A DNA stretch of 64,000 nt from Oleiharenicola lentus (lineage in GTDB: Bacteria > Verrucomicrobiota > Verrucomicrobiia > Opitutales > Opitutaceae): the NCBI RefSeq assembly GCF_004118375.1, contig NZ_SDHX01000002.1:919001-983000 (forward strand), given 5' to 3'. Position numbers and translations under genes: made by a program. A model generated the notes under the pieces. It saw only the letters and a list, made by a program, of their open reading frames with translations. It was not told the DNA's origin and did no database searches. Below are positions 1-64,000 of this stretch, piece by piece; the stretch's first letter is position 1, and each line of letters starts with the position of its first letter.

Positions 1-614
1 TCGTAGGTCTTGTCGATGTTGGTGTCGGGCCCCTGGATCACGAGCCAGCGGGAGGCGTTGTTGCCACCGGTGGAGCGGACGGCACTGATGAAAGTGTTGT
101 AGTAGCTCCGCAAAGTCGCCCACTCGGCCGCCGTCTTGCAGTTGGGCTCGTTGGCGCCGGCGAAGAGCAGATGGTCATCGTAGCCGGCAAAGGCCGTCGC
201 GATCTGGGTCCAATAGGACTGCATCTTCGCGTTGATGGTCGGGTTCACCGTGTCGGTGATGTTGTTCTCCAGCCACCCGCCGTCCCAGTGGATGTTGATG
301 ATGACGTGGAGCTTTTTCGCGTAACACCAGTCCACCACCTGTTTCACGCGGGCCATCCACACGGGATCGATCTGGTAAGTGGACTGATTCGCATGGATGT
401 CCCACGCCACCGGGAGACGGATCGTGTTGAAGCCCGCATCGGCGACGGCGTTGATCAGGTTCTGGGTGGCCGCCGGGCCCCAGGAGCCCTCGCTGGGGAC
501 GGCTTCCAGCGTATTGCCGAGATTCCAGCCGTAGGTCGGGGTCGGGAGTTGGGCTGATGCGGGCGCGATCAGCAGCACAGGAAGCAACAGCTTAAGGAGC
601 GAGAGGGAGCGCAT
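1..614 (-). CDS. GH5 family endoglucanase/cellulase, 3' end beyond window
   Basis: Secreted glycoside hydrolase of family 5, expected to cleave beta-1,4-glucan or a related plant polysaccharide. The ATG at 614 opens a signal peptide (residues 1-21, ending ASA). The GH5 barrel follows: the GWNLGNT motif at 29-35, IRLPVAWD near 65-72, and HVIINIHWDGG near 103-113. The general acid/base glutamate is E156 in the GANEPN motif. The catalytic nucleophile and the rest of the barrel lie past the window edge, so only 204 codons are visible. The NLGNT motif fits a bacterial cellulase subgroup such as GH5_4, but the subfamily is a guess. The gene stands alone on the minus strand, about 300 bp from the next one. 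Confidence 0.88.
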   Translation of the reverse strand, partial: MRSLSLLKLLLPVLLIAPASAQLPTPTYGWNLGNTLEAVPSEGSWGPAATQNLINAVADAGFNTIRLPVAWDIHANQSTYQIDPVWMARVKQVVDWCYAKKLHVIINIHWDGGWLENNITDTVNPTINAKMQSYWTQIATAFAGYDDHLLFAGANEPNCKTAAEWATLRSYYNTFISAVRSTGGNNASRWLVIQGPDTNIDKTY

Positions 615-650
615 GTTGGGGGGAGCGAGCGGACGCTTTCATCTACTGGC

Positions 651-695
651 AGAAAAATAAGACAGTGAGCCCCGAATCAGGGCATCACCGGGGCT
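651..695 (-). terminator. Possible intrinsic terminator of the oxidoreductase gene
   Basis: A 7-bp inverted repeat AGCCCCG/CGGGGCT (668-674 and 689-695) lies downstream of the gene that ends at 919. On the minus strand it is followed by a short T-rich tract (TTATTTTT, 653-660) about 8 nt later. The 14-nt loop and the gap before the T tract make it a moderate candidate. The rest of the 615-918 gap holds no gene I can support. Confidence 0.4.
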
Positions 696-918
696 TATGA
701 ATGAAGGCCATAGCTGGCGGCGGGCACGGTGGTAAGTTTTTTCCCACCGCATGACGCACGACGCGTGCTGCCGGAGAAAACCCGTATCACTCCGACGAGC
801 GCGGATGGCGCCAAGGCCCGGCAGACCCGCGAAAAGGCGTTGATCAGCGGATGCTGAAAAGGGGGCTGCCGTTTCGCTCCCCCTATCGGTGATTGGGGAG
901 AAGTCGCTGAGGGCCACT

Positions 919-2034
919 TTAGAATTTCAATTCGACCCGCTTCCCGCCGGCAGCAGCGGAGGCGTAAATGGCTTCGACCACGACCATGTCGCGGCGACCC
1001 ATTGCGCCGGGCACGAGATTGGGCGCGCCGTCGCGCACATGGAGCGCGAAGGCGTCCATCTGCAACGCCTGCTGGCTGGCGGGCGGTGTCACCGTGACCG
1101 GACCCTTGCTCGTGGCGGCACGCAGGCCGCGGTAGCTGTAGGCGGGGCCGACCTCGAACCAGCCGCCCTTCGCCTCGGCGCGGAAATCGTTCCGGTTGCT
1201 GTTGTAACTGGTGTAACCCTGGCCCTTCGCGCCGTTGGCGAACTCCATCGTCCACTCGATGCTTTCCTCGACATCCACGAAAAACTCCGGCCGCGCTTTG
1301 GGCAGCTCACGCGCCGTGATCGCCACTGCCGGAGCCGCGCCGGCCGCCATGAAGGTTTCCTGGATCACATAGACGCCGAGATCCATGAGCGGGCCGCCGC
1401 CGGCGAGTGCCTTCTGCGCGCGCCATTGGTGCCGCCCCATGGTGAACGCGAAACCGCCGTTCATGTTCATAAAGGGCCCGAATTCCTGTGTGCGCACCAG
1501 GCGCCGCAACTCCTCGTGGAAGGGGTCGTAGTGCAGCCGGTAACCCATGCCGAGACGCACGCCGGCCTGCTGGCAGGCCGCCATGATCGCGTCGCACTCG
1601 GCGACGGTGTTGGCCATGGGCTTCTCGCAGATGACATGCTTGCCGGCCCTCGCCGCCGCGATCGAGTGCTCGGCGTGCAGGCCGTTGGGCGTCACGACAT
1701 AGACGATGTCGATGTCGGGGTTGTCCGCCATCTTCGCCATCGTGTCGTAGCCGTAGATGCTCGTCTCGGGGAAACCGTAATCCGCCGCCCACTTCCGGCC
1801 CTTCTCGGGCGAACCGGTCACGACGCCCGCCAGGCGGCAGTGCTCGGTGATCTTCAATGCCGGCCCCAGCTGACCGGCGCTGTAGCCGCCGAGGCCAACG
1901 AGGGCGACGCCGAGTTTCTTCGGCGCGGCAATCGCCAAGGCGGCGCGGGGCGCCAACGCCAGTGCGCCGGCGGCGGAAAGTTGACCGAGAAAACGGCGAC
2001 GGGAAACGGCTGGGAGGGGGCGTGGGGTGCTCAT
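919..2034 (-). CDS. Gfo/Idh/MocA family oxidoreductase, Tat-exported
   Basis: NAD(P)-dependent sugar-type oxidoreductase of 371 aa, probably periplasmic. The N-terminus carries a twin-arginine signal (RRRFLGQ near residues 11-17, then a hydrophobic stretch ending in ALA). A Rossmann segment follows (VALVGLGGYSAGQLGP) and then the family EKP motif in VICEKPMANT, whose lysine is a conserved active-site residue. The C-terminal half is the usual alpha/beta domain. It resembles glucose-fructose oxidoreductase-like proteins, of which such bacteria have many copies; the substrate cannot be told. It is transcribed alone, with a promoter-like motif about 50 nt upstream. Confidence 0.88.
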   Translation of the reverse strand: MSTPRPLPAVSRRRFLGQLSAAGALALAPRAALAIAAPKKLGVALVGLGGYSAGQLGPALKITEHCRLAGVVTGSPEKGRKWAADYGFPETSIYGYDTMAKMADNPDIDIVYVVTPNGLHAEHSIAAARAGKHVICEKPMANTVAECDAIMAACQQAGVRLGMGYRLHYDPFHEELRRLVRTQEFGPFMNMNGGFAFTMGRHQWRAQKALAGGGPLMDLGVYVIQETFMAAGAAPAVAITARELPKARPEFFVDVEESIEWTMEFANGAKGQGYTSYNSNRNDFRAEAKGGWFEVGPAYSYRGLRAATSKGPVTVTPPASQQALQMDAFALHVRDGAPNLVPGAMGRRDMVVVEAIYASAAAGGKRVELKF

Positions 2035-2083
2035 GGGGGTGCTCTACCTATGGACACGAGCCGGTTCACCGCAAGCGGGCCTT

Positions 2084-2096
2084 CCGGTCTAACATA
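2084..2096 (-). promoter_or_regulatory. Promoter-like GTTAGACCGG motif upstream of the oxidoreductase
   Basis: On the minus strand this reads TATGTTAGACCGG, about 50 nt before the ATG at 2034. The core GTTAGACYG recurs upstream of the GH115 gene and of the TonB receptor gene. The TATGTT part could be a -10 box. No start-site data are available. Confidence 0.35.
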
Positions 2097-2098
2097 CG

Positions 2099-2359
2099 TC
2101 ACGTCGCCAGCGGCAGCTCTATGCTCGCCCTCACTCCGACTGCCGGCGGCCACGGATCCAGGGCAAACGATCCGTGGTAGAGCGCCACCCCATTGCGCAC
2201 GATGGCCAGTCCGATGCCGAAGCCTCTTTGTTCGCGACGATTTCGGCCAAATTGCCGGAAAGCGACGACCGCGCCGCGCTCCTCCGCCCTCATCCTCGCA
2301 TCCGGGCGGCTCTGACCGGATGCACCTTGGAGATTATCCAGAACCTTTTCTCCGTCCAA
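2099..2359 (-). pseudogene. Remnant of a sensor histidine kinase ATPase domain
   Basis: The minus-strand frame keeps recognisable pieces of a HATPase_c domain. An N-box-like start (LDNLQG) sits near the beginning, and the G2 box plus C-terminal end (GFGIGLAIVR, then ALYHGS and GVRASIELPLA) near the end. The segment between the N-box and the G2 box is far too short and lacks the DxGxG box. No dimerisation or sensor domain precedes it. The fragment is wedged between the oxidoreductase promoter and the end of the dehydrogenase gene, which suggests deletion of a former two-component system. Confidence 0.6.
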
Positions 2360-2365
2360 TAACCC

Positions 2366-5300
2366 TCAGCCCGGTAGCCGGAAGGATTCGAACTGGCGCT
2401 TCAGCTCCATCATGAAGGCGGCGGCTCCGGCTCCGTTCACAACGCGATGGTCAAAGGTCAGGGACAGCGTAACCACTTCCTGCGGATAAACTACGCCGCC
2501 ATCCTTGATCATTTTCTCGTGCGCCGAGCCGATGAACAGCGTGCTCATGGCGGGCGGCACGACGATCGGCGTGGCGCTCTCAACGCCGAAGGCGCCAAGG
2601 CTGCTGATGTTCAGCGGCGCCTGCACCTCGACGAGTTTGCCCGAGCGGGTCTCCTCGATGGCACGGTTATAGCCGACCACGAAGTCCGACCACGCCAGTT
2701 TGTTGGCGGTGGCGATGGCCGCGGTGCCGAGCCGGTCGCCCTCGAGTGCCACCGCGACGCCAAGTTCAAAGTCACCGAGCTCGGTGATCACGCCGTCCTT
2801 GTTCACCACCCGGCGGAAACCGGCGTGCAGTTCCATCGCCCGCGTCACGCACCACGCCATCATGGCCGAGGGCGAGGCGGCGGACTTGCCGTGCAGCGAC
2901 TTCGACTGCTCGCGGGCGAGACGGATCGGCTCCCAGCGGCAGTCCATGAGCAGATTGGCCGGCACGACCGTGTCGAGCCGCTTGGTGATCGCGGGAGAGA
3001 GGGCGGGCGGGCGGACGTTGCCTTGCATAAGCTTGGAGGGTTGGGCCGCGAGCGCGGGCGCGGAAACGGTCTGCACGGAAGCGGTCACCCCGGCTGCGAC
3101 CACCGTGGGGGCGGGTTTCTTGTTGGCCGCACCCTCAACCGGCAGGCCGGCGACACTGGCGGCGTCGCCGGTGACCAGCGCGATGTCCTGGCCGATCAGC
3201 ACGGTTTCCTCGAGCTTGATGCGCCACGCCTTGAAGGTGCCGGCAAACGACGCCTCGACGGGATACACGGCCTTGTCGGTCTCCAGTTCGCACAGCACCT
3301 CGTCGTGTTTCACGGCGTCACCGGGCTTCTTGTTGAGGCTCACCACGCGGGCCGAGCGCAAGCCCTCGCCCATGATCGGCACGCGCACGATGATGTCGCT
3401 CGTGCCGGGAATGACGGTGTTCTGGGGCGCATGGGCCTCGGCGACGGCAAAAGGCGCGGTCGAGCCGGTGGACGGCGGCGGCACCGGGGCGGTCAGCGCC
3501 ACGACCTCCTCGCCGCGGGCCACGTCCAGTGCGAGCGTGCGGCGGAGAGCGTCGAGGATGCGCGGCACGTCGGGCAGCGCGGCGTATTCGTAGATCGGGT
3601 TGTAGCCGATCATCACGTTGCCCTTCGACACCAGCAGGGGCGGGGCCTTCAACGCGGCCCACAGGTCGGGCCGGCCCATGAGGTGGGTGATGATCATCTG
3701 GCCGACGGAGCAGTTCTCCGTGTCCTCCTGCACGATGACGAGGCGGCCGGTCTTGCGGACGGATTCCTCGACGGCGGTCTTGTCCCACGGGGCGATGGAG
3801 CGCAGGTCAATCAGTTCGACCGAGGCGCCGTCCTTCAGCTCGGCGAGTGCCTCCTGCGACTTTTCCACCGTGTTGCCCCAGGCCACGAGCGTGAGATCGG
3901 TGCCCTCGGTGAGGCGCCGGGCGGAGCCAAAGGGAATCGCGGTGATGGGCGCGCTCGTCTCGCGTTCGGCCCAGAGCATGTGCTTGGGGAGCAGGAACAG
4001 CGTGATGTCCTCCGCGTGCATCGCGGTCCAGAGCAGGCCGGCGGCGTCCTCCGGCGTGGACGGAATCACGACGTTGATGCCGGGAAAATGCGCGAAAACC
4101 GCCTCGTTGGCCTGCGAGTGCCAGAGCGCTCCGCCCGGCAGGTAGGCGCCGTAGGGCGCGTAGAACACGACCGGCACCTTCCACTCGCCGTTGGAGCGCC
4201 AACGGAGATTGGCGAGGTTCTGCACCAGCTGGTTGAAGCCGGGGTAGATGAAGTCGATGAACTGGATCTCGAAGACCGGCCGCCGCCCGTAGAGCGCGAG
4301 GCCGCCGCCCAGACCGATGATGGTGGACTCAGCCAGCGGCGAGTTGAACACCTGCGCCGGGAAATCGGTGGAGAGCTTCTGCGTGAGCCGGAACACGCCG
4401 CCCTTGGGATCCTCGACATCCTCGCCGAAGATCATGCGCGCGGGATCGGCGTCGAGGCCGGCGCGGAGCGTCCGGTTGATCAGGTCGCCCATGCGGTATT
4501 TGCCGGGCTGGAAGAGCTCACCGGTCAGCTCGGGCGCCGGGCCCATCGACTCGAGCAGGAGCTCGCTGGCGCGGGGATTGTCGGCCTTCTCGGCGGCGGC
4601 GTAATCACGGCGCACCTTCTCCTTCAGGTCGGTGTCGAGCTTCTCGTAGTCCTGTTCCGTGAGATCGCCGTCGCGGATCATCTGCCGCTTGAGATTGCGG
4701 ATGGGGTCGTGCTGCTCGATGCGGGCGATGTCCTCCTTCGAGCGATAGAGCGTGTGATCGTCCGAACTGGTGTGGCTGGAGAGACGCTCCGTCTTCACCC
4801 AAAGGAAGGCCGGACCGTGGCCGGCGCGGAGCGCCGCCAGCGCCTGCTGCGTGGCCGCATGCACCGCCAGCGGGTCGGAACCGTCCACCACCTGCCACTG
4901 CGCGGGGTTGATCACCTGCAGGGCGAGTGGGTTGATGCGGCGCGTGGGCGTCGAGATGCCGTAGGCGTTGTCCTCGACGATGAGCATCAGCGGGAGCTTC
5001 TTTTCCTGCGCGAAGCTGACCGCCTCGTAGAAATCGCCCTGCCGGGTCGCCGCGTCGCCAATCGTGGTGACAACCACGCCGTCCTTCTGGTCCAGCTGCA
5101 GGCCCCAGGCGATGCCGCAGGCAGGGACGAGCTGCGAACCCGTGGGCGTGGGCACGCTCACGATGTTCAGCTCCCGCGAGCAGTAATGGGACGGCATCAT
5201 GCGTCCGCGGGAGGCGGAATCGCGCTTGGCAAAATACTCCAACGCCAGCGACCGCGTGGTCATGCCCCGCCCCATGCACAGGCCGCGGTCGCGGTAGTAG

Positions 5301-5494
5301 GGCAGCAGGTAGTCGCCGCCGCGCAGCTGGACGCCCAGCGCCGCCAGTCCTTCGTGGCCGCGGCCGGACACATGGAAATGTCCCTTGCCCTGCCGGTTCA
5401 GGCTCTCTTCGCGCAGGTCGGCGTGCCGACTTTCCAGCATCGTCACCAGCAGGTGACGCTTTTGTTCTTTGTTGAGGGTCTCGACCTTGGCCAT
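2366..5494 (-). CDS. Fused 2-oxoacid dehydrogenase E1alpha-E1beta-E2
   Basis: A 1042-aa polypeptide joining three enzyme components. Residues 1-325 are E1alpha, with the TPP motif starting at GD (146-147) and its asparagine at N176 in EDNAYGIS. Residues 335-660 are the E1beta transketolase-like part (E358 in FGEDV). A proline-rich linker leads to a lipoyl domain near 700-780 with lipoylatable K741 in ETDKA. The E2 acyltransferase domain is near 840-1042. The E2 motif reads DHRVVNG, so the usual second Asp is Asn1020. I see no clear E3-binding (PSBD) domain. E1 resembles branched-chain/pyruvate types; the substrate is uncertain. A TTG ten codons upstream is also open, but the ATG at 5494 is preferred. 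Confidence 0.9.
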   Translation of the reverse strand: MAKVETLNKEQKRHLLVTMLESRHADLREESLNRQGKGHFHVSGRGHEGLAALGVQLRGGDYLLPYYRDRGLCMGRGMTTRSLALEYFAKRDSASRGRMMPSHYCSRELNIVSVPTPTGSQLVPACGIAWGLQLDQKDGVVVTTIGDAATRQGDFYEAVSFAQEKKLPLMLIVEDNAYGISTPTRRINPLALQVINPAQWQVVDGSDPLAVHAATQQALAALRAGHGPAFLWVKTERLSSHTSSDDHTLYRSKEDIARIEQHDPIRNLKRQMIRDGDLTEQDYEKLDTDLKEKVRRDYAAAEKADNPRASELLLESMGPAPELTGELFQPGKYRMGDLINRTLRAGLDADPARMIFGEDVEDPKGGVFRLTQKLSTDFPAQVFNSPLAESTIIGLGGGLALYGRRPVFEIQFIDFIYPGFNQLVQNLANLRWRSNGEWKVPVVFYAPYGAYLPGGALWHSQANEAVFAHFPGINVVIPSTPEDAAGLLWTAMHAEDITLFLLPKHMLWAERETSAPITAIPFGSARRLTEGTDLTLVAWGNTVEKSQEALAELKDGASVELIDLRSIAPWDKTAVEESVRKTGRLVIVQEDTENCSVGQMIITHLMGRPDLWAALKAPPLLVSKGNVMIGYNPIYEYAALPDVPRILDALRRTLALDVARGEEVVALTAPVPPPSTGSTAPFAVAEAHAPQNTVIPGTSDIIVRVPIMGEGLRSARVVSLNKKPGDAVKHDEVLCELETDKAVYPVEASFAGTFKAWRIKLEETVLIGQDIALVTGDAASVAGLPVEGAANKKPAPTVVAAGVTASVQTVSAPALAAQPSKLMQGNVRPPALSPAITKRLDTVVPANLLMDCRWEPIRLAREQSKSLHGKSAASPSAMMAWCVTRAMELHAGFRRVVNKDGVITELGDFELGVAVALEGDRLGTAAIATANKLAWSDFVVGYNRAIEETRSGKLVEVQAPLNISSLGAFGVESATPIVVPPAMSTLFIGSAHEKMIKDGGVVYPQEVVTLSLTFDHRVVNGAGAAAFMMELKRQFESFRLPG

Positions 5495-5563
5495 GGGCGG
5501 GATTGGTCTGACATTACCCGGCAACCGGTTTGCAACTGCAACGCATTTCTCGGCGGGGGCCGG

Positions 5564-6187
5564 TCAACTCTTGGCCGGGCCCTGCAACAGAGGTTGCCGC
5601 CCGAGGGCCGTGACAAAGGCCAGCACCCGTTCCGCGGTCTCGCGCGATGTGGCGGGCGCGAGGGTGACCTGCACTTGGGCGGTCTCGCCCACCGGATCAA
5701 AGAATTTCAGCCCGATCAGCCGTTCGGGCGCAGGGGTGGCACCGCTGATCTCGGCGAGGCCGGTGCCCGAGGCGCAGGATGCCAGCACCATCTCCTTCGG
5801 CATGAGTTTGCCGAACCGCTCGAACCGCGCGCGCTTAGAGGCGATGTCCTCCGTGACGGTTTCGATAATGATGTCGCAAAACTCCAGGTCCTCCAGACCG
5901 GTGGTGATGCTGATGCCGCCCATCGCCTTGTGCGCGGCTGCGTGGGTGATCTCGTTGCGTTCTTCGGCGGCTCGGAACAGGTTGCGGACATTTTCCACCG
6001 CATGGGTCAGCGCACCGGCCTCGAGGTCGTGCATCATCACGCCCAGGCCCTTGGTGGCGCACCAGTGGGCGATGCCCGTGCTGGTCTTCTCGACGCCGAC
6101 GATGCCGATGGCGCGCAGGGGTTTGGGCGGGGGGGTCCCCGCCGGCGGCGGTGGAAACCAGGGATGCAGCGAAACGGCGTGACTCAT
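5564..6187 (-). CDS. 3-hydroxyacyl-CoA dehydrogenase NAD-domain-like protein, probably inactive
   Basis: A 207-aa protein with the fold signature of the NAD-binding domain of 3-hydroxyacyl-CoA dehydrogenase (AIGIVG near 26-31, IIIETVTED near 107-114, RLIGLKFFDP near 156-165). Key residues are missing. The GxGxxG loop reads GVEKTS. The catalytic His of the canonical HFFNP motif is Lys161 (KFFDP). The SNTSS segment is SCASGT. The C-terminal dimerisation domain is absent. It lies about 70 bp upstream of the fused 2-oxoacid dehydrogenase on the same strand and may be co-transcribed. A ligand-binding or structural role is more likely than catalysis. The ATG at 6187 is preferred over an upstream TTG. 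Confidence 0.75.
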   Translation of the reverse strand: MSHAVSLHPWFPPPPAGTPPPKPLRAIGIVGVEKTSTGIAHWCATKGLGVMMHDLEAGALTHAVENVRNLFRAAEERNEITHAAAHKAMGGISITTGLEDLEFCDIIIETVTEDIASKRARFERFGKLMPKEMVLASCASGTGLAEISGATPAPERLIGLKFFDPVGETAQVQVTLAPATSRETAERVLAFVTALGRQPLLQGPAKS

Positions 6188-6241
6188 GACGGGGTAAGCG
6201 GAAGCAAGCTTGGCGGGCGGCTGGGTGACGGACAACTGCTT

Positions 6242-6985
6242 TTATCGCCGGGTGAATTTGTGCAGGTATTTCAGGGCCACCTCGAAATCCTGCGGTCGCG
6301 GCGCATGCAGCGTCGCGGGCTCACGGGTGAGCGGATGCTTGAAGGTCAGGGCCGCCGCGTGCAGGGCCAGCCGGGTGATGAGCGGGCGCTCCTCGTCGCG
6401 GCCCTTGTAACCGCGCTTGAGGTCCGAGAGCAGCAGTTGTGTCTCGTTGCCGTAGAACGGATCGCTGAGAATCGGCGTGCCTGAGGCGGCGAGATGCACG
6501 CGAATCTGGTGCGTGCGCCCGGTCTGCGGCCGGCATTCGACGTGGGCGAAACCGGGACGGCCCGCCGGCTGGGGAAAACGAGCGAGCACCCTGAAGTCCG
6601 TCACGCTGGCCTTGCCGTGCTTCTTCACCACGCACATGCGGCCGGGCTTGGCGTCGTCTTCCTTCAGCACGAAGTCCACCGTGAACTCGTCCTGCGCGGG
6701 CAGGCCCACGGTCAGGGCCTCATAGACCTTGCCCACGGTCTTGGACTGGAACTGCCCGCTGAGGAAATCTAGCGCCGGCTTCGTTTTCGCGCAGAGCACC
6801 AGTCCGCTCGTGTCGGCGTCGATGCGGTGCACGTTGGCCACCCCGTGGCCCATTTTTTCATGGACCATGTCCATGAGGTTGGCGCGCGACTTGTCCCAGC
6901 GGTCCGGCGCGATCAGCAGCCCGCTCGGCTTGTCGAACGCGATGAGGCTTTCGTCCTCGAAGATGACGGGCGGCAGGGCGGGCAT
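6242..6985 (-). CDS. RluA-family pseudouridine synthase
   Basis: RNA pseudouridine synthase of 247 aa. The catalytic aspartate is D56 in the HRIDADTSG motif, the RluA-family form of HRLDxxTSG. Downstream conserved pieces include GRTHQIRVHLA, the ILSDPFYG segment and LHAAALTFKHP. There is no S4 domain, so it resembles short RluA/YqcB-like enzymes acting on tRNA or 23S rRNA; the target base cannot be assigned. It sits between the degenerate dehydrogenase-like gene and a lipoprotein gene, all minus strand, with 50-60 bp gaps. Confidence 0.9.
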   Translation of the reverse strand: MPALPPVIFEDESLIAFDKPSGLLIAPDRWDKSRANLMDMVHEKMGHGVANVHRIDADTSGLVLCAKTKPALDFLSGQFQSKTVGKVYEALTVGLPAQDEFTVDFVLKEDDAKPGRMCVVKKHGKASVTDFRVLARFPQPAGRPGFAHVECRPQTGRTHQIRVHLAASGTPILSDPFYGNETQLLLSDLKRGYKGRDEERPLITRLALHAAALTFKHPLTREPATLHAPRPQDFEVALKYLHKFTRR

Positions 6986-7049
6986 GTCGGGTCAGGGTGC
7001 GTCAGCCCACGCCCGCCGCAATCCCATACCTGTCGGTCCTCGCCCCACC

Positions 7050-7523
7050 CTATTTCTGGATCACAAACACCTGGAACTGCATCATCGGCGCGGCCTGGGC
7101 GGAGGAAGTGGCGACTACCTTGCCGCTGGGAACTTCCACCAGTGACACGGTAAAGGTTTCCTCGTCCCGCTCGGCCCGCAGCCGGTAGTCGCGGACGGCG
7201 GGGATAACGAGGTCCACGTCGCCGGTGAACTCGCCCTCCTTGTCGCCCAGCGCCACCACGAGCCGGTGATGGCCGGGCTTGAGCCCCTCGCTGCTCGCCA
7301 CCAGCGCACCGTCGATCAGCTGGATCCGGCAGGCGATCTCCTTGTCCGTCGGCACCGCGCTGGTCTTGGCGGGCTGCACCTGCAGGGTTGCGCCTTTTTC
7401 GGGCGGCGGCGGAGCGCTGGTCGGGGTCGTGCAACCCGCGAGGAGCAACAGGCCGAGTGCGGCCAGCAGGCGTGTCAGCAGTCCGGCCAAGGCATCCGTG
7501 CGCGACAGATTCATCCGGTCCAT
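7050..7523 (-). CDS. Putative lipoprotein of unknown function
   Basis: A 157-aa protein starting with a lipoprotein signal: after a short basic N-terminus comes a hydrophobic run and the lipobox LLAGC, giving a lipidated Cys near residue 31. The mature part starts with a Pro-rich stretch and then a beta-rich domain with segments such as GHHRLVVALGDKEGEF, reminiscent of a small beta-sandwich. No family is recognised. In-frame starts at 7523 and 7514 both keep the signal; a GTG at 7604 is less likely because it would put extra residues before the signal. It lies 83 bp downstream of the SGNH hydrolase gene and may share its transcript. Confidence 0.7.
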   Translation of the reverse strand: MDRMNLSRTDALAGLLTRLLAALGLLLLAGCTTPTSAPPPPEKGATLQVQPAKTSAVPTDKEIACRIQLIDGALVASSEGLKPGHHRLVVALGDKEGEFTGDVDLVIPAVRDYRLRAERDEETFTVSLVEVPSGKVVATSSAQAAPMMQFQVFVIQK

Positions 7524-7606
7524 CAAGCTGTCCGCCGGAGAAAAGTCCACCCGGTTTCCCGTTACCGACGTGTGAAAACGGGGTGAACCGCCGGTTCGCA
7601 CCACCC

Positions 7607-8818
7607 TCAGCGTGTGAACAACCCGAGATCGATGGACTCGGCGATGACCTTGTAGCCGGGGGCGGACAGATGCAGGTGGTCGCCGCCGTCAGTGGCGGCG
7701 CTGAGTCTGGCGGGATTCGCGGGATCGCGGGCCACGGCGTCGAAATCAATCACGGCGTCGAAGCGGCCGCTGCGGCGAATCCAGGCGTTGACCGTCTGCC
7801 GGGCGGCCTCGCGCTCGGGGGTGTCGTAGTTCTTGAACCCGCCGAGGGGCATGATGGTGGCGCCATAGACCTTGATGCCATGGTCGTGCGCGCGGGTGAT
7901 CATCTGGTCGTAGGCGGAGATGAGCTCTTGCGCCGTGGCGGCCACGGTTTCGGGCGAGGAGGTGCCGAGATCGTTCACGCCCTCCAGGATGATGAGCCAC
8001 TTCACGCCCGGCTGGGCGATGATGTCGCGGTCGAAGCGTCGCAGGGCACTGATGCCGAGCCCGTCGCGCAGCACGCGGCCGCCGCCGACACCGTGATTCA
8101 GCACGGCCACATCGGCCGTGGCGGGATTCGCGCGCAGGCGCTGCGAAAGAATGTCGGGCCAGCGGTCGTTGCCGTTGGTGGTCGAGCCACGCCCGTCGGT
8201 GATCGAGTCGCCCAGAATGGCCACCGCCGCCGCCGGGCGCCGGGTCCATACGTCGAGGCTGCACATGAAATACCAGTGGTCCGTGCGCTTGGCCTCGGGC
8301 AGGTCGGCGGCATCAGGTGCCGCGCCGCCGTAGGCAAAATACGAGGTCGTGCGCGAGCCCGGGTGGCCCGTGACATCACTGGGCGAGGCCTTGGTCACCG
8401 TCGTGATGGCCACGTCGGCCATCGGCGCGAGCGCCAGGTCCACCGGATCGGAAATCACGGTCGCACCGGAGTGGAGCGTGACGGACGCCGCGCCGCGAAA
8501 CGTCAGCGCGCGACTGCTGCCCGGCTGGATCTTCGCGTCGGCGAAGCCCTCGGCCAGCGCCACGTGTGCGGCTTCGATCGTGAGCGGGCTGTTGCCAAAT
8601 TCGTTGGAGAAACGCACCCGCAGCTTTTCGCCGCCGATGGAGACGCGCAGCTTCTGGCGCACCGTGGCCTCCGTGAAGCCCGGCTCGGGCGGCAGGTTGC
8701 CCTTCTCGGTGAGCTGCTGGCTCGTGGCCCAGGTGGCCACCCAGCGGCCGGTGGGTTCCGAGGCGAGAACCGAGGCGAGGCCAAGGAGCCAGCCAGTCAG
8801 AAGCAGGAGTCTTTTCAT
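7607..8818 (-). CDS. Secreted SGNH/GDSL-family esterase
   Basis: A 403-aa exported hydrolase of the SGNH superfamily. A signal peptide spans residues 1-19 (ending VLA). An N-terminal beta-rich region runs to about residue 190. The hydrolase domain has block I GDSITDG (nucleophile S205), a block II glycine in NHGVGGGR, block III GVND and block V DHLH (D380, H383). Such enzymes remove acetyl or other acyl groups from carbohydrates or lipids. Given the carbohydrate-degrading neighbourhood, deacetylation of a polysaccharide is plausible but unproven. Confidence 0.87.
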   Translation of the reverse strand: MKRLLLLTGWLLGLASVLASEPTGRWVATWATSQQLTEKGNLPPEPGFTEATVRQKLRVSIGGEKLRVRFSNEFGNSPLTIEAAHVALAEGFADAKIQPGSSRALTFRGAASVTLHSGATVISDPVDLALAPMADVAITTVTKASPSDVTGHPGSRTTSYFAYGGAAPDAADLPEAKRTDHWYFMCSLDVWTRRPAAAVAILGDSITDGRGSTTNGNDRWPDILSQRLRANPATADVAVLNHGVGGGRVLRDGLGISALRRFDRDIIAQPGVKWLIILEGVNDLGTSSPETVAATAQELISAYDQMITRAHDHGIKVYGATIMPLGGFKNYDTPEREAARQTVNAWIRRSGRFDAVIDFDAVARDPANPARLSAATDGGDHLHLSAPGYKVIAESIDLGLFTR

Positions 8819-8920
8819 GGGGTGGAGATACAGTGACCCGACACCGGCAAGGACACACCGGTTTCGCTCTTGTTGAGATAGTCCGCGCCGCTAGTTTGGC
8901 CAACGAAACCCCATTCATAC

Positions 8921-9523
8921 ATGAGAACCACGCTGCTTTCCCTGCTTTTGTCCCTCTCCATCCTGACCGGCCTGCGCGCCCAGGAACTGTCTGCCGAGGA
9001 CCGCGCCGCCGGCCTCGCCCACCTCGAGAAAACGCGCGCCGCCGTGCTCGCCGCCGCCGAGGGCCTGTCGGAAACCCAGCTCAACTTCAAATCCGCCCCC
9101 GAGAAATGGTCCGTGGCGCAGGTGCTTGAGCACATCGCGTCAGCCGAGGACATGCTTCTGGGCCTGGTCACCGGCCAGGTGCTGAAGGCGCCGCCGCCCG
9201 CCGAGGGCACGGACTTCAAGGCGACCGACGCCCTGATCCTGAAAGCAATTCCCGACCGCAGCCAGAAGCGCACCGCCCCCGAGCCACTGATCCCGACCAA
9301 CCGCTACGGTTCTTCCGCCGAAGCGTTGAAACACTTCGGAGAAAGCCGCGCCAAGACCCTCGCCCTGATGAAGGATACGCCCGATCTCCGTGCCCACGCC
9401 GCCGACAGCCCGCTCGGCAAACTCGATGCCTACCAGTGGCTCCTCTTCATCTCCGCCCACACCGAGCGCCACACGAAGCAGCTGCTCGAGGTGAAGGCGG
9501 ATGTAAATTTCCCGAAATCCTGA
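8921..9523 (+). CDS. Exported DinB-like protein
   Basis: A 200-aa protein with a signal peptide (1-20, LLSLSILTGLRA) and a DinB/YfiT four-helix fold. The metal-type histidine motif appears as VLEHIASAED near residues 68-77 and again near the end as HTERHTKQL. The family includes bacillithiol- and mycothiol-linked enzymes, and many members have no assigned reaction. A periplasmic location is suggested by the signal. It is the first of two short plus-strand genes; the next starts 13 bp later. Confidence 0.82.
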   Translation: MRTTLLSLLLSLSILTGLRAQELSAEDRAAGLAHLEKTRAAVLAAAEGLSETQLNFKSAPEKWSVAQVLEHIASAEDMLLGLVTGQVLKAPPPAEGTDFKATDALILKAIPDRSQKRTAPEPLIPTNRYGSSAEALKHFGESRAKTLALMKDTPDLRAHAADSPLGKLDAYQWLLFISAHTERHTKQLLEVKADVNFPKS

Positions 9524-9536
9524 GCGCAGCAGTCCC

Positions 9537-9932
9537 ATGAAAACCCAGGTCAGGTTTCGATCGAAGAAATTTCCGCCCTACGAAAGCGAGGAGGAGCAGC
9601 TGAACCCGGGCATCTGGGGCAAGCGTCTGGCCGAATACCTCGCCACGCGCCTGGCGGAAAAGGGCATCGAGACGGGCGAGATTAACGCCGAGGATTGGGG
9701 CTGGTTCCTGCCCATCAAGACGACAGGCCCGGCCATCGCGCTCTGCTGTGGGCACCAGGACGGGGAAGACGACGAGTTTCTGTGTTTCTCGGAGCCAAGC
9801 ACCCCCGTCGTCAGGAAGCTTTTCAACAAAGTGGACCTCACGCCCCAGCTCTCCCGCTTGCTCGGTGCCATCGAGCAGATCCTCGCCTCAGATCCGGATG
9901 TTCGCGAGGTCGTCTGGGAGGAACCGCGCTGA
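9537..9932 (+). CDS. Small hypothetical acidic protein
   Basis: A 131-aa soluble protein with no signal peptide or membrane segment. It is acidic in its central part (GHQDGEDDEFLCFSEPS) and has a Trp-rich patch (EDWGWFLPI). I do not recognise the family. The layout (basic N-terminus, one mixed alpha/beta domain) resembles small cytoplasmic proteins of the immunity-protein sort, but nothing shows that role. It follows the DinB-like gene by 13 bp and is probably co-transcribed. It converges on the oxidoreductase gene whose stop is 14 bp away, with no clear terminator between them. Confidence 0.65.
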   Translation: MKTQVRFRSKKFPPYESEEEQLNPGIWGKRLAEYLATRLAEKGIETGEINAEDWGWFLPIKTTGPAIALCCGHQDGEDDEFLCFSEPSTPVVRKLFNKVDLTPQLSRLLGAIEQILASDPDVREVVWEEPR

Positions 9933-9945
9933 AAACAGCCCGTAC

Positions 9946-11358
9946 TCAGGCCCGGCCGGCCAACCGCAGCGCACCGTAGCCGGGGCGCTCCGGGCGGGTG
10001 AGCATGGCATTGGCTGCGTCGTCGTTCACGAAACGCTCAGCCTTTACATCCCACGTGAGCGGGCGGGCGGTCTTCATGGCAATCCAGCTGAGAATGCAGG
10101 CCGTGTTTGAATAGTGCGCCATGCTGGCGGGCGAGAGCGGCGTGGCGCGGCTCTTCACGCACTCGAGCCAGTTCTTGTGGTGCGAGGTGCTGGCCGGGAA
10201 CGTCACCTTGACGCCGTTCGGGTCGAGCAGCTTCTCGTCGCTGGCGGCGAGCCAGTGGAGCTGGCCGGGCGTGTTGCTCTTCGGGTCGCTCGCGGTGGCG
10301 CCCTCATTGCGGGCCACGAAGATCCAGCCCTCGTCGCCGATGAACTTGATGCCGTTCTGCAGCTCGTCGGATACGCGCATCTGCACGCCGCCGGGATAGG
10401 TCAGGTGGACGTTGTATTTGCCATGCACATTCCAGATCGAGTTCGTCGGGAACTCGCCCTGGCCCTCGATCTTCGAAGGGCCGCCGTGCTCCTGGTCCAT
10501 GCCCCAGTGGGCAATGTCGAAATGATGCGCGCCCCACCCGGTGATCATGCCGAGGCAGTAAGACTCGTTGCGCAGCCAGCCCGGGCGGGACCCAATGTCG
10601 AGCTGGCCCTGCGCATTGAGCTGCTGGGAGTGAACCCGCTGCTCGGTGTAATAGACCTCAGGCGTGCAGCCGAGCCAGGCATCGTAGTTCAATGTGGCCG
10701 GGACGGGCTGCTGCGGGTCGTCGGGCTTGGTCGGGTCGATGGGCAGGCCGATCTCGACGCGCTGGAGCCGGCCGACCCGGCCGCTGCGCACGAACTCGCA
10801 GGCCTTGCGGAACTGCTCGTGCGGTCCCCAGGAACGCTGCTGGCTGCCGATCTGCATGATGCGGCCGCTCTTCACGACGGCGTCGCGCAGGACCACGCTC
10901 TCGGCGTGGGTCATTGTGAAGGGTTTCTGCAGGTAAACATCCTTGCCCGCGAGCACAGCACGCAGACCGATCTCGGCATGCTGGTGGTCGGGCAGGCTGA
11001 GCACAACAGCGTCGATGTCCTTGCGCGCCAGCAGTTCCTTGTAGTCCGCGTAGGTGGCGACCTCAGGCGCCGTGAGCTTGGCCTCGCGGTAGAAGTTTTC
11101 CACCCACGCCTTGCCCGCGGCGATGCGCCGGGTGTCCACGTCGCACACGGCCACGACATCGGCGAGACCGGAGCGCAGCACGCCCGGCAGGTCGTGGCCG
11201 ATCGCGATGCGACCGCAGCCGATCTGTCCCACGCGGATGCGGTTGCTGGGCGCGGCGGCACCGAACAGGCGCGACGGCACGATCAGCGGGGCGGAGATCA
11301 GGGCGGCGGCACCGGCGGCGGTGCGGATGAAGTGACGACGGGAGACGGGGGCGGTCAT
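9946..11358 (-). CDS. Gfo/Idh/MocA family oxidoreductase, Tat-exported
   Basis: A 470-aa oxidoreductase with a clear twin-arginine signal (SRRHFIRTAAGAAAL near residues 6-20) followed by the Rossmann entry IRVGQIGCGRIAIGHD. The family lysine lies in LQKPFTMT, the form seen in secreted members of this group. The C-terminal half is rich in Trp and Gly segments (GWGAHHFDIAHWG), typical of the larger verrucomicrobial/planctomycetal secreted dehydrogenases. The ATG at 11358 is preferred because the longer reading frame would run into a palindromic repeat upstream. The substrate is unknown. Confidence 0.87.
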   Translation of the reverse strand: MTAPVSRRHFIRTAAGAAALISAPLIVPSRLFGAAAPSNRIRVGQIGCGRIAIGHDLPGVLRSGLADVVAVCDVDTRRIAAGKAWVENFYREAKLTAPEVATYADYKELLARKDIDAVVLSLPDHQHAEIGLRAVLAGKDVYLQKPFTMTHAESVVLRDAVVKSGRIMQIGSQQRSWGPHEQFRKACEFVRSGRVGRLQRVEIGLPIDPTKPDDPQQPVPATLNYDAWLGCTPEVYYTEQRVHSQQLNAQGQLDIGSRPGWLRNESYCLGMITGWGAHHFDIAHWGMDQEHGGPSKIEGQGEFPTNSIWNVHGKYNVHLTYPGGVQMRVSDELQNGIKFIGDEGWIFVARNEGATASDPKSNTPGQLHWLAASDEKLLDPNGVKVTFPASTSHHKNWLECVKSRATPLSPASMAHYSNTACILSWIAMKTARPLTWDVKAERFVNDDAANAMLTRPERPGYGALRLAGRA

Positions 11359-11386
11359 GGGGAATGGGGTTCGTTCCTTATCCTGA

Positions 11387-11440
11387 AGGGTCGGCGCTTG
11401 CGCCGACCTCGTTCGCAAGGTCGCCGCAAGCGGCGACCCT
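11387..11440. repeat. Double-hairpin palindromic repeat, family A, copy 1
   Basis: Two adjacent perfect hairpins: GGTCGGCGC-TT-GCGCCGACC, an 8-nt spacer, then GGTCGCCGC-AA-GCGGCGACC, enclosed by AGG and CCT. The loops TT and AA are complementary. It lies between two minus-strand genes, just upstream of the Tat oxidoreductase start. It matches the copy at 19641 most closely. Confidence 0.85.
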
Positions 11441-11508
11441 ACATCAGATTTGTTGGGCAAAGCTTCGCCGCGGTCCCGCCGGAGTCCACCCCAATGCTGG
11501 TGGACAGT

Positions 11509-13053
11509 TCACCTGAGGTTGTCGGTGTTGCTCACAAAAGCCACGCGGGTGCTGTCGGGTGACCAAGAGGGCACGTTGATCGTGCCCTGCCCGCCGAAGA
11601 CGTAGGCGATGACGCGTGGTTTGCCGCCCTCGATGGGCATGAGGCGCAGATAGCAGTGCTTGTAGTAGGGATGATCCTCGGGGCGCACGTCCTGGCCGTA
11701 GGAAATCATGACGATCCATTTTCCATCGGGCGAAATGTGGGGGAACCAGTTGTTGAACTCGTCGTTCGTCACCTGCTCCTGCTGCGCGCCGTTGGGGCGC
11801 ATGCGCCAGATCTGCATCAGCCCGCTGCGCGTCGAGTTGTAGTAGATCCAACGGCCGTCGGGCGTATATTCCGGGCCGTCGCTCAACGAGCCCTCGCTCG
11901 TCAGCCGGACCTCCTCCCCACCCTCGGCGGAGATGCGATAGATGTCGTATTTGTCGGACTTCTGGTCGGGGTTGTGCTTGCGGCCGCCGGTATAGACCAG
12001 CCATTTGCCGTCGGGCGACCAGCCGTGAAAATAGGAGGGCGAATTCGGCGTGACGCGCACCGGCTCGCCGCCGGTCGAAGGCAGCTTGTAGATGACCGAA
12101 CGGCCGCCGTCGGCGGGCGTGTGGATGCTCACGCCGAGCATCTTGCCATCGAAAGTGAGGACGTGGTCGTTGTTGTTCCGGCCGATGGTGCCGGTGTAGA
12201 GGTCGCCGACCTGCTTGGTGACGAGGTCGAAGGTCTTGAGCTGACCGCGGTCGGGACCCGGGCCGCTGACGTTGACGATGAGCGTGCGACCGTCGGGTTT
12301 CCAGTTGGGCGCCTCGAACTGCACCGGCGAGCTGTGGACGATCTCCAGCTTGCCCGTGTGGACGTTGAGGATCTCAAGGTGCGCGCCGATGTAGTCGCGG
12401 TAAGGCACGTAGCCGGGCTTGGGCGGCTGGATGATGCGCACATCCTTGAAGACGACCTCCTCCTTCACCTTGGCGTTGTGCGAGCAGAGGAACAGGCCGA
12501 CCAACGGCTCCTCGCCGAGATCGAAGTCGGCGAGTGTCTGCGTGACGAACGGCTCGCCGTAGCGGGCCGACGAAAAGATCCAGGTATTGCCGCGGCGCTC
12601 GAGCTGCACGACGTCGCCGCCGGTCAGCGGCAGCACGACCTGCTCGGTGATGGCACCTTTCTCGCGGCGGAACTGGAGCGAGGTGAGGCCGTCGCCGGCA
12701 TGGACGCAGGCGTCCACGTAGGCGGAGTCGTGGTCGAGCGACTTGCGCGCGATCCACCCGGCCTTGCGGTGCGGGTCCACCCCCTGGCCGATCCATTCGA
12801 CGCGGGCGCGGACGATGAAGTCGCCCTTGAGCCTGTTCCAGGCGAACTGGAACTGGTCGGTCGTGCCCCACATGTTGATGCCGCCGGCACTCATGCGGTA
12901 ATGCTGGAGCGAGGGATCGTAGGTGGTCGAGCCGGCGATCTCGGGCGCGCCGACATCAGCCGCGTCGACAAACTGCCCGACCGGGGCGGCGGGCAGGTGA
13001 AGGGTGCAAGCGAGGAGACCGGCCAGCAGGCCGGCAAGACGGGGTGGTTTCAT
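11509..13053 (-). CDS. Secreted PD40/TolB-like beta-propeller protein
   Basis: A 514-aa exported protein with a signal peptide (1-22). Residues about 30-200 form a concanavalin-like domain of the DUF1349 type (segments VRARVEWIGQG and KAGWIARKSLDHDSAYVDA). The rest is a PD40 propeller with repeated blades such as FHGWSPDGKWLVYTGG, PEYTPDGRWIYYNS, FPHISPDGKWIVMISYG and VPSWSPDSTRVAFVSN. Such proteins bind or sense ligands in the periplasm; no catalytic residues are evident. It is followed downstream by the first Tat oxidoreductase and preceded by an SDR gene on the same strand. Confidence 0.83.
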   Translation of the reverse strand: MKPPRLAGLLAGLLACTLHLPAAPVGQFVDAADVGAPEIAGSTTYDPSLQHYRMSAGGINMWGTTDQFQFAWNRLKGDFIVRARVEWIGQGVDPHRKAGWIARKSLDHDSAYVDACVHAGDGLTSLQFRREKGAITEQVVLPLTGGDVVQLERRGNTWIFSSARYGEPFVTQTLADFDLGEEPLVGLFLCSHNAKVKEEVVFKDVRIIQPPKPGYVPYRDYIGAHLEILNVHTGKLEIVHSSPVQFEAPNWKPDGRTLIVNVSGPGPDRGQLKTFDLVTKQVGDLYTGTIGRNNNDHVLTFDGKMLGVSIHTPADGGRSVIYKLPSTGGEPVRVTPNSPSYFHGWSPDGKWLVYTGGRKHNPDQKSDKYDIYRISAEGGEEVRLTSEGSLSDGPEYTPDGRWIYYNSTRSGLMQIWRMRPNGAQQEQVTNDEFNNWFPHISPDGKWIVMISYGQDVRPEDHPYYKHCYLRLMPIEGGKPRVIAYVFGGQGTINVPSWSPDSTRVAFVSNTDNLR

Positions 13054-13162
13054 GGCGGGGGTAACGGGGTGCGGGCAACGACCCGAGAGCTAAGCCACCC
13101 CGCCGCGTTTCGCGAATTCTAAGGCGCGGCTTTCCGGTCAATCAGTGGACTGGAGGATTCTG

Positions 13163-13224
13163 GTAGGGCCAGTCTCTGACCGGCCGGCTCGGCGCCGAAG
13201 CGGCCGGCCGGAGACCGGCCCTAC
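13163..13224. repeat. Double-hairpin palindromic repeat, family A, copy 2
   Basis: Flanked by GTAGGG and CCCTAC. The first hairpin is GGCCAGTC-TCT-GACCGGCC, with one mismatch. The second is GGCCGGCC-GGA-GACCGGCC, also imperfect. A GC-rich spacer separates them. It lies directly after the stop of the SDR gene. Confidence 0.8.
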
Positions 13225-13226
13225 GC

Positions 13227-14000
13227 TCAGAAACCCATGCTCGCGCCGCCGTCCACCGGCAGCACGGCGCCGGTGACGAATTTCGCGGCGGGCGAAGCCA
13301 GGTAAACCGCCGCCCAGCCGACATCGGAGACATCGCCGAGTTTCGCCATGGGCGTGCGGCTGATGATCTTGTTCTTGCGCGCCGGATCGCCGGCGAAGGC
13401 CTTGCGCGACATGTCGGTGTCGATCCAGCCCGGGGCGATGGCGTTCACCCGGATACCGTGGGAAGACAGCTCGGTGGAAAGCGTGCGCACCATGCCGAGC
13501 ATGGCGGACTTGGCCGAGGCGTAGGCCACGACGAGCGGGATGCCAAAGAGCGAGGCCATCGAGGCCGTGAAGATGATCGAGCCGTGCTTGCGCTCGATCA
13601 TGCCGGGGGCGACGAGCCGCGTGAGCTCGTGCGCGCCAATGATGTGCGTGTTAATCACGTCGAGGAACTCCTGCGGCGTGGTGTCCACGGCCGCCTTCTT
13701 GAGGTGCCGGCCGGCGTTGTTGACGAGGCACGTGATCGAACCGTGCTCCTGGGTGATGCGCTGCACGAGCGCCCCGGTTCCGGCCGTTTCCGTGATATCA
13801 TGCACGGCGTAGGCGGCACCCTCGCCCATCGTCTTGACGGCAGCGGCCAGCTCGGCCTCGCGCCGACCGACGAGCACGACGCGGGCGCCGGCCGCGTGCA
13901 TGGCCTGCGCGATGGCCTGGCCGATGCCGGTGCCGCCACCGGTCACGACCGCAAGTTCACCCTTGAGGGAAAAGATTCCGGGAAATTCGGAGGAATTCAT
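13227..14000 (-). CDS. Short-chain dehydrogenase/reductase (SDR)
   Basis: Cytoplasmic NAD(P)-dependent SDR of 257 aa. The cofactor motif GGGTGIGQA lies near residues 21-29, the NNAG motif in CLVNNAGRH, the catalytic Ser in TASMASL, and YASAKSA supplies the YxxxK pair. The end IAPGWIDTDMS and VLPVDGGASMGF is typical of the gluconate 5-dehydrogenase / uronate-linked SDR group. It is the most downstream gene of the corrinoid methyl-transfer cluster, 88 bp after the homocysteine-methyltransferase-like gene. A role in sugar-acid oxidation or reduction (for example fructuronate reduction) is possible but only inferred from context. Confidence 0.88.
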   Translation of the reverse strand: MNSSEFPGIFSLKGELAVVTGGGTGIGQAIAQAMHAAGARVVLVGRREAELAAAVKTMGEGAAYAVHDITETAGTGALVQRITQEHGSITCLVNNAGRHLKKAAVDTTPQEFLDVINTHIIGAHELTRLVAPGMIERKHGSIIFTASMASLFGIPLVVAYASAKSAMLGMVRTLSTELSSHGIRVNAIAPGWIDTDMSRKAFAGDPARKNKIISRTPMAKLGDVSDVGWAAVYLASPAAKFVTGAVLPVDGGASMGF

Positions 14001-14088
14001 GGGAATGACCGTTTAACCACCGATGGCCCCGAAAGGCACGGACAAGGGAATTCAACTGATTACTGCCATCCGGGAGCCGTTGGCGGGT

Positions 14089-15000
14089 TTACTGGGGCCG
14101 ATTGAAGGCCTCCACCACGCCACGGATGGCCCGAGTGTGATCAGGCGTGCTGCCGCAGCAGGAGCCGATGATGGAGATGCCGGTGGCGAGCACCTCGGGC
14201 ACGTCCTTGGCCATGTCGGCGGGGAGCTGCTTGTAAACCGCCTTGAGGTTCTCGAGCACGGGCAGGCCGGCGTTGGGCTGCACCATCACAGGCAGCGAAC
14301 AGTTTTCCCGGTAGAGCTTCCCGACCATGGCCGCGCCTTTCATGTCCATACCGGTGCCGCAGTTCAGCGCCGCGATGTGGGCGCCGCGTTCCTGGATGAA
14401 TTCCGCGGCCTGCTCGGGTGAGACGCCCATCATGGTCTTGTAGAACGTGCCATCCATCGAGAGATCGTAGGCCAGCGAGGCGATGATGCAGGAGCTGCCG
14501 GCGGCCTTCGCCGCGTCGATGGCCAGCCCGAGTTCCTCGAGGCCGGTCTGGGTCTCGATGATGATCGCGTCGGCCCCGGCCTTCACGAGCGCGGTTGCCT
14601 GCTCCTCCAGCGCGGAGCGCGCCTCGGCCTCGGTGAGTTCGCCGTAGGGTTCGAGCAGCGCGCCGAGCGGACCGATGTCCCCGAGCACATAGCCGGGGCG
14701 TCCGCCGAAGGCCTCGCGCGTGATGCGCACGGCGGCGGCGTTGATGGCCGCGAGTTCCGCCTCGTGGCCGTGGCGCCGCAGCATGATGCGGCTGCCGCCG
14801 AAGGAATTGGAGATGATGCAGTCCGCCCCGGCGTCGGCGTAGCGGCGCTGGATGGCGAGCACGCGGTCGGGATGCGTGAGGTTCCACGCCTCGCCGCAGG
14901 CCCCCGATTCGAGGCCGGCGAGGAAGAGCTGCGTGCCCATGGCCCCGTCACACACAAGGCGGCGGGTCGCGAGGGCTTCAAGGAGCGGGGGTTGGTTCAT
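14089..15000 (-). CDS. Homocysteine S-methyltransferase-family protein
   Basis: A 303-aa TIM-barrel protein of the betaine-/S-methylmethionine-homocysteine methyltransferase family, the fold of the MetH N-terminus. The family start CDGAMGTQLFLAG is near residues 18-30. The zinc-binding cysteines are seen as Cys in LNCGTGMDM and the CC pair in GSCCGSTPDHTRAI near the end. It may pass methyl groups to homocysteine or, like some relatives, accept methyl from a substrate into the corrinoid/THF pool. It lies between the MetF-like gene and the SDR gene on the same strand, supporting a place in the one-carbon cluster. Confidence 0.85.
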   Translation of the reverse strand: MNQPPLLEALATRRLVCDGAMGTQLFLAGLESGACGEAWNLTHPDRVLAIQRRYADAGADCIISNSFGGSRIMLRRHGHEAELAAINAAAVRITREAFGGRPGYVLGDIGPLGALLEPYGELTEAEARSALEEQATALVKAGADAIIIETQTGLEELGLAIDAAKAAGSSCIIASLAYDLSMDGTFYKTMMGVSPEQAAEFIQERGAHIAALNCGTGMDMKGAAMVGKLYRENCSLPVMVQPNAGLPVLENLKAVYKQLPADMAKDVPEVLATGISIIGSCCGSTPDHTRAIRGVVEAFNRPQ

Positions 15001-15023
15001 GGAGGAAGAAGACGAGTAACTTT

Positions 15024-15108
15024 ACCACTAATGGCCACTAAGAGGACACTAATTCATACCTCGTGATCGAGAATCCGTCATTAGTGTTCATGAGTGTAGA
15101 TTAGTGGT
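15024..15108. repeat. Imperfect palindrome with TTAGTG boxes
   Basis: ACCACTAAT (15024-15032) pairs with ATTAGTGGT (15100-15108). An inner box GACACTAAT is opposed by ATTAGTGTT. The whole 85-bp segment sits between the MetF-like and homocysteine-methyltransferase-like genes and could fold as a long hairpin in their transcript. It is AT-rich compared with its flanks. Confidence 0.6.
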
Positions 15109-15125
15109 TACAGGGATTGATTGAT

Positions 15126-15827
15126 TCAGAGTGGCGCGAAGTTGCCGAAGGCGTAAACGTGGAACCGGGCCAGGCGCGGGTGGCCTTGGAACGCCTTCAC
15201 GATGTAACCGGGATCGAAGCCGAAGACAAACCTCGCGATGTTCTTGGGATTGGAGAGCATGCCGCGCACGGAGTTCTCGATGCCGCAGACCGCCGCGAAG
15301 CGCGCGAGCTGCTTGAGCGAGCAGCGATTGGGCACGCCGAGGTGAACCGGCAGCGGCGACGCATCGAGGAAGCGGGCGATGGCCGCCTCGTCGAGCGACC
15401 ACTGCGTCACGACGAAACTCGCGTAGGCGGTCTTGCGGCGAAGGATATCAATGCCCTGCTCGAAAGTCAGCGGGCTGTTGCCTTCCGGGAAGCCCCCCAC
15501 CCCGATCTCGAAGCCGGCGAAGGCACCTGTCGCGACAAGTTCATCCACCGTGGCAAAGGCGCCCTCCTGATGCGTGTTGCCGCGGATGAGAAAAACCTTG
15601 CGCGTCAGCGGCCGAACCGCGGCGGCGATCGCGTGGGCGTCGGCCGCGTCCTTCACCTTGAACGCCGCGATGTGTGGCACGGGCTTCAGGCCCTTGGCGT
15701 GCAGTTCGGCGCACTTGGCCAGCACAGCCTCCTTGCCCTCGGTCGGCAGCCAGGTGACGAAGATCTCTTCGTAAGCAACGTCGGCCGGGACGTCGTTGCG
15801 GGTGGTGATTTCAAGACTCATGCCCAT
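15126..15827 (-). CDS. MetF-like methylenetetrahydrofolate reductase family protein
   Basis: A 233-aa protein with the methylenetetrahydrofolate reductase barrel pattern, shorter than typical MetF. Recognisable pieces are GLKPVPHIAAFKV, the folate/flavin-side segment VFLIRGNTHQEGAF, FEIGVGGFPEGNSP and the C-terminal VHLGVPNRCSLKQLARFA. In a corrinoid pathway it would oxidise methyl-THF made by the methyltransferases to methylene-THF, or run the reverse. Starts at 15827 and 15821 are equally possible. It is flanked by a palindrome on one side and a type-B repeat on the other. Confidence 0.8.
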   Translation of the reverse strand: MGMSLEITTRNDVPADVAYEEIFVTWLPTEGKEAVLAKCAELHAKGLKPVPHIAAFKVKDAADAHAIAAAVRPLTRKVFLIRGNTHQEGAFATVDELVATGAFAGFEIGVGGFPEGNSPLTFEQGIDILRRKTAYASFVVTQWSLDEAAIARFLDASPLPVHLGVPNRCSLKQLARFAAVCGIENSVRGMLSNPKNIARFVFGFDPGYIVKAFQGHPRLARFHVYAFGNFAPL

Positions 15828-15904
15828 GGGGAAAGGAAGGAACGGTATTTAACCACGGAGGGACCCGGATGCACGCCGAAGGGAATCAAAAGCTGCGCAA
15901 CCTG

Positions 15905-15989
15905 GCATCCTGAGCGCAGCGAAGGATCCAGTGACAACCGCAGGCCATGACCGCCCGCCTCTGGATCCTTCGCTGCGCTCAGGATGACA
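15905..15989. repeat. Inverted-end repeat, family B, copy 1
   Basis: About 85 bp with ends CATCCTGAGCGCAGCGAAGG and, inverted, CCTTCGCTGCGCTCAGGATG. The sequence between the arms is variable. It lies upstream of the MetF-like gene. Confidence 0.8.
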
Positions 15990-16038
15990 GGCCGGGTGGA
16001 ATGACCCTGATTCGTGTCTGTTCGTGTTCATCCGCAGC

Positions 16039-17361
16039 TCAAAGTCCGGCTCCGTCGAATTGCTCGCCTGTGCTGAACACCCGGCCGTCGAAGACCACGG
16101 TGCGGGCACGGCGCATATTCCGCACGGTTTCGAGCGGCGAATGCCGCGTCAGGATGAATCGGCTGCGCCAGCCGGGCGCGATGCGGCCGAACTTTTGGCC
16201 GAACGCCAGCCGGTCAGCCGCGGCACCGGTGGCGGCGTGGATGACGGCTGCCGCGGGCAGGCCGGCGCGCTCCATCAGTTCGAGTTCGTAGAGCAGGCCC
16301 AGGCCGTGCGCCACGCCGCAGGAGCCGGCGTCGCTGCCGGCCAGGATGATCACACCGCGGGCGTGCGCCTTCACGAGGCTGGCGGCGTGGGCGTCGAGAA
16401 TGCGCTGGAGGTTGCCCGTGACACTGGCGTCCCAGTTGTAGCGGGCGGCTTCGTCCACCTGCACCTGCACGGGCGCGAAGGTCGGCACCCACGCGATACG
16501 GCGGTCGCGCATGCGCTCCAGCTGGTCGTCGCGCATGAAGAAGCCGTGTTCGACCGAGTCCACCCCTCCCTCGACGACGCGCTCGATGCCCGCGTCGCCC
16601 GAGGCATGCGCCAGCGTCTGGCGGCCGGCTCCGTTGGCCGCGGCGGCGAACTCGCGCAGCTCCGCGGTCGTCATCTGCGGCTCGGCGGTCACGGCGCCCT
16701 TCTGAAAATTGATGATCCCGGTCGGGATCAGTTTGATCCGGTCGGCGCCGCCGGCGATTCGCGCCGCCACACAATCAGCCGGCGAGGCAAACTCCTCCAA
16801 CGCCCCGCCCATGAAACTGCCGTAACGGCCGCGCCGGTGGATGGCGGCGCCCGGGCTGTCGAGGTAAGGCATCAAAGTGGGGCCAGTCTCCGACTGGCCA
16901 AGCGTCCGGTCGGAGACCGGACCTGCGCGACTTTTGCACAGCCGGCTGAGCGCGAGGCCCACACCGTCCTTGTCGCCCGCATCGCGCACACCCGCAACGC
17001 CGAGGCGCACAAGTTTTTCCAAGCGCGGCATGGCAGAGGCCAAGAGTTCGGCCGGAGACTGCTTCAGATAAGCCGCGCGTTTGTCGAGGTCGAGTTCGCC
17101 GCCCTCGAGGAAGAGATGCGTATGCGCGTCGATCAGGCCAGGAAGCAGCGTCGCATCGGGCGCGACGACGTCGGGAGCCGTCTGCCCCTCACGCAGAAGT
17201 TCGGCCGGTGGCGTTTGGCCATTCCCCCCCACAAAGCGGATGCCGGCCGCATCATAGACAATATGCGCGTCCCTCGCCGGCGCAGCGTTCGAGCCGTCGA
17301 GCAAGGTGCCGACGTGCAGCCAAACCGGGTGACCGGGAGTGCCCTGGGGAATCACGCTCAT
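16039..17361 (-). CDS. Amidohydrolase-family protein with an in-frame palindromic insert
   Basis: A 440-aa metal-dependent amidohydrolase of the imidazolonepropionase/prolidase-like group. The HxH metal motif is in LLPGLIDAHTHLF; later metal-site pieces are QTLAHASGD, SVEHGFF and the aspartate in ILAGSDAG. Residues about 146-161 are encoded by a family-A double-hairpin repeat (16879-16923), adding a peptide unlike the family between SRLC and LMPYLD. Read-through is intact, so the protein may still be made. The ATG at 17361 is chosen because upstream sequence belongs to a family-B repeat. It lies inside the corrinoid cluster, but its substrate is unknown. Confidence 0.83.
   Translation of the reverse strand: MSVIPQGTPGHPVWLHVGTLLDGSNAAPARDAHIVYDAAGIRFVGGNGQTPPAELLREGQTAPDVVAPDATLLPGLIDAHTHLFLEGGELDLDKRAAYLKQSPAELLASAMPRLEKLVRLGVAGVRDAGDKDGVGLALSRLCKSRAGPVSDRTLGQSETGPTLMPYLDSPGAAIHRRGRYGSFMGGALEEFASPADCVAARIAGGADRIKLIPTGIINFQKGAVTAEPQMTTAELREFAAAANGAGRQTLAHASGDAGIERVVEGGVDSVEHGFFMRDDQLERMRDRRIAWVPTFAPVQVQVDEAARYNWDASVTGNLQRILDAHAASLVKAHARGVIILAGSDAGSCGVAHGLGLLYELELMERAGLPAAAVIHAATGAAADRLAFGQKFGRIAPGWRSRFILTRHSPLETVRNMRRARTVVFDGRVFSTGEQFDGAGL
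16879..16923. repeat. Double-hairpin palindromic repeat, family A, copy 3 (inside a CDS)
   Basis: Hairpin GGCCAGTC-TCC-GACTGGCC (16881-16899), spacer AAGC, then hairpin GTCCGGTC-GGA-GACCGGAC (16904-16922). Both stems are perfect and the loops TCC and GGA are complementary. On the minus strand it is read in frame within the amidohydrolase gene as AGPVSDRTLGQSETGP. Confidence 0.9.
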
Positions 17362-17379
17362 GACACAGCCCGCCTTTTT

Positions 17380-17462
17380 GTCATCCTGAGTCCTTCTAAG
17401 GATCCAAGGGAAAGGACGCACCTCCGCCAACCGCTGGGATGCATCGCAGGGCTCAGGATGAC
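17380..17462. repeat. Inverted-end repeat, family B, copy 2
   Basis: Outer ends TCATCCTGAG and CTCAGGATGA are intact. The inner arms (CTAAGGATCC side) have diverged from the other copies. It fills most of the gap between the amidohydrolase start and the methyltransferase stop. Confidence 0.7.
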
Positions 17463-17519
17463 GGGAGCGAGGACTTTTCCGGATTCGGTCATTGGACTTC
17501 TTTGGCGTTTCCGCGGACG

Positions 17520-18449
17520 TTAGTCGGCGGGCGCGGCCTCCGCACAGATCGCCATGATGGCCTCGGCCTGGCGGTAGCCGGCAGTTTCTTGGGATTCGCT
17601 CTCGAGCGGACGACCGGCGGCGAGGGCCTCGCGGAGCTTGGCGACCATCGAATGATCGGCGGGCAACGGAGCGGGAGACTTCTCAGGATTGGCGAGGGCG
17701 AAATCGAGGCCGACCTCCATGCCGAGCGTGAGGTAGGCGCACTCCAGCAGCTCGCGTACACCCTTCGGCGTGCCCCAGGCGAAGTTCGATAGGCCGACAA
17801 TCAGGTGAACACCCTTGAGGTGCGGGTCGGTGCTGATCATCCGCATGGCATCGAGGCCGATGTTGACGAGCCCGTAGGTGTCGGCGCCGACTGGCGCGAG
17901 GCCGGGATCAATGATGATCTGGTCGTTCGTGCGATCGGCCTCGGTGACGAGCCGGTCCACGAAATGCTTGGCGGCGGCGTAGGCGTCCTGCGGATTCAGG
18001 CACTGGGCGCTCCCGCCGGGCACGAAGTGTTCCGAGGCCATGACGACGACCTTGGTGTCGTAGTCCTTCACGAGCCGGATCAACTCGTCGAGGTGCGTGC
18101 GCGACGCGGCGACCGAGTTGAGAATGGGCTGACCGCTCTTGGCGCGGTCGTAGTGCCGCAACGCGACCTTGTGGTATTCGACGGATGGGTTGTCGAAGCT
18201 GATGGGCCGGTCGGTCGCGGCCTGGATGGAGCGGATGACACCCGGCAGCAGCTCAAGCATTTCCTCCATGCGCACCGAGATGCGGGCGGTGCCGTCGAGG
18301 TTGAGCGTGAGGTATTGCACGCCCAGGTCCGCCTGAAGCTTCGCGAGGTGCGCGTAGGCGGCGGGGTTGCGCTCGGTGAAGGCCGTGCGTGCGCGGGCGT
18401 AGGAGTTGTTGATCAGCTCGCCGATGATGTTGAGGGGACGGGGGGGCAT
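17520..18449 (-). CDS. Methyltetrahydrofolate:corrinoid methyltransferase (DHPS-fold)
   Basis: A 309-aa pterin-binding barrel of the AcsE/MtvA type. It starts MPPRPLNIIGELINNSYARA, the usual entry of methyl-THF:corrinoid methyltransferases. Other family pieces are YLTLNLDG near residue 47, PISFDNPSVEYH near 83-94, the ILNSVAA segment, IIIDPGLAPVG and GVHLIVGLSNFAWG. It should transfer a methyl group between tetrahydrofolate and the cobalt of the neighbouring corrinoid protein (MT2 role in demethylation). An upstream extension of the frame falls in a family-B repeat, so the ATG at 18449 is used. Confidence 0.87.
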   Translation of the reverse strand: MPPRPLNIIGELINNSYARARTAFTERNPAAYAHLAKLQADLGVQYLTLNLDGTARISVRMEEMLELLPGVIRSIQAATDRPISFDNPSVEYHKVALRHYDRAKSGQPILNSVAASRTHLDELIRLVKDYDTKVVVMASEHFVPGGSAQCLNPQDAYAAAKHFVDRLVTEADRTNDQIIIDPGLAPVGADTYGLVNIGLDAMRMISTDPHLKGVHLIVGLSNFAWGTPKGVRELLECAYLTLGMEVGLDFALANPEKSPAPLPADHSMVAKLREALAAGRPLESESQETAGYRQAEAIMAICAEAAPAD

Positions 18450-18462
18450 GGGGTTGTTTCGT

Positions 18463-18545
18463 GTCATCCTGAGCGAAGCGAAGGATCCAGCGGAACGACC
18501 GCCTGCGCGCATGCCTCTGGATTCTTCACTGCGTTCAGAATAACA
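18463..18545. repeat. Inverted-end repeat, family B, copy 3
   Basis: The left end GTCATCCTGAGCGAAGCGAA is the full consensus. The right end TTCACTGCGTTCAGAATAAC is a slightly diverged inverse. It lies between the corrinoid-protein and MeTr genes. Confidence 0.8.
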
Positions 18546-18568
18546 GGTAACGGGGATTGAGTTTGGGT

Positions 18569-18618
18569 GGAGGGCTCAGCTCCAGCTGAGCCGCGGCCCA
18601 TCGGGAGATGGGCCCTCC
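18569..18618. repeat. Double-hairpin palindromic repeat, family A-like, copy 4
   Basis: Outer arms GGAGGGC and GCCCTCC enclose hairpins GGCTCAGC-TCCA-GCTGAGCC and GGCCCATC-GGGA-GATGGGCC. Stem sequences differ from the other copies, but the design is the same (two hairpins with complementary loops). It lies 5 bp after the corrinoid-protein stop and may also end that transcript. Confidence 0.65.
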
Positions 18619-18623
18619 ATTTC

Positions 18624-19592
18624 TTAGGCGGTGCTATCGAGCTCCTTCACGATCGCCTTGGCGACGTCCTCGGGGGTGCCGGGGCGCGACTGCTCCTCGC
18701 CCCAATGGAGTTCGGCCGTGTAGGCGTCGCCGGAGGTGAGTCCGAGTTTCTGCGCGGTGGCGTCGATGCGTTCGGCGAACTTCGCGGGCAGATCCATCTT
18801 CACCTCGCCGAAGTCATCCCAGACCTTCACGGAGGAAGGCAGGTCCTTCCAATAGAGGATCTGGTATTTGACGACGTTGTTGGCCGGGCGCGCGGCGGCG
18901 ATGGCGCTCGCGGTGGGTTTCACGCCCGCGCGCAAAGCGGCCTTGGGCGCGGGGCCCTTGCCCACGAGATAGAGGAACAGGTCCACCGCGGACGAGGCGT
19001 CGGCGCCGTAACCGTCGGCGCCGATCTCGTCGGCGAACATCTGGCTGATCGGCGCACCGCCGATGGCCATCTTGATGTGGTCGTAGGGCGGCTTGTCGCA
19101 ACCGTCGATGACGGTCTTCATGTAGGTCATCGTGGTGGTGAGCAGCGCGCTCATGCCGATGATGTCCGGCTTGAACTCGTCGGCCGCGGCCTGGAATTTT
19201 TCCACGCTCTGGTCCACGCCGATGTCCTTCACGACGAAACCGGCGCCCTCGGCCATCATGCAGACGAGGTTCTTGCCAATGTCGTGGAGGTCGCCGCGCA
19301 CCGTGCCCATGAGCAGGCGGCCGGTGGACGAGGTGTCGGGGCCGTGCGCGGAGAGCAGCGGCTTGAGCACCGCCATGCCGGCCTTCATCGCACGGGCCGA
19401 GATGAGCACCTCGGGCACGTAGAGAATGTTGTGCTTAAAATCCTCGCCGACGACCGACATGCCGGCAATGAGGCCCTGTTCGAGGACCTCCTTGAAGTGG
19501 CGGCCTTCGGCCAGGGCGTCCTTGGTCATCTGTTCGACTTCCTTGGCTTTGCCCTCGTAGATGCACTGGTTCATTAACGCGTAGTCTGGCAT
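18624..19592 (-). CDS. Corrinoid (B12-binding) methyl carrier protein with C-terminal virulence-factor-like domain
   Basis: A 322-aa methyl-carrier protein. Residues about 1-85 are the helical cap domain. The B12-binding Rossmann domain follows, with the base-off ligand motif DLHDIGKN (D101, H103, G106) and later GMSALLTTTM and AIGGAPIS. Residues about 238-322 are an extra domain beginning YQILYWKDLP and continuing VKMDLPAKFAERID and GDAYTAELHWG. This resembles the small 'virulence factor' domain (Pfam PF13769 as I recall it), which ordinary MtaC/MtvC proteins lack. It should carry the methyl group between the URO-D-type methyltransferase encoded just upstream and the MeTr encoded downstream. 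Confidence 0.88.
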   Translation of the reverse strand: MPDYALMNQCIYEGKAKEVEQMTKDALAEGRHFKEVLEQGLIAGMSVVGEDFKHNILYVPEVLISARAMKAGMAVLKPLLSAHGPDTSSTGRLLMGTVRGDLHDIGKNLVCMMAEGAGFVVKDIGVDQSVEKFQAAADEFKPDIIGMSALLTTTMTYMKTVIDGCDKPPYDHIKMAIGGAPISQMFADEIGADGYGADASSAVDLFLYLVGKGPAPKAALRAGVKPTASAIAAARPANNVVKYQILYWKDLPSSVKVWDDFGEVKMDLPAKFAERIDATAQKLGLTSGDAYTAELHWGEEQSRPGTPEDVAKAIVKELDSTA

Positions 19593-19599
19593 GGGTGAA

Positions 19600-19640
19600 T
19601 GGGGTTTGGGGTCTGGGGTTTAGGGTCTGGGGGTCTGGTT
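19600..19640. repeat. Low-complexity GGGTCTGGGGTTT tract
   Basis: Tandem G/T-rich units such as TTTGGGGTCTGGGGTTTAGG directly precede the ATG of the corrinoid gene (on its antisense). A related tract occurs at 21187-21228, and a weaker one near 20795-20845, all within this cluster. Confidence 0.7.
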
Positions 19641-19698
19641 GTAGGGTCGGCGCTTGCGCCGACCTTGTGCACGAGGTCGGACCAAGGTCCGACCCTAC
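19641..19698. repeat. Double-hairpin palindromic repeat, family A, copy 5
   Basis: Flanked by GTAGGG and CCCTAC. Hairpins GGTCGGCGC-TT-GCGCCGACC and GGTCGGACC-AA-GGTCCGACC have complementary loops. It lies between the URO-D-type methyltransferase and corrinoid-protein genes. Confidence 0.88.
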
Positions 19699-19710
19699 AG
19701 GGAGGAAGTG

Positions 19711-20775
19711 TTACGCGCTGCCGAAGTGGGCTTTGTTGAATTCGTCGAGTGCGGCCTTCATCGCCACGATGTTCTCGCGGGGCATGCCGGGGCTGGTGCC
19801 GCCACCGACGGAGAGCACCATGTTCCGGCCGTCCTTCGCGCCTTTTTCGAGCACGTCGAGCGTGGCGGCGCGAACCTCGGCGACGGTGCCGCGCACGCCG
19901 ACTTCGAGGGGATTGACGTTGCCCATGAGACACATCCGGTCGCCGATGCGCGCCTTCACGTCGGCGATGTCGGTCTGTTTGCCCCAGTTGAGCATGTTGA
20001 AACCGGCGTCGGGCAGGTGTTCGAGGCAGGCCTCGATGGAGGCGTCGTTGTGGTAGAGTTTCACCCAGTCTTTCGGGAAGGCGTCGCAGATGCGCTTCAG
20101 GTAGGGATGACAGAATTCCTGATAGTGCTCCTCGTTCACGAAGCCCACGATGTCATCGAGAAGGAATATGCCCTCGACGGTCGGGCCCATCGCTTTGCAC
20201 TGGGCCTTGAGCCAGTCGATGATGATGCGGGTCGAGAGGTCGAGGAGCTTGTGGGCCCATTCGGGTTTCTCGACGAGATCGATCATGAAGTCGCTGGTGT
20301 TGCGGGCGAAGCCGGCGGTGCACATCGGGCCGCGCGCGGTGGCCATCGTCCAGATCTCACCGGTGTCGAGCACCTGCTGACGCTGCATGCGCAGGCGGTG
20401 GAGCGTCATCGCCATGAAGGCGTCGGCCTCGACCTCATACTCGGGCAGCTTGTCCACGTCCTCGATGTTGAAGAGCATGTGGTATTCGCTCGGCGTGTTG
20501 TCCTGCCAAAACTTGATCTTGGAACCGAGCACGGACGGCTCGGCAGCCATACCGTATTCGAGCCACCAGCCGGGCACAAAGATGATGTCGGGGAATTCCT
20601 TATGGATCTTCAGGTGCGACTGGAACCACAGCTGCGGATCAAGGAAGAAGTCCATGTGCTTCACGCCGACGTAGCCCGGGATCCAGGGGCTGTCGATGAT
20701 CATGGCCATCGGAATTTTGGAGAGCTTCTCGCCGTGGGCGGCGCGTTTGAAAGTGTCCCATTGGGCGGGCGTCAT
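19711..20775 (-). CDS. URO-D-family methyltransferase (substrate:corrinoid, predicted MT1)
   Basis: A 354-aa uroporphyrinogen-decarboxylase-fold protein of the corrinoid methyltransferase branch rather than the heme enzyme. Pieces seen are FVPGWWLEYGMAAE, the MATARGPMCTAGF segment, GIFLLDDIVGFVNEEHYQEF and GFNMLNWGKQTDI. In MtaA-type members an HxC plus a later Cys bind zinc. Here the first site reads LYHNDAS and the late site SVGGGTSPGMP, so His is kept and both Cys are lost, which argues against a thiol acceptor. Position next to the corrinoid protein suggests the substrate-demethylating role (MT1). Substrate inferred, not shown. Confidence 0.83.
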   Translation of the reverse strand: MTPAQWDTFKRAAHGEKLSKIPMAMIIDSPWIPGYVGVKHMDFFLDPQLWFQSHLKIHKEFPDIIFVPGWWLEYGMAAEPSVLGSKIKFWQDNTPSEYHMLFNIEDVDKLPEYEVEADAFMAMTLHRLRMQRQQVLDTGEIWTMATARGPMCTAGFARNTSDFMIDLVEKPEWAHKLLDLSTRIIIDWLKAQCKAMGPTVEGIFLLDDIVGFVNEEHYQEFCHPYLKRICDAFPKDWVKLYHNDASIEACLEHLPDAGFNMLNWGKQTDIADVKARIGDRMCLMGNVNPLEVGVRGTVAEVRAATLDVLEKGAKDGRNMVLSVGGGTSPGMPRENIVAMKAALDEFNKAHFGSA

Positions 20776-20858
20776 GAGGAAGATGAAGTTGAGAGTTTAG
20801 GTTTAAGTTGGGGTCCGGGTCTTGATACTTGAATCCTGGTCCTGGTTACTTCGCGCCG

Positions 20859-21185
20859 TCACGGCGCGATCAGGATTTCCTTCTCGGTGACCTGGAGCTG
20901 CACGCCGGCGGCCTTGGCGGCTTCGTCAAGGCAGGCCTTGAGCATCACGACCGGATCGGGGCTGACGTCGATGCGGCGCATGAGACCGAAGCCCTTCTTG
21001 GTGCCGACGGTGAGGTTGACCTTGAGGCCGCGGCGCTTGGCGGCGACGCGCGTGCCGTCGGGCAGCGCGGCGTTCATGGGCTTGAGGAAGGCGTCCACGT
21101 AATGGACGCCGATGCCGGACTTGTCGGTGAAGCCGGGCGGCAGCTTCTCGGTGGCGGCGGGGGCGATGTCGCAGAGTTTCAGCAT
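20859..21185 (-). CDS. Small conserved-looking protein of the methyl-transfer cluster
   Basis: A 108-aa protein with no signal or membrane segment, starting MLKLCDIAPAATEKLPPGFT. It has a basic middle (AAKRRGLKVNLTVGTKKGFG) and an alpha-helical end. I do not recognise the family. Its ATG overlaps the stop of the MetH-activation-like gene by 7 bp, so the two are probably translationally coupled. That placement between the activator genes and the methyltransferase suggests a role in corrinoid handling or substrate binding. The reading frame is open further upstream, but that stretch belongs to the neighbouring gene. Confidence 0.6.
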   Translation of the reverse strand: MLKLCDIAPAATEKLPPGFTDKSGIGVHYVDAFLKPMNAALPDGTRVAAKRRGLKVNLTVGTKKGFGLMRRIDVSPDPVVMLKACLDEAAKAAGVQLQVTEKEILIAP

Positions 21186-22426
21186 AAATGCAGGGTCTGG
21201 GGTTTGGGATCTGGGGTCTGGGAATTGGATTGGCTCAAGGCGTAGTGGATGGCCTCGAGCGCGAGGCCCCACTTGTGCGCGCGGCTGGCCGGCGCGCAGT
21301 GGCAGCCCGCCGGGGCGGACTCGCGCGACCACGCGAACACCTCGTCGAGCGGGCGCCCGACCAACGGGCGGTCGGCGGCGATCTCGTGCAGGTGGTCCTC
21401 GGCGTCGGCGAGGTAGGAACAGGTGAGCTTGTGCCCCTCATCGTCGGGTGCCGGCCGGCAGGAGCTCGCGAGGATGACATTTCCGTTTGCCGCTCCGCTG
21501 AGCCGCACGCGGTAGTCGAAGGCCAGCGGCTGGTGCGAACAGGTGGTGCCGTCGAAACGGAACACCGCCTCGATGCTGCCGTCGGCCTGCGGCGCGAGGC
21601 TGACCCGCTCCGCCGCCCACTTGCGCAGGGCGCGGGCGTTGACGGTGTAGCGGAGTGCGGGAGTAGGGCCAGTCTCCGACTGGCCGGTCGGCCGGTCGGT
21701 GACCGGCCCTGCGTCATGACGATACGGCGCACGCCGGTATCGGCACGGTGAAAACGAGCAACCCTCGCAGGGTGTACCGAGCGCGACCGGTCGTGCGACG
21801 GTCACCGGGGCGAGGCCGAAAACGGCGAGCAGCGACTTCTTCGGCTTCAGCATGCCACTGGTGAGCACGTCGAGCGGCCCGGGCAGCGGCCGGCTGGCGC
21901 GCGCGTTGATCAGTTCGAAAAGCTTGTTCTGCTCCGCCACGTCCCAACCGGCGTAACCCGGGCTGTAGTGCGGCACGGCCATCAGGTCGTCGCGACTGAC
22001 GGCGTCGCAGAGGCGTCCGCTCGTGCGCGCGACGAGGTCCTCGACGACGGCGGAGCCGTAGATTTCGAGGAAGAAATACTCGTCGGGCTTGCCCTCGTTC
22101 CAAAGTTCGCGCGCATGTTCCTCGCACTCGCGGCCCGCGCTGACCGCCACGAGCACGGCCCCAGTGGCGCCGTGGTGCTGCAGGTGTTCACGCAGGCGCG
22201 GGGAGCCGAATTCCACGTTATCGAGCCGCAGCGTGCTCGCATCGGTCGCGAGACCCGCGCGACGGTGATAAACCCAAGGCCGCCCGTGCTGTGCATACCA
22301 GTCGCGCGCCCATGCCATCAGTTCCTTCACCCGGCCGCCGGGCTCGTGGCCGCGCGGATAACCCAGCAGGCGAAGGTATTCGGCCTCCTGCACGTGATGT
22401 TCGGGCTGTGCATCGTAAATTTCCAT
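21179..22426 (-). CDS. MetH-activation-domain-like protein with an in-frame palindromic insert
   Basis: A 415-aa protein. Residues about 30-230 resemble the activation domain of cobalamin-dependent methionine synthase in the stand-alone form found near corrinoid methyltransferases (GAVLVAVSAGRECEEHARELW, YFFLEIYGSAVVEDLVAR, HYSPGYAGWDVAEQNKLF, LKPKKSLLAVFGLA, and a Cys cluster CEGCSFSPCRYRR). Residues about 239-255 come from a family-A repeat (21663-21710). The C-terminal part has two Cys-containing segments I cannot assign. The last 15 residues are coded by a low-complexity tract. It lies 3 bp after the RACo-like gene, and the two likely work together in corrinoid reactivation. Confidence 0.78.
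   Translation of the reverse strand: MEIYDAQPEHHVQEAEYLRLLGYPRGHEPGGRVKELMAWARDWYAQHGRPWVYHRRAGLATDASTLRLDNVEFGSPRLREHLQHHGATGAVLVAVSAGRECEEHARELWNEGKPDEYFFLEIYGSAVVEDLVARTSGRLCDAVSRDDLMAVPHYSPGYAGWDVAEQNKLFELINARASRPLPGPLDVLTSGMLKPKKSLLAVFGLAPVTVARPVALGTPCEGCSFSPCRYRRAPYRHDAGPVTDRPTGQSETGPTPALRYTVNARALRKWAAERVSLAPQADGSIEAVFRFDGTTCSHQPLAFDYRVRLSGAANGNVILASSCRPAPDDEGHKLTCSYLADAEDHLHEIAADRPLVGRPLDEVFAWSRESAPAGCHCAPASRAHKWGLALEAIHYALSQSNSQTPDPKPQTLHLC
21187..21228. repeat. Low-complexity GGTCTGGGGTTTGGG tract
   Basis: G/T-rich near-tandem units related to those at 19600-19640. Here the tract encodes the C-terminal tail (SQTPDPKPQT on the minus strand) of the MetH-activation-like protein. Confidence 0.7.
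21663..21710. repeat. Double-hairpin palindromic repeat, family A, copy 6 (inside a CDS)
   Basis: Hairpin GGCCAGTC-TCC-GACTGGCC, spacer GGTC, then GGCCGGTC-GGT-GACCGGCC, flanked by GTAGGG and CCCTGC. It is read in frame on the minus strand as AGPVTDRPTGQSETGP, nearly the same peptide as the copy at 16879. Confidence 0.9.
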
Positions 22427-22429
22427 GGC

Positions 22430-24079
22430 TCAGGTTTCCGAAACCTCCGCACCACCGACCGGGGCGAACTGGCAGCCCTCGACGAAATAATCGAAAAAGC
22501 CCGGATGCGTCTCCAGCCGGCAATGCTGCACCCGCTTCACGAGCGCCTCCAGCTCCGCGCGCTTCGTGCGCGAAAGCAGCGCGATGCACGCGCCTTCGAC
22601 GGAAGCGTTGCCGACCTGCACAATTTTCTCCGCGGGCAGGTTCGGAATGAGACCGATGCGCTTGGAGGATTCGAGTCCGAGGTGACGGCCGAAACCGCCA
22701 GCGAGGTAGAAGACGTCGAGTTGCGAGTAATCGAGGCCATATTCGGCAAAGGCAATCTGCAGGCCGGCGACGTTGGCGCCCTTGGCCTGGGCGAGCGCGT
22801 TGATGTCAGCCTCGCTGAAAGTCACGGGGCGGTCGCCGGCGGACGTCACGACAAACTCGTGCGAACCGTCCTCGAAGCGGCCGAGCGCGTTCATGCGGCC
22901 CGTGCGCAGCAACTCGGCCAGCAAGTCCACCAGGCCGGACCCGCAGATGCCCTCGGGCGGCACGTCGCCGATGACGCGCGTCTCGACGCGGCCGTCGTCT
23001 TGGATGGCCACTTTCTCGATGGCCCCAGGCAAGCCCGGCATGCCGAAGGTGATTTGACCGCCCTCGAAGGCGGGACCGGCGGGGCAGGAGGCGGCGAGGA
23101 CCTTGTGCTTGTTGCCGACGATGAGCTCGGTGTTGGTGCCGATGTCCATCACGGCCACGAGGTGCTCCTCGTGCGCGAGGTCCACGGCGAGCATGCAAGC
23201 CGCAGCGTCAGCGCCCACATGGCCGCTGATGATGGGCAGGCCGTAGATGCGCGCCTTCGGATGAATCGGCAGGCCGAGCCGGCGCGCGGTGTTACTGAGG
23301 CTGGTCGTCGTGCGCTTGCCCTCGGCAATCTCCAGTTCGGTAAGGGACTGGTAGGGACTCTGTCCGATGGAATAGACCGAGAGCCGGAAAAACATGTCCC
23401 GCATCGTCGAGTTGCCGGCGATGATGACCTCGTAGATCGAGCGCGGATCGACCGGAAACTCCGTGATCGCGCGGCTCAGGTAGCCGGTGAGCGTGCGTTG
23501 GAGCGTCTTGGTGCGGTCCTCCGTGTCGTATTGGATGCGCGCCATCACGTCGGAACCGCCGAAGCGCTGCGGATTTTCAAACGACGAATCGGCGACGACC
23601 TCACCGGTCTCGAGATTGAGCAACCGAATGACGACGGTCGTGGTGCCAAGATCGATGGCGAGGCCGTGCAGCGGCCCGGTGCCGCGGTCGATCTCGACGC
23701 CGTCGAGGAGGATGCGGTCGCCGTCACGCGTGACGGCGGGATCGAGCTGCCAGGTGCGTGGACCGGTGGGCAGCTCAAAGGCGTGCTTCTCGATCTTCAT
23801 CGTGCCGCGACGCATGGTGTGGCAGCGCACGGTCCCCTGCTCCGCCGTGACGCGGGTGCAGCAGGAGAGACGGAAATTACCCTTCAAGTGCTTTTCCTCG
23901 GGACCGGGCTTCGACAGGCAGTCCATGCCCTCAGCCACCTCGATGACGCACTCCTTGCACTTGCCCTGCTTGTTGCACGAGGTCGGCACGGGAATGCCGA
24001 GCTTCTCACCGTAAGTGAACAGCGAGGTGCCCGGCTCGGCCGGGGTGACGAGCGAGTTGAAGTGGAGCTCGACGCTCAT
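22430..24079 (-). CDS. RACo-type ATP-dependent corrinoid reductive activator (2Fe-2S + ASKHA)
   Basis: A 549-aa protein that should reduce and reactivate the Co(II) state of the corrinoid protein at the expense of ATP. The N-terminus is a plant-type 2Fe-2S ferredoxin domain with C35, C41, C44 and C73 or C74. A linker follows, then an ASKHA ATPase domain with phosphate motif LAIDLGTTTVVI near 140-151, VMDIGTNTELIVG, the GSGLVDLLAELL segment and FYLAGGFGRHLG near the end. It is the first gene of the minus-strand methyl-transfer cluster; a family-B repeat lies upstream, between it and uxuA. Confidence 0.9.
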   Translation of the reverse strand: MSVELHFNSLVTPAEPGTSLFTYGEKLGIPVPTSCNKQGKCKECVIEVAEGMDCLSKPGPEEKHLKGNFRLSCCTRVTAEQGTVRCHTMRRGTMKIEKHAFELPTGPRTWQLDPAVTRDGDRILLDGVEIDRGTGPLHGLAIDLGTTTVVIRLLNLETGEVVADSSFENPQRFGGSDVMARIQYDTEDRTKTLQRTLTGYLSRAITEFPVDPRSIYEVIIAGNSTMRDMFFRLSVYSIGQSPYQSLTELEIAEGKRTTTSLSNTARRLGLPIHPKARIYGLPIISGHVGADAAACMLAVDLAHEEHLVAVMDIGTNTELIVGNKHKVLAASCPAGPAFEGGQITFGMPGLPGAIEKVAIQDDGRVETRVIGDVPPEGICGSGLVDLLAELLRTGRMNALGRFEDGSHEFVVTSAGDRPVTFSEADINALAQAKGANVAGLQIAFAEYGLDYSQLDVFYLAGGFGRHLGLESSKRIGLIPNLPAEKIVQVGNASVEGACIALLSRTKRAELEALVKRVQHCRLETHPGFFDYFVEGCQFAPVGGAEVSET

Positions 24080-24117
24080 GTCGTGATTCGGCCGACTTCC
24101 TTGCCATTTTCACCACC

Positions 24118-24200
24118 GTCATCCTGAGCGGAGCGAAGGATCCAAGCGGTCCTTGTGCCATGCGTCTCGCCCTTGGATTCTTCGCTCCGCTCAGAATGAC
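24118..24200. repeat. Inverted-end repeat, family B, copy 4
   Basis: Ends GTCATCCTGAGCGGAGCGAA and, inverted, TTCGCTCCGCTCAGAATGAC, with GGATCC-type inner arms. It fills the gap between the RACo-like gene start and the uxuA stop. Confidence 0.85.
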
Positions 24201-24227
24201 GGAAGCGGGGTCTGAATGAATTCTCGC

Positions 24228-25313
24228 TCACCGCTTCCCCTCCAAACTCATGATCCCGGCCTTCAAAAAACCCAGCGCGTAGGCCATACCGGCGTGCCAG
24301 GGGGCGGCGCAGCTCATCTGCGGCGCGTGGTCGGGGATGATCACGCCCTCGAAGCCATTCTTCTTCAGGATCGCGAGCACACGGAGCACATCCACTTCGC
24401 CGTCGTCAATGAAGGTCTCCTTGTAGTGCGGGACCTTGTCGCGAACGTTGCGCAGGTGGACGTAGCCAAGGCGGTTTTGCCGCGAGTAGTTGTCCACCAC
24501 GTCGTAGATGTCGCCCTCCGTCATCTCGGCGAGCGAGCCGACGCAGAACTCAAACTGGTTCACCGGGCTCGGGTTGAGGTCCACGACCTTCTGGTAGAGC
24601 GACGGCTGGTAAACCAGTCGCGGCTGGCCGCGAATGAAAGGCATCGGCGGATCGTCGGGATGAAGCGCGAGGCGCACGCCGGCCTTTTCCGCCACGGGCA
24701 CGATCTCGTCGAGGAAGCGCTTGTAGCGGTCCCACAGCTGCTCGTGTGTGGCCGCCGGGATGTTACCGGTCGGCCGCGAGGGCGCGGTGGGATCCACGAC
24801 CATGTTCCAGACGAGGCCGTTGGGCATCGGCAGGTCGTAGGCGCCCTCCATGCCGACGGACGGGGCGTCGCCGCGCGCGTAGTTGCCCTTGGTGCGGCCG
24901 GCCACGCCCGCGATGGAGAAATTGTAACCCATGATCGGGATGCCCGCCTCGCCCAGTCGGCGGATGATCGTCTTCACGTTCTCGATGTGCTGCGCGCGCT
25001 TCGGGCCGTCCAACAAGATGTCGCCCCAGTGGGCCGGATCGAAGTTCTCGATCGCCTCCAGCTTGAGGCCAGCGGCCTCGACATTGCGGCGGATGGTCGT
25101 GAGTTCGTCGAGCGGCCAGAGTTTGTCAGGATCGCCCGCGAGCCCCCAACCCCAGTCGGTGCCCAGCGGCTGGTCGTCCGTGGCGGAGTGACCGGCGCCC
25201 CCGCAGAAATAGTCCACGAGATGCGCGACGATGTGCGTGGCACCGGCCTGCTTCGCAAAGGCGAAGTTCTCCGGCGTAAGCATGTGGCGGTAAAGACCGA
25301 GACCGAGCTTCAT
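24228..25313 (-). CDS. uxuA: Mannonate dehydratase
   Basis: A 361-aa TIM-barrel enzyme converting D-mannonate to 2-keto-3-deoxygluconate, the step after glucuronate is isomerised and reduced. It starts MKLGLGLYRHMLTPENFAFA at the ATG at 25313. Family marks are GAGHSATDDQPLG, IENFDPAHWGDILLDGP, MGYNFSIAGV, the metal-site segment RLALHPDDPPMPFIRG, FEFCVGSLAEM, YVHLRNVRD and IIPDHAPQM near the end. The frame is open far upstream, but that part runs through the LacI gene and is not coding. It is followed by the corrinoid methyl-transfer genes and preceded by its likely LacI regulator. Confidence 0.93.
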   Translation of the reverse strand: MKLGLGLYRHMLTPENFAFAKQAGATHIVAHLVDYFCGGAGHSATDDQPLGTDWGWGLAGDPDKLWPLDELTTIRRNVEAAGLKLEAIENFDPAHWGDILLDGPKRAQHIENVKTIIRRLGEAGIPIMGYNFSIAGVAGRTKGNYARGDAPSVGMEGAYDLPMPNGLVWNMVVDPTAPSRPTGNIPAATHEQLWDRYKRFLDEIVPVAEKAGVRLALHPDDPPMPFIRGQPRLVYQPSLYQKVVDLNPSPVNQFEFCVGSLAEMTEGDIYDVVDNYSRQNRLGYVHLRNVRDKVPHYKETFIDDGEVDVLRVLAILKKNGFEGVIIPDHAPQMSCAAPWHAGMAYALGFLKAGIMSLEGKR

Positions 25314-25366
25314 GGGGTAAGCCGTAACGCTACCCACCCCCGCCGTCCAGACCACCCGAAGGCAGG

Positions 25367-25377
25367 TCAACGGTTGA
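25367..25377. promoter_or_regulatory. Candidate LacI-type operator before uxuA
   Basis: TCAAC-G-GTTGA is a perfect palindrome around a central base. It overlaps the last codons of the LacI gene and lies 54 nt before the uxuA start. A half-site, TCAACGG, recurs just upstream of the LacI gene itself (near 26415). Binding is inferred only from position and symmetry. Confidence 0.35.
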
Positions 25378-26410
25378 GCGATGTGGCCTGCTTCTGCAAC
25401 GAGTCCCCTTCGATCCACTCGCTTTCCACCATCTCCGTGCGGGGGGTGGCAGGGATGCCGAGGTCGTGGTTGACGATGCGGGCGGCGAGGAGTTCGACGG
25501 CCCAGGCGCCCATGAGGCGCTGGTTCTGCTGGAGGCCGCTGAAGCCCGAACCCTTCACCTCGTGGCTGAGCACGACGACGCCGAGGCGCTTGGGCACGCC
25601 GACCTGGAGGCGCTTCAGCACGGCGCGCAACCGGGCGATCATCTCGGGCAGGTGCACGAAAATCAGCACGTCGGGCTTTTGCCGCACGAGCCATTCGGTG
25701 AAGGGTGGCTCCTCCAGCCCCTGCAAGCGCAGGATCGGCAGCGCGGCGCCGGGACCCAGCACATGCTCGCACCAGCCGAGGTAGGCTGCGCTGTGGGCGT
25801 AGGCGCTGCGCGTGTCCTCGTACGCGCCGAGCACGAGACCCGGACGCTTGTAACCGAGCGCATGCACGCGCTCCAAGGCGTGCAGCGTGTCGTTGTAAAA
25901 ATGGCTGGTCACGCGGTGCAGGGGCGTGCGGATGCTCAGTCCGACGGTGACGATAGCGTGTTTCCCCAACTCGTCAGGAAACTCCTCGCCGAAGTCCGGG
26001 CTGCCGAAACAGAGCAGCCCGTCGATGCCGCGGGCGACGAGTATTTCGTCGAACCGGCGGTGCGTCATGCCCGGGGCGCGCAGCCAGAGCGGCTCGACAC
26101 GGTAGCCGAGTTCGCCGGCGCGGGCCTGCATGCCCTCGTAGATCTTGCCGAGGTGCCGCGAACGCTCCCACGGCCGCAGGGTGTCGTAGAACGAGATCAC
26201 GCCGAAGCAGGCCTGCGGACGCACGTCGCGCGGTTTCCGCAGGTGGCGCATGAGATCCGCGATCCGCGCATCGGGCGCATAACCGGTCTCACGTGCGAAC
26301 TTCAGCACCAGCGCCTTGGTCTTGGCCGAAATGCGCGGGCTGTCGCGCAACGCGAGCGACACGGCCGAGGGGGACACGCCGGCGAGCTTGGCGATGTAGC
26401 GGACGTTCAT
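25367..26410 (-). CDS. LacI-family transcriptional regulator
   Basis: A 347-aa repressor. Residues 1-24 form the helix-turn-helix with the LacI pattern RYIAKLAGVSPSAVSLALRD; the hinge and a periplasmic-binding-like sensor domain follow (FGVISFY near 68, GIDGLLCFGSPDF, VVVLSHEVKGSGFSGLQQN). It likely senses a sugar or uronate and controls uxuA downstream, and perhaps the GH115 gene upstream and the methyl-transfer genes. A palindrome TCAACGGTTGA lies at its 3' end, 54 nt before uxuA. Confidence 0.9.
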   Translation of the reverse strand: MNVRYIAKLAGVSPSAVSLALRDSPRISAKTKALVLKFARETGYAPDARIADLMRHLRKPRDVRPQACFGVISFYDTLRPWERSRHLGKIYEGMQARAGELGYRVEPLWLRAPGMTHRRFDEILVARGIDGLLCFGSPDFGEEFPDELGKHAIVTVGLSIRTPLHRVTSHFYNDTLHALERVHALGYKRPGLVLGAYEDTRSAYAHSAAYLGWCEHVLGPGAALPILRLQGLEEPPFTEWLVRQKPDVLIFVHLPEMIARLRAVLKRLQVGVPKRLGVVVLSHEVKGSGFSGLQQNQRLMGAWAVELLAARIVNHDLGIPATPRTEMVESEWIEGDSLQKQATSLNR

Positions 26411-26596
26411 GCAGTCAACGGTCTAGCAGGCGGGACGACGACGGCGAGCGGGAATAGGGCGAAGCCCTAGGCCACGAAGAACACGAGAAGCACAAAAGGC
26501 GCAAAACTTGACCTGCCCAAGCCCACCTTCCCGTCTCTCTGAGGCTCATGCCAAGGCGAAGTCTGTTGGGTGGGATCACCAAAGAACCTCCATACC

Positions 26597-26678
26597 GTCA
26601 TCCTGAGCCGTGCGAAGGATCCAGCAGCATTACCGCCTACGGACATCATCTTGGATCCTTCACTTCGTTCAGGATGAC
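26597..26678. repeat. Inverted-end repeat, family B, copy 5
   Basis: Ends GTCATCCTGAGCCGTGCGAA and TTCACTTCGTTCAGGATGAC. It lies in the 408-bp gap (26411-26818) between the LacI and GH115 genes. I see no gene in that gap. Confidence 0.8.
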
Positions 26679-26696
26679 AAACAAGGGATTTCTTGG

Positions 26697-26780
26697 GCAG
26701 CGCAGCGAAGAATCCAAAAGTCTGCGTCGGCGGATGCAAAGTTCGCATCTCGTTCTGGATGCTTCGCTGCGCTCAGCCTG
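26697..26780. repeat. Inverted-end repeat, family B, degenerate copy 6
   Basis: Begins GGGCAGCGCAGCGAAGAATC and ends CTTCGCTGCGCTCAGCCTGA. The outer ends are damaged, but the arms still match the family. It is tandem with copy 5 in the same gap. Confidence 0.6.
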
Positions 26781-26818
26781 AAACGGGATGGAAATCCCGT
26801 GCAATTCGTGAGTCTGTC

Positions 26819-29731
26819 TCATCCGCGCGGGCTCTCCGGCGGGCCGAGGTAGCTGGGGCGCACACCCGGCGCGGGGCGCGGGCCGCGCGCGGGCGGGGCG
26901 GCGGGCGGAGGCGCGGTGTCGATGACGATGCGCTCGAGCACGACGCCGGGGTCCACGAGCCAGAACTTGAGCGTGTGCTGGCCGGGGGCGGCGAGCTTGT
27001 GCAAGGTTGCGACGCGGCGAACGCTGTCGGCGACGGCGGCATACCAGTTGGCCTGTGGCGTCCAGGTGCCGACCTTCACGACCTGCGGCGGCTCGTCGTC
27101 AATCGAGACGGCGTAGCGCAGGCCCTCGCCGGACTGGAAGTCGAGCGACGGCGCGAGATGCACCTCCACCTTCACGTCACCGGACGAGAACGCGTGCAGG
27201 TCGTATTCGAGCCGCGGTGTGGCGCCGCCGGGCGTCACCGCCGGCAGGGTCACGGGGAAAGCCGTGACGCCGCCATGCGTACGTCCGAAACCAGGCAGCT
27301 TCTGCCAGGTCGCCCCGCCGGCCTCGACGGCCCGGTCGAAGCTGAGCGCGTTGATCGCGATGTGACGGTCGGACTCCACAAATCCCTTCACAGTTTCGGC
27401 CGGTTTGTGCACGGGCAGCTGCACGGCGAAACGCCCGGCACCGCCGCCGTTGAAGGTCACGGTAGCGGCGGTCTTGCCTGCGGGCACGGCGTCCCAGTCC
27501 ACGCCGAGCTTAATCCGCACGGAGCGGTCCTCGACGCGACCGGCAACGGCGGACACTTTCACCCACGGCTGATCGGCGGAGACCTTGAAGTCATAGCCCT
27601 CGGCCCCGCGGTTGAACAGCTCGACCCAGCGCGTGGTTTTCCCATGCAGCACATTCAGCTCGGGCAGCACCGGGCGAGGCGCGCCATAGACCGGCCAGCC
27701 GACCTCGGAGCCCTCGATGGCGGCGCCGAGCGAGGCGCCGGCACGCGGCAGCACCTCGTGCACCGCCGGCATGGCGTCCATCTCGGGCGATTGCCAGTAG
27801 GTGTAGCCGAACTTGATCTGGCTCATCATGTGGTTCCACTTGCCGCCGCCGAGCCGGTGATACTGCTCGGCGAGCTTTCGGTCGGCGGCGAAGAGTTCGC
27901 GGGCGCGGGCGGAGAACAGGTTGGCGTCGGTGCGGCCCTGCCGCGCGTAGAGCCGGTTGAGGCCAACGGAAACGTAGAGTTCGTGCACGCCGGCGCTGGC
28001 TTTCACCGGATAGAGCACGAGCTGGTAGAACGCGTCGCGGTATTCGGGTGCGAGGGCGGCGTTGAGTTTCTCCGCGCGGGCAACGAGGTCCGCCCACTCG
28101 GCGAGCAGGCGCTCGGCCTCGCGGTAGTTGGTCAGGCTGTAGGTGTCGGGCTCGAGCAGCTCGGGCGTGCGGCGGCGGTTGAGCTTGGAGTAGCCGTTGA
28201 TGAGCGCGGCGACTTCGGCGGCGTGCTCCGCGCCGAACTCACGTGCGGCCCACTGCTGCGAGTAATCCTCCAGTTTCTCGTAGGGCCAGCGGGCGGGGTT
28301 CCACGCGTAGCGGATGAAGAACTCAAGCGGGAACTCCATCGGCTTGAGGTCGCCAACGTTGACGATCCAGATGCGGTTGGCCTCGAGCTGCCAGGCGAGG
28401 TGCATCTGCTCCCAGACCTTCGTGATTGGGGTGACATTGATCCACTTGTAGTTTCGCGGACCGCCCACGTAGTCGAAGTGATAGTAAACGCCCGCGCCGC
28501 CCGGGCGCTTGCGCTCTTCGGGTGTGGGCAGGCGGCGGATGTTGCCCCAGTTGTCGTCGCACCAGAGCAGGATCACGTCGTCGGGCACGCGCATACCGGC
28601 CTCGTAGTAGTCCTGCACCTCCTTGTAGAGCGCCCAGAGCTGGGGCTGCTGCTCGACCGGCTTGCCGGTGACGTCGCTGATGATCTTCCGCTGGTCGGCC
28701 ACGATCCGCTCGAGCAGCTTGGTGTTGGTGTCGGCCGTCATGGCCTCGTCGCCGTCGCCGCGCATGCCGAGCGACATGATGTTCTCGAAGTTCTTGGTGC
28801 GCTCGACACTGGAGCGCCAGAAGTCGCGGAGCACGGCGTCGTTCTTGGAATAATCCCACGCGCCCTTGCCGTACTTGCCCCACTCGGCGTGGGCGCGCAT
28901 GAGCGGCTCGTGGTGCGAGGTGCCCATGACGATGCCGTATTCGTCGGCGAGGCGCGGGTTCTCGGGGTCGTCGTCGTTGAAGGCCCGGGGCAGCCACATG
29001 GCGGGCCAGAGGTAGTTGGCGCGCAGGCGGAGCATCAGCTCGAAGAGGTCGGCGTGAAACTCGCGGCCGAAGCGGCCGTATTTTTCGTAAACCCAGCCGG
29101 TGAGGGCGGGCGCCTCGTCGTTGAGGAAGAGGCCGCGGTATTGCACGGCCGGGCTGCCGACGACGGTGCGGCCGGGGGCGAGGAACAGTCCGGCGCTCTT
29201 CTTCACCGGAACATCGGCCCAGAAATACCACGGCGACACACCGATGTGTTCGGAGATTTCGTAGATGCCGTAGATGGTGCCGCGCTTGTCGCTGCCGGCG
29301 ATGACGAGGGCGCGGTCCACGCCGGGCAGCGGCTGGTCGACCGTCTCGATGACGAAGGCCTCCCACTTCCCGCGGATGGCGGCGACGTCGAGTTTGCCGG
29401 CGGCCACGAGGCCGTCGATGAGCGCGCTTTTGCCGATGGTCCCGATCAGGACGGCCACGGGGGCTTGCACGGTCATGCTCGTTGAAAATTCCGGTTTCCG
29501 CCCCGTCACGCGCTCGATGTCCTTTTGGAGGTCGCGGGCCGCGCGCAGCACGCCCGGCCAGTCGTTGTCCGCGGCAAACAGCGGAGCGGGCTGCGCGCCT
29601 GTCACGAGGGGGAGGGCTCCGGCCGTGCCGGCCGGCACAACCAGGGAGGTTTCGCTGAGCGCGGCCCAGGCCGGGGTCAGACAAAGCAACAGGCCGGACA
29701 AACAGGACAGGAGCAGCAGGCGATGGCTCAT
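26819..29731 (-). CDS. GH115 alpha-glucuronidase (xylan)
   Basis: A 970-aa secreted glycoside hydrolase of family 115, which removes glucuronic or 4-O-methylglucuronic acid side chains from xylan. The signal peptide spans residues 1-23 (ending AWA). GH115 pieces include GSDKRGTIYGIYEISEHIGVSPWYFWADVPV, QYRGLFLNDEAPALTGW, LRLRANYLWPAMWLP, YGIVMGTSHHEPLMRA, LWCDDNWGNIRRLPT and FDYVGGPRNYKWIN. The C-terminal part (after about 720) is a beta-rich domain usual for the family. The ATG at 29731 fits the signal peptide; an upstream open stretch contains a hairpin. With uxuA and LacI downstream, it defines a glucuronoxylan utilisation locus. Confidence 0.93.
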   Translation of the reverse strand: MSHRLLLLSCLSGLLLCLTPAWAALSETSLVVPAGTAGALPLVTGAQPAPLFAADNDWPGVLRAARDLQKDIERVTGRKPEFSTSMTVQAPVAVLIGTIGKSALIDGLVAAGKLDVAAIRGKWEAFVIETVDQPLPGVDRALVIAGSDKRGTIYGIYEISEHIGVSPWYFWADVPVKKSAGLFLAPGRTVVGSPAVQYRGLFLNDEAPALTGWVYEKYGRFGREFHADLFELMLRLRANYLWPAMWLPRAFNDDDPENPRLADEYGIVMGTSHHEPLMRAHAEWGKYGKGAWDYSKNDAVLRDFWRSSVERTKNFENIMSLGMRGDGDEAMTADTNTKLLERIVADQRKIISDVTGKPVEQQPQLWALYKEVQDYYEAGMRVPDDVILLWCDDNWGNIRRLPTPEERKRPGGAGVYYHFDYVGGPRNYKWINVTPITKVWEQMHLAWQLEANRIWIVNVGDLKPMEFPLEFFIRYAWNPARWPYEKLEDYSQQWAAREFGAEHAAEVAALINGYSKLNRRRTPELLEPDTYSLTNYREAERLLAEWADLVARAEKLNAALAPEYRDAFYQLVLYPVKASAGVHELYVSVGLNRLYARQGRTDANLFSARARELFAADRKLAEQYHRLGGGKWNHMMSQIKFGYTYWQSPEMDAMPAVHEVLPRAGASLGAAIEGSEVGWPVYGAPRPVLPELNVLHGKTTRWVELFNRGAEGYDFKVSADQPWVKVSAVAGRVEDRSVRIKLGVDWDAVPAGKTAATVTFNGGGAGRFAVQLPVHKPAETVKGFVESDRHIAINALSFDRAVEAGGATWQKLPGFGRTHGGVTAFPVTLPAVTPGGATPRLEYDLHAFSSGDVKVEVHLAPSLDFQSGEGLRYAVSIDDEPPQVVKVGTWTPQANWYAAVADSVRRVATLHKLAAPGQHTLKFWLVDPGVVLERIVIDTAPPPAAPPARGPRPAPGVRPSYLGPPESPRG

Positions 29732-29755
29732 GGGGAAGACACTTAAAAAGATGAA

Positions 29756-29783
29756 GACCTGCCGCCCCCTAAGGCGGCAGGTC
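29756..29783 (-). promoter_or_regulatory. Perfect hairpin in the GH115 leader
   Basis: GACCTGCCGCC and GGCGGCAGGTC form an 11-bp perfect stem with a 6-nt loop, 25 nt upstream of the GH115 ATG. On the minus strand it is followed by TTCATCTTTTT, so it looks like a terminator placed in the leader (an attenuator) or a translation-control hairpin. Confidence 0.5.
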
Positions 29784-29862
29784 ATAAAGAGAGTCCCCTA
29801 ACCCATAGGAGCCAATCTTCGAGTCCAGAGTCGCCGCGTGACGACCTTCCGCAACCGACCGC

Positions 29863-29876
29863 CCGGTCTAACAATA
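29863..29876 (-). promoter_or_regulatory. Promoter-like GTTAGACCGG motif upstream of GH115
   Basis: On the minus strand the site reads CTATTGTTAGACCGG, about 130 nt before the GH115 ATG. It matches the motif at 2084 and resembles the one at 50434. TATTGT could be the -10 box. Confidence 0.35.
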
Positions 29877-30045
29877 GCCACATCATTCCCGAATTGTGGC
29901 GGTTGATTAACGCGAAGCGGCCGCCGCCCGGATGGCCCGCAAGTTCGCCTAATGCCAACCTCGCCGGCCGTTGATTCCTTGGCCCTTGGCCATCCGCAAT
30001 TTGCCTTTGCCGGCCACCTGATGCATAGCCACACCCGTCTTCGCG

Positions 30046-31356
30046 ATGCCCCTGCCGACCCCACCGACCGAACGCCTGATCATCGCCACCGCCGCGCTGG
30101 CCTGCCTGCTGGTTGGCGGCTGTTCGCGCCAGGAGCCCGTCGCGGCCCCGGTCGCAGCAAAGCCGGCGCAACCCGGCCTGGTGGACGACTCCCGGCTGCT
30201 TGTACCGCAAACGGTCGGCGCGCCGATCGGCCGGCCGCCGTGGATCGCCCACGTGAATGCCCTCGACCTCGACCGCGACGGCCGCACGGACCTCGTGTTC
30301 TGCGAAGCCCAGGACAGCGAGGTGCGCTGGCTGCGCCAGACCGCGCCCGGTGTGTTCGAGGAGCAACTGCTCGCCGCCAGCCTGAAGGCGCCCGTGCATG
30401 CCGAGGCCGCCGACATGGACGGCGACGGCGATCTGGACCTGCTCGTGGCGAGCATGGGCGCGGTGTTCCCCAACAACGACCGCATCGGCACGATCTTCAT
30501 CCTCGAGAACGACGGCCGGCAGAACTTCACCGCCCGCGCCGTGCTGGAGAACACCACCCGCCCCGTGGATGTGCGCGCCGCCGATCTTGATGGCGACGGC
30601 GACCTCGATCTGGCCGTCGCGCACTTCGGTTACGATCAGGGCGAGGTGGCGTGGCTGGAACGCACCGGTCCCTGGGAATTCCGCCGCCATGTGCTGTCGG
30701 AGTTGTCCGGCTCGATCAACGTCTGCATCGCCGACTTCAACGGCGACGCCCGCCCCGACATCGTCGCGCTCATCTCGCAACAGTGGGAGGAGGTGCACCT
30801 GTTCGAGAACCAGGGCGCCGGAAAATTCGGCTCCCGCCGGCTGTGGGGCTCGACCAACGAGGACTACGGCAGCAGCGGCCTGACCATCGCCGACCTCAAC
30901 CGCGACGGACGCACCGACATCATCTTCACCAACGGCGACGGCTTCGGCCCCGCCGCGACGCCCGGTCCGCGGCCCTGGCACAGCGTGCAGTGGCTGGAGA
31001 ACAGCGGCGACGGCAACTACCGTCACCACCGCATCGCCCACCTGCCCGGCGCCTACTCGCCGATCGTCGCGGACCTCGACGGCGACGGTCACCCCGACAT
31101 CATCGCCTCCACCGCCTACGCCGACTGGAACAATCGCAACCGGAACGTCATTTCGCTGATGTGGTTTCGCAATGACGGCCGCGCGCGCTTCGAGCCGCGC
31201 CTGCTCGCCCGCACGCCGAAGGACCAGATCACGCTCGCCGCGGGCGACTTCGACGGCACGGGCCGCGTGTCGCTGGCCACCGGCGGCTTCTACATCTACC
31301 CGCCCTACGACGCCATGAGCCGCCTCACGCTCTGGCGCCGCCCCACCCGCCCATGA
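30046..31356 (+). CDS. FG-GAP/VCBS repeat lipoprotein
   Basis: A 436-aa predicted lipoprotein: hydrophobic N-terminus with lipobox LLVGGC (Cys near residue 27). The rest is a seven-blade-type FG-GAP propeller with repeated calcium-loop motifs DLDRDGRTDLVF, DMDGDGDLDLLV, DLDGDGDLDLAV, DFNGDARPDIVA, DLNRDGRTDIIF and DLDGDGHPDIIA. It is a close paralogue of the protein at 39374 (shared WGSTNEDYG, NGDGF and PGAYxP segments). Its stop overlaps the TPR gene start by 4 bp (ATGA), so the two are coupled. No enzyme motif is seen; a cell-surface scaffold or ligand-binding role is likely. Confidence 0.83.
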   Translation: MPLPTPPTERLIIATAALACLLVGGCSRQEPVAAPVAAKPAQPGLVDDSRLLVPQTVGAPIGRPPWIAHVNALDLDRDGRTDLVFCEAQDSEVRWLRQTAPGVFEEQLLAASLKAPVHAEAADMDGDGDLDLLVASMGAVFPNNDRIGTIFILENDGRQNFTARAVLENTTRPVDVRAADLDGDGDLDLAVAHFGYDQGEVAWLERTGPWEFRRHVLSELSGSINVCIADFNGDARPDIVALISQQWEEVHLFENQGAGKFGSRRLWGSTNEDYGSSGLTIADLNRDGRTDIIFTNGDGFGPAATPGPRPWHSVQWLENSGDGNYRHHRIAHLPGAYSPIVADLDGDGHPDIIASTAYADWNNRNRNVISLMWFRNDGRARFEPRLLARTPKDQITLAAGDFDGTGRVSLATGGFYIYPPYDAMSRLTLWRRPTRP

Positions 31357-32783
31357 AACCCGGCCTCAAGATTGGTTCCGGGCTGTTGCTCGGCGCCGTG
31401 CTCGCCGGCGGCGGCTTCTGGTGGTGGCAGGCCGGCGGCACGCAGCAGGCGGTTACCGGCACCCTGCCGGCGCGGCCCGACCTGGCCAACGCCCCGGCCG
31501 CAATCCGCGACCGCCTCGCCGCCGCCGAGGCACAAGCGCGCAGCCGCTTCCAGTCCGTCGACGGCCTGCGCGCTCTCACCCGCCTTTACCACGCCAACGG
31601 GTTCCCCGAGGAGGCGTTGCACGGCTACCGTGCCCTCCAACAGCTGGAGCCCGGCGAGGCGCGCTGGTTCCACCTGGCGGCGCTGCTCACAGCCGGCTAC
31701 GGCGAGCTCGAGCCCGCGCTCGAACTCTGGACACGCGCCACCGCCCTCGACCCCACCTACACGCCGGCCTGGCTGCGTCTGGGTGAAACCTATCTCAAGG
31801 CTAACCGGCCCGCCGAGGCCGAGGCCGCGTTCAAGGCCGTGCTCCAGCGCACCCCCGACGACGCCTATGCGCTGTTCGGCCTCGCCCGGCTCGACTTCGA
31901 GGCGCAGCGCTGGGACGACGCGCGGCAAAAGCTCGAGACCGTCGTCAACCGCACCAATTACACCGTCGGCTACGACCTCATCGTCTCGCTCTACGAACGC
32001 CTCGGCCAGCGCGACCGCGCCACCGCCATTCGCGCCGCCGCCAAGGCCTCGGGCGCCTACCGCGATCCCGCCGACCCGTGGGCCGACGGACTGATCGAGA
32101 ATTGCTTCGAGCCCTACCGCCTCGGCATTGCCGCGGGCAACCTCGCGCGCAACGGCGATCCGGCCGGGGCGGTGCGCCTGCTGCAGCGCGCGGTTGAGGT
32201 CGCGCCCGACGACGTGTCCGCCCTCTACCAGCTCGGCACCCTGCTCATCCAGCAGGGCGACCACGCCGGCGCGATCCAGCAGCTGCGGCGCTGCACCGAA
32301 CTTTCCCCCGATTTCGCCGACGGTTGGGCCAACCTCAGCGCCCTGCAGGAGATGCTGGGCGAGAAATCCGCCGCCGAGCGCACCCTCGCCGAGGGTTTGA
32401 AAAACTGTCCGCAGTCTCCCGGCCTGCACCTGCAGTTTGCCCGCAACCTCCAGAAAGCCGGCCGCGTTGCCGAGGCGATCGCCGAGTTCCAGACCTCGAT
32501 CCGCCTGCGCCCGAACGAGCCCGACGCCTACCTTGAGCTGGGCAACCTGCTCATCCGGCAGGGCCGCAGCGGCGAGGGCGTGGCCGAGATGCAGCGCGCC
32601 CTCGCCGCCGAGCCCGAACATCCGATGGCGCTGAGCGTGCTCGCCTTCAATGCCATCCAGACGGGCAACGAAGCCGAAGCCCGGCGCTGGATGACCGCCG
32701 TGCGCGAACAGCCGCGGGTGCCACGCGAGCAGCTGTCCCGCCTCGTCAGCGCCTACCGCGAGCAGTTCGGCCGCGCGCCGTGA
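31353..32783 (+). CDS. Membrane-anchored TPR protein
   Basis: A 476-aa protein with one N-terminal membrane segment (about residues 7-28, ending FWWWQAGG) followed by a long series of tetratricopeptide repeats across about 60-450 (examples AWLRLGETYLKANRPAEAEAAFKAVL, ALYQLGTLLIQQGDHAGAIQQLRRC, AYLELGNLLIRQGRSGEGVAEMQRAL). The repeats should face the periplasm. It is translationally coupled to the FG-GAP lipoprotein by an ATGA overlap and is paralogous to the TPR protein at 40696, so the pair is a conserved functional unit. Confidence 0.85.
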   Translation: MKPGLKIGSGLLLGAVLAGGGFWWWQAGGTQQAVTGTLPARPDLANAPAAIRDRLAAAEAQARSRFQSVDGLRALTRLYHANGFPEEALHGYRALQQLEPGEARWFHLAALLTAGYGELEPALELWTRATALDPTYTPAWLRLGETYLKANRPAEAEAAFKAVLQRTPDDAYALFGLARLDFEAQRWDDARQKLETVVNRTNYTVGYDLIVSLYERLGQRDRATAIRAAAKASGAYRDPADPWADGLIENCFEPYRLGIAAGNLARNGDPAGAVRLLQRAVEVAPDDVSALYQLGTLLIQQGDHAGAIQQLRRCTELSPDFADGWANLSALQEMLGEKSAAERTLAEGLKNCPQSPGLHLQFARNLQKAGRVAEAIAEFQTSIRLRPNEPDAYLELGNLLIRQGRSGEGVAEMQRALAAEPEHPMALSVLAFNAIQTGNEAEARRWMTAVREQPRVPREQLSRLVSAYREQFGRAP

Positions 32784-32829
32784 ACCGGGTCCCGGCGTAA
32801 AGCGGGCAGTGGGCTGCCCAGATAAGGAC

Positions 32830-33402
32830 TCAGCGCCGCACGCGCAGGGCGACGAGGATCACCTGCATCGGCTTGGGCGTGGTCCAGTCGCCTTGCAGGT
32901 GCCAGCGCGTCACCTGGCTCCAATTCATCTGCGAGTCGGCGCCCTTCTCGACCGGGTTCAGGGTGAAATCTTCCCGTTTGGCCCGCAGCCACACCGGCTG
33001 GCCGGGCACAAGCTGCTCGACCAGCACGCGGGCGGTGAACTGGGTGCCGTCGGCGTCGTTGAAGGCGAGCGTCACCTGCGGCACCTCGTTGCCGGGCACG
33101 GTGCCGAGCGCGACCTCGACAAACCGGACATCGCCCAGGTTCACCGCCGGTGAAATCTCGCGGCCGAGGCCGCCGTTGCCCTGCGCGCCCTTGCTGCCGA
33201 GCACCGCCAGGCCGCTCTTGGTCGTGGTGACCTGATCCTTCCACGTGCCATACTGGAAGACGCCGGGCAGCTCGGCACGAAGATCTGCAATCATCATCGT
33301 GCCTTCAAGGCCGGGAGCGGGTTTGGGCGCGTCTTCCGCGCAGATCAGCCGCGAGCCGGTCAGGGCCAGCAGGAAGGACAGGGATTTTAGGGGAATTCTC
33401 AT
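32830..33402 (-). CDS. Exported hypothetical protein
   Basis: A 190-aa protein with a signal peptide (residues 1-21, ending LICA) and a mature beta-rich domain. Segments include GVFQYGTWKDQVTTTKSGLAV, VRFVEVALGTVPGNEVPQVTLAFND and WSQVTRWHLQGDW. It resembles a carbohydrate-binding-type beta sandwich in layout, but I do not recognise the family. It lies 35 bp downstream of the giant UnbV gene on the same strand and converges on the TPR gene. The start at 33402 is preferred because it opens directly with the signal peptide. Confidence 0.65.
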   Translation of the reverse strand: MRIPLKSLSFLLALTGSRLICAEDAPKPAPGLEGTMMIADLRAELPGVFQYGTWKDQVTTTKSGLAVLGSKGAQGNGGLGREISPAVNLGDVRFVEVALGTVPGNEVPQVTLAFNDADGTQFTARVLVEQLVPGQPVWLRAKREDFTLNPVEKGADSQMNWSQVTRWHLQGDWTTPKPMQVILVALRVRR

Positions 33403-33436
33403 GGGGGGAAAGGGGCGAAAACCCACTCTCCCTTTT

Positions 33437-36400
33437 TCACCGCGGCGCGGCAATCACGAGGTGCGCGCTGCCATTAGACTCAATCGCGTGAGTCGAGACG
33501 CGGCCGTCGGGCCAGGTGACGGCGAGCGAGCGCGGGGCGACCGGCAGCCAGAAAAACGCGGCCGGGGAAGACTGGGAGTAGTAACCGGAAGCCGCCGCGA
33601 CTTCGGCGGTGCGAACGGAACCGTCGGCCAGCGTGAGCGTGACCCGGGCCCCAATGGCCGTCGGGTTGCCGGACGGGCCTTGGAGCACAACGCGCAAGGG
33701 CTGGTGGCCCGTGAACCCGGAGCGCAGGAAGGCCAGCACGGGCTGCTCGCTGCGGCTGGCCACCAGCTCCGGCCGGGCATCGCCGTCAAGATCGGCCACC
33801 ACAAGGGCCCGTACATCGCCCGGCACGATGAAACCGCTCTGCTGCGGGTCGAGCGCACGGAAATCGCCGCGACCGTCGTTGACGAGAATCACGCCGAGTC
33901 CACCGGTGAAGCGTCCGAGCGAAGGCGTGGGCGAATGGGAATTTTGCCCCAACGCGAGATCCGCGAAACCGTCGCCGGTGAGATCGAGCGCGACCATGCC
34001 CTGCACGGGCGCGAGCTGGACTTCCCAAGGCAGCGGCACGAAACGGTGCGGGCCCGTGGGCTGGCTCAAATAGACGCCGCTGCGCAGCTCGGTTGCGTCG
34101 AAGCGCCTGGCGCGGGCGAGGCGTTCGGCGCCGACAATCTCCGGCAGCGCGATCTTGGCGAATTCGTTGTGGCGGGGATAACGGCGGAGCAGCCCGGCGA
34201 TGCGGCCGCCCAGCTCGTTGCGCGAGCGCCGCGGAAAAAGTTTTCCGTCCTCCTGGGTGGCCTCGATCACCGACGGCGGACCGCCGTCGCCGAATCGTCC
34301 GTGGAAGAGAATCGCCGGACCGGAGTGGTAGGGCGTGTTGAGTCCGAGGTTGCCCACCGCGAAATCGGGCCGGCCGTCGCCGTTGAAATCGGCGGCCACG
34401 AGCGAACTCCAGAAACCGCTCTGTGTGAAACCCTGCGCGACGGAGCGATCGGTGAAAGCCTTGCCGGCGTCGTTGTGCAGGTAGCGGACCGTCCCCCACT
34501 CCGTCGCGAGGATCAGGTCGGGCCAGCCGTCCTGGTCGAGATCGCTGAAGACCGCCGAAGTGACGAGACCCAGTTCGCCATTCTCGGGCAAGGGAAGCTC
34601 GGTGAACGTGCCGCCGTCGTTGCGCAGCAGCACGCTGCGGGGCGTGAGCGGGTAACGACCGGGCAACACGCGCGCCCCAAGGAAAGCATCGAGGTCGCCG
34701 TCGCGATCCAGGTCCGCCGCGGTCGCCGCCCCGGTGCTCTGCGGAATGGCTGGCAGTGCCGCGGGCGTGAAACCGGTGGGCGTGCCGAGATGAAGTTTGG
34801 GCTGATAGTCGGGGCCGAAGGGCCGGCTCGTGCCGGCCTTGGTCTGGAGCAGGTCGGGGACGCCGTCGCCGTTGGCCTCGAAAACGAGGAGAGGACCGTC
34901 GTCGAGGTTGTCGGCCGAGAAGCCCCGCAGGGGATCGCGGGTCGTGCCGCCGAGCAGAAGCTGTTCGCCTTTGCCCACGGGGAGCACCGCCAACGCGGGA
35001 CCGCGGCGGTCAAAGGTAAACGGCTGAAACGGCTGCGCGTTGGCGTCGGCTTCGGGCTGCTCGCGGGAAACCAGGCCGAGCGAGTCTGCCTGGAAGAGCG
35101 CGGCAGGCGGAACGGAGGCGGTTGGCCGGGCCGGGCCGGCGGGTTCGATGAGGGTCAGCTTTTGATCGGCCGCGAGGTTGCCGAAACTCTGGCGGTGGCC
35201 GCTCGGCCACTCGACGGTGAGTTCCTGAACGCGCTCGGCGCTGCCCAGACCAAAGTGCAGCACGGGCTCGCTCGTGGACAGATAGCCGCGCGCGAGCACG
35301 AGCGTGCGCACCTGTTCACCCGTGGCGGTTTTGATCCGCACCGTCGCGCCGACGCCGAAGCGGTTGGAAGTCGTGCCGCGCAGCGCGATGACCAGCCGGT
35401 GGCCGGTGTCGCTGTCGTTGCGCAGCACCGTCGGGCCCGACTGGTAGTTGGCGTAGATCAGGTCGAGGTCGCCGTCGCCGTCGAGGTCGCCCGTGGCCGC
35501 GCCCAAGCTCACGCCCAGCTGACCCAGTCCCCACTCGGTGCCGACTTCCCTGAACCTCAGTGCACCTTCGTTGCGGAACGCCAAGTTTCGCTCGGCGAAA
35601 ACCGGGGCCGCCTGCATGGCCCGGCGCGAATCGGCGGGATTCTCCAGCGCCATAAGCACCTGGTGCTGGTCGGCGTTGTGGTATTCGCGGATCATGCCGT
35701 TGGTGACGTGCAGGTCGATCCGGCCATCGTTGTCGAAGTCATCGAAGCGCACCGACCAGGTCCAGTCCGTGGCCGCGATCCCGGCCAGTTGTGCGCCCTC
35801 GCGCAGGCGCGCGGTGCCGGTGCCAAGGTGCAGCGCGTTGCGCATGAACTGAAAGGCTTCGCCTGTTGGATGCACTGCCGAGTCGAGCATGGCGCGGATC
35901 TTCGCCATGCCGCGCTGGTCCTTTTCCCGCGTGGTCGCGGCCATGTCGGCCACGAAGAGATCCACCCGGCCGTCGTTGTCTGCGTCGCCCAAGTCGGAGC
36001 CCATGGAGGAGTGCGGCGTCTGGGCGATCGCCTCGTTGATCACGTTGGTGAAGGTGCCGTCGCGGTTGTTGCGGTAGAGAAAATCCGGCACGGCGTAGTC
36101 GTTGGCGACGTAGAGATCGGGCCAGCCGTCGCCGTCGTAGTCCCACCACGTCGCCGAGTGGCCGGCGGTTTCGATCGGGGCGATGCCGGCCGCTGTGGTC
36201 ACCTCCTCGTAGGTGCCGTCGCCCCGGTTGCGGAACAGGTAATCCTTCTGCCCCTGCGGCGCCTTCACCGTGTCGAACAGGTTGGTCTGCAGATAAACGT
36301 CGAGGTCGCCGTCGCGGTCGTAGTCGCAGAACGCGCCCATGCCGCTCGCATCGGTCACGGCAAGTCCCCGCGCCGCCGCCTCCTCGCGGAAGGTGCCGTC

Positions 36401-36943
36401 GCCCCGGTTCATGAACAGCTGGTTCGGCACCCCGAAGCGGCAGAGGTAGAGGTCGAGGCGACCGTCGTTGTCCACGTCGGCGAAGGCCGCGCCCTGGGTC
36501 CAGCCCGCGGGTTTGCCCGGTTCGACGATGCCGGACTTCGCCGTGACGTCCTCGAACTTCCAGTTGCCGTGATTGCGGAAGAGCCGGCTTTGCTCGGTTT
36601 TGCTGACGATGAACACGTCGGGCCGGCCGTCGCCATCGTAGTCGCCGATCGCCACACCCGTGCCCATCGGGCCGTAGATGATTTCCGAGTAGCGGTCGGT
36701 CCACATGCGCGGATCGGCGTAACGGTTTTCGGCCACGATGCCCGTGTCCCCCGGAGCCAGCGTGGCAAAGAGCGTCGGGCCGCGCACGGGACTGCGCGGA
36801 GCGAGCGGCTCGGCCACCAGGCCCTCGGCCGCCGGCGCGGTCACCACCAGCAGGGCCAGCGCCACCCAAGGCGGGACGGTCCGGAGGAGCCCGGCAACCG
36901 GGGGGCAACGGAGGTTGGAAAACGGGGGCGGCAACGCCCGCAT
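33437..36943 (-). CDS. Giant secreted FG-GAP propeller with two ASPIC/UnbV domains
   Basis: A 1168-aa exported protein of the CRTAC1/UnbV type. The signal peptide runs to about residue 36. Many FG-GAP/VCBS repeats follow with DxDGDGxxD loops (DYDGDGRPDVF, DVDNDGRLDLY, DYDRDGDLDVY, DYDGDGWPDLY). An ASPIC/UnbV domain lies near 511-598 (SNRFGVGATVRI, GYLSTSEPVLHFGLG, VEWPSGHRQSF). A second set of propeller repeats and a second UnbV-like domain fill the C-terminus (GARVTLTLADGS, GYYSQSSPAAFFWL, VTWPDGRVS). It is a full-length paralogue of the protein at 42538 but in opposite orientation. The divergent GT-C gene starts about 105 bp away. Confidence 0.85.
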   Translation of the reverse strand: MRALPPPFSNLRCPPVAGLLRTVPPWVALALLVVTAPAAEGLVAEPLAPRSPVRGPTLFATLAPGDTGIVAENRYADPRMWTDRYSEIIYGPMGTGVAIGDYDGDGRPDVFIVSKTEQSRLFRNHGNWKFEDVTAKSGIVEPGKPAGWTQGAAFADVDNDGRLDLYLCRFGVPNQLFMNRGDGTFREEAAARGLAVTDASGMGAFCDYDRDGDLDVYLQTNLFDTVKAPQGQKDYLFRNRGDGTYEEVTTAAGIAPIETAGHSATWWDYDGDGWPDLYVANDYAVPDFLYRNNRDGTFTNVINEAIAQTPHSSMGSDLGDADNDGRVDLFVADMAATTREKDQRGMAKIRAMLDSAVHPTGEAFQFMRNALHLGTGTARLREGAQLAGIAATDWTWSVRFDDFDNDGRIDLHVTNGMIREYHNADQHQVLMALENPADSRRAMQAAPVFAERNLAFRNEGALRFREVGTEWGLGQLGVSLGAATGDLDGDGDLDLIYANYQSGPTVLRNDSDTGHRLVIALRGTTSNRFGVGATVRIKTATGEQVRTLVLARGYLSTSEPVLHFGLGSAERVQELTVEWPSGHRQSFGNLAADQKLTLIEPAGPARPTASVPPAALFQADSLGLVSREQPEADANAQPFQPFTFDRRGPALAVLPVGKGEQLLLGGTTRDPLRGFSADNLDDGPLLVFEANGDGVPDLLQTKAGTSRPFGPDYQPKLHLGTPTGFTPAALPAIPQSTGAATAADLDRDGDLDAFLGARVLPGRYPLTPRSVLLRNDGGTFTELPLPENGELGLVTSAVFSDLDQDGWPDLILATEWGTVRYLHNDAGKAFTDRSVAQGFTQSGFWSSLVAADFNGDGRPDFAVGNLGLNTPYHSGPAILFHGRFGDGGPPSVIEATQEDGKLFPRRSRNELGGRIAGLLRRYPRHNEFAKIALPEIVGAERLARARRFDATELRSGVYLSQPTGPHRFVPLPWEVQLAPVQGMVALDLTGDGFADLALGQNSHSPTPSLGRFTGGLGVILVNDGRGDFRALDPQQSGFIVPGDVRALVVADLDGDARPELVASRSEQPVLAFLRSGFTGHQPLRVVLQGPSGNPTAIGARVTLTLADGSVRTAEVAAASGYYSQSSPAAFFWLPVAPRSLAVTWPDGRVSTHAIESNGSAHLVIAAPR

Positions 36944-37049
36944 CAGACCGGTGGAGCCCGTCGTGGTCAAGGCAGGCGCAAACCTTCCGAACCGCACTTG
37001 CTTCCCGGTGAATTGTGACCGTATTTTCGCCGGCTCCCCACCCCGACTG

Positions 37050-39377
37050 ATGACCCTCCTGCTGCGCCCCGTTTCCCTCGCTTGGCTGACCCTGATCGTG
37101 CTGTCGGCCCTCTGGCTCGGAGGCATGAACAACCGGCGGATCCAGCAGATCGAAAAAATCAGCGGCCAGGCGCAGGTCGCGCCGGCCGCGGCCGATTCGC
37201 CCACCGGCTACCAGCACGGCACGCGAGCCCGGTTACTGCCGGTCGGCAGCAGCCGCAGCCAGGCGGTGATCATGGACGTGCAAAAAATGGCGGCCACCGG
37301 TTCCTGGTCGGTGGCGCACGCCGACTACGACAACGCGCCGGAAGGCCGGCCCGTGCAGGGCGCGGCGCCCTACCGGTGGTGGCTGCGGCTGGTCGCGCTG
37401 GCGTCCGGCGGCGCGGCCGGGCCCGCGGTCGAACAGGCGGCCCTGCACGCCGATCCCGCCCTGCTCATCCTGCTGTGCGTGGGCGGCGGATTGTTCGCCG
37501 CCTGGAGGTTCGGCGCGGTCGCGGGCGGGTTTCTGGCCCTGGGCACGGCCGCCCTGTTTTCCCATGCGCAACTTTTCTCGCCGGGCCGACCCGACGACCA
37601 CGGACTTTTCCTCGTCGCCAACGCCTGCGGGATGCTCCTGCTGCTGGCCGCCTGGCACCAACCCTCGCGCCTCACCCTTCTCCTGGCGGGAGCCGCGGCG
37701 GGCTTCGGCTCCTGGCTCGATGCCGGCAGCCAGCTGGCCATGCTGGGCGCGGTGCTGACCGGCGGACTGCTCGCCACCGGCTTTTCGCCGCGTTCGCAGA
37801 CCGCACTTCTGTCGTGGCGCTCCTGGGCCACCGGCGCCGGCAGCGTCGCCCTGCTCGGTTGGTGGCTCGAAGGGCGCCCCGGCGGCCTCACGGGAGCGGG
37901 GTTGGATTCCAATCATCCGCTGCTGGTGGTCGTGTGGTTCGGCGTGGCCGAGGTTTTGTCGCGGTTCCAACAGCGCCCGTGGCGCGAATCGGCCCGCGGC
38001 GAACGCCTGGCGCTCGTCGCCGGCGGACTCGCCGTGCTGCTCCCCTTGGCGTGGCTGTTTCACCGCGGAGCCGGCGGGGCGGATCTCGGGCCTGATCATC
38101 CGGTCCTGGCGGGCCGCGGCGGTCTGATCAGTTGGGTGCGGGCCGATCGGCTGAGCCTCGGCCTGACGGCCGCCCTGCTGCCGCTCCTGCTCATCGCGGC
38201 CGCATTGCGGCTGATGCGCGGCGCCCCGGCCCGGCGCGCCGCGATCCTCTTTGCCAGCGGGGGCATCGGCTTCTGCCTGCTGCTGGTTTTCTGGCAGCTG
38301 CGGTGGTGGGGCCTGCTCGACGTGATGCTGGTCGGCCTGCTGGCGGTCACCGTCGCGGCGACGCCCGGCGGTTTTGCCGCCATCGGCTGGCGGAGCGGAC
38401 TGGGCCTGTTGCTGCTGCCCGCGTTGATCGCCGCCTGGCCGCGGCCGACGGCGGAAGAGGAACTCGCCCCCGCCGAGGCTCGCGCCTTGGTCGAACGCGA
38501 CCTCGCCCAGTGGCTGGCCGCGCGTTCCGAGCCCGGCACGATTGCTTTCGCGCCGCCCGCCCTGTCGGGTGCGCTGGCCTACCATGGCGGCCTGCGGGTG
38601 ATCGCCTCGCCCTACCCCGGCAACCACGACGGACTGGCCCTCGCCGCGCGCATCGCCGGCACGGCCTCGACCGACGAGGCGCAGGCCCTCATGCAGCAAC
38701 GCGGCATCCAATACGTCGTGCTGCCCTCGTGGGATGATGCGCTGGACCGGCTCGCCCAGGCCGGCTCGGCGACACCCGAGCGCTCGCTCATCGCCCTGTT
38801 GCGCCAGTGGCTGCCCCCGCGCTGGCTGCGGCCCGTCGCCTACCAGCTGCCCGTGATCCCCGGGTTGGAAAAAGACACGCTCGCGGTGTTCGAGGTGGTC
38901 GAACCCCAGGAAAACGCGATCGCGCTGAGCCGGCTCGCCGAATACTTCGTGGACACCGGCCGGCTGGACCTGGCCGCCGCGGTCGGTGACAGCCTGGAAC
39001 AATCCTTCGCCGCCGACGCCGGCGCGATGATCGCGCGCGCCAAGGTCGCGCTCGCCCGCAAGGAGACCCGCACGCTCGCGCGCATCCTGCCGGAACTGTT
39101 GCCCGCCATCGCCGACGGCCGCGACGAGGACCTGCCTTGGGAACGGCGCGCCAACCTCGCCATCGTGCTGGCGCAGACCAAGCACCCCGACCTCGCGCGC
39201 GCGCAGGTGCAGTTCTGCCTGAGCGAAGCCGACACCGAGCGGCTGCGCGGGCTGGGCCCGGTGAGCCTCTTCCGCCTGCTCACCCTCGCGCGCGCCTTCC
39301 GGATTGAATTCAGCGATCCCGCGCTGCGCTCGACGGCGCTCGGGCTGCTGCCGGTGGAATTTCAGGCCCAGCTATGA
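37050..39377 (+). CDS. Polytopic STT3-like GT-C membrane protein
   Basis: A 775-aa membrane protein with a first loop carrying HADYDNAPEGRPVQGAAP (D92, D94) after the first membrane segment. A later loop has SPGRPDDHGLF (D182, D183, H184). These resemble the acidic metal motifs of GT-C oligosaccharyl transferases of the STT3/PglB/ArnT kind. About ten more membrane segments extend to about residue 460. The C-terminal soluble part (about 480-775) has a region GIQYVVLPSWDD and then helical repeats. The classical WWDYG motif is not evident. It may glycosylate the exported neighbours; that is inference. It is coupled to the next gene by a 4-bp overlap. Confidence 0.7.
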   Translation: MTLLLRPVSLAWLTLIVLSALWLGGMNNRRIQQIEKISGQAQVAPAAADSPTGYQHGTRARLLPVGSSRSQAVIMDVQKMAATGSWSVAHADYDNAPEGRPVQGAAPYRWWLRLVALASGGAAGPAVEQAALHADPALLILLCVGGGLFAAWRFGAVAGGFLALGTAALFSHAQLFSPGRPDDHGLFLVANACGMLLLLAAWHQPSRLTLLLAGAAAGFGSWLDAGSQLAMLGAVLTGGLLATGFSPRSQTALLSWRSWATGAGSVALLGWWLEGRPGGLTGAGLDSNHPLLVVVWFGVAEVLSRFQQRPWRESARGERLALVAGGLAVLLPLAWLFHRGAGGADLGPDHPVLAGRGGLISWVRADRLSLGLTAALLPLLLIAAALRLMRGAPARRAAILFASGGIGFCLLLVFWQLRWWGLLDVMLVGLLAVTVAATPGGFAAIGWRSGLGLLLLPALIAAWPRPTAEEELAPAEARALVERDLAQWLAARSEPGTIAFAPPALSGALAYHGGLRVIASPYPGNHDGLALAARIAGTASTDEAQALMQQRGIQYVVLPSWDDALDRLAQAGSATPERSLIALLRQWLPPRWLRPVAYQLPVIPGLEKDTLAVFEVVEPQENAIALSRLAEYFVDTGRLDLAAAVGDSLEQSFAADAGAMIARAKVALARKETRTLARILPELLPAIADGRDEDLPWERRANLAIVLAQTKHPDLARAQVQFCLSEADTERLRGLGPVSLFRLLTLARAFRIEFSDPALRSTALGLLPVEFQAQL

Positions 39378-40699
39378 ACACGTTCTCCCTTGGACGGGCC
39401 AGCCGCCACCCGGTGCGTTATGCCGGCATCGTAGCCGGACTGATCGCCGGCATCGGCCTGGCGCTGAGCGGTTGCCAGCCGCGGACACCGGCCCCGGCCA
39501 CTGCAAACCGGGCCGCACCGAAGACGAACTTCCCGGCGCTGGTTTACCAGCCCGTCGCGATCGGGAGCCCGGCCGGACCCGAGGATCGTCCGATGGTGAC
39601 CAACCTCCAGATCGCCGACCTCGACCAGGACGGCCTGCCCGACGTGATCTACAGCGAAGCCCGCGGCAACACCGTGCGCTGGATCCGGCAGGCCCCGCGC
39701 GGGGTGTTCACCGAGCAGGTCATCGCCCGCGACCTGCCGGCCCCGGCCAACGTCTGGGCCGCCGATGTGCAGGGCAGCGGCCGGCTCGATGTGCTCGTCG
39801 CCTGCATGGGGCAGATCATGCCCAACAACGACCGCATCGGCTCCATCGTGGTGCTGGAGAATCTCGACAACCGCACTTTCCAACCCCGCACACTCCTCGA
39901 AAAAACCGCGCGCGTGACCGATGTGCGCGCCGCCAACCTCACCGGCCACACCGACGGCAAACTCGATCTCGTGGTCGGCCAGTTTGGCTACGCGCAGGGC
40001 GAGACCCGCTGGATGAAGAACCTCGGCGGCTGGCGGTTCGAGAGCCAGATCGTCAACCGCCAGTCGGGCACCGTGCACACGCCGGTCGCCGACTTCGACG
40101 GCGACAGCCGGCCCGATTTTGCCGCGCTCGTCACCCAGGAGTGGGAGGAGGTCCATCTCTTTCGCAACCCCGGCGACGGCGGCGAATTCAAGGACACGCT
40201 CGTCTGGGGCTCGACCAACGAGGACTACGGCGGCAGCGGGCTCGCCGTGGCCGACGTGAACCGCGACGGACGCCCCGACCTGATCAGCACCAACGGCGAC
40301 GGCTTCGACTACGCCGTGCGCGGCCACCGGCCGTGGCACGGCATCCAGTGGCTGGAAAACACCGGCCAGGGCAACTTCCGCTACCACCGCGTCGGGGACT
40401 TTCCCGGCGCCTATGCGCCCTGCGCCGCCGACCTCAACGGCGACGGCCACACCGACCTCGTCGCCGTGAGCGGCTTCGCCGACTGGGACGACCCGCAGTC
40501 CGTCGCGCTGATGGCCTGGCTCAACGACGGCCGCCAGAACTTCACGCCGATGCCGCTCGCGCGCAGCCCGATCAAGCTCGTCACCGCCGCGGTCGGAGAC
40601 CTCGACGGTGACGGTGTGCCCGAGATCGTGACGGGGGCGCTCCACGCGTTCCCGCCCTTCGAACGGTTGAGCAACATCACGCTGTGGCGCCGACAGTGA
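39374..40699 (+). CDS. FG-GAP/VCBS repeat lipoprotein (paralogue)
   Basis: A 441-aa protein with an N-terminal lipoprotein signal (lipobox LALSGC, Cys near 34) and an FG-GAP propeller containing DLDQDGLPDVIY, DFDGDSRPDFAA, DVNRDGRPDLIS, DLNGDGHTDLVA and DLDGDGVPEIVT. It shares block order and long identical stretches with the protein at 30046 (WGSTNEDYGxSGL, PWHxxQWLEN, PGAYxP), so the two are recent paralogues. It starts 4 bp inside the GT-C gene and overlaps the TPR gene by GTGA, forming a coupled operon. Confidence 0.83.
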   Translation: MNTFSLGRASRHPVRYAGIVAGLIAGIGLALSGCQPRTPAPATANRAAPKTNFPALVYQPVAIGSPAGPEDRPMVTNLQIADLDQDGLPDVIYSEARGNTVRWIRQAPRGVFTEQVIARDLPAPANVWAADVQGSGRLDVLVACMGQIMPNNDRIGSIVVLENLDNRTFQPRTLLEKTARVTDVRAANLTGHTDGKLDLVVGQFGYAQGETRWMKNLGGWRFESQIVNRQSGTVHTPVADFDGDSRPDFAALVTQEWEEVHLFRNPGDGGEFKDTLVWGSTNEDYGGSGLAVADVNRDGRPDLISTNGDGFDYAVRGHRPWHGIQWLENTGQGNFRYHRVGDFPGAYAPCAADLNGDGHTDLVAVSGFADWDDPQSVALMAWLNDGRQNFTPMPLARSPIKLVTAAVGDLDGDGVPEIVTGALHAFPPFERLSNITLWRRQ

Positions 40700-42483
40700 G
40701 CAAGTCCGCCCAGTCCGTCACACCCCGCCGTCGCTTCGGGCGCACCGCCGCGCTGATGCTGGCGCTGGTCGTCCTCGTCTCGTTGGCCGGCTACTATGGA
40801 TTGCGCCGGGCCCAGACCAAGCGCGTGCAAACCGCCTTGCCTGCGCTGCCGGCGAACACCCCCAACGCCACGCTCCGCGATTTGCTGGTGGACGCCCGGG
40901 CCGCCGCCACCACCGGCCGGCTCGAAGCCGTGGCGGAACTCGGGCGGCTGTTTCACGCCAACGAATTCCGGGCCGAAGCCGAAGCCTGCTGGCGGATCCT
41001 GGCCCGCGAGCAGCCCAAGGAGGCTCGCTGGCATTACTACCTGGCCGACCTGCTGCGCATGGCCGGCGACCTGACCGGGGTGGAAGGGGCGCTCGAAGCC
41101 ACCGTCGCCGCCGACCCCAAGGCCGCCACCGCGTGGCTGCAGCTGGCGGAAATGAAGCTCAAGAGCGGCCGGCTCGACGCCGCGGCCGAAAACTACCAAC
41201 GCCGGCTCGCCCTGTTGCCCGACGACCCCTACGCCGGGCTCGGCCTCGCCCGCGTCGCGCAGTTGCAGGGCCGCACCGCCGAAACGATCGAACGGCTCGA
41301 ACAATTGCTGAAGCAGCATCCGAAATTTTCCGCCGCGCAGAATCTCTACGCCGAGCTGCAGGCCGCCGCCGGCCGGGAGGAGCTCGCCGACCTCCACCGC
41401 TGGCTGGGCCGCGAAGCCGGCCGATTCCGCGAGGCCGACGACCCGTGGATCGAGGAACTGAACACCCGCTGCCGCGAGCCGCGGCGGCTCTGTCATCTCG
41501 GCGTCATCGCCTACCAGACCAATCAGGGCGACCGTGGCCGGGCGCGCTTCGAGCAGGCCATCGCCCTCGCACCGGGCTACGCCCTCGCCCACGAGCTGCT
41601 GGGCGCGCTGCTGCTGGAAGAAGGGGCGACCGTGGCGGCCCGCGACACGCTGCTCCGCGGCATCGAGAACGCGGCACCGGACTCCGGGCCGACCGCCATG
41701 CATTTTCTCAAGCTGAACGAGGCCTACGTGGCCTTGAAACAACCTGGCCCCGCCCGCCGGACGCTCGAGGTGGGCCTGCGTCAACATCCCGATTCGGCCG
41801 ACCTGCTGCACGCCTGGGGCAACCGGCTCAAGGCCGAGGGCAATCGCACGGAAGCCGCCCAAGCCTACCGCCGGGCGATCGAGGTCAACCCGGCCTTCGT
41901 CGAGGCCGACTTCGCGCTCGCCGTCTTGCTGGTGGAAGCCGAGCGGCTCCCGGAAGCCGCCCAAGCCCTGCAGCGGGCGCTCACGATGCAGCCTACCTTC
42001 CCCAAGGCGCTGCTGCTCCTCGCCCGGCTGGAGGTGGACGCCGGACGCGTCGAGGAAGCCGGCCGCTTCCTGCTGCCCCTGCTCAAGGCGAATCCCGGCG
42101 AACCCGAAATCCGCCGGATCACGGCCAGCTGGCGCCTGCGCGCGGGCCGCGCTCTTGAACAGCGCGATCCGGCCGCCGCCGAACGCCACTACCGCGCCGG
42201 CCTCGTCTTGCAGCCCGACCACCCCGACCTGAACGCGGGGCTGGGCGTGCTGCTGCTGATCAGCGACCGGCCCGGCGAGGCGGTCGCGCCGCTGGAGATC
42301 GCCCACCGCGCGCGGCCTACCCAGGCGCAGGCCGCGCTCTTCCTCGGACAGGCCTACGTGCGCAGCGGGCGTCCGTCCGATGCGCGCCGGGTCCTCACCG
42401 CCGGCCTGCATCAGGCCGAGCAATCCGGCCAGGCGGCCAGCGTCCGGAATTTCCAAGAGATCCTCTCCATCTTGCCGCCCTGA
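40696..42483 (+). CDS. Membrane-anchored TPR protein (paralogue)
   Basis: A 595-aa protein, with a GTG start overlapping the preceding stop (GTGA). One N-terminal membrane segment (about residues 16-37) is followed by many tetratricopeptide repeats (examples AWLQLAEMKLKSGRLDAAAENYQRRL and, near the end, HYRAGLVLQPDHPDLNAGLGVLLL). An in-frame GTG four codons earlier is possible. It is longer than its paralogue at 31353 by about 120 residues. Position between the propeller lipoprotein and the giant UnbV protein suggests a bridging role in one envelope complex. Confidence 0.83.
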   Translation: MSKSAQSVTPRRRFGRTAALMLALVVLVSLAGYYGLRRAQTKRVQTALPALPANTPNATLRDLLVDARAAATTGRLEAVAELGRLFHANEFRAEAEACWRILAREQPKEARWHYYLADLLRMAGDLTGVEGALEATVAADPKAATAWLQLAEMKLKSGRLDAAAENYQRRLALLPDDPYAGLGLARVAQLQGRTAETIERLEQLLKQHPKFSAAQNLYAELQAAAGREELADLHRWLGREAGRFREADDPWIEELNTRCREPRRLCHLGVIAYQTNQGDRGRARFEQAIALAPGYALAHELLGALLLEEGATVAARDTLLRGIENAAPDSGPTAMHFLKLNEAYVALKQPGPARRTLEVGLRQHPDSADLLHAWGNRLKAEGNRTEAAQAYRRAIEVNPAFVEADFALAVLLVEAERLPEAAQALQRALTMQPTFPKALLLLARLEVDAGRVEEAGRFLLPLLKANPGEPEIRRITASWRLRAGRALEQRDPAAAERHYRAGLVLQPDHPDLNAGLGVLLLISDRPGEAVAPLEIAHRARPTQAQAALFLGQAYVRSGRPSDARRVLTAGLHQAEQSGQAASVRNFQEILSILPP

Positions 42484-42537
42484 GTGGGGCGGAGGAATTC
42501 TGCTCGCCCGGCGAGGCGATTGCCTTGTGCTGGAGCC

Positions 42538-45500
42538 ATGGCCCCCGGTCACCCCCTGGCAGCCCGCCGCCACGACCCGACTTCCGTCCGACGGACGCGA
42601 GACGCCCGCTTCGCCGGGTTCGTTCTCGCCGGATTCCTGCTGGCCGGTGCGACCGGTGGCGGCGCGGCCGAGATTGTTGCCACCGAACTAGCGCCCCGCT
42701 CAGGTCCCGCCGGGGCAACGATGTTCACCGCACTTTCTCCCGACCAGAGCGGACTCCGTTGCGAAAACCATTTCGGCGACCCGCAGATGTGGGGCCGCCG
42801 CTACACCGAACTGATGAACGGCGCCCTCGGTACCGGCGTGGCGGTTGCGGACTTCGACGGTGACGGCCGGCCGGATGTGTTCGCCGTCAGCAAGACCGGG
42901 CCCAGCCGGCTGTTTCGCAACCTCGGCGGTTGGAAATTCGCCGACGTCACGGTGGCCGCCGGCCTGATCCGGAACGAGGAACTGACCAAGACCGACCGCA
43001 CCGACTGGACGCAGGGCGCCAGCTGGGCCGACGTGAACAACGACGGCCGGCCCGACCTCTATGTCTGCCACTTCAATGCGCCGAACAAACTGTTCGTGAA
43101 CCGCGGCGACGGCACCTTCCGCGAGGAGGCCTTGGCCCGCGGTCTCGCCCTGACGGACGCCAGCGGCCTGGGCGTCTTTTTCGACTACGACCGCGACGGC
43201 TGGCTGGATGTTTACGTGCAGACCAACCTGCTCGACTCCGCCCAGGCGCCCAACGGCCAGCGCGACCGCCTTTTCCACAACCGCGGCGACGGCACCTTCG
43301 CGGACGTGAGCGACCGCGCCGGCATCACGGGTGAAAACCTCGCCCACGCCGCCATCGTCTGGGATCACGACGACGACGGCTGGCCCGACCTCTACGTGGC
43401 GAACGATTTCACGGAGCCCGACCGGCTCTACCGCAACAACCGCGACGGCACCTTCACCAACGTGATTCACCGCGTGGCGCCCGTCCTGCCCTACTCCGCG
43501 ATGGGCGCTGACACGGGCGATGTGGACAACGACGGCCGCACGGACTTCCTCGTCGCGGACATGGCCGCGACCAGCCACGAAAAGGACCAGCGCGGCATGG
43601 CCTACTCGCGCACGCTCAAGGGCAACACCGCCGATCCGCGCCCCGGGGAAACCCCGCAGCACTCGCGCAATGTCCTGCTCCTCGGCACGGGCCTCGGGCG
43701 CCTGCGCGAGGCCGCCCATCTCGCCGGTCTCTCCGCGACCGACTGGACCTGGTCGGTGCGCTTCGAAGACCTCGACAACGACGGCCGCCTCGACCTGCAC
43801 GTGACCAACGGCATGGTGCGCGAATACCAAAACGTGGACCTGCTCGACCGGATGGTGCTGGCCGAGACCCCCGCCGAGCGCATCAACCTCATGCGCACGA
43901 GCCCCCGGCTCGAGGAGGCCAACCTCGCGTTTCGCAACGCCGGCGACCTGAAGTTCGAGCCCGTCGGAGCCCCTTGGGGCCTTGATCAGCGCGGCGTGAG
44001 CTTCGGCGCGGCGTTTGCGGACTTCGACGGTGACGGGGATTTGGACCTGGTTTACGCCAATCACGAGGGACACCCAACGCTGCTGCGCAATGACAGCGGC
44101 GAGGGCCACCGCGCGATCTTCGCGCTCCGCGGCACGAACTCGAACCGCTTTGGCGTGGGCGCGACCCTCCGCCTGGAAACCGCCTCGGGGACACAGCGCC
44201 GCACCCTCGACCCGGCCCGCGGCTATCTCTCCAGCAGCGAACCCATCCTGCATTTCGGCCTCGGCGAGGCCACGGTCATCCGCTCCCTCACCGTCGAGTG
44301 GCCGAGCGGCCACGTGCAGCGGTTCACGGACCTGCCGGCGGACCGGCGGTTCACGATCACGGAGCCCGCCGGACCCGCGCGCCCGGCCGCGCCCCCCGGT
44401 GCCGTCCCGACACAATTCGTCGAAACCGGGGCCGCCCACGGGCTCGCCCTCACCGTCGAGGAAAGCTTCGACGCCGAAAACCAGCCGCTGGTCGCCACGC
44501 GCTTCGACCGGCTCGGCCCCGCCCTGGCCCTGGGCGACCTCAACGGCGACGGCCGCGACGATCTCGTGGTCGGCGGCACGGGCCGGCAACCGGCCGGCAT
44601 TCATTTCAACCAAGGCAGCCGCTTCGCGCCCGGTGGAACGCTGCCGGCTTCGCCGGTGGATGACGGTCCGTTGCTCCTGTTGGATTTCGACGGCGACGGC
44701 CACACCGACCTGCTGCAGACCAAGGCCGGCACCAACCGCACCGCCAATTCCCCCTCTTTCCAACCGGTGCTGCACCGCAACAGCGGCGCCGGCCTGAGCC
44801 CGCAGCCCGACGCCCTGCCCCCGCTGCCGATCAGCGTGGGGGCGGCCGTCGCCGCGGATTTTGACCGCGATGGCCGGCCCGATGTGTTCCTCGGCGCCCG
44901 CGTGCTGCCCGGCCGCTATCCGTTGCCGCCGCGCAGCGTCCTGCTCCGCAACACGGGCGGACGGTTCGAAGACGTGACCGATGCGCTCGCGCCCGGGCTG
45001 CGCGAGGCGGGCCTGGTACGCTCCGCGCTCTGGAGCGATGCCGATGGCGACGGCTGGCCCGATCTGCTGCTCGCGCTGGAATGGGGCGGCGTGCGTTTCT
45101 TCCGCAACGACGCCGGCCGCGGCTTCACCGAGCGCAGCCAGGAAGCGGGCTTCGCCGCCGCCGGCCATGGCTGGTGGACGGCGCTGGCCGCCGCGGATTT
45201 CAACGGCGACGGCCGGATGGATTACGCCGCGGGGAACGCCGGGCTGAACACGCCCTACCAGCCGCCGGTCTTTCTTTATGCCGGCAGTTTCAAACCGGGG
45301 ACCGCGATCCAGGCGATCGAGGCCCAGGCGGAAGGAACGAGCCTTTACCCCCGGCGCACGCGCAAGGAGCTGGGCGCGCAGATTCCGACGATCCTGCAAC
45401 GCTTTCCGCGCAACGATGCCTACGCGCGCGCCACACTGCCCGAAATCCTCGGGGCCGACAAACTGGCCGCCGCCCGGAAATTCACGGCCACCGAGCTGCA

Positions 45501-46149
45501 AAGCGGCGTGTTTCTCAGCCAGCCCGACGGCACCTTCCGTTTTGCTGCCCTGCCGCGGATCGCGCAGATCGCACCCGTGCAGGGCTTGGTCGCCGGTGAT
45601 TTTGACGGCGATGGCCGCGCCGATCTCGCTCTGCTGCACAATTCCCATGCCCCCAACCCGGGCTTGGGCCGCTTCGATGGCGGACTGGGCCAGCTGCTTC
45701 GCGGCGACGGCCGCGGCGGCTTCTCGCCGGTTGAGCCGGCGCACAGCGGCTTGGTGGCACCGGGCGATGCCAAGGCGCTCGTGCGGCTGGACCTCGACGA
45801 CAATGGTTGGCCGGACTTTCTCGCCAGCCGCAATCACGCCACGACACTGGCCTGGAAAAACGGCGGAATTCCGAGCCGCCACGCCCTGCAGATCCGCCTC
45901 CAGGGGCCGACCGGCAATCCCACCGCGGTGGGAGCAAGCCTGCGCCTCGAATTGACCGACGGCACCGGACAACTGGCGGAGATCGCGGCCGGGGGCGGCT
46001 ATTACAGCCAGTCAGCCGCCGCGGCGTTCTTCAGCTGGTCTGAAGGCAATCCGCCCCGCCGCCTGTGGGTAAGGTGGCCGGACGGCACAGTCAGCGAACA
46101 CCCGCTGACGAACACCACGACCCCGACGCTCACGATCAAGCGGCCCTGA
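42538..46149 (+). CDS. Giant secreted FG-GAP propeller with two ASPIC/UnbV domains (paralogue)
   Basis: A 1203-aa exported protein homologous end to end with the one at 33437. The start at 42538 follows a GGAG box; a signal-like hydrophobic stretch ends near residue 45 (GGGAA). FG-GAP repeats are seen as DFDGDGRPDVF, DVNNDGRPDLY, DYDRDGWLDVY and DHDDDGWPDLY. The first UnbV domain lies near 521-614 (SNRFGVGATLRL, GYLSSSEPILHFGLG, VEWPSGHVQRF). The second propeller has DFDRDGRPDVFLG and DFNGDGRMDYAAG, and the second UnbV domain lies near 1117-1200 (GGGYYSQSAAAAFF, VRWPDGTVSEH). It closes the four-gene operon, and a terminator follows. Confidence 0.85.
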   Translation: MAPGHPLAARRHDPTSVRRTRDARFAGFVLAGFLLAGATGGGAAEIVATELAPRSGPAGATMFTALSPDQSGLRCENHFGDPQMWGRRYTELMNGALGTGVAVADFDGDGRPDVFAVSKTGPSRLFRNLGGWKFADVTVAAGLIRNEELTKTDRTDWTQGASWADVNNDGRPDLYVCHFNAPNKLFVNRGDGTFREEALARGLALTDASGLGVFFDYDRDGWLDVYVQTNLLDSAQAPNGQRDRLFHNRGDGTFADVSDRAGITGENLAHAAIVWDHDDDGWPDLYVANDFTEPDRLYRNNRDGTFTNVIHRVAPVLPYSAMGADTGDVDNDGRTDFLVADMAATSHEKDQRGMAYSRTLKGNTADPRPGETPQHSRNVLLLGTGLGRLREAAHLAGLSATDWTWSVRFEDLDNDGRLDLHVTNGMVREYQNVDLLDRMVLAETPAERINLMRTSPRLEEANLAFRNAGDLKFEPVGAPWGLDQRGVSFGAAFADFDGDGDLDLVYANHEGHPTLLRNDSGEGHRAIFALRGTNSNRFGVGATLRLETASGTQRRTLDPARGYLSSSEPILHFGLGEATVIRSLTVEWPSGHVQRFTDLPADRRFTITEPAGPARPAAPPGAVPTQFVETGAAHGLALTVEESFDAENQPLVATRFDRLGPALALGDLNGDGRDDLVVGGTGRQPAGIHFNQGSRFAPGGTLPASPVDDGPLLLLDFDGDGHTDLLQTKAGTNRTANSPSFQPVLHRNSGAGLSPQPDALPPLPISVGAAVAADFDRDGRPDVFLGARVLPGRYPLPPRSVLLRNTGGRFEDVTDALAPGLREAGLVRSALWSDADGDGWPDLLLALEWGGVRFFRNDAGRGFTERSQEAGFAAAGHGWWTALAAADFNGDGRMDYAAGNAGLNTPYQPPVFLYAGSFKPGTAIQAIEAQAEGTSLYPRRTRKELGAQIPTILQRFPRNDAYARATLPEILGADKLAAARKFTATELQSGVFLSQPDGTFRFAALPRIAQIAPVQGLVAGDFDGDGRADLALLHNSHAPNPGLGRFDGGLGQLLRGDGRGGFSPVEPAHSGLVAPGDAKALVRLDLDDNGWPDFLASRNHATTLAWKNGGIPSRHALQIRLQGPTGNPTAVGASLRLELTDGTGQLAEIAAGGGYYSQSAAAAFFSWSEGNPPRRLWVRWPDGTVSEHPLTNTTTPTLTIKRP

Positions 46150-46239
46150 TGCCGATCGGCCCGCGATGCGGGCCTGCCAATCACAAGGCCGGGGGCGTTG
46201 TGAGCATTCAATACCATGCCACACCCCGCCCTGCGGGCA

Positions 46240-46260
46240 CCCCTCTCAAGAGGGGATTTT
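46240..46260 (+). terminator. Intrinsic terminator of the GT-C/propeller operon
   Basis: A CCCCTC-TCAA-GAGGGG stem (extendable to 7 bp with a 2-nt loop) is followed by ATTTTC, about 90 bp after the stop at 46149. A closer GGCCCGC-GAT-GCGGGCC hairpin (46158-46174) lacks a T tract. The remaining stretch to 46535 holds no gene I can support. Confidence 0.6.
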
Positions 46261-46535
46261 CGCCATCATGGCTTGAGGTCCGCTCTGGCGAAACCACCGA
46301 AGACAACCGGCTTCCTCGGCCCTCTCGCAAGGTCAAAAGCCTAAAAGCTACGGGGATCTGATTTGAGTTGTGAGGCAGCCCGGTGCGCAAGCGGCCTGAC
46401 TTCGGCGTGCAGCCTTGAACTCCCGGCCCTGCTCTCGCGCGATGGACACACGTCACCGGCTTGAGCTCGGAGTCGAGGGGCCCCTGACCAGCGCGGGAGT
46501 ATGCGGCAATCAGCGTCCTCGCCGTCACCCCCGCC

Positions 46536-46566
46536 AAAAAAAGCGCCTCTCCCGAGGGAGAGGCGC
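46536..46566 (-). terminator. Intrinsic terminator of the TonB receptor gene
   Basis: The stem GCGCCTCTCC/GGAGAGGCGC with a 4-nt loop is followed on the minus strand by seven T, 24 bp after the receptor stop. It is the strongest terminator in the window. Confidence 0.88.
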
Positions 46567-46589
46567 GAAGTTTGAAACCTGGACCGGGC

Positions 46590-49500
46590 TTAGAACCGGA
46601 AGGTGTTCGTAAGCGACCAGTATTGGCGAGGTGCGATGCGGTAGCCTGCACCACTGCCGTCTGGCTGCGCCGTGATCGGGATCAGGTCGTTGCCCTTGCC
46701 GATGCTGCGCACGTTGAGCTGGACGCGCCAGTCAACCTTGTCGAACAGCTTGCGGCCATAGCCGACCCAAGCGTCGATGTCGGTCTCGGCGGGACCCTGG
46801 TAGGGGTTGGCCAGATCGAAGGTGATCTTGCCCGCCGAGGTGATGCCCGGGGGATAGCCGATCGTGACTTCGCTCTGGTAGCGCAGGGCGACACCAGCGT
46901 TGAAGCCCTTCAGGCGGCCCTCGGAGAAGTCATAGTTGGAGATGACGTTCACGCGCCACTCACGCAGTTCCGGCACGTTGGTGCCTTCCTGCAGAGAGCG
47001 GGCAGCCCACTCGGAGCCGACGTTCTGGTTCCACTGGAACAGGGCGGTTTCGTTACCGGCACCACCCCACCAGATGCGGAGATCGCCGCCCGGACGGAAG
47101 GTCGCGCCGTTAACGTCGGTGGCGGTCTTGTTCAGGAACGCCTCATAGGCGGAGACGAACTCGGCAAGATTGGCGCCACCGATGTTCTTGCGGGTGGCGA
47201 AGCTCTTGCTGGCGTTCAACGTCAGGCGCCAGTTGCGGGTCGGCTGGGCGTTGAGCTCGATTTCGTAGCCTTCAGAGAAGCTGTCTTCCGTGAGGGCGAA
47301 GCCGGAGGGCATCGTGTTGTTAACCTGGCCCGTGCGGGTGGTCGGATTGATCTTCCAGGCGGTGTACATCTTCTGTGCGACCGCGCTCTGCTGCCACTGG
47401 CGCCAGGCGGCGATGGCGGCGACCTCACGGTCAGGCGCATCGGTCCAGTTGGCGCGGGAGTAGGTCGGGTCCGTGCTGATGCCGGAGGAGTCACCGAAGC
47501 CGGTCCAGTTGTATTCGAACACGTTCACCCAGTCACCAGACCAGGCCTGCGAGGCACCAAGGAACCAGGCGCCACCGAGACCGTTGCTGTTGGCATTGGT
47601 GACGGCGGTTTCATACTTGTTAACCTTGAGCGAGTATTTGCCATCCTTGGTCTCGAGCAGGATGCCGAGGTCCTTGGTCTCACCGGCGGGGAGCGCGATG
47701 TCCACGCCGTAGATGTCCTTACGACCGGCGAACGGCTGGAAGTTCTCGGCCTTGTTGTAGAACAGCGTCACGCGAACCGGCAGCTTCTCGGCGAGGTTCT
47801 TGATGACCGGAAGCTCATCAAGGTGGCCGACGATCGAGTAGCTGCGCGAGGTGCCGGAGAGCTCGCTGAGGGTGCGGCCATCCAGGGTGTAGGTGTTCCG
47901 GTTGAAGTTGAGGAAGCCCGGAGCGGCGATGTTGCTCACGTTCTGCGAGATCTCGGTCGCGCCAGCGGTGTCCTCACGATAACCATAGGTGCCGACGAGA
48001 CCACCGTTGAACAGGTGGGCCTGCCAGACGAAGGCCTTGGACTCGGTCTTGTCACGACGGAGGCGGGCAAAGGTCGTGAGGGCGTCACGATTGGCCTGCG
48101 AAGCCTCGGAGTCGGTGATCTTGAACGGAGCGTTGATCCAGCCACGGTAGTTGGCCGAGTTTTCCGACTGGGTCGAATTCCGGCTGGCGTTGCCCACGGG
48201 ATAATACGGATTCTCCCACGGATCAGCCGGATTAACATTGGTGGCGATCCAGGTGGAATCGAAGAAGCGGATGGTGCCGCTGGAGGCTTCGTTCAGGTTC
48301 TGCACCCGGGGCAGGTAGGCGCCGGAGGCGGTCGAACGGCTGGCCATCGAGTTGCCCAGGTAGATCACCCGGTTGACGGCAAAACCGTTGTCGTTGAAAC
48401 GAATGCCGGTGCCACCGTCGAACAGGGTGCGGTAGGCATCATCCAGCACGGCATAGCGCTGCCAGCTGCGGTCCTCGCGATCGAGGTTATCCTCGGACCA
48501 CAGACCCGTGAAGGTGTGGCGGCCGAGGAGGTTGGCGAACCAGCCATTGCTCTTCTTGGCGAAGTCATGGGTGAAGAACGCGGTGGCGCGGGTGGAATCA
48601 CGCTCGGAGTCATAGCTGCGATTGCCGCCCTGACCGCTGTCGGTCACGAAGGCGCGGCCGACATTGGGATTCTTGGTGCCGTTGGCAAAGCGAACGCCGT
48701 TCGCGCCGGCGGCCGTGCCATCGGAATAGACATCCATGATGTCGATGTAGATGGCCTGGCGCTGACCGTCGAGCAGGGCGATCTGGCCGTTGCTGTAGTT
48801 CTGCTGGTTGTAGACCACCTCGAAGCCGAACTTGTCGTCCATGAAGGTCTGGGCGATGGAGGCGGACATCGAGTCGAAGTCGGACCACTCCCACTTGTTC
48901 GGACCGTCGAGCAGGTTGTTGTAGAAGTCATAGACCGTGTTGTCGGTCAGCACTTTCGACTTGTAGACACCGAATTCCGAGTAGGGCAGACCGGCCTGAC
49001 GGGCGAAGGAGTCGTAGGAGTTGATACCGACCGGGCGGTGGAAGGCGAACTCGCCCACGCCGTTGTCGTCAGCGCCGGCGGCGTTGATGCCGCGGGTGGC
49101 GCGAATTTCCCAGATCCAGTAGCTCGGGATGCCGCCGTCGGTGGCGTAGAACGCATTCGGGCCGCCGAACTGCTGGCCGTAGTTGCCAAGCAAGGGCTGG
49201 AAGTAGGGGCTGAAACGGCCGCTGTCCGCGCCGCCGTTGATCTTCGGACGGGCCTGGCCGGCATTCGCCGCGCCGGAGTTGTCGTCCATCACGATGTGGG
49301 GGTTGAAAGTCTGCTTGTTCAGGGCGTTGAACACGCGGAGATCACCCTTCTTGACCGTGGTGACAACACCGGTCGAGGGATTGCGGATGCTGCCGTTCTC
49401 GATGAAGGTGCCGTTGTAGGTGCCGGTGCCGAACCAGGGCGTGATAAGATCCAGCGGGGGCAGAGTGCGGGGACGGTTGCTGTTGATGTCACCCTTCTCG

Positions 49501-50330
49501 TAGCTGGCCTTCACGATGGTGCGGGCGCCTCCCTTGCGGAGGAACTTGGGCTCCCAGCGGACGGCGCCCATGTAGCGCTTGTCGTCTTCGTAGGCCGGGT
49601 CCTGCTGGAACTTTTCGTTCTCGTGCAGGGCCATGATGCGGACGGCCAGCTGGTCCTTCAGGAGCACGCGGTTGATGTCAACCGTGGCGCGGGCGCTGCC
49701 CCACTGGTCGGTCTGGAAGGAGACTTCGTTGGCGTTGCGGTAGGAAGCCTGCTTGAGACCGACGTTGATGATGCCGGCGGGCGAGCCCTGACCGAACAGA
49801 ATCGAGTTGGGTCCGCGCTGCAGGTCCACGCGATCGACGTTGAAGCCGTCCCACGGGATGTCGGACAGGAAGTAGTCGCGGGTGTTGTCCGCGGCCGCCA
49901 GGCCACGCACGCGCGTGTTCTGGTTCGGATTGCGGAAGCGGCTCGACTCGTCGAGGAACGCGCCGTCACCCGTGCCGGCAAAGTTGCCGTTCAGGTTGCC
50001 GACTTCGGTGCCGACGGTGTATTGGAGCAGCGTTTCGTTGCTGGTGGCCGCAATGTCCTTGAGGAATTGCGAGTTGATCACCGTGACGGCGTTGCCGATG
50101 TCACGGAGTTCGGTGTTCAGACGGTTGCCGGCCAGGGTGGTGGCGGTGGCGTAGCCCGTGTCCGACTCCGCCGAGACTTCGAACGGCGACAGCACGAGCA
50201 CGTCTTCTTCTTCCGTCTGACCTGCCGCGGCGGCTGCCGGGGCAGTCTGTGCATATCCCCACGTGGAGGACAGCACGAGGGTGCCGAGCATGGATAGCCC
50301 GCACCGGAGTGTGCGTTTCTTGGTGTTCAT
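46590..50330 (-). CDS. TonB-dependent outer-membrane receptor
   Basis: A 1246-aa outer-membrane transporter. The signal peptide is residues 1-28 (ending WGYAQ). A TonB-box region (EEEDVLVLSPFEVSAESDTGY) and the plug domain follow (ATTLAGNRLNTELRDIGNAVTVI, VRGLAAADNTRDYFLSDIPWDGFNVDRVDLQRGPNSILFGQGSPAGIIN). A long 22-strand barrel ends in the aromatic C-terminus WSLTNTFRF. The LSPFEV start and great length are typical of the Opitutaceae receptor expansion. The divergent xylulokinase gene suggests uptake of xylose-containing oligosaccharides, which is inference. Codon 1 is the ATG at 50330; longer frames only add non-signal sequence. Confidence 0.93.
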   Translation of the reverse strand: MNTKKRTLRCGLSMLGTLVLSSTWGYAQTAPAAAAAGQTEEEDVLVLSPFEVSAESDTGYATATTLAGNRLNTELRDIGNAVTVINSQFLKDIAATSNETLLQYTVGTEVGNLNGNFAGTGDGAFLDESSRFRNPNQNTRVRGLAAADNTRDYFLSDIPWDGFNVDRVDLQRGPNSILFGQGSPAGIINVGLKQASYRNANEVSFQTDQWGSARATVDINRVLLKDQLAVRIMALHENEKFQQDPAYEDDKRYMGAVRWEPKFLRKGGARTIVKASYEKGDINSNRPRTLPPLDLITPWFGTGTYNGTFIENGSIRNPSTGVVTTVKKGDLRVFNALNKQTFNPHIVMDDNSGAANAGQARPKINGGADSGRFSPYFQPLLGNYGQQFGGPNAFYATDGGIPSYWIWEIRATRGINAAGADDNGVGEFAFHRPVGINSYDSFARQAGLPYSEFGVYKSKVLTDNTVYDFYNNLLDGPNKWEWSDFDSMSASIAQTFMDDKFGFEVVYNQQNYSNGQIALLDGQRQAIYIDIMDVYSDGTAAGANGVRFANGTKNPNVGRAFVTDSGQGGNRSYDSERDSTRATAFFTHDFAKKSNGWFANLLGRHTFTGLWSEDNLDREDRSWQRYAVLDDAYRTLFDGGTGIRFNDNGFAVNRVIYLGNSMASRSTASGAYLPRVQNLNEASSGTIRFFDSTWIATNVNPADPWENPYYPVGNASRNSTQSENSANYRGWINAPFKITDSEASQANRDALTTFARLRRDKTESKAFVWQAHLFNGGLVGTYGYREDTAGATEISQNVSNIAAPGFLNFNRNTYTLDGRTLSELSGTSRSYSIVGHLDELPVIKNLAEKLPVRVTLFYNKAENFQPFAGRKDIYGVDIALPAGETKDLGILLETKDGKYSLKVNKYETAVTNANSNGLGGAWFLGASQAWSGDWVNVFEYNWTGFGDSSGISTDPTYSRANWTDAPDREVAAIAAWRQWQQSAVAQKMYTAWKINPTTRTGQVNNTMPSGFALTEDSFSEGYEIELNAQPTRNWRLTLNASKSFATRKNIGGANLAEFVSAYEAFLNKTATDVNGATFRPGGDLRIWWGGAGNETALFQWNQNVGSEWAARSLQEGTNVPELREWRVNVISNYDFSEGRLKGFNAGVALRYQSEVTIGYPPGITSAGKITFDLANPYQGPAETDIDAWVGYGRKLFDKVDWRVQLNVRSIGKGNDLIPITAQPDGSGAGYRIAPRQYWSLTNTFRF

Positions 50331-50433
50331 ACGAGGTAACGAGGTAAGGTTCGGGGGTAAGGATGACCTGGGTAGGTCGTGAACCTTGGGTGTAAAAGTT
50401 GAATCCATGTCGGCCGGGCTTATCAAAGGAAGG

Positions 50434-50449
50434 CTCAGTCTAACTGTAG
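50434..50449 (-). promoter_or_regulatory. Promoter-like GTTAGACTG motif upstream of the TonB receptor
   Basis: On the minus strand it reads CTACAGTTAGACTGAG, about 105 nt before the receptor ATG. It matches the motif core at 2084 and 29863. TACAGT could be the -10 box. Confidence 0.35.
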
Positions 50450-50557
50450 TGCGAATTCGGGATAGCGGTTGTTTGGCCCCATGACAGAATGGCAGGTTCA
50501 TGTTGCCCACCCTCGGGCAACTTCGCTTCTTACTCCCTCCACCCTCCCTTCTCCACC

Positions 50558-52051
50558 ATGTCCCTCTTCATCGGCATCGACAGCGGCACCCAGAGCACCA
50601 AGGCGGTCGTTCTCGACCTCAACGAAAGGAAGATCGTCGCGGAGGCCAAGGCCCCGCATTCGCTGATCGCCGGCTTGCCCGCCGGCCATATGGAACAGCA
50701 CCCGCAGGAATGGTCCGCGGCCCTCGACTCCGTGATCTCCCAGGTCGCCGCCAAGATCGACGGCTCACGTGTGCGCGGCATCGGCGTCTCCGGCCAGCAG
50801 CACGGCTTCGTGCCGCTCGATGAAAAAGGCGAGGTCATCCGTCCCGCCAAGCTTTGGTGCGACACCAGCACGACCGAGGAATGCGCCATCCTCACGAAGA
50901 AGCTCGGCGGAGAAAAGGCCGCCATCCGCACCGCCGGCCTCGCCTTCCTCCCCGGCTTCACCGCCCCGAAGATCCTCTGGCTGAAGCGCCACGAGCCGGC
51001 CAACTACAAGCGCCTGCGCCATGTGCTGCTGCCGCACGACTACCTGAATTTCCACCTCACGGGCAATTACTTCATGGAATACGGCGACGCCTCGGGCACC
51101 GCGCTGATGGACGTCCGCAAGCGCGTCTGGTCGCAGCCCGTGATCAGGGCGCTCGACAAGAATCTTGCCGACTGGCTGCCGCCGCTCTCGCCCTCGCACG
51201 CGCCCGCCGGCACGCTGCGCCCGGCGCTCGCGCAGAAATACGGTTTCTCCAGCGACGTGATCGTCAGCGCCGGCGGCGGTGACAACATGATGGGCGCCAT
51301 CGGCACGGGCAACGTCACGCCCGGCGTGGTCTCCGCCAGCCTCGGCACCAGCGGCACGATCTACGCCTACGGCAGCAAGCCCGTGGTCGATCCCGCCGGC
51401 GAGATCGCCGCGTTTTGCTCCTCCACCGGCGGCTGGCTGCCGCTGCTCTGCACGATGAACGTCACGCTCGTCACCGAGCAGTTCCGCCAGCTCTTCAACT
51501 GGGACCACGCGCAGCTTGAGCAGGCCGTGGCCAGCGCACCCGCGGGCGCGGGCGGCCTCGCCCTCCTCCCCTACCTCACCGGCGAACGCACGCCCAACCT
51601 CCCGAAGGGCACCGGCGTGTTCACCGGCCTGAGCCTCAACACGCTCAATCCCGGCCACCTCGCCCGCGCCGCGATGGAAGGCGTGACGATGAACATGAAC
51701 TACGGACTGCGCCGCCTCACTGCCCTCGGCATCAAGCCCAAGGAGATCCGCGTCACCGGCGGCGGCTCGCGCTCCGCCTACTGGCGCCAGCTCATGGCCG
51801 ACATCTTCGGCTTGCCCGTCGTGGCCATGGTCGAGGACGAGGGGGCCGCGCTCGGCGGAGCCTTGCAGGCCGCTTGGTGCGAAGCCCTCGCACAGGGCAA
51901 AAAAGCGAAGATCACGGACTTCACCACCGGCATCGTCGCGATCAACGAAGCCACCCGCTGCACGCCCGAGGCCAAGCGCAAGTCCCTCTACCGGAAACTG
52001 CAGGACCGGCACGAGGCCCTCAGCAAGCAGATGCGCCCGCTCTTCGCCTAA
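50558..52051 (+). CDS. xylB: Xylulokinase (FGGY family)
   Basis: A 497-aa FGGY carbohydrate kinase that phosphorylates D-xylulose to xylulose 5-phosphate. It starts MSLFIGIDSGTQSTKAVVLD (phosphate-1 motif). Further marks are the GVSGQQHGFV segment with the catalytic-side motif of xylulokinases, LLPHDYLNFHLTG, YGDASGTALMDV, GGGDNMMGAIGTG, SLGTSGTIYAYG and the C-terminal GGGSRSAYWRQLMADIF adenosine motif. The ATG at 50558 is used; the frame is open for 23 codons upstream but without a family match. It is divergent from the TonB receptor, fitting xylan-derived sugar use. Confidence 0.93.
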   Translation: MSLFIGIDSGTQSTKAVVLDLNERKIVAEAKAPHSLIAGLPAGHMEQHPQEWSAALDSVISQVAAKIDGSRVRGIGVSGQQHGFVPLDEKGEVIRPAKLWCDTSTTEECAILTKKLGGEKAAIRTAGLAFLPGFTAPKILWLKRHEPANYKRLRHVLLPHDYLNFHLTGNYFMEYGDASGTALMDVRKRVWSQPVIRALDKNLADWLPPLSPSHAPAGTLRPALAQKYGFSSDVIVSAGGGDNMMGAIGTGNVTPGVVSASLGTSGTIYAYGSKPVVDPAGEIAAFCSSTGGWLPLLCTMNVTLVTEQFRQLFNWDHAQLEQAVASAPAGAGGLALLPYLTGERTPNLPKGTGVFTGLSLNTLNPGHLARAAMEGVTMNMNYGLRRLTALGIKPKEIRVTGGGSRSAYWRQLMADIFGLPVVAMVEDEGAALGGALQAAWCEALAQGKKAKITDFTTGIVAINEATRCTPEAKRKSLYRKLQDRHEALSKQMRPLFA

Positions 52052-52116
52052 AAGACGGGGCGAAGAAAAGAGGGTTGATTCGCGCGAACCGGCCCTCAAC
52101 CTTTGCCCCTCGTTTC

Positions 52117-52193
52117 GGACGCTTAGCTCAGTTGGTTAGAGCACGTGCTTCACACGCACGGGGTCACAGGTTCGAGTCCTGTAGCGTCCACCA
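52117..52193 (+). tRNA. tRNA-Val (anticodon CAC)
   Basis: A complete cloverleaf of 77 nt with encoded CCA. The acceptor stem pairs GGACGCT with AGCGTCC. The D arm has AGCTCAGTTGGTTAGAGC. The anticodon stem CGTGC/GCACG holds loop TTCACAC (anticodon CAC, reading GUG). The T arm is GGTTCGAGTCC. It marks the left edge of the accessory island. Confidence 0.97.
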
Positions 52194-52478
52194 TCCTTCG
52201 CCACGCGAAACGAGTGAGAATTGTCGAGGGAACCACGAAATGGCCGGTTGGCCACCTGATGCTTCCTTTTGGGGTAGTGACAACTCATGCTTCCCATTCC
52301 ACAAGTCATTGGGAATGAAGGTTGATATAAAGTCGCCCGATGAAATCATGGGCTCAGGCTAGATCGATAGCCTGACGACCGCTCTAAACGACTCAAGTGG
52401 AGAAATGCCGTATGGCCTAGCTCATCCGAGCGCGACCTCTTCGCATGCCTTCGGCTGAGCGGCCAACTCAGCCGGGCG
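52194..52478. other. Gap between tRNA-Val and the defence-like operon
   Basis: There is no credible gene here. Base composition drops compared with the region before the tRNA. A 7-bp hairpin GGCTGAG/CTCAGCC (52453-52473) lies just after the 217-aa gene and could end its minus-strand transcript, but it lacks a T tract. I found no second copy of the tRNA 3' end in the window. Confidence 0.5.
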
Positions 52479-53132
52479 TTACTCCTCCCTCAGCACCGGG
52501 AGGTGTTCACAGAGGTCCATGACGGCAACAACCTCCTTCTTCGACCCGTAGTATTCACGCACATGTTCAAAAGTCTTGGGATATTTGCGGCGGAAGGCCG
52601 TCCCGAGCTTGGCATTGCCCGCAAGGATGTTGGCCAGCCGCCGACCGCTTTTGAAAAACTTCATCGGCCATTCGGTGCCGATGGTGTAAAGCTCCCGCGT
52701 CTTGTCGGTCTCGGCCTCCGCGAGGAAGAAGAAATCCTTGAATATCTTGTTCTGCCGGATGACCTCAGAACCACCCTGCCACTGAATGAAAGTGAATTCA
52801 GCGATGCGCCGGTTGGTCTCCAAGTCGAATCCCTTACCGGTATTGCCTGCGCCGAGCGACAGCGATTCGACCCTCTCGCCCTTTTCGAGGATGGAAGGCA
52901 GCGCCAGTAGAATACCAAGGGCATGCACGATTTCGTTTATCTGACTGGAATGCTTTTTGACCAAGAGCGCCGCCAGTAGGACCTCCGCCTCGATGCCCAA
53001 CTCGGAAATCGCCGTGGCGGCGTCGCTGGCCTTGATTCCAACAAGGCGGCGCTCGACCCCTGCGAGGGTCTTCCCTAGCGAAGCACCGCGGAAATTCGTG
53101 ATCAGGGAGGATGCGTGACGAAGGTCGCTCAT
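52479..53132 (-). CDS. Hypothetical protein, last gene of the defence-like operon
   Basis: A 217-aa soluble protein. Its first half is helical (GIKASDAATAISELGIEAEVLLAALL). The second half has GKGFDLETNRRIAEFTFIQW, then IRQNKIFKDFFFLAEAETDK and YTIGTE. The D...E-x pattern of alternating strands resembles a PD-(D/E)xK nuclease core, but the position expected for Lys is Thr, so either the alignment is wrong or the site is dead. The family is not recognised. It follows the AbiGi-like gene by 71 bp and is the last gene of a four-gene minus-strand set. Confidence 0.7.
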   Translation of the reverse strand: MSDLRHASSLITNFRGASLGKTLAGVERRLVGIKASDAATAISELGIEAEVLLAALLVKKHSSQINEIVHALGILLALPSILEKGERVESLSLGAGNTGKGFDLETNRRIAEFTFIQWQGGSEVIRQNKIFKDFFFLAEAETDKTRELYTIGTEWPMKFFKSGRRLANILAGNAKLGTAFRRKYPKTFEHVREYYGSKKEVVAVMDLCEHLPVLREE

Positions 53133-53203
53133 GGTTGATCGGCGCTAGGGTGATTCAAAGGTGGCAGCGCCAACCGGTAATACCGAGATTAACCTATTAC
53201 TGT

Positions 53204-54103
53204 TTATGGAGGTGGTTGCGGAAGCGCTGAGATTGGGACGACAGCAATGACATCGCCCTCCTCCTTTACTACCTGCCTAGCCTCGGCTGCGTAGGCGTCG
53301 GGCACAATAAGGCGGCGCGCTTCATGTAAGAGGTGGCGACCACCAACTTCGGAGAATATCGAACAATGGTTGACGCGGGGCTCACCACAGAAGTCGGCCA
53401 TAAAGAAAATTGGCGCGATCTTGAGAAGCTCTTCACGAGCTTGGTCGCCCAATGGAGGATAGTGCCATACCCCCTTGTAGGCCATGTTGGGCACGATTTT
53501 CCATTCGCGTTGGCGGAAGAACTGAAGCGGCGAAGAGGTCGGAAGATCGGTCGGATAATACAGGTTGAGGATGGTCTCAACGGCGAAGGCGAGCGTTTCC
53601 ACTGGGTGCGCGTGCGGGAAAATTTCGCTCATGACTTTGCCCCTTGCAGCGAGCAGGTCCTTGTCTGGTGATTCGCCGAGTTTCCAAAGCTTGAACAGCG
53701 CTTCGTAGGCCGAGCCTAGATGACGCAAAACCTGGTCGCCAGCATCGTGGAGCAATTCGCCGCCCCTAATTGCAGTGGTTAAGTAAGCAGCGGGCTGGGC
53801 TCCGAATCCCCGCAGGACTTGCGCGTCGAACTCGAGAGAGAAGTCGCCAAAGACTTCCTGGTGCGCACGCACATTAACTTCCTCCAATGCGGTGAAGCAG
53901 ATACGTTTTTGCCGAATTGTGGCAGCCGGAAGGGCCCCTACAGCGGGTGCAGTCTGAAGCTCATCCACCATCAGCAAGCCCCTCTTGAGCATGGAGCGAA
54001 GCATCCCCATCGAGATACGTCGGTTCGCATCCTTCCCGTAGTGCCGATGGAAGCTATGGTAGAGGTAGATTTCAGCATTCGGGACAACGGCCGGGCAGCT
54101 CAT
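53204..54103 (-). CDS. AbiGi-like abortive-infection family protein
   Basis: A 299-aa soluble protein. The N-terminal pattern resembles the AbiGi antitoxin-type family: a YHSFHRHYG opening, LRSMLKRGLLMVDE, RICFTALEEVNVRAHQEVFGDFSLEFD and VLRGFGAQPAAYLTT. It is close in layout to 'ICF..L.E..H...YG.fGi.F....l...GaxPv.Y'. The C-terminal part holds FCGEPRVNHCSIFSEVGGRHLLHEARRLIVP. This is a motif-level resemblance only. It lies 29 bp after the 234-aa gene, within the operon led by the giant STAND protein, and may act as its regulator or toxin partner. Confidence 0.6.
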   Translation of the reverse strand: MSCPAVVPNAEIYLYHSFHRHYGKDANRRISMGMLRSMLKRGLLMVDELQTAPAVGALPAATIRQKRICFTALEEVNVRAHQEVFGDFSLEFDAQVLRGFGAQPAAYLTTAIRGGELLHDAGDQVLRHLGSAYEALFKLWKLGESPDKDLLAARGKVMSEIFPHAHPVETLAFAVETILNLYYPTDLPTSSPLQFFRQREWKIVPNMAYKGVWHYPPLGDQAREELLKIAPIFFMADFCGEPRVNHCSIFSEVGGRHLLHEARRLIVPDAYAAEARQVVKEEGDVIAVVPISALPQPPP

Positions 54104-54132
54104 GGTATTGTGGACACGAGTGAACTGGCTGG

Positions 54133-54837
54133 CTAGGCCTTCGACTTAGGCGACGAAAGCTCTTCCAGGCGACGCTTGAAGTCCTTCTGGACCGCCGCCG
54201 CCGCCCCAATGAAGTGCGCGAGCTGCTCGATCCGTTTTTGCAAATACTGTTTAGTTTCCTCGGCCTCCACTGCCGAGTCCAAAGTCTCGAAATACCTGCG
54301 TCGCGCCATCAGTCGGGTGACACCGATCACATCGCCTTCCTTGGCCTTCGCCTGGATACATTTCAGGTAGGCCTTGGTTCGAGGCGTCTTGGCCTGTTCG
54401 ACAGCGGTCTCCAAAGCCACTTCGATAAGAATCCGAGCTGTTCGGTCCGTCCACACAATGAATCTCGCCATCTTCACCACGTCGGCCGACCTCTTATCCG
54501 TCGCACGTTTCTCGTCGAAATCCCGGATATAGTAACCATGTCGGCGATCAGGACTGATGGTCTCCAGTGCGCGTAATACGGGGTCGAATCCGGCGAAGGG
54601 ATGCAACCCGCTCGGCATGGAATCCCGGTGACGCCAAAGTTGCAGAATAGCCGCAAAACACCGATCCTGCGCCTTGGCCCGCTCCTTGCCCGTTGCCTTA
54701 TTCAGCTCAGTCATTTGCTCAGCCAGGTAGTGCGCCACCCAGCGGGACAGCGGGGTGGAGTGTGACTCCGATTTCAGGTCGGCGATCAGCGCCTCACCCA
54801 ACTCGATAGTCTTTTTTGGGGTCTCGAAGCCAGCCAT
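54133..54837 (-). CDS. Hypothetical helical protein, second gene of the defence-like operon
   Basis: A 234-aa soluble, mostly alpha-helical protein starting MAGFETPKKTIELGEALIAD. Notable segments are WVAHYLAEQMTELNKATGKERAKAQDRCFAAILQLWRHRD, a PSGLHPFAGFDPVLRALETISPDRR block and a C-terminal heptad-rich helix (YLQKRIEQLAHFIGAAAAVQ). Its start lies inside the end of the giant STAND gene (44-bp overlap), so it is tightly coupled; a start at 54900 is also possible. I do not recognise the family. The repeated association with an ATPase-led operon suggests an adaptor role, which is only inferred. Confidence 0.75.
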   Translation of the reverse strand: MAGFETPKKTIELGEALIADLKSESHSTPLSRWVAHYLAEQMTELNKATGKERAKAQDRCFAAILQLWRHRDSMPSGLHPFAGFDPVLRALETISPDRRHGYYIRDFDEKRATDKRSADVVKMARFIVWTDRTARILIEVALETAVEQAKTPRTKAYLKCIQAKAKEGDVIGVTRLMARRRYFETLDSAVEAEETKQYLQKRIEQLAHFIGAAAAVQKDFKRRLEELSSPKSKA

Positions 54838-57800
54838 CGGCGGACAGAATGAAGATTTGGTGGGAGGATGGAACCCCGTATTCAGGGTATCGCCTTCCAT
54901 AGCCGCGGTCGGTCTTGCGGTCAATCGACACGCTGAAGATCAGATGCCGTTTCGTTGCTCTGCACAGTTCGAGCAATAAATCGGGCGACGCCACCAACCG
55001 GCTGCCACTGCGGCAGAGGTTCTCTCGGTGGCCACGAGGGTGGCGCTCGCGCTCGCTCCATAGCTCCGCTCGGGCGACAAGATCGTGACGCTTGGCCCGG
55101 CGCCATTCGCGCCCTTCCAGATCGGTGGTCAATTTCAAGAGGGTCGCGAAGCTGGGTCCGATGCGAAAGCCGGGATAGCTGATTTCTCGCGCGAACGGAT
55201 CCATACGGTCGAGGCGAGGATCTCCGCCGTTCCGTTCCAGTATCCACCCCTTTAGATCGAAGGGGGCATCGCCGAAACCGGCATCACGTTGCCGATAGTT
55301 GGGGAGAAAAAACCCACTGGGCTCCTCCGCCCAACGTAGGGAGTTTGCGAGCGCACTCGCCGCCTCTGGTCTGACGAGCGCGCTGCTCACCCGGACGGTT
55401 TCAACTCTTTGGGAATCATGATCGGTCCACGCTCCTTCGGCACACAGCCAGCCAGGTTGGTCGCTCGAGGCGCAGAGGCAATCGACGAAATCCGCCGTAT
55501 TGACCGACCAGAGCCAGTGCTCCTCCCGCGAGTGCCGGAGCCAGGCGCGCCGCACGCGTGGCACAGGGTCTCGTCGGTCCGCCAGCCAGCGTCCATCAGT
55601 GCGGGTTAGGCGGTGACGGCGCAGCCAATAGTCCCATTCGTTCTCGTTATCATGTTGGTCCGCCGGTGTCACTACCCGCATCTTTTGCACCAGCTTGCCT
55701 GCCACGATGTGCATGGCATGGTAGGCAAAATAGAACTCCTGATCATCGGTCCGTGGGTAGTCGCACTTGTGGTAATGCACACCGCGGTCCTTGTTGAACC
55801 ATTGGTGGTGGCGGGCGTCCTGCTTGAAGTCATCGCTCCCCACGCCGTTCAGGTCTTTCACGACGATTTCCTTGGCCAGCTCAATCACCTGCGCCTTGTC
55901 GGCACCGAATACATTCGCGAGTGGTTCGAGCCAGTGGTCGTCGAAATCCGTGTTAAATTGGTATTTGAGCGAGGCATCGACCTCGCCGCGCGTGTGCCAC
56001 GGTGTCGAAATCGGCTTCGCGTTGGACTTCACCCGCCGACGCGGCCCGGTCGGCCGGCCGATGCGTTCGAGCCGGCGGAGGACGGAGGGTGTCAGTGTGC
56101 TCGGTTTCGCCTTAGCGACCCGCAGAGCGGCTTCCGCCGCGGTTCGCTGGATCAGGACATGCGGCAGGCCACCGTGCGCGATGCTGGCCAGTGCCTTCGC
56201 GTGGCCCACCAGCGTCTGCGGGTGGTCGACGGCGGCGCGATGCAGACCAAAGAGTAAGTAGAGACGCGCGTGCAGGTGGTAGAACAGATACGTGCGTCCT
56301 CCAAACGCCCCGCAGTTTCCGCGACGGTCCCATTCGAGGAGAGCCCGAATTAGGTGATCGCACCCGGATTCGGCCCAGCGTCGCACGCAATGCACCGCCT
56401 GCCAGCGAGTCTCGGCATAGGGCGAACCGAGCGCTGCCCACACAAAGCCGGCGAGAGACTCGGACGGGGATTCCGGGGCCCGGAGATGTTCCGTCCAGAG
56501 GCCATCGCCTCTTTCTTTACTGAGCTGACGCTCGAATCGCTGCAGACCAAAGTCCAACAGCTCACCCGCTTCCGCCGGTGACAAGCGCCAGGCGCCGCTG
56601 GCGATGAATCCGAAGAAGGCGCCGGCATGTAGCACGCCCTCCCACGCCGCCAAGCCCTCCCCGATGCCTACGCAGATCGCCTCCATTTCGGTGTCGTTGA
56701 TCCCGTGGAAATCCCGCAGGGCGCCGCGGCGGTAAAAATTACAGAGCTCAAACGCGCACCGCCGTCCCACCTTGCCGAGGTAGTCGGGCCAGTAGCGGCT
56801 GACCGAAGCGAGGTGCAACCAGCGCTTCCGTGCAGCCGCGATGATATGCCCGAAAGTGACGTAACTGGCGTCGGCCTCCTCAAGCGTGAGAGCCAGGAAG
56901 GCAGTTTCGCGGCCTACAGGAACCCGGTCGAGAAGTTCGGGCAGAGAGGACCGCCACGAGCCGGCCTTGTCGAGCGCGGAGCGCGCCAGCTGTAGGCCCT
57001 CCGCCGTTGACACGTCCGCGCCCGGGATGGAAGCCCAAGCCGCCGCCCATGCTTGCTTTTCCTTTTCTTCCTCGGCCGGGTTGGGTGCGAGCGAGGGGCC
57101 GGCGTGCGCCACCATCTCGGCCTTCGCCGGCTGCGATGGCACTATCAAACCCCTCTGCGCCGCAACTGCCATTAGCTTTTCCATGGAAGTGCCATGGCCA
57201 TGCTCCATTGACAGGTCAGACTCCAATCGCGCCAGCAACTCTGGCAGCCTTGAAGAATCGGTCTCGGCAGCTAAACATGAGCACGCGAATTCCTCCGAGC
57301 CCCGACAGGCTTCAAAACCGCTTAGACCCCAAGCCTCCTTGGTCGACACCGCCTTTCGCTCCAACAATTCCTCTGCGACAGCGATGACCTGCTCACCGAA
57401 CCAACCGATCTCTCGGTCCCGCCATCGGCTGAGGCCCGCAATACCCGCCGCAGGGTTGAGGTGTGTCACTTCTCGGATTGCGTCGCATCTCTCGAATTTG
57501 TCGCTAGTGCCTTCGTAGTCGCCTACCTCCTCCGCGACGCGCAACATGCGATATGCGAGTTCTTGAGCGGCTGCGCCGCCTGCCGCGCGCCGCTCCGCGA
57601 CGGCCATAATAGCCTGCCACCGCTCCAGCACTTCATCGCCAAACCGCGAAATCACCTGCCCCGCTTCGTCAAAATAGGCCGCAGCCTCAGCGCGCTTCGC
57701 GACCAGGACCGCGCGAGCCAGGTTCATATAGGAAGAGGCATGGTCCTGTGGGTTGCCTTCCCAAGGCCCCCGCAGTTCGGCAACACAGGACTCTTCCATT

Positions 57801-60800
57801 GGTGCTCGCAGGGCCTCCAAGTGCGAAAGACGCAGCGCTGCTCGAAGCACTGGGATGCGCCGTCCGAGCCAAAACTTGAAGGTCTTGCTCCTGATCGTTC
57901 CGTCGAGGAACGCCTGCAACTCTGTGTCCGAGACATTGCGTTTCCACATCAGCGTCGCGAAGCGCGCATCAGCTATCTCGAGCCTGAGGCGTCCCTCGGA
58001 CCTATAGTTCGAGATATAAGCTGAGTTGGAGCGCTCCCGCGCCTTGTCTAGCGCGATGGCACAGGCATCGGGCACGCCGACTAGCAGTTTCGCTCGTAGG
58101 AAATACCACGGTATGAGCGCCGCGAGAAAGGAGTCGCCTTCCTTCTCATCGGCGGAGCGTTGGATTTTCTGCGCGGATTCGGCGGGCTCGGGCGGCAGCA
58201 TGTTTCCAAGCGTCGGTTCGTCCGCGCCCGCGAGCACCGCGCGCAGCGCTGCTGCACGGAGAAAGTGCTCTCGGTGATCACCTCCGTAGTCGCTACGCAC
58301 ATTCCTATCCGCCGTGAGCGCAACACACCTATCGAGCGCCGCCCGGATCTCGGTCACCGGTAAACCGTGCGCCGCACAGGCTTCTAGCGTGGAAATAACG
58401 GCGGCGACGAGCGGGTTGCGCAGCTCAAATTGCGGCGCCCCCTTGGCTAAGTCGGTGTCATTGACGAGGAACTTAAGCGTGGCATCGAGTGTGCCTGCCG
58501 GTGGCAGATGCCCTACCTGGCCCAGCTCGTGCGCGACTGCGAGCATGAGGAATGGCACTTTCAGACCCTGCCGCGCGATCTCCTCGATTTCTTGGAACCG
58601 GCCGGCGTCGACCAACCGGGAAATCACAGGACCGCCCAGTCGGAATGGTAGGTCACGCGGGCGCCAACGACCCATTTCCTCGACCAGCCCCTTGGGGCCG
58701 TCCAGCGCGAGGTGAGCCCATAGCATTTCGACAAGGTGGTGGTCCTCTACCCGGCGCGGGCGCGGGCCCCAGCTTCCCTTTTCCTTTTTGTTGTCCTCGG
58801 CCACGACCGCATACAGCCAGCCCATACCGGATCGCAGGTAACCGCGACCCTCGCCCTTGAAGTCCGGCACCGAGCACAATAGAGACGCTGTATAGAGATT
58901 CTCGCAGCCTGGCCAGGCGCGGCCGAGCTTGTGCTGCAGCGCGAGCTCCTGCACCCGGTGGGGGGCCAGCAACACGGCGACCAGGTCGGTGTTTTCGGCG
59001 AACATTGCCAACTGCCGCCCGTCTCCTGCCATCTCCTCACCGGCCCTGAACGCAATCCGCATCGCGTCTGCCAGTTTTCGCTCGCCCATTGCTGCCTTGA
59101 AGGCGAATTGGAGTCGATCAATCCGCACCGCGCGTTCATCGAGCTGGTTGTTGACCGGGAGGTGTGCGTCAGACAAGGCAAGGTCGATGACCTGCTGGTA
59201 ATCTCCGGCGCGGAAGAGCAACCGAGGCAACGCCTGCGCCACGTAGGTAAACTGGCCGGCGAGCGGTTTGAGCCGCGTGGCAAACTCGGCGATTCGGCTC
59301 TGATCGGCACTGAAGCGCTTCAGGAACCAGGTTTCTGTTGGTTCGTCCCGGAACTGAACTGAATTGTCCGTCAGGAGCAGCGCCCGACCCAGGTCGAATG
59401 CGAAGCTGCGTATTTCCTCAATGCTAACACCGGCGGCGCGTGCCAACACCTCCAGCGGGATAAACGGGGGCAGGTTGGCGAGGCCGTAGCAGATCGCGTC
59501 CATCTGCGCAGCGAAAGCCATGCCGTGGGTCGACTTCAGGGTCGCAGTCGCCTTGTCGAGCCGGGCGGCGATCTGGTCGTCCACGCCAGTGACACGAGGA
59601 CCAAGATTGGTGAGGACTCCCGTAAGCGTGGCACCGGGCAGTCCCATCTCCTGAGCCTGAACCCGCGGGTTGCCCATCGAAAGTCGGTGAAATTCGTTTA
59701 CGTCGTTGTCGGTGGCCTCTGGGAACTTGGTTCGCAGGTGAGCCGCGCTCTCCGCCCAGCTGAATTCCCGCAGCGACATAGGGCGCACCGTAGGCGCAGG
59801 CCTAAGCAGGTGTTTTCGCTCGGAACGGCAAAGCATCGTTAGGCAGCATCCAGGCGGCAGCTTCACTTGGAGCAGCTCTGCCGCGAAGCAGGGCTGGGGA
59901 GGAGGACCGGCTGCGACCATCTCCGCGTTGTCGGCAGCGTCCACGAGCAACACCAGCTTCGCGCCTGATGTCTTCTCGCGCAGGGCCGTCACCGCCTGTT
60001 GCAAGCGGAGCGCGAACGCCTTGAAAAATTCGTGGGGATCGACGCCATCGCGCGGCAGTAATGGCTGGCAAAGACCGTGAACCGCCAGCTCGTTCGCCAT
60101 TTGCACCAGCGCGTCACGCGCCCGATGCCGCGGTTGCGCGGGATTGCGGTAGGTCGCGTTTCCGAAGCAATCGTAGACCAGCGCTACCGAGCCGGAGGGC
60201 ACCGATCGAGCGATCTGGCAGGCGACAACCGTCTTCCCGACTCCTCCCTCGGCATGGATGATCGCCGGCGCGGAATCGTCGAGAACGTGCGCCAATAGCT
60301 CATCATGCTGTTCTCGCCTGAGCAGTTGGTCCGGCGGGTCGAAGGCGGGCAGTGCCGGGAAGAGCTGTTCCGCCGTCGCGTTGAGCCGTAGCAGCACGTC
60401 TTCCCGGCGGATCAAGCCGTCGGCACGGCCGCGCTCGTCCTTCGGCATCACCCGATCCGCGACAAGATTGACGAGCCGGTCCGCGTCATCGCTATCCACG
60501 AAGCCGACCACACACTCAGTGAGTTCGCCATGTAGCAGACGTTTCTGAGCGGCATATTCCTGCTCTCCGTCGCGGAACACGAGTTTCTTGAAGAAATTCT
60601 GCACGGCTTCACCCTTCAGTCCTGTGGCGGCCACGAGATCACGATGAAGTTTCGTAGTGGCCGCGGCGCCGGTGGCCAATTCGCCCGCGGCCGCCTTGAG
60701 GTTTGCCGCTACAGGACGGTTACTCACGAAGGCAAAGAAATGCTCGCGTTTCCTTGTATCGGTCGCGGTCGACTTCACCACTGCGCGAAACCGCTCCCCA

Positions 60801-61150
60801 AATCCCTCCAGCGTCCCCTTAAGTTCGCTCAATACGAAATGCTGGTCCACGCGCCGCGTCGAATGCTTGAGCTGGCTGTAGGTGACCATCTCGCTGCCAT
60901 CAGGCCTGTTCTCGTATTCCGAAAGATCGATGACGTATTCGCCAGGCAGCGGCTCCGTTGAGGCCTCCACTCCGATCGCCGTGAGCGGCGAGCGCGGATG
61001 AGCCATGCGTAAACAGCGCCGGGCCGCCCAGCGATAGTGGAACATGTCTCCTGCCCGCGAATCGCGAACCTTCGTGTTCGGCGGATTGGTAAGCGGATTG
61101 GGATCTTGGTCGGGTGTCATGGACGACGCGTTGGCGGAGTCCTGTATCAT
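54794..61150 (-). CDS. Giant STAND NTPase with N-terminal Cap4-like nuclease domain (Avs-like)
   Basis: A 2118-aa protein. Residues about 25-190 resemble the Cap4/DUF4297 dsDNA nuclease: AGDMFHYRWAARRCLRMAH, then the PD-(D/E)xK-like residues E62 (GVEAS), D75 (VIDLSEY) and K95 in SQLKHS. A STAND ATPase domain follows: Walker A GGVGKT at 302-307, ALVYDCFG after it and Walker B LVLLVDAAD near 399-406. About 1500 residues of helical repeats probably sense a ligand. This order matches Avs-type antiphage sensors. The start at 61150 has an AGAGG box; starts at 61120 and 61288 are possible. It leads a four-gene operon in the island next to tRNA-Val. Confidence 0.82.
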   Translation of the reverse strand: MIQDSANASSMTPDQDPNPLTNPPNTKVRDSRAGDMFHYRWAARRCLRMAHPRSPLTAIGVEASTEPLPGEYVIDLSEYENRPDGSEMVTYSQLKHSTRRVDQHFVLSELKGTLEGFGERFRAVVKSTATDTRKREHFFAFVSNRPVAANLKAAAGELATGAAATTKLHRDLVAATGLKGEAVQNFFKKLVFRDGEQEYAAQKRLLHGELTECVVGFVDSDDADRLVNLVADRVMPKDERGRADGLIRREDVLLRLNATAEQLFPALPAFDPPDQLLRREQHDELLAHVLDDSAPAIIHAEGGVGKTVVACQIARSVPSGSVALVYDCFGNATYRNPAQPRHRARDALVQMANELAVHGLCQPLLPRDGVDPHEFFKAFALRLQQAVTALREKTSGAKLVLLVDAADNAEMVAAGPPPQPCFAAELLQVKLPPGCCLTMLCRSERKHLLRPAPTVRPMSLREFSWAESAAHLRTKFPEATDNDVNEFHRLSMGNPRVQAQEMGLPGATLTGVLTNLGPRVTGVDDQIAARLDKATATLKSTHGMAFAAQMDAICYGLANLPPFIPLEVLARAAGVSIEEIRSFAFDLGRALLLTDNSVQFRDEPTETWFLKRFSADQSRIAEFATRLKPLAGQFTYVAQALPRLLFRAGDYQQVIDLALSDAHLPVNNQLDERAVRIDRLQFAFKAAMGERKLADAMRIAFRAGEEMAGDGRQLAMFAENTDLVAVLLAPHRVQELALQHKLGRAWPGCENLYTASLLCSVPDFKGEGRGYLRSGMGWLYAVVAEDNKKEKGSWGPRPRRVEDHHLVEMLWAHLALDGPKGLVEEMGRWRPRDLPFRLGGPVISRLVDAGRFQEIEEIARQGLKVPFLMLAVAHELGQVGHLPPAGTLDATLKFLVNDTDLAKGAPQFELRNPLVAAVISTLEACAAHGLPVTEIRAALDRCVALTADRNVRSDYGGDHREHFLRAAALRAVLAGADEPTLGNMLPPEPAESAQKIQRSADEKEGDSFLAALIPWYFLRAKLLVGVPDACAIALDKARERSNSAYISNYRSEGRLRLEIADARFATLMWKRNVSDTELQAFLDGTIRSKTFKFWLGRRIPVLRAALRLSHLEALRAPMEESCVAELRGPWEGNPQDHASSYMNLARAVLVAKRAEAAAYFDEAGQVISRFGDEVLERWQAIMAVAERRAAGGAAAQELAYRMLRVAEEVGDYEGTSDKFERCDAIREVTHLNPAAGIAGLSRWRDREIGWFGEQVIAVAEELLERKAVSTKEAWGLSGFEACRGSEEFACSCLAAETDSSRLPELLARLESDLSMEHGHGTSMEKLMAVAAQRGLIVPSQPAKAEMVAHAGPSLAPNPAEEEKEKQAWAAAWASIPGADVSTAEGLQLARSALDKAGSWRSSLPELLDRVPVGRETAFLALTLEEADASYVTFGHIIAAARKRWLHLASVSRYWPDYLGKVGRRCAFELCNFYRRGALRDFHGINDTEMEAICVGIGEGLAAWEGVLHAGAFFGFIASGAWRLSPAEAGELLDFGLQRFERQLSKERGDGLWTEHLRAPESPSESLAGFVWAALGSPYAETRWQAVHCVRRWAESGCDHLIRALLEWDRRGNCGAFGGRTYLFYHLHARLYLLFGLHRAAVDHPQTLVGHAKALASIAHGGLPHVLIQRTAAEAALRVAKAKPSTLTPSVLRRLERIGRPTGPRRRVKSNAKPISTPWHTRGEVDASLKYQFNTDFDDHWLEPLANVFGADKAQVIELAKEIVVKDLNGVGSDDFKQDARHHQWFNKDRGVHYHKCDYPRTDDQEFYFAYHAMHIVAGKLVQKMRVVTPADQHDNENEWDYWLRRHRLTRTDGRWLADRRDPVPRVRRAWLRHSREEHWLWSVNTADFVDCLCASSDQPGWLCAEGAWTDHDSQRVETVRVSSALVRPEAASALANSLRWAEEPSGFFLPNYRQRDAGFGDAPFDLKGWILERNGGDPRLDRMDPFAREISYPGFRIGPSFATLLKLTTDLEGREWRRAKRHDLVARAELWSERERHPRGHRENLCRSGSRLVASPDLLLELCRATKRHLIFSVSIDRKTDRGYGRRYPEYGVPSSHQIFILSADGWLRDPKKDYRVG

Positions 61151-61883
61151 CCTATTAGCCTCTGCTCCGGTGCCTCGAACGGCAACCCGCAAAGCTTCCG
61201 ACAAGGATTGCCGGCTTAGATGCCAGGTGCGGAAGGATGCAACCTCACAGTCCTCCAGCTCTGCCCGATCTGCGTCGTCACGCTGCATGACTTTGCGCGA
61301 GCGCGACGCGGTGCTTGGCCCGCGCAACTCACATCGAGTTCTTCGCCTAAGCGGCCAAGCGGCTCTTCTGGCAGGCTGATTTCTTGTGGAAGCTGACTTG
61401 GTCGGGAAATGTGCGTGCCGCCCTCCGAGGTGGATCGGTTTCTTTACCTAGTCACTGTCCAGGGACGCGACGGATCGAAATCTCACATGAAGGTAAGCTT
61501 CGAGATATCTCCAACCGCAGGTATCTCCAAGATGAAGGCGAAGAGAGGAAGCCCGCCCTCAGCGAGTTTGGCCTGAACCCCAACATACTGAGTTCCGAAT
61601 AGGGCGTAGAGTGAGGCGGCTTACCGTCGGTCGAATCGCGTCTCATCGATTCCATTGAGGCTTCAGCAAGGCTGCGGCGTAAACCGCATGCGTGATTTAC
61701 ATGCAAGCCATTGTATAACAATACGTTAAATCCTTCACCCTTTCCAGCTCTAGGGATCGAAATCGGCTCGCTACAAAACGAGGAAAGTCTAGGATGGATC
61801 GTGTATATCCTTATCTACGAGCACTTTGAATGCCGTTACCACACTCTCTTAACTGAGCGGGTGGAGTATCCCTTAATTTGGAG
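61151..61883. other. Gene-poor, lower-GC gap of the island
   Basis: About 730 bp without a supportable gene; short open frames here lack family features. It contains an ATTGT-ATA-ACAAT palindrome (61710-61722) and a TGT-starting AT-rich stretch that could be a transposon end. The promoter of the giant STAND gene must lie in its left part. Confidence 0.5.
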
Positions 61884-62285
61884 TCAGGACTGTTTCGCAG
61901 CCCGCGCGGCCGCCTTGGCCGCGTTGATTTTTGCTAGGGTTGCCCGCGCGGCCGCGAGCTTCCGCTCGGATTTTGACGCACCTCCCTTAGCACCCAGTTG
62001 GCCCATCACCGCCTTGACGGATGTTGCAGCTACGGGAGGTGGTGGTGGCGGCGGCGGTGCTTGCACGGCTGGCTCAACGAAGAGAGCTCTCAAGCCGGCC
62101 AAGTTCGGGCTGCCTTTGCCTCCTTTCTCCGCCCACACCGCCAAGTTCGTGATCCCCATCACGAGGTCGGCATTGAGGGGAGGTAGTCCTGGCCAGATTT
62201 CAACAGCCACGTTGCGAAACTTATACAGTGCCGATCTCGCGGCCAACGCAGTCGCCGAGAGGCTGTTCAACTTCGAGGGAGACAT
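61884..62285 (-). CDS. Hypothetical Pro/Ala-rich protein
   Basis: A 133-aa protein. Residues 1-65 form a folded-looking part (MSPSKLNSLSATALAARSAL, VAVEIWPGLPPLNADLVMGI, NLAVWAEKGGKG). A run of eight prolines follows, and the C-terminus is Lys/Ala-rich and helical (KAVMGQLGAKGGASKSERKL and AKINAAKAAARAAKQ), which may bind nucleic acid. I do not recognise the family. It lies between the defence-like operon and the tandem-repeat region and reads away from the TnsA-like gene. Confidence 0.55.
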   Translation of the reverse strand: MSPSKLNSLSATALAARSALYKFRNVAVEIWPGLPPLNADLVMGITNLAVWAEKGGKGSPNLAGLRALFVEPAVQAPPPPPPPPVAATSVKAVMGQLGAKGGASKSERKLAAARATLAKINAAKAAARAAKQS

Positions 62286-62480
62286 GCGATCACGTAACCG
62301 GGTTGGGCAGCGTGAGACAAGCGGCGGACATCTCTTCAACGTAGCTATGTCGGCACCTAATCGAGTCCAGCAGAGGGCAACGCCCGCGTCGCAGCCCGAG
62401 CTGCGGGTCCGATTTGCGATATGGATAATTGGTAAGAGAGACCGTCACGGAAGCCGCCTTGGAGGGTGGAATACGGAGGA

Positions 62481-63480
62481 GACCTATCTTTTCCGTGACG
62501 CCACCTCCGAGCACATGAAAGCCAACCGCAACACTCTCGACGTGCGGACCAACACGCAACCGAAACGGCTTCGGGCAACCGCCAACAGCGAGGAGATAAT
62601 CTCTTCCACGATGAATGCCACTAACCGCCCGTGCGCCCTCGTGATCGTTAAGAGCAACCGCTGGGTGCTGCCGGTCCAGCTTCACCAGAGCCCTCTCTTC
62701 CCTGCCGCCGCACACTCCACGCATGAGTCGCTCCTGCGCACTCATGTGGCCGGCGCCACCACTGTGACCCGAAAGCGCCAGCAACCGAAGGGCTTCGGAC
62801 GACGGGCGGAGGAGGAGACCTATCTTTTCCGTGACGCCATCCCCCAACACATGAACGCCACCCACAACAACCGCAGCACACGGACCCTCTCCCAACCGAA
62901 CCCGATTCGGGCGAGCGCCAGCCGCGAGGAGATAATCTCTTCCACTATGAACGCCACCACCCGCCCCAACGCCACCGTGATCAACGAGAGCAACCGCTGG
63001 GTGCGGCCAGTCCCCTTCACCCCGGTGGGTGACCACTTCACGTATGCGTCGCCCGTGGGCACCCATGCGATTGTTGCCAATACGGACGCGCAAAAGCGCT
63101 CGCAACCGAAGCCCTTCGGACAACGGGCAGTGTGGGAGACCTATCTTTTCCGTGACGCCACCCTCCAACACATGAACGCCACCCAAAACAACTGCAGCTC
63201 ACGGAACTCCTCCCAACCGAACCCGATTCGGGCGAGCGCCAGCCGCGAGGAGATAATCTCTTCCACAATGAACGCCATCACCCGCCCCAGCGCCACCGTG
63301 ATCGTAGAGAGCCACCGGCATGAGCTGCCGTTCCACCTTCACCTAGCCACGTGGGTCTGCCCGGTCGCCCTGTTCGACCAGATGACGATCGTGCGCTGCG
63401 GGAAGATGATCGTCGCCACGACCAAGAGCGCATCACCGAAGCGGCTTCGGACAACGAAGTGAAGGCGAGTCCATCTATTC
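62481..63480. repeat. Three tandem ~320-336 bp imperfect direct repeats
   Basis: Units start at 62481, 62817 and 63138 with GACCTATCTTTTCCGTGACG. Each later has CGAGGAGATAATCTCTTCCA, which contains the palindrome GAGAT-A-ATCTC, and an ACCGAAG..CTTCGG stem close to the unit end. A fourth, truncated unit runs into the 5' flank of the TnsA-like gene (CACGAACTCCTCCCCGAAC just before its ATG). Both strands are open across the array because of codon bias, but no protein family is seen. Confidence 0.85.
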
Positions 63481-63514
63481 ATTACCACCAGGAAACACGA
63501 ACTCCTCCCCGAAC

Positions 63515-64000
63515 ATGAAAAACCTCTCCTCCATTCGTCGCAGCAGCACCGCCCTGCTCCGCTGGGCCGCCGGCGCCAAGCTCACCGACCGCGGCACGAC
63601 CTTCTGGACAAAAGTCCCCACCTCCCGGCCCGTCCGCCGCACTCAGGGGCGCCGCTGCGTCCGCGGCTCCTACCCGAGCCAGAAGATGGGGGTGACCATC
63701 CAGTTTGAGGCTCACCGGACTGAGCTGATGCTGATCCACCACCTCGAGAACGACCACAGTGTCATCGAATACTACGACCAGCCGGTCACCCTGAAGCTCG
63801 TCTATCTCGATGCCGATGGCCGCAAGGTCGGCTGCTTCACCACCCCTGATTTTGCCGTCGCCGAAGCGGAGTGCGCCTACTTCGTGGAGGCCAAGACAGA
63901 GGAGGACCTGCGGAAGCTCGCAGAGGAAAAGCCCAACCGCTACGTGCGCCAGCAGGATGGTTCGTGGCGCTGCCCCCCGGGCGAGGAGGCCGCGGCCGGA
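63515..64000 (+). CDS. TnsA-like transposase endonuclease, 3' end beyond window
   Basis: 162 codons of a TnsA-type endonuclease are visible. The PD-(D/E)xK-like catalytic set appears as E65 (or E70) in QFEAHRTE, D112 in FTTPDFAV and K127 in FVEAKTEE, with the linking VIEYYDQPVTLKLVY strand typical of TnsA. This matches the E/D/K spacing known for Tn7 TnsA. TnsA cuts the 5' transposon ends together with TnsB, so TnsB/TnsC genes are expected just past the edge. The start ATG at 63515 directly follows the truncated fourth repeat unit. Confidence 0.78.
   Translation, partial: MKNLSSIRRSSTALLRWAAGAKLTDRGTTFWTKVPTSRPVRRTQGRRCVRGSYPSQKMGVTIQFEAHRTELMLIHHLENDHSVIEYYDQPVTLKLVYLDADGRKVGCFTTPDFAVAEAECAYFVEAKTEEDLRKLAEEKPNRYVRQQDGSWRCPPGEEAAAG

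Follow-up and report, generated by a model that had tools for sequence, protein, structure and literature searches.

We consider it likely that a gene cluster of Oleiharenicola lentus encodes a corrinoid O-demethylase for 4-O-methyl-D-glucuronate, or for the next acid derived from it, that is joined to uronate breakdown; there are no biochemical or expression data for it. This reading starts from observed gene content, recurrent linkage, co-occurrence within genomes, folds and motif differences, while its substrate, direction, step order and methyl acceptor are inferred. Hardwood xylan carries 4-O-methylglucuronate as its main acidic side group, which makes the methyl ether of this sugar acid an abundant methyl group in biology. 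To our knowledge, the textbook hexuronate pathway lacks a step that deals with this 4-O-methyl group. If the reading is true, the cluster supplies a missing step of glucuronoxylan use and a new methyl-group source for C1 metabolism, with xylan methyl groups entering the folate pool. A corrinoid route would work without oxygen, and vitamin B12 supply would become relevant for hemicellulose decay in peat and sediment.

Gene content of the cluster

We analysed a stretch of 64,000 nt (assembly GCF_004118375.1, NZ_SDHX01000002.1, positions 919,001-983,000 of the forward strand), in the following called the window; all cluster coordinates are positions within it. The cluster forms a single block on the reverse strand (13227-29731), and its named genes are complete frames with an ATG start (Table 1). 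The corrinoid and methyltransferase genes that a first-pass annotation had placed on one strand beside uxuA, a LacI regulator and a GH115 gene are all present. The amidohydrolase and the 108-aa frame were missing from its gene list.

Table 1. Genes of the cluster in window coordinates and the support for each assignment.
Gene product	Position	Strand	Support
GH115 alpha-glucuronidase	26819..29731	-	PF15979 E 7.3e-153, GH115_C E 8.2e-51
LacI-type regulator, candidate cluster repressor	25367..26410	-	PF00356 E 5.1e-10
Mannonate dehydratase (UxuA family)	24228..25313	-	PF03786 E 9.4e-53
RACo-type ATP-dependent corrinoid activator, 2Fe-2S domain	22430..24079	-	PF14574 E 3.8e-71, PF17651, Fer2
MetH-reactivation-fold protein, added Cys-rich C-terminal part	21179..22426	-	AlphaFold2 + Foldseek
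Conserved 108-aa protein	20859..21185	-	recurrence among MT1 loci
URO-D-fold methyltransferase, predicted MT1 (O-demethylase)	19711..20775	-	PF01208 E 3.1e-42
Corrinoid (B12-binding) protein, extra C-terminal PF13769 domain	18624..19592	-	PF02310 E 7.6e-26, PF02607
Pterin-binding methyltransferase, predicted MT2 (methylcorrinoid to tetrahydrofolate)	17520..18449	-	PF00809 E 1.9e-12
Amidohydrolase	16039..17361	-	PF01979 E 1.8e-19
Short MetF-like protein, possible methyl-THF oxidation step	15126..15827	-	TIGR00676 E 1.4e-5, far below cut-off
Homocysteine S-methyltransferase-type protein	14089..15000	-	PF02574 E 9e-55
Short-chain dehydrogenase, candidate fructuronate/mannonate reductase	13227..14000	-	PF13561 E 2.2e-57

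Judged by sequence, the four parts of a three-component O-demethylase, i.e., a URO-D MT1, a corrinoid protein, a pterin MT2 and a RACo activator, are all matched. This covers gene content, while transfer of an ether methyl group and use of ATP are inferred.

Linkage and co-occurrence with uronate genes

The best 80 of 89 MT1 relatives were kept, and 86 loci were counted in total. Gene clusters stem from our own ORF picking and BLAST clustering, i.e., gene counts are approximate, and one or two representatives of each cluster (GH67, CE15-like, dehydratase) were profile-scanned. The core set recurs across phyla at MT1 identities of 61-92%, which is much more than expected by chance. By record name, the MT1 relatives span at least six phyla, with many titles referring to peat, soil or freshwater.

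Either GH67 or GH115 is found in 27/86 MT1 loci. When 2-6 copies are placed randomly in 4.5 Mb, 0.75-2.2 loci with an alpha-glucuronidase are expected, and the maximum of 20,000 simulations is 10. Chance clustering was rejected on this basis, with a simple model that ignores the clustering of polysaccharide genes. After dereplication, the linkage amounts to 8/25 at 85% and 6/14 at 80% MT1 identity.

The most frequent CAZymes in gene clusters of at least five loci are GH67 (15 of 86), GH115 (14), CE15-like esterases (9), GH51 (6) and GH3 (5). UxuA is present in 15 loci and an enolase-type, glucarate-dehydratase-like dehydratase in 12, each confined to one named phylum (five UxuA loci carry no phylum name). 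None of GH67, GH115, CE15-like, UxuA or enolase-type dehydratase is found in 49/86 loci, many on short contigs; of the 42 loci flanked by 6 kb or more on each side, 19 are without any such uronate gene. The first-pass annotation had stated that homologues lying mostly away from GH115 and uxuA and next to genes for aromatic or amine methyl donors would count against its proposal. Only a minority does carry these two genes (14/86 and 15/86), but GH67, CE15-like esterases and the second dehydratase recur at other loci, which is a stronger sign than GH115 and uxuA alone.

On an MT1 tree (quick search, 83/86 loci, several long or gappy rows), GH115 changes state 11 times, GH67 9, UxuA 8 and CE15-like 9 times. 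Restricted to the 41 rows that have 6 kb on each side, the respective values are 8, 6, 6 and 6. A single inherited arrangement is therefore insufficient to explain the pattern, with gain and loss being indistinguishable.

We also compared genomes with and without MT1 in two evenly drawn samples, one of the phylum (n=387, including the window's genome) and one of an acidobacterial order (11 MT1 carriers and 169 others); both include MT1 carriers that were already known. GH67 is encoded by 18/18 MT1 carriers over both samples. For the phylum, 7/7 MT1 genomes vs 23/380 others carry GH67, and 7/7 vs 67/380 carry GH115. The GH67 count considers 30 strong matches; six weak ones, four of them above the family cut-off and none in an MT1 genome, were dropped, and adding them results in 7/7 vs 29/380. 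Within the family of the window's genome, we observe 7/7 vs 5/30 for GH67 and 7/7 vs 11/30 for GH115 among the genomes listed. The acidobacterial order shows GH67 in 11/11 MT1 genomes compared to 60/169 others. Here, six of the 11 were known as carriers beforehand and one has a partial MT1 match only; the carriers not known beforehand have GH67 in 5/5 cases (p 0.0066). Sampled MT1 genomes are related, i.e., Fisher values overstate independence. Together, GH67/GH115 linkage and co-occurrence support the demethylation of 4-O-methylglucuronate (or a derived acid) that had been proposed from the window alone, with the substrate remaining unproven.

Of the 57 named loci that lack GH67/GH115, 50 had their genomes tested; the seven left out lie on short contigs. 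Neither family is found genome-wide in 9/50 of these MT1 genomes (MAG completeness unknown). Three of the nine have the full core set (L039, L041, L080), L036 has an MT1-corrinoid-MTHFR-MT2 row, L059 and L096 have part of the set, and L032, L051 and L076 have MT1 alone. Such genomes might point to another methylated plant sugar as the substrate, e.g., methyl ethers of pectin side chains or arabinogalactan, in which case the linkage would reflect shared plant-wall genes: the MT1 neighbours are RhaT-like, aldolase and apiosidase-like genes in L036 and MFS and GH2 genes in L041, and genes of GH51 and GH3 are repeatedly found close to MT1. We nevertheless consider this unlikely, since GH67, GH115 and CE15-like are the commonest CAZymes among the clusters of at least five loci, all three bearing on (4-O-methyl)glucuronate, and since no MT1 carrier of the two samples lacks GH67. 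According to PMC13386854, GH67 and GH115 are glucuronoxylan alpha-glucuronidases and CE15 is a (4-O-methyl-)glucuronate-lignin esterase.

Still less plausible are lignin-type methoxy aromatics or methanol, with the xylan linkage arising from a common lignocellulose origin. The known URO-D-type MT1s MtvB, OdmB, VdmB and MtoB do act on aromatics, methoxyaromatics are the substrates of the characterised O-demethylases of the URO-D superfamily (PMC13222342), and CE15 esterases cleave lignin-xylan links. Alpha-glucuronidases and uronate dehydratases are, however, unnecessary for aromatics. Furthermore, we scanned 103 of 221 candidate neighbours from loci without uronate genes and found no ring-cleavage or methylamine family among the 25 families with the most matching members, out of 147 matched; proximity to aromatic or amine genes, the other half of the refuting condition of the first-pass annotation, is thus not seen within this scope. 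For methanol, no methanol MT1 is among the 22 PDB matches of the MT1 profile.

The methyltransferase and its partner proteins

These PDB matches comprise CdmB, UroD and one CoM methyltransferase, and the closest solved sequence is CdmB (9rui, E 1.2e-12, PDB sequence search). The top NCBIfam name of MT1 is the MtaA/CmuA family (E 3.7e-26, 92.2 bits vs a cut-off of 235.4). MtaA/MtbA CoM methyltransferases and MT1 have the URO-D fold in common, but the solved CoM enzyme 4ay7 shows H-x-C and a third Cys where the MT1 family has H-N-D and Gly. In the alignment, HND replaces HxC in 84/84 MT1s (YHNDA 84/84, HxCG 0/84). We take the H-x-C...C site of CoM methyltransferases to be a zinc site for thiol activation; as its residues are missing, a methylcobamide:CoM methyltransferase of the MtaA/MtbA type was rejected. 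Uroporphyrinogen decarboxylase HemE was also rejected (67.9 bits vs a curated cut-off of 302.95), and a separate 380.9-bit URO-D match exists elsewhere in the genome. Among the four frames scanned for the remaining non-HemE URO-D gene of the genome (L024), none has a corrinoid-type match. Paralogues about 35% identical to MT1 (n=7 genomes, GH67 in 1, GH115 in 4) are probably not part of the same system.

The corrinoid protein has a DxHDxGK motif in 72/77 members, and MT2 matches the NF005719 domain (E 1.6e-31, below cut-off). RACo is present in 64/86 MT1 loci, the homocysteine-type enzyme in 51, the THF-type pterin MT2 in 20 and the amidohydrolase, which recurs with MT2, in 15. Motifs of the homocysteine-type protein are N[CS]G in 50/50 and GxCCG[ST] in 48/50 members, and its three cysteines are presumably zinc cysteines. 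Compared to the short MetF-like protein, 20 other loci encode a longer one, of which the scanned representative is MTHFR+DUF5981.

Marine bacteria have a split MetH with corrinoid, pterin and homocysteine modules (PMC12478193), and all three modules are present here as well. The set could hence be a split methionine synthase, in which the URO-D protein would have an accessory role in making methionine or handling the corrinoid. We regard this as very improbable. A complete MetH (1323 aa, above the equivalog cut-off) is encoded on the other contig; methionine synthesis therefore does not explain the set and was rejected as its role. It would also leave the alpha-glucuronidase linkage unexplained, and in acidobacterial loci MT1 is retained, often along with the homocysteine-type enzyme, but MT2 is seen in just 1/37. 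The marine split MetH and the glycine-betaine demethylase MtgBCDE share separate PF02310, PF00809 and PF02574 modules and an activator with the window, whereas the methyl-donor module of MtgBCDE is a PF06253 protein instead of URO-D (PMC12478193). PF06253 is missing from the 13 cluster genes scanned with Pfam, and the complete MetH is a further difference.

For the MetH-reactivation-fold protein, neither Pfam (also for 19 family members scanned) nor a PDB sequence search gave an identification, but the fold search did: for its AlphaFold2 model (mean pLDDT 82), Foldseek finds the MetH activation domain of T. maritima (1j6r, E 1.8e-10, TM 0.81 on target). The earlier label "MetH-activation-like" thus holds for roughly the first 205 residues, the Cys-rich C-terminal part being an addition. 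The family has an invariant Cys set, with CxxCx4C in 52/56 members. The protein might donate electrons to the corrinoid as an Fe-S protein; AdoMet binding and the donor role are inferred. The 108-aa protein is found in 54/86 MT1 loci, the window included, and its ATG lies in a 7-base overlap with the end of the gene before it. It has no Pfam match better than E 0.082, no PDB sequence match and no fold match at E <= 0.001.

Proposed route and related systems

In the route we propose, GH115 (GH67 in other carriers) would release 4-O-methylglucuronate from xylan, and inside the cell MT1 would transfer the ether methyl group to the corrinoid protein in its Co(I) state. The resulting methyl-Co(III) may then pass it to tetrahydrofolate via MT2 or to homocysteine via the homocysteine-type enzyme, with Co(II) being rescued by RACo and the candidate Fe-S protein. 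UxaC and a reductase would turn the freed glucuronate into mannonate, which UxuA would dehydrate. Demethylation has to precede dehydration, since mannonate dehydratase eliminates the C3-OH of mannonate, which derives from the C4 oxygen of glucuronate. The glucarate route also has the C4-OH as its leaving group.

Acetogen O-demethylases (MtvB, OdmB, VdmB), the chloromethane system CdmBCA and archaeal MtoABCD have the URO-D-fold MT1, the small corrinoid protein, MT2 and the ATP-dependent 2Fe-2S activator in common with the window (PMC13222342, PMC8630106). According to the same papers, zinc is absent in Cdm and the Moorella O-demethylase but present in some O-demethylases (the latter PMC13222342). 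These systems act on methoxyaromatics or haloalkanes, and the MT1 match to CdmB is only a distant one. In contrast to them, the window has alpha-glucuronidase and uronate dehydratase neighbours, an extra homocysteine-type enzyme, the Cys-rich MetH-reactivation-fold protein and the 108-aa protein. With somewhat less confidence than for the function itself, we think it probable that, among cobalamin-dependent O-demethylases, a dedicated 4-O-methylglucuronate demethylase forms a new branch, which cuts an aliphatic sugar ether and has its own corrinoid repair protein and an undescribed 108-aa partner. Among the open-access literature matches listed, we found neither a described corrinoid route for 4-O-methylglucuronate, in line with the first-pass annotation, nor an account of bacterial methyl removal after GH67/GH115 release of the sugar.

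Compared to the hexuronate pathway (UxaC-UxuB-UxuA), of which the window's genome also has UxaC and UxuA family members, the corrinoid set here sits in the UxuA locus. This UxuA is the sole PF03786 match of the genome; it matches the mannonate dehydratase 3ban (E 1.5e-32), while its 149.8 bits are under the NCBIfam cut-off of 191. HPDDPP and FCxGS are found in 15/15 and HLRN and PDHAP in 9/15 members, motifs which we assume to hold metal ligands. The short-chain dehydrogenase has generic SDR matches only, and none of the 25 NCBIfam matches listed (of 234) reaches its cut-off. UxaC is encoded elsewhere in the genome, adjoining SDR and UxaE-like genes. The GH115 at the locus is the genome's sole GH115 match and shows a weak GH67N match below cut-off. 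Judged by eye, without a prediction, its N-terminus resembles a secretion signal.

Gene content and predicted protein functions of the cluster

The window spans C2:919001-983000 of genome G000, which comprises 4.71 Mb on two contigs, and the interval 13227-29731 is filled by 13 complete genes, all encoded on the minus strand. The first-pass annotation had read these genes as a corrinoid O-demethylation set next to uronate genes that acts on 4-O-methylglucuronate or a derived acid. The genes were confirmed as described; the demethylation reading gained support from independent comparative evidence and remains unproven. The spacing of 3 bases between the RACo and MetH-fold genes together with the 7-base overlap of the MetH-fold and 108-aa genes suggests translational coupling of the three.

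Cluster features with window positions, strand and number of MT1 loci (n=86) that hold the respective partner
Feature	Position	Strand	Loci
Whole cluster	13227-29731	-	
Homocysteine S-methyltransferase-type (Hcy-type) enzyme	14089-15000	-	51
Amidohydrolase	16039-17361	-	15
MT2, pterin-binding methyltransferase	17520-18449	-	20
Corrinoid protein	18624-19592	-	72
MT1, predicted O-demethylase	19711-20775	-	
108-aa protein	20859-21185	-	54
MetH-fold (MetH-activation-like) protein	21179-22426	-	60
RACo, ATP-dependent corrinoid activator	22430-24079	-	64
UxuA		-	15
GH115		-	14
Repeat GGCCAGTCGGAGACTGGCCC, inside amidohydrolase gene	16880-16899		
Repeat GGCCAGTCGGAGACTGGCCC, inside MetH-fold gene	21666-21709		
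Repeat GGATCCTTCGCTNCGCTCAGGATGAC	15904-15988		
Repeat GGATCCTTCGCTNCGCTCAGGATGAC	18463-18488		
Repeat GGATCCTTCGCTNCGCTCAGGATGAC	24118-24200		
Repeat GGATCCTTCGCTNCGCTCAGGATGAC	26597-26678		

The domain search places MT1, which shares 92% identity with MT1s of Opitutaceae-type MAGs, in the URO-D fold family. From this identity the host is inferred to be an Opitutaceae-type verrucomicrobium. When comparing its profile with the PDB, the closest solved sequence is CdmB of Acetobacterium, followed by UroD and methylcobalamin:CoM methyltransferase. Where the latter carries His-x-Cys and a third Cys, MT1 shows His-Asn-Asp and Gly; YHNDA is found in 84/84 MT1 relatives and HxCG in 0/84. According to PMC13222342, the UroD superfamily includes CdmB and the aromatic O-demethylases MtvB, OdmB, VdmB and MtoB, and Cdm catalysis is zinc-free while zinc is present in some other O-demethylases. 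A zinc-free MT1 is in keeping with these observations without being diagnostic.

Family signatures are present in the corrinoid protein, the pterin MT2, the Hcy-type enzyme and RACo. The Pfam search assigned no family to the MetH-activation-like protein; its predicted model matches MetH activation domains in the fold search, and it has an additional conserved Cys-rich part. For the 108-aa protein, neither the fold search of its fair predicted model (pLDDT 85; nothing at E <= 0.001) nor Pfam (no known family) returned a match; a role within the demethylase, as subunit or stabiliser, is possible. At its C-terminus, the corrinoid protein has an additional PF13769 domain; the median length of its relatives is only 220 aa, with some being likewise long. 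The amidohydrolase adjoins MT2 repeatedly and is possibly a folate-C1 hydrolase.

Two repeats were also observed. The palindromic GGCCAGTCGGAGACTGGCCC, in frame within the amidohydrolase and MetH-fold genes, has five matches across the window vs. 0.02 expected, every one within 13166-21709. GGATCCTTCGCTNCGCTCAGGATGAC has seven matches across the 64 kb where none are expected by chance; all seven are intergenic within this cluster and mostly arranged as facing pairs.

Uronate genes at MT1 loci

The related-locus set combines the best 80 of 89 relatives, five further relatives and the window, 86 loci in total. By the names in their titles, the 80 loci belong to Acidobacteriota (37), Verrucomicrobiota (27), Bacteroidota (4), Ignavibacteriota (3), Planctomycetota (3) and Gemmatimonadota (1), while 5/80 are without resolved phylum, KSB1 among them. 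Neighbour genes were clustered and one representative per cluster was scanned with Pfam. A GH67 alpha-glucuronidase is found in 15 loci (Acidobacteriota 11, Verrucomicrobiota 2, Planctomycetota 1, Gemmatimonadota 1), a CE15-like glucuronoyl esterase in nine loci of at least four phyla, and an enolase-superfamily dehydratase, with a putative glucarate dehydratase as nearest PDB entry, in 12 loci, all of them acidobacterial. GH67 and GH115 are distinct families; the window's GH115 gives a weak GH67 N-terminal match under the cut-off.

GH67 or GH115 occurs in 27/86 loci, and in 18/42 of those with 6 kb on both sides. Any of GH67, GH115, CE15-like esterase, UxuA or enolase-type dehydratase occurs in 37/86 and 23/42, respectively. 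A simple chance model expects 0.75-2.2 loci with GH67/GH115, and the maximum in 20,000 simulations is 10. After dereplication at 85% MT1 identity, 8/25 loci hold an alpha-glucuronidase.

On a quick MT1 tree, GH115, GH67, UxuA and the CE15-like esterase each show 8-11 state changes. Since a cut contig scores as gene absence, we redid the count on the 41 long-flank tree rows, which gave 8, 6, 6 and 6 changes vs. 9.9, 8.3, 11.2 and 5.8 for shuffled labels (same order). The pairing of MT1 with uronate genes thus came or went several times, where gain and loss are indistinguishable.

In one locus (L020, G046:C356), Hcy-type and corrinoid proteins are encoded close to an MT1 paralogue of 34-36% identity, a hint that additional URO-D/corrinoid systems exist for other donors.

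Co-occurrence at the genome level

Within a phylum sample of 387 genomes, a full MT1 at >= 75% identity is encoded by seven, among them the genome of the window. GH67 is present in 7/7 of these vs. 23/380 others, and GH115 in 7/7 vs. 67/380; by coordinates, GH115 is < 40 kb from MT1 in all seven. Because all seven carriers belong to one family, we also restricted the comparison to it, which leaves GH67 in 7/7 vs. 5/30 and GH115 in 7/7 vs. 11/30 of the listed genomes. An MT1 remnant (131 residues, 72% identity) occurs in G091, a genome with GH115 and without GH67. In a sample of 180 genomes from an acidobacterial order, assessed for GH67 only, 11/11 MT1 carriers (>= 65% identity, one match partial) hold GH67 vs. 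60/169 others; without the six previously known carriers, it is 5/5 (p 0.0066).

Fifty genomes with neither GH67 nor GH115 at the MT1 locus were tested. Elsewhere, 37 of them encode GH67, 37 GH115, 33 both and nine neither. Both families are present in the genome of DG1235 (locus L052). These nine, whose completeness is not given, are the clearest counter-evidence to a single substrate. Three of their loci (L032, L051, L076) have MT1 without corrinoid neighbours, three (L039, L041, L080) the complete core set and two (L059, L096) a partial one; the MT1 locus of L041 adjoins GH2 and MFS genes. The ninth, L036, shows the row MT1-corrinoid-MTHFR-MT2-amidohydrolase, with aldehyde dehydrogenase, RhaT-like, HpcH/HpaI aldolase, hydroxyacid dehydrogenase, SDR and apiosidase-like genes upstream (L036:749-9787). 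Its neighbours form a sugar-acid-like set; perhaps the route here is oxidative or the substrate a different methyl sugar.

Substrate and methyl acceptor

In established pathway chemistry, mannonate dehydratase eliminates a C3-OH whose oxygen stems from C4 of glucuronate; in the oxidative route, glucarate dehydratase eliminates the C4-OH. A methyl ether on this oxygen would be expected to block both steps alike, which would explain two dehydratase families beside one conserved MT1. Since both routes share 4-O-methylglucuronate, this compound itself would be the common substrate, provided that the acidobacterial dehydratase acts on glucarate, which is not shown. If it does not, 3-O-methylmannonate is possible as well, because the cluster holds UxuA and not UxaC.

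Demethylation of methyl sugars as such is not new, since a P450 of marine Bacteroidetes oxidatively demethylates 6-O-methylgalactose; a corrinoid route would be. No corrinoid or other O-demethylase for 4-O-methylglucuronate was named in open-access titles and abstract openings among the matches listed; this scope excludes bioRxiv preprints altogether and the majority of subscription journals. In PMC13386854, which matches the terms Opitut-, GH115 and demethyl-, demethylation refers to pectin methyl ester cleavage in the passages concerned.

Judged from sequence, the MT2 and MTHFR-like genes point to a methyl transfer to tetrahydrofolate with subsequent oxidation, while the more widespread Hcy-type enzyme points to homocysteine as putative acceptor in other carriers. 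Both may be acceptors here by analogy, since a single corrinoid protein serves both roles in a marine bacterium, according to PMC12478193. Methionine supply as the main purpose of the cluster is disfavoured: the genome encodes a complete MetH (1323 aa, exceeding the equivalog cut-off), which argues against it. Directly downstream of this gene, a short second copy of the MetH C-terminus is found in a separate frame (L106, G000:C1:1182247-1182432).
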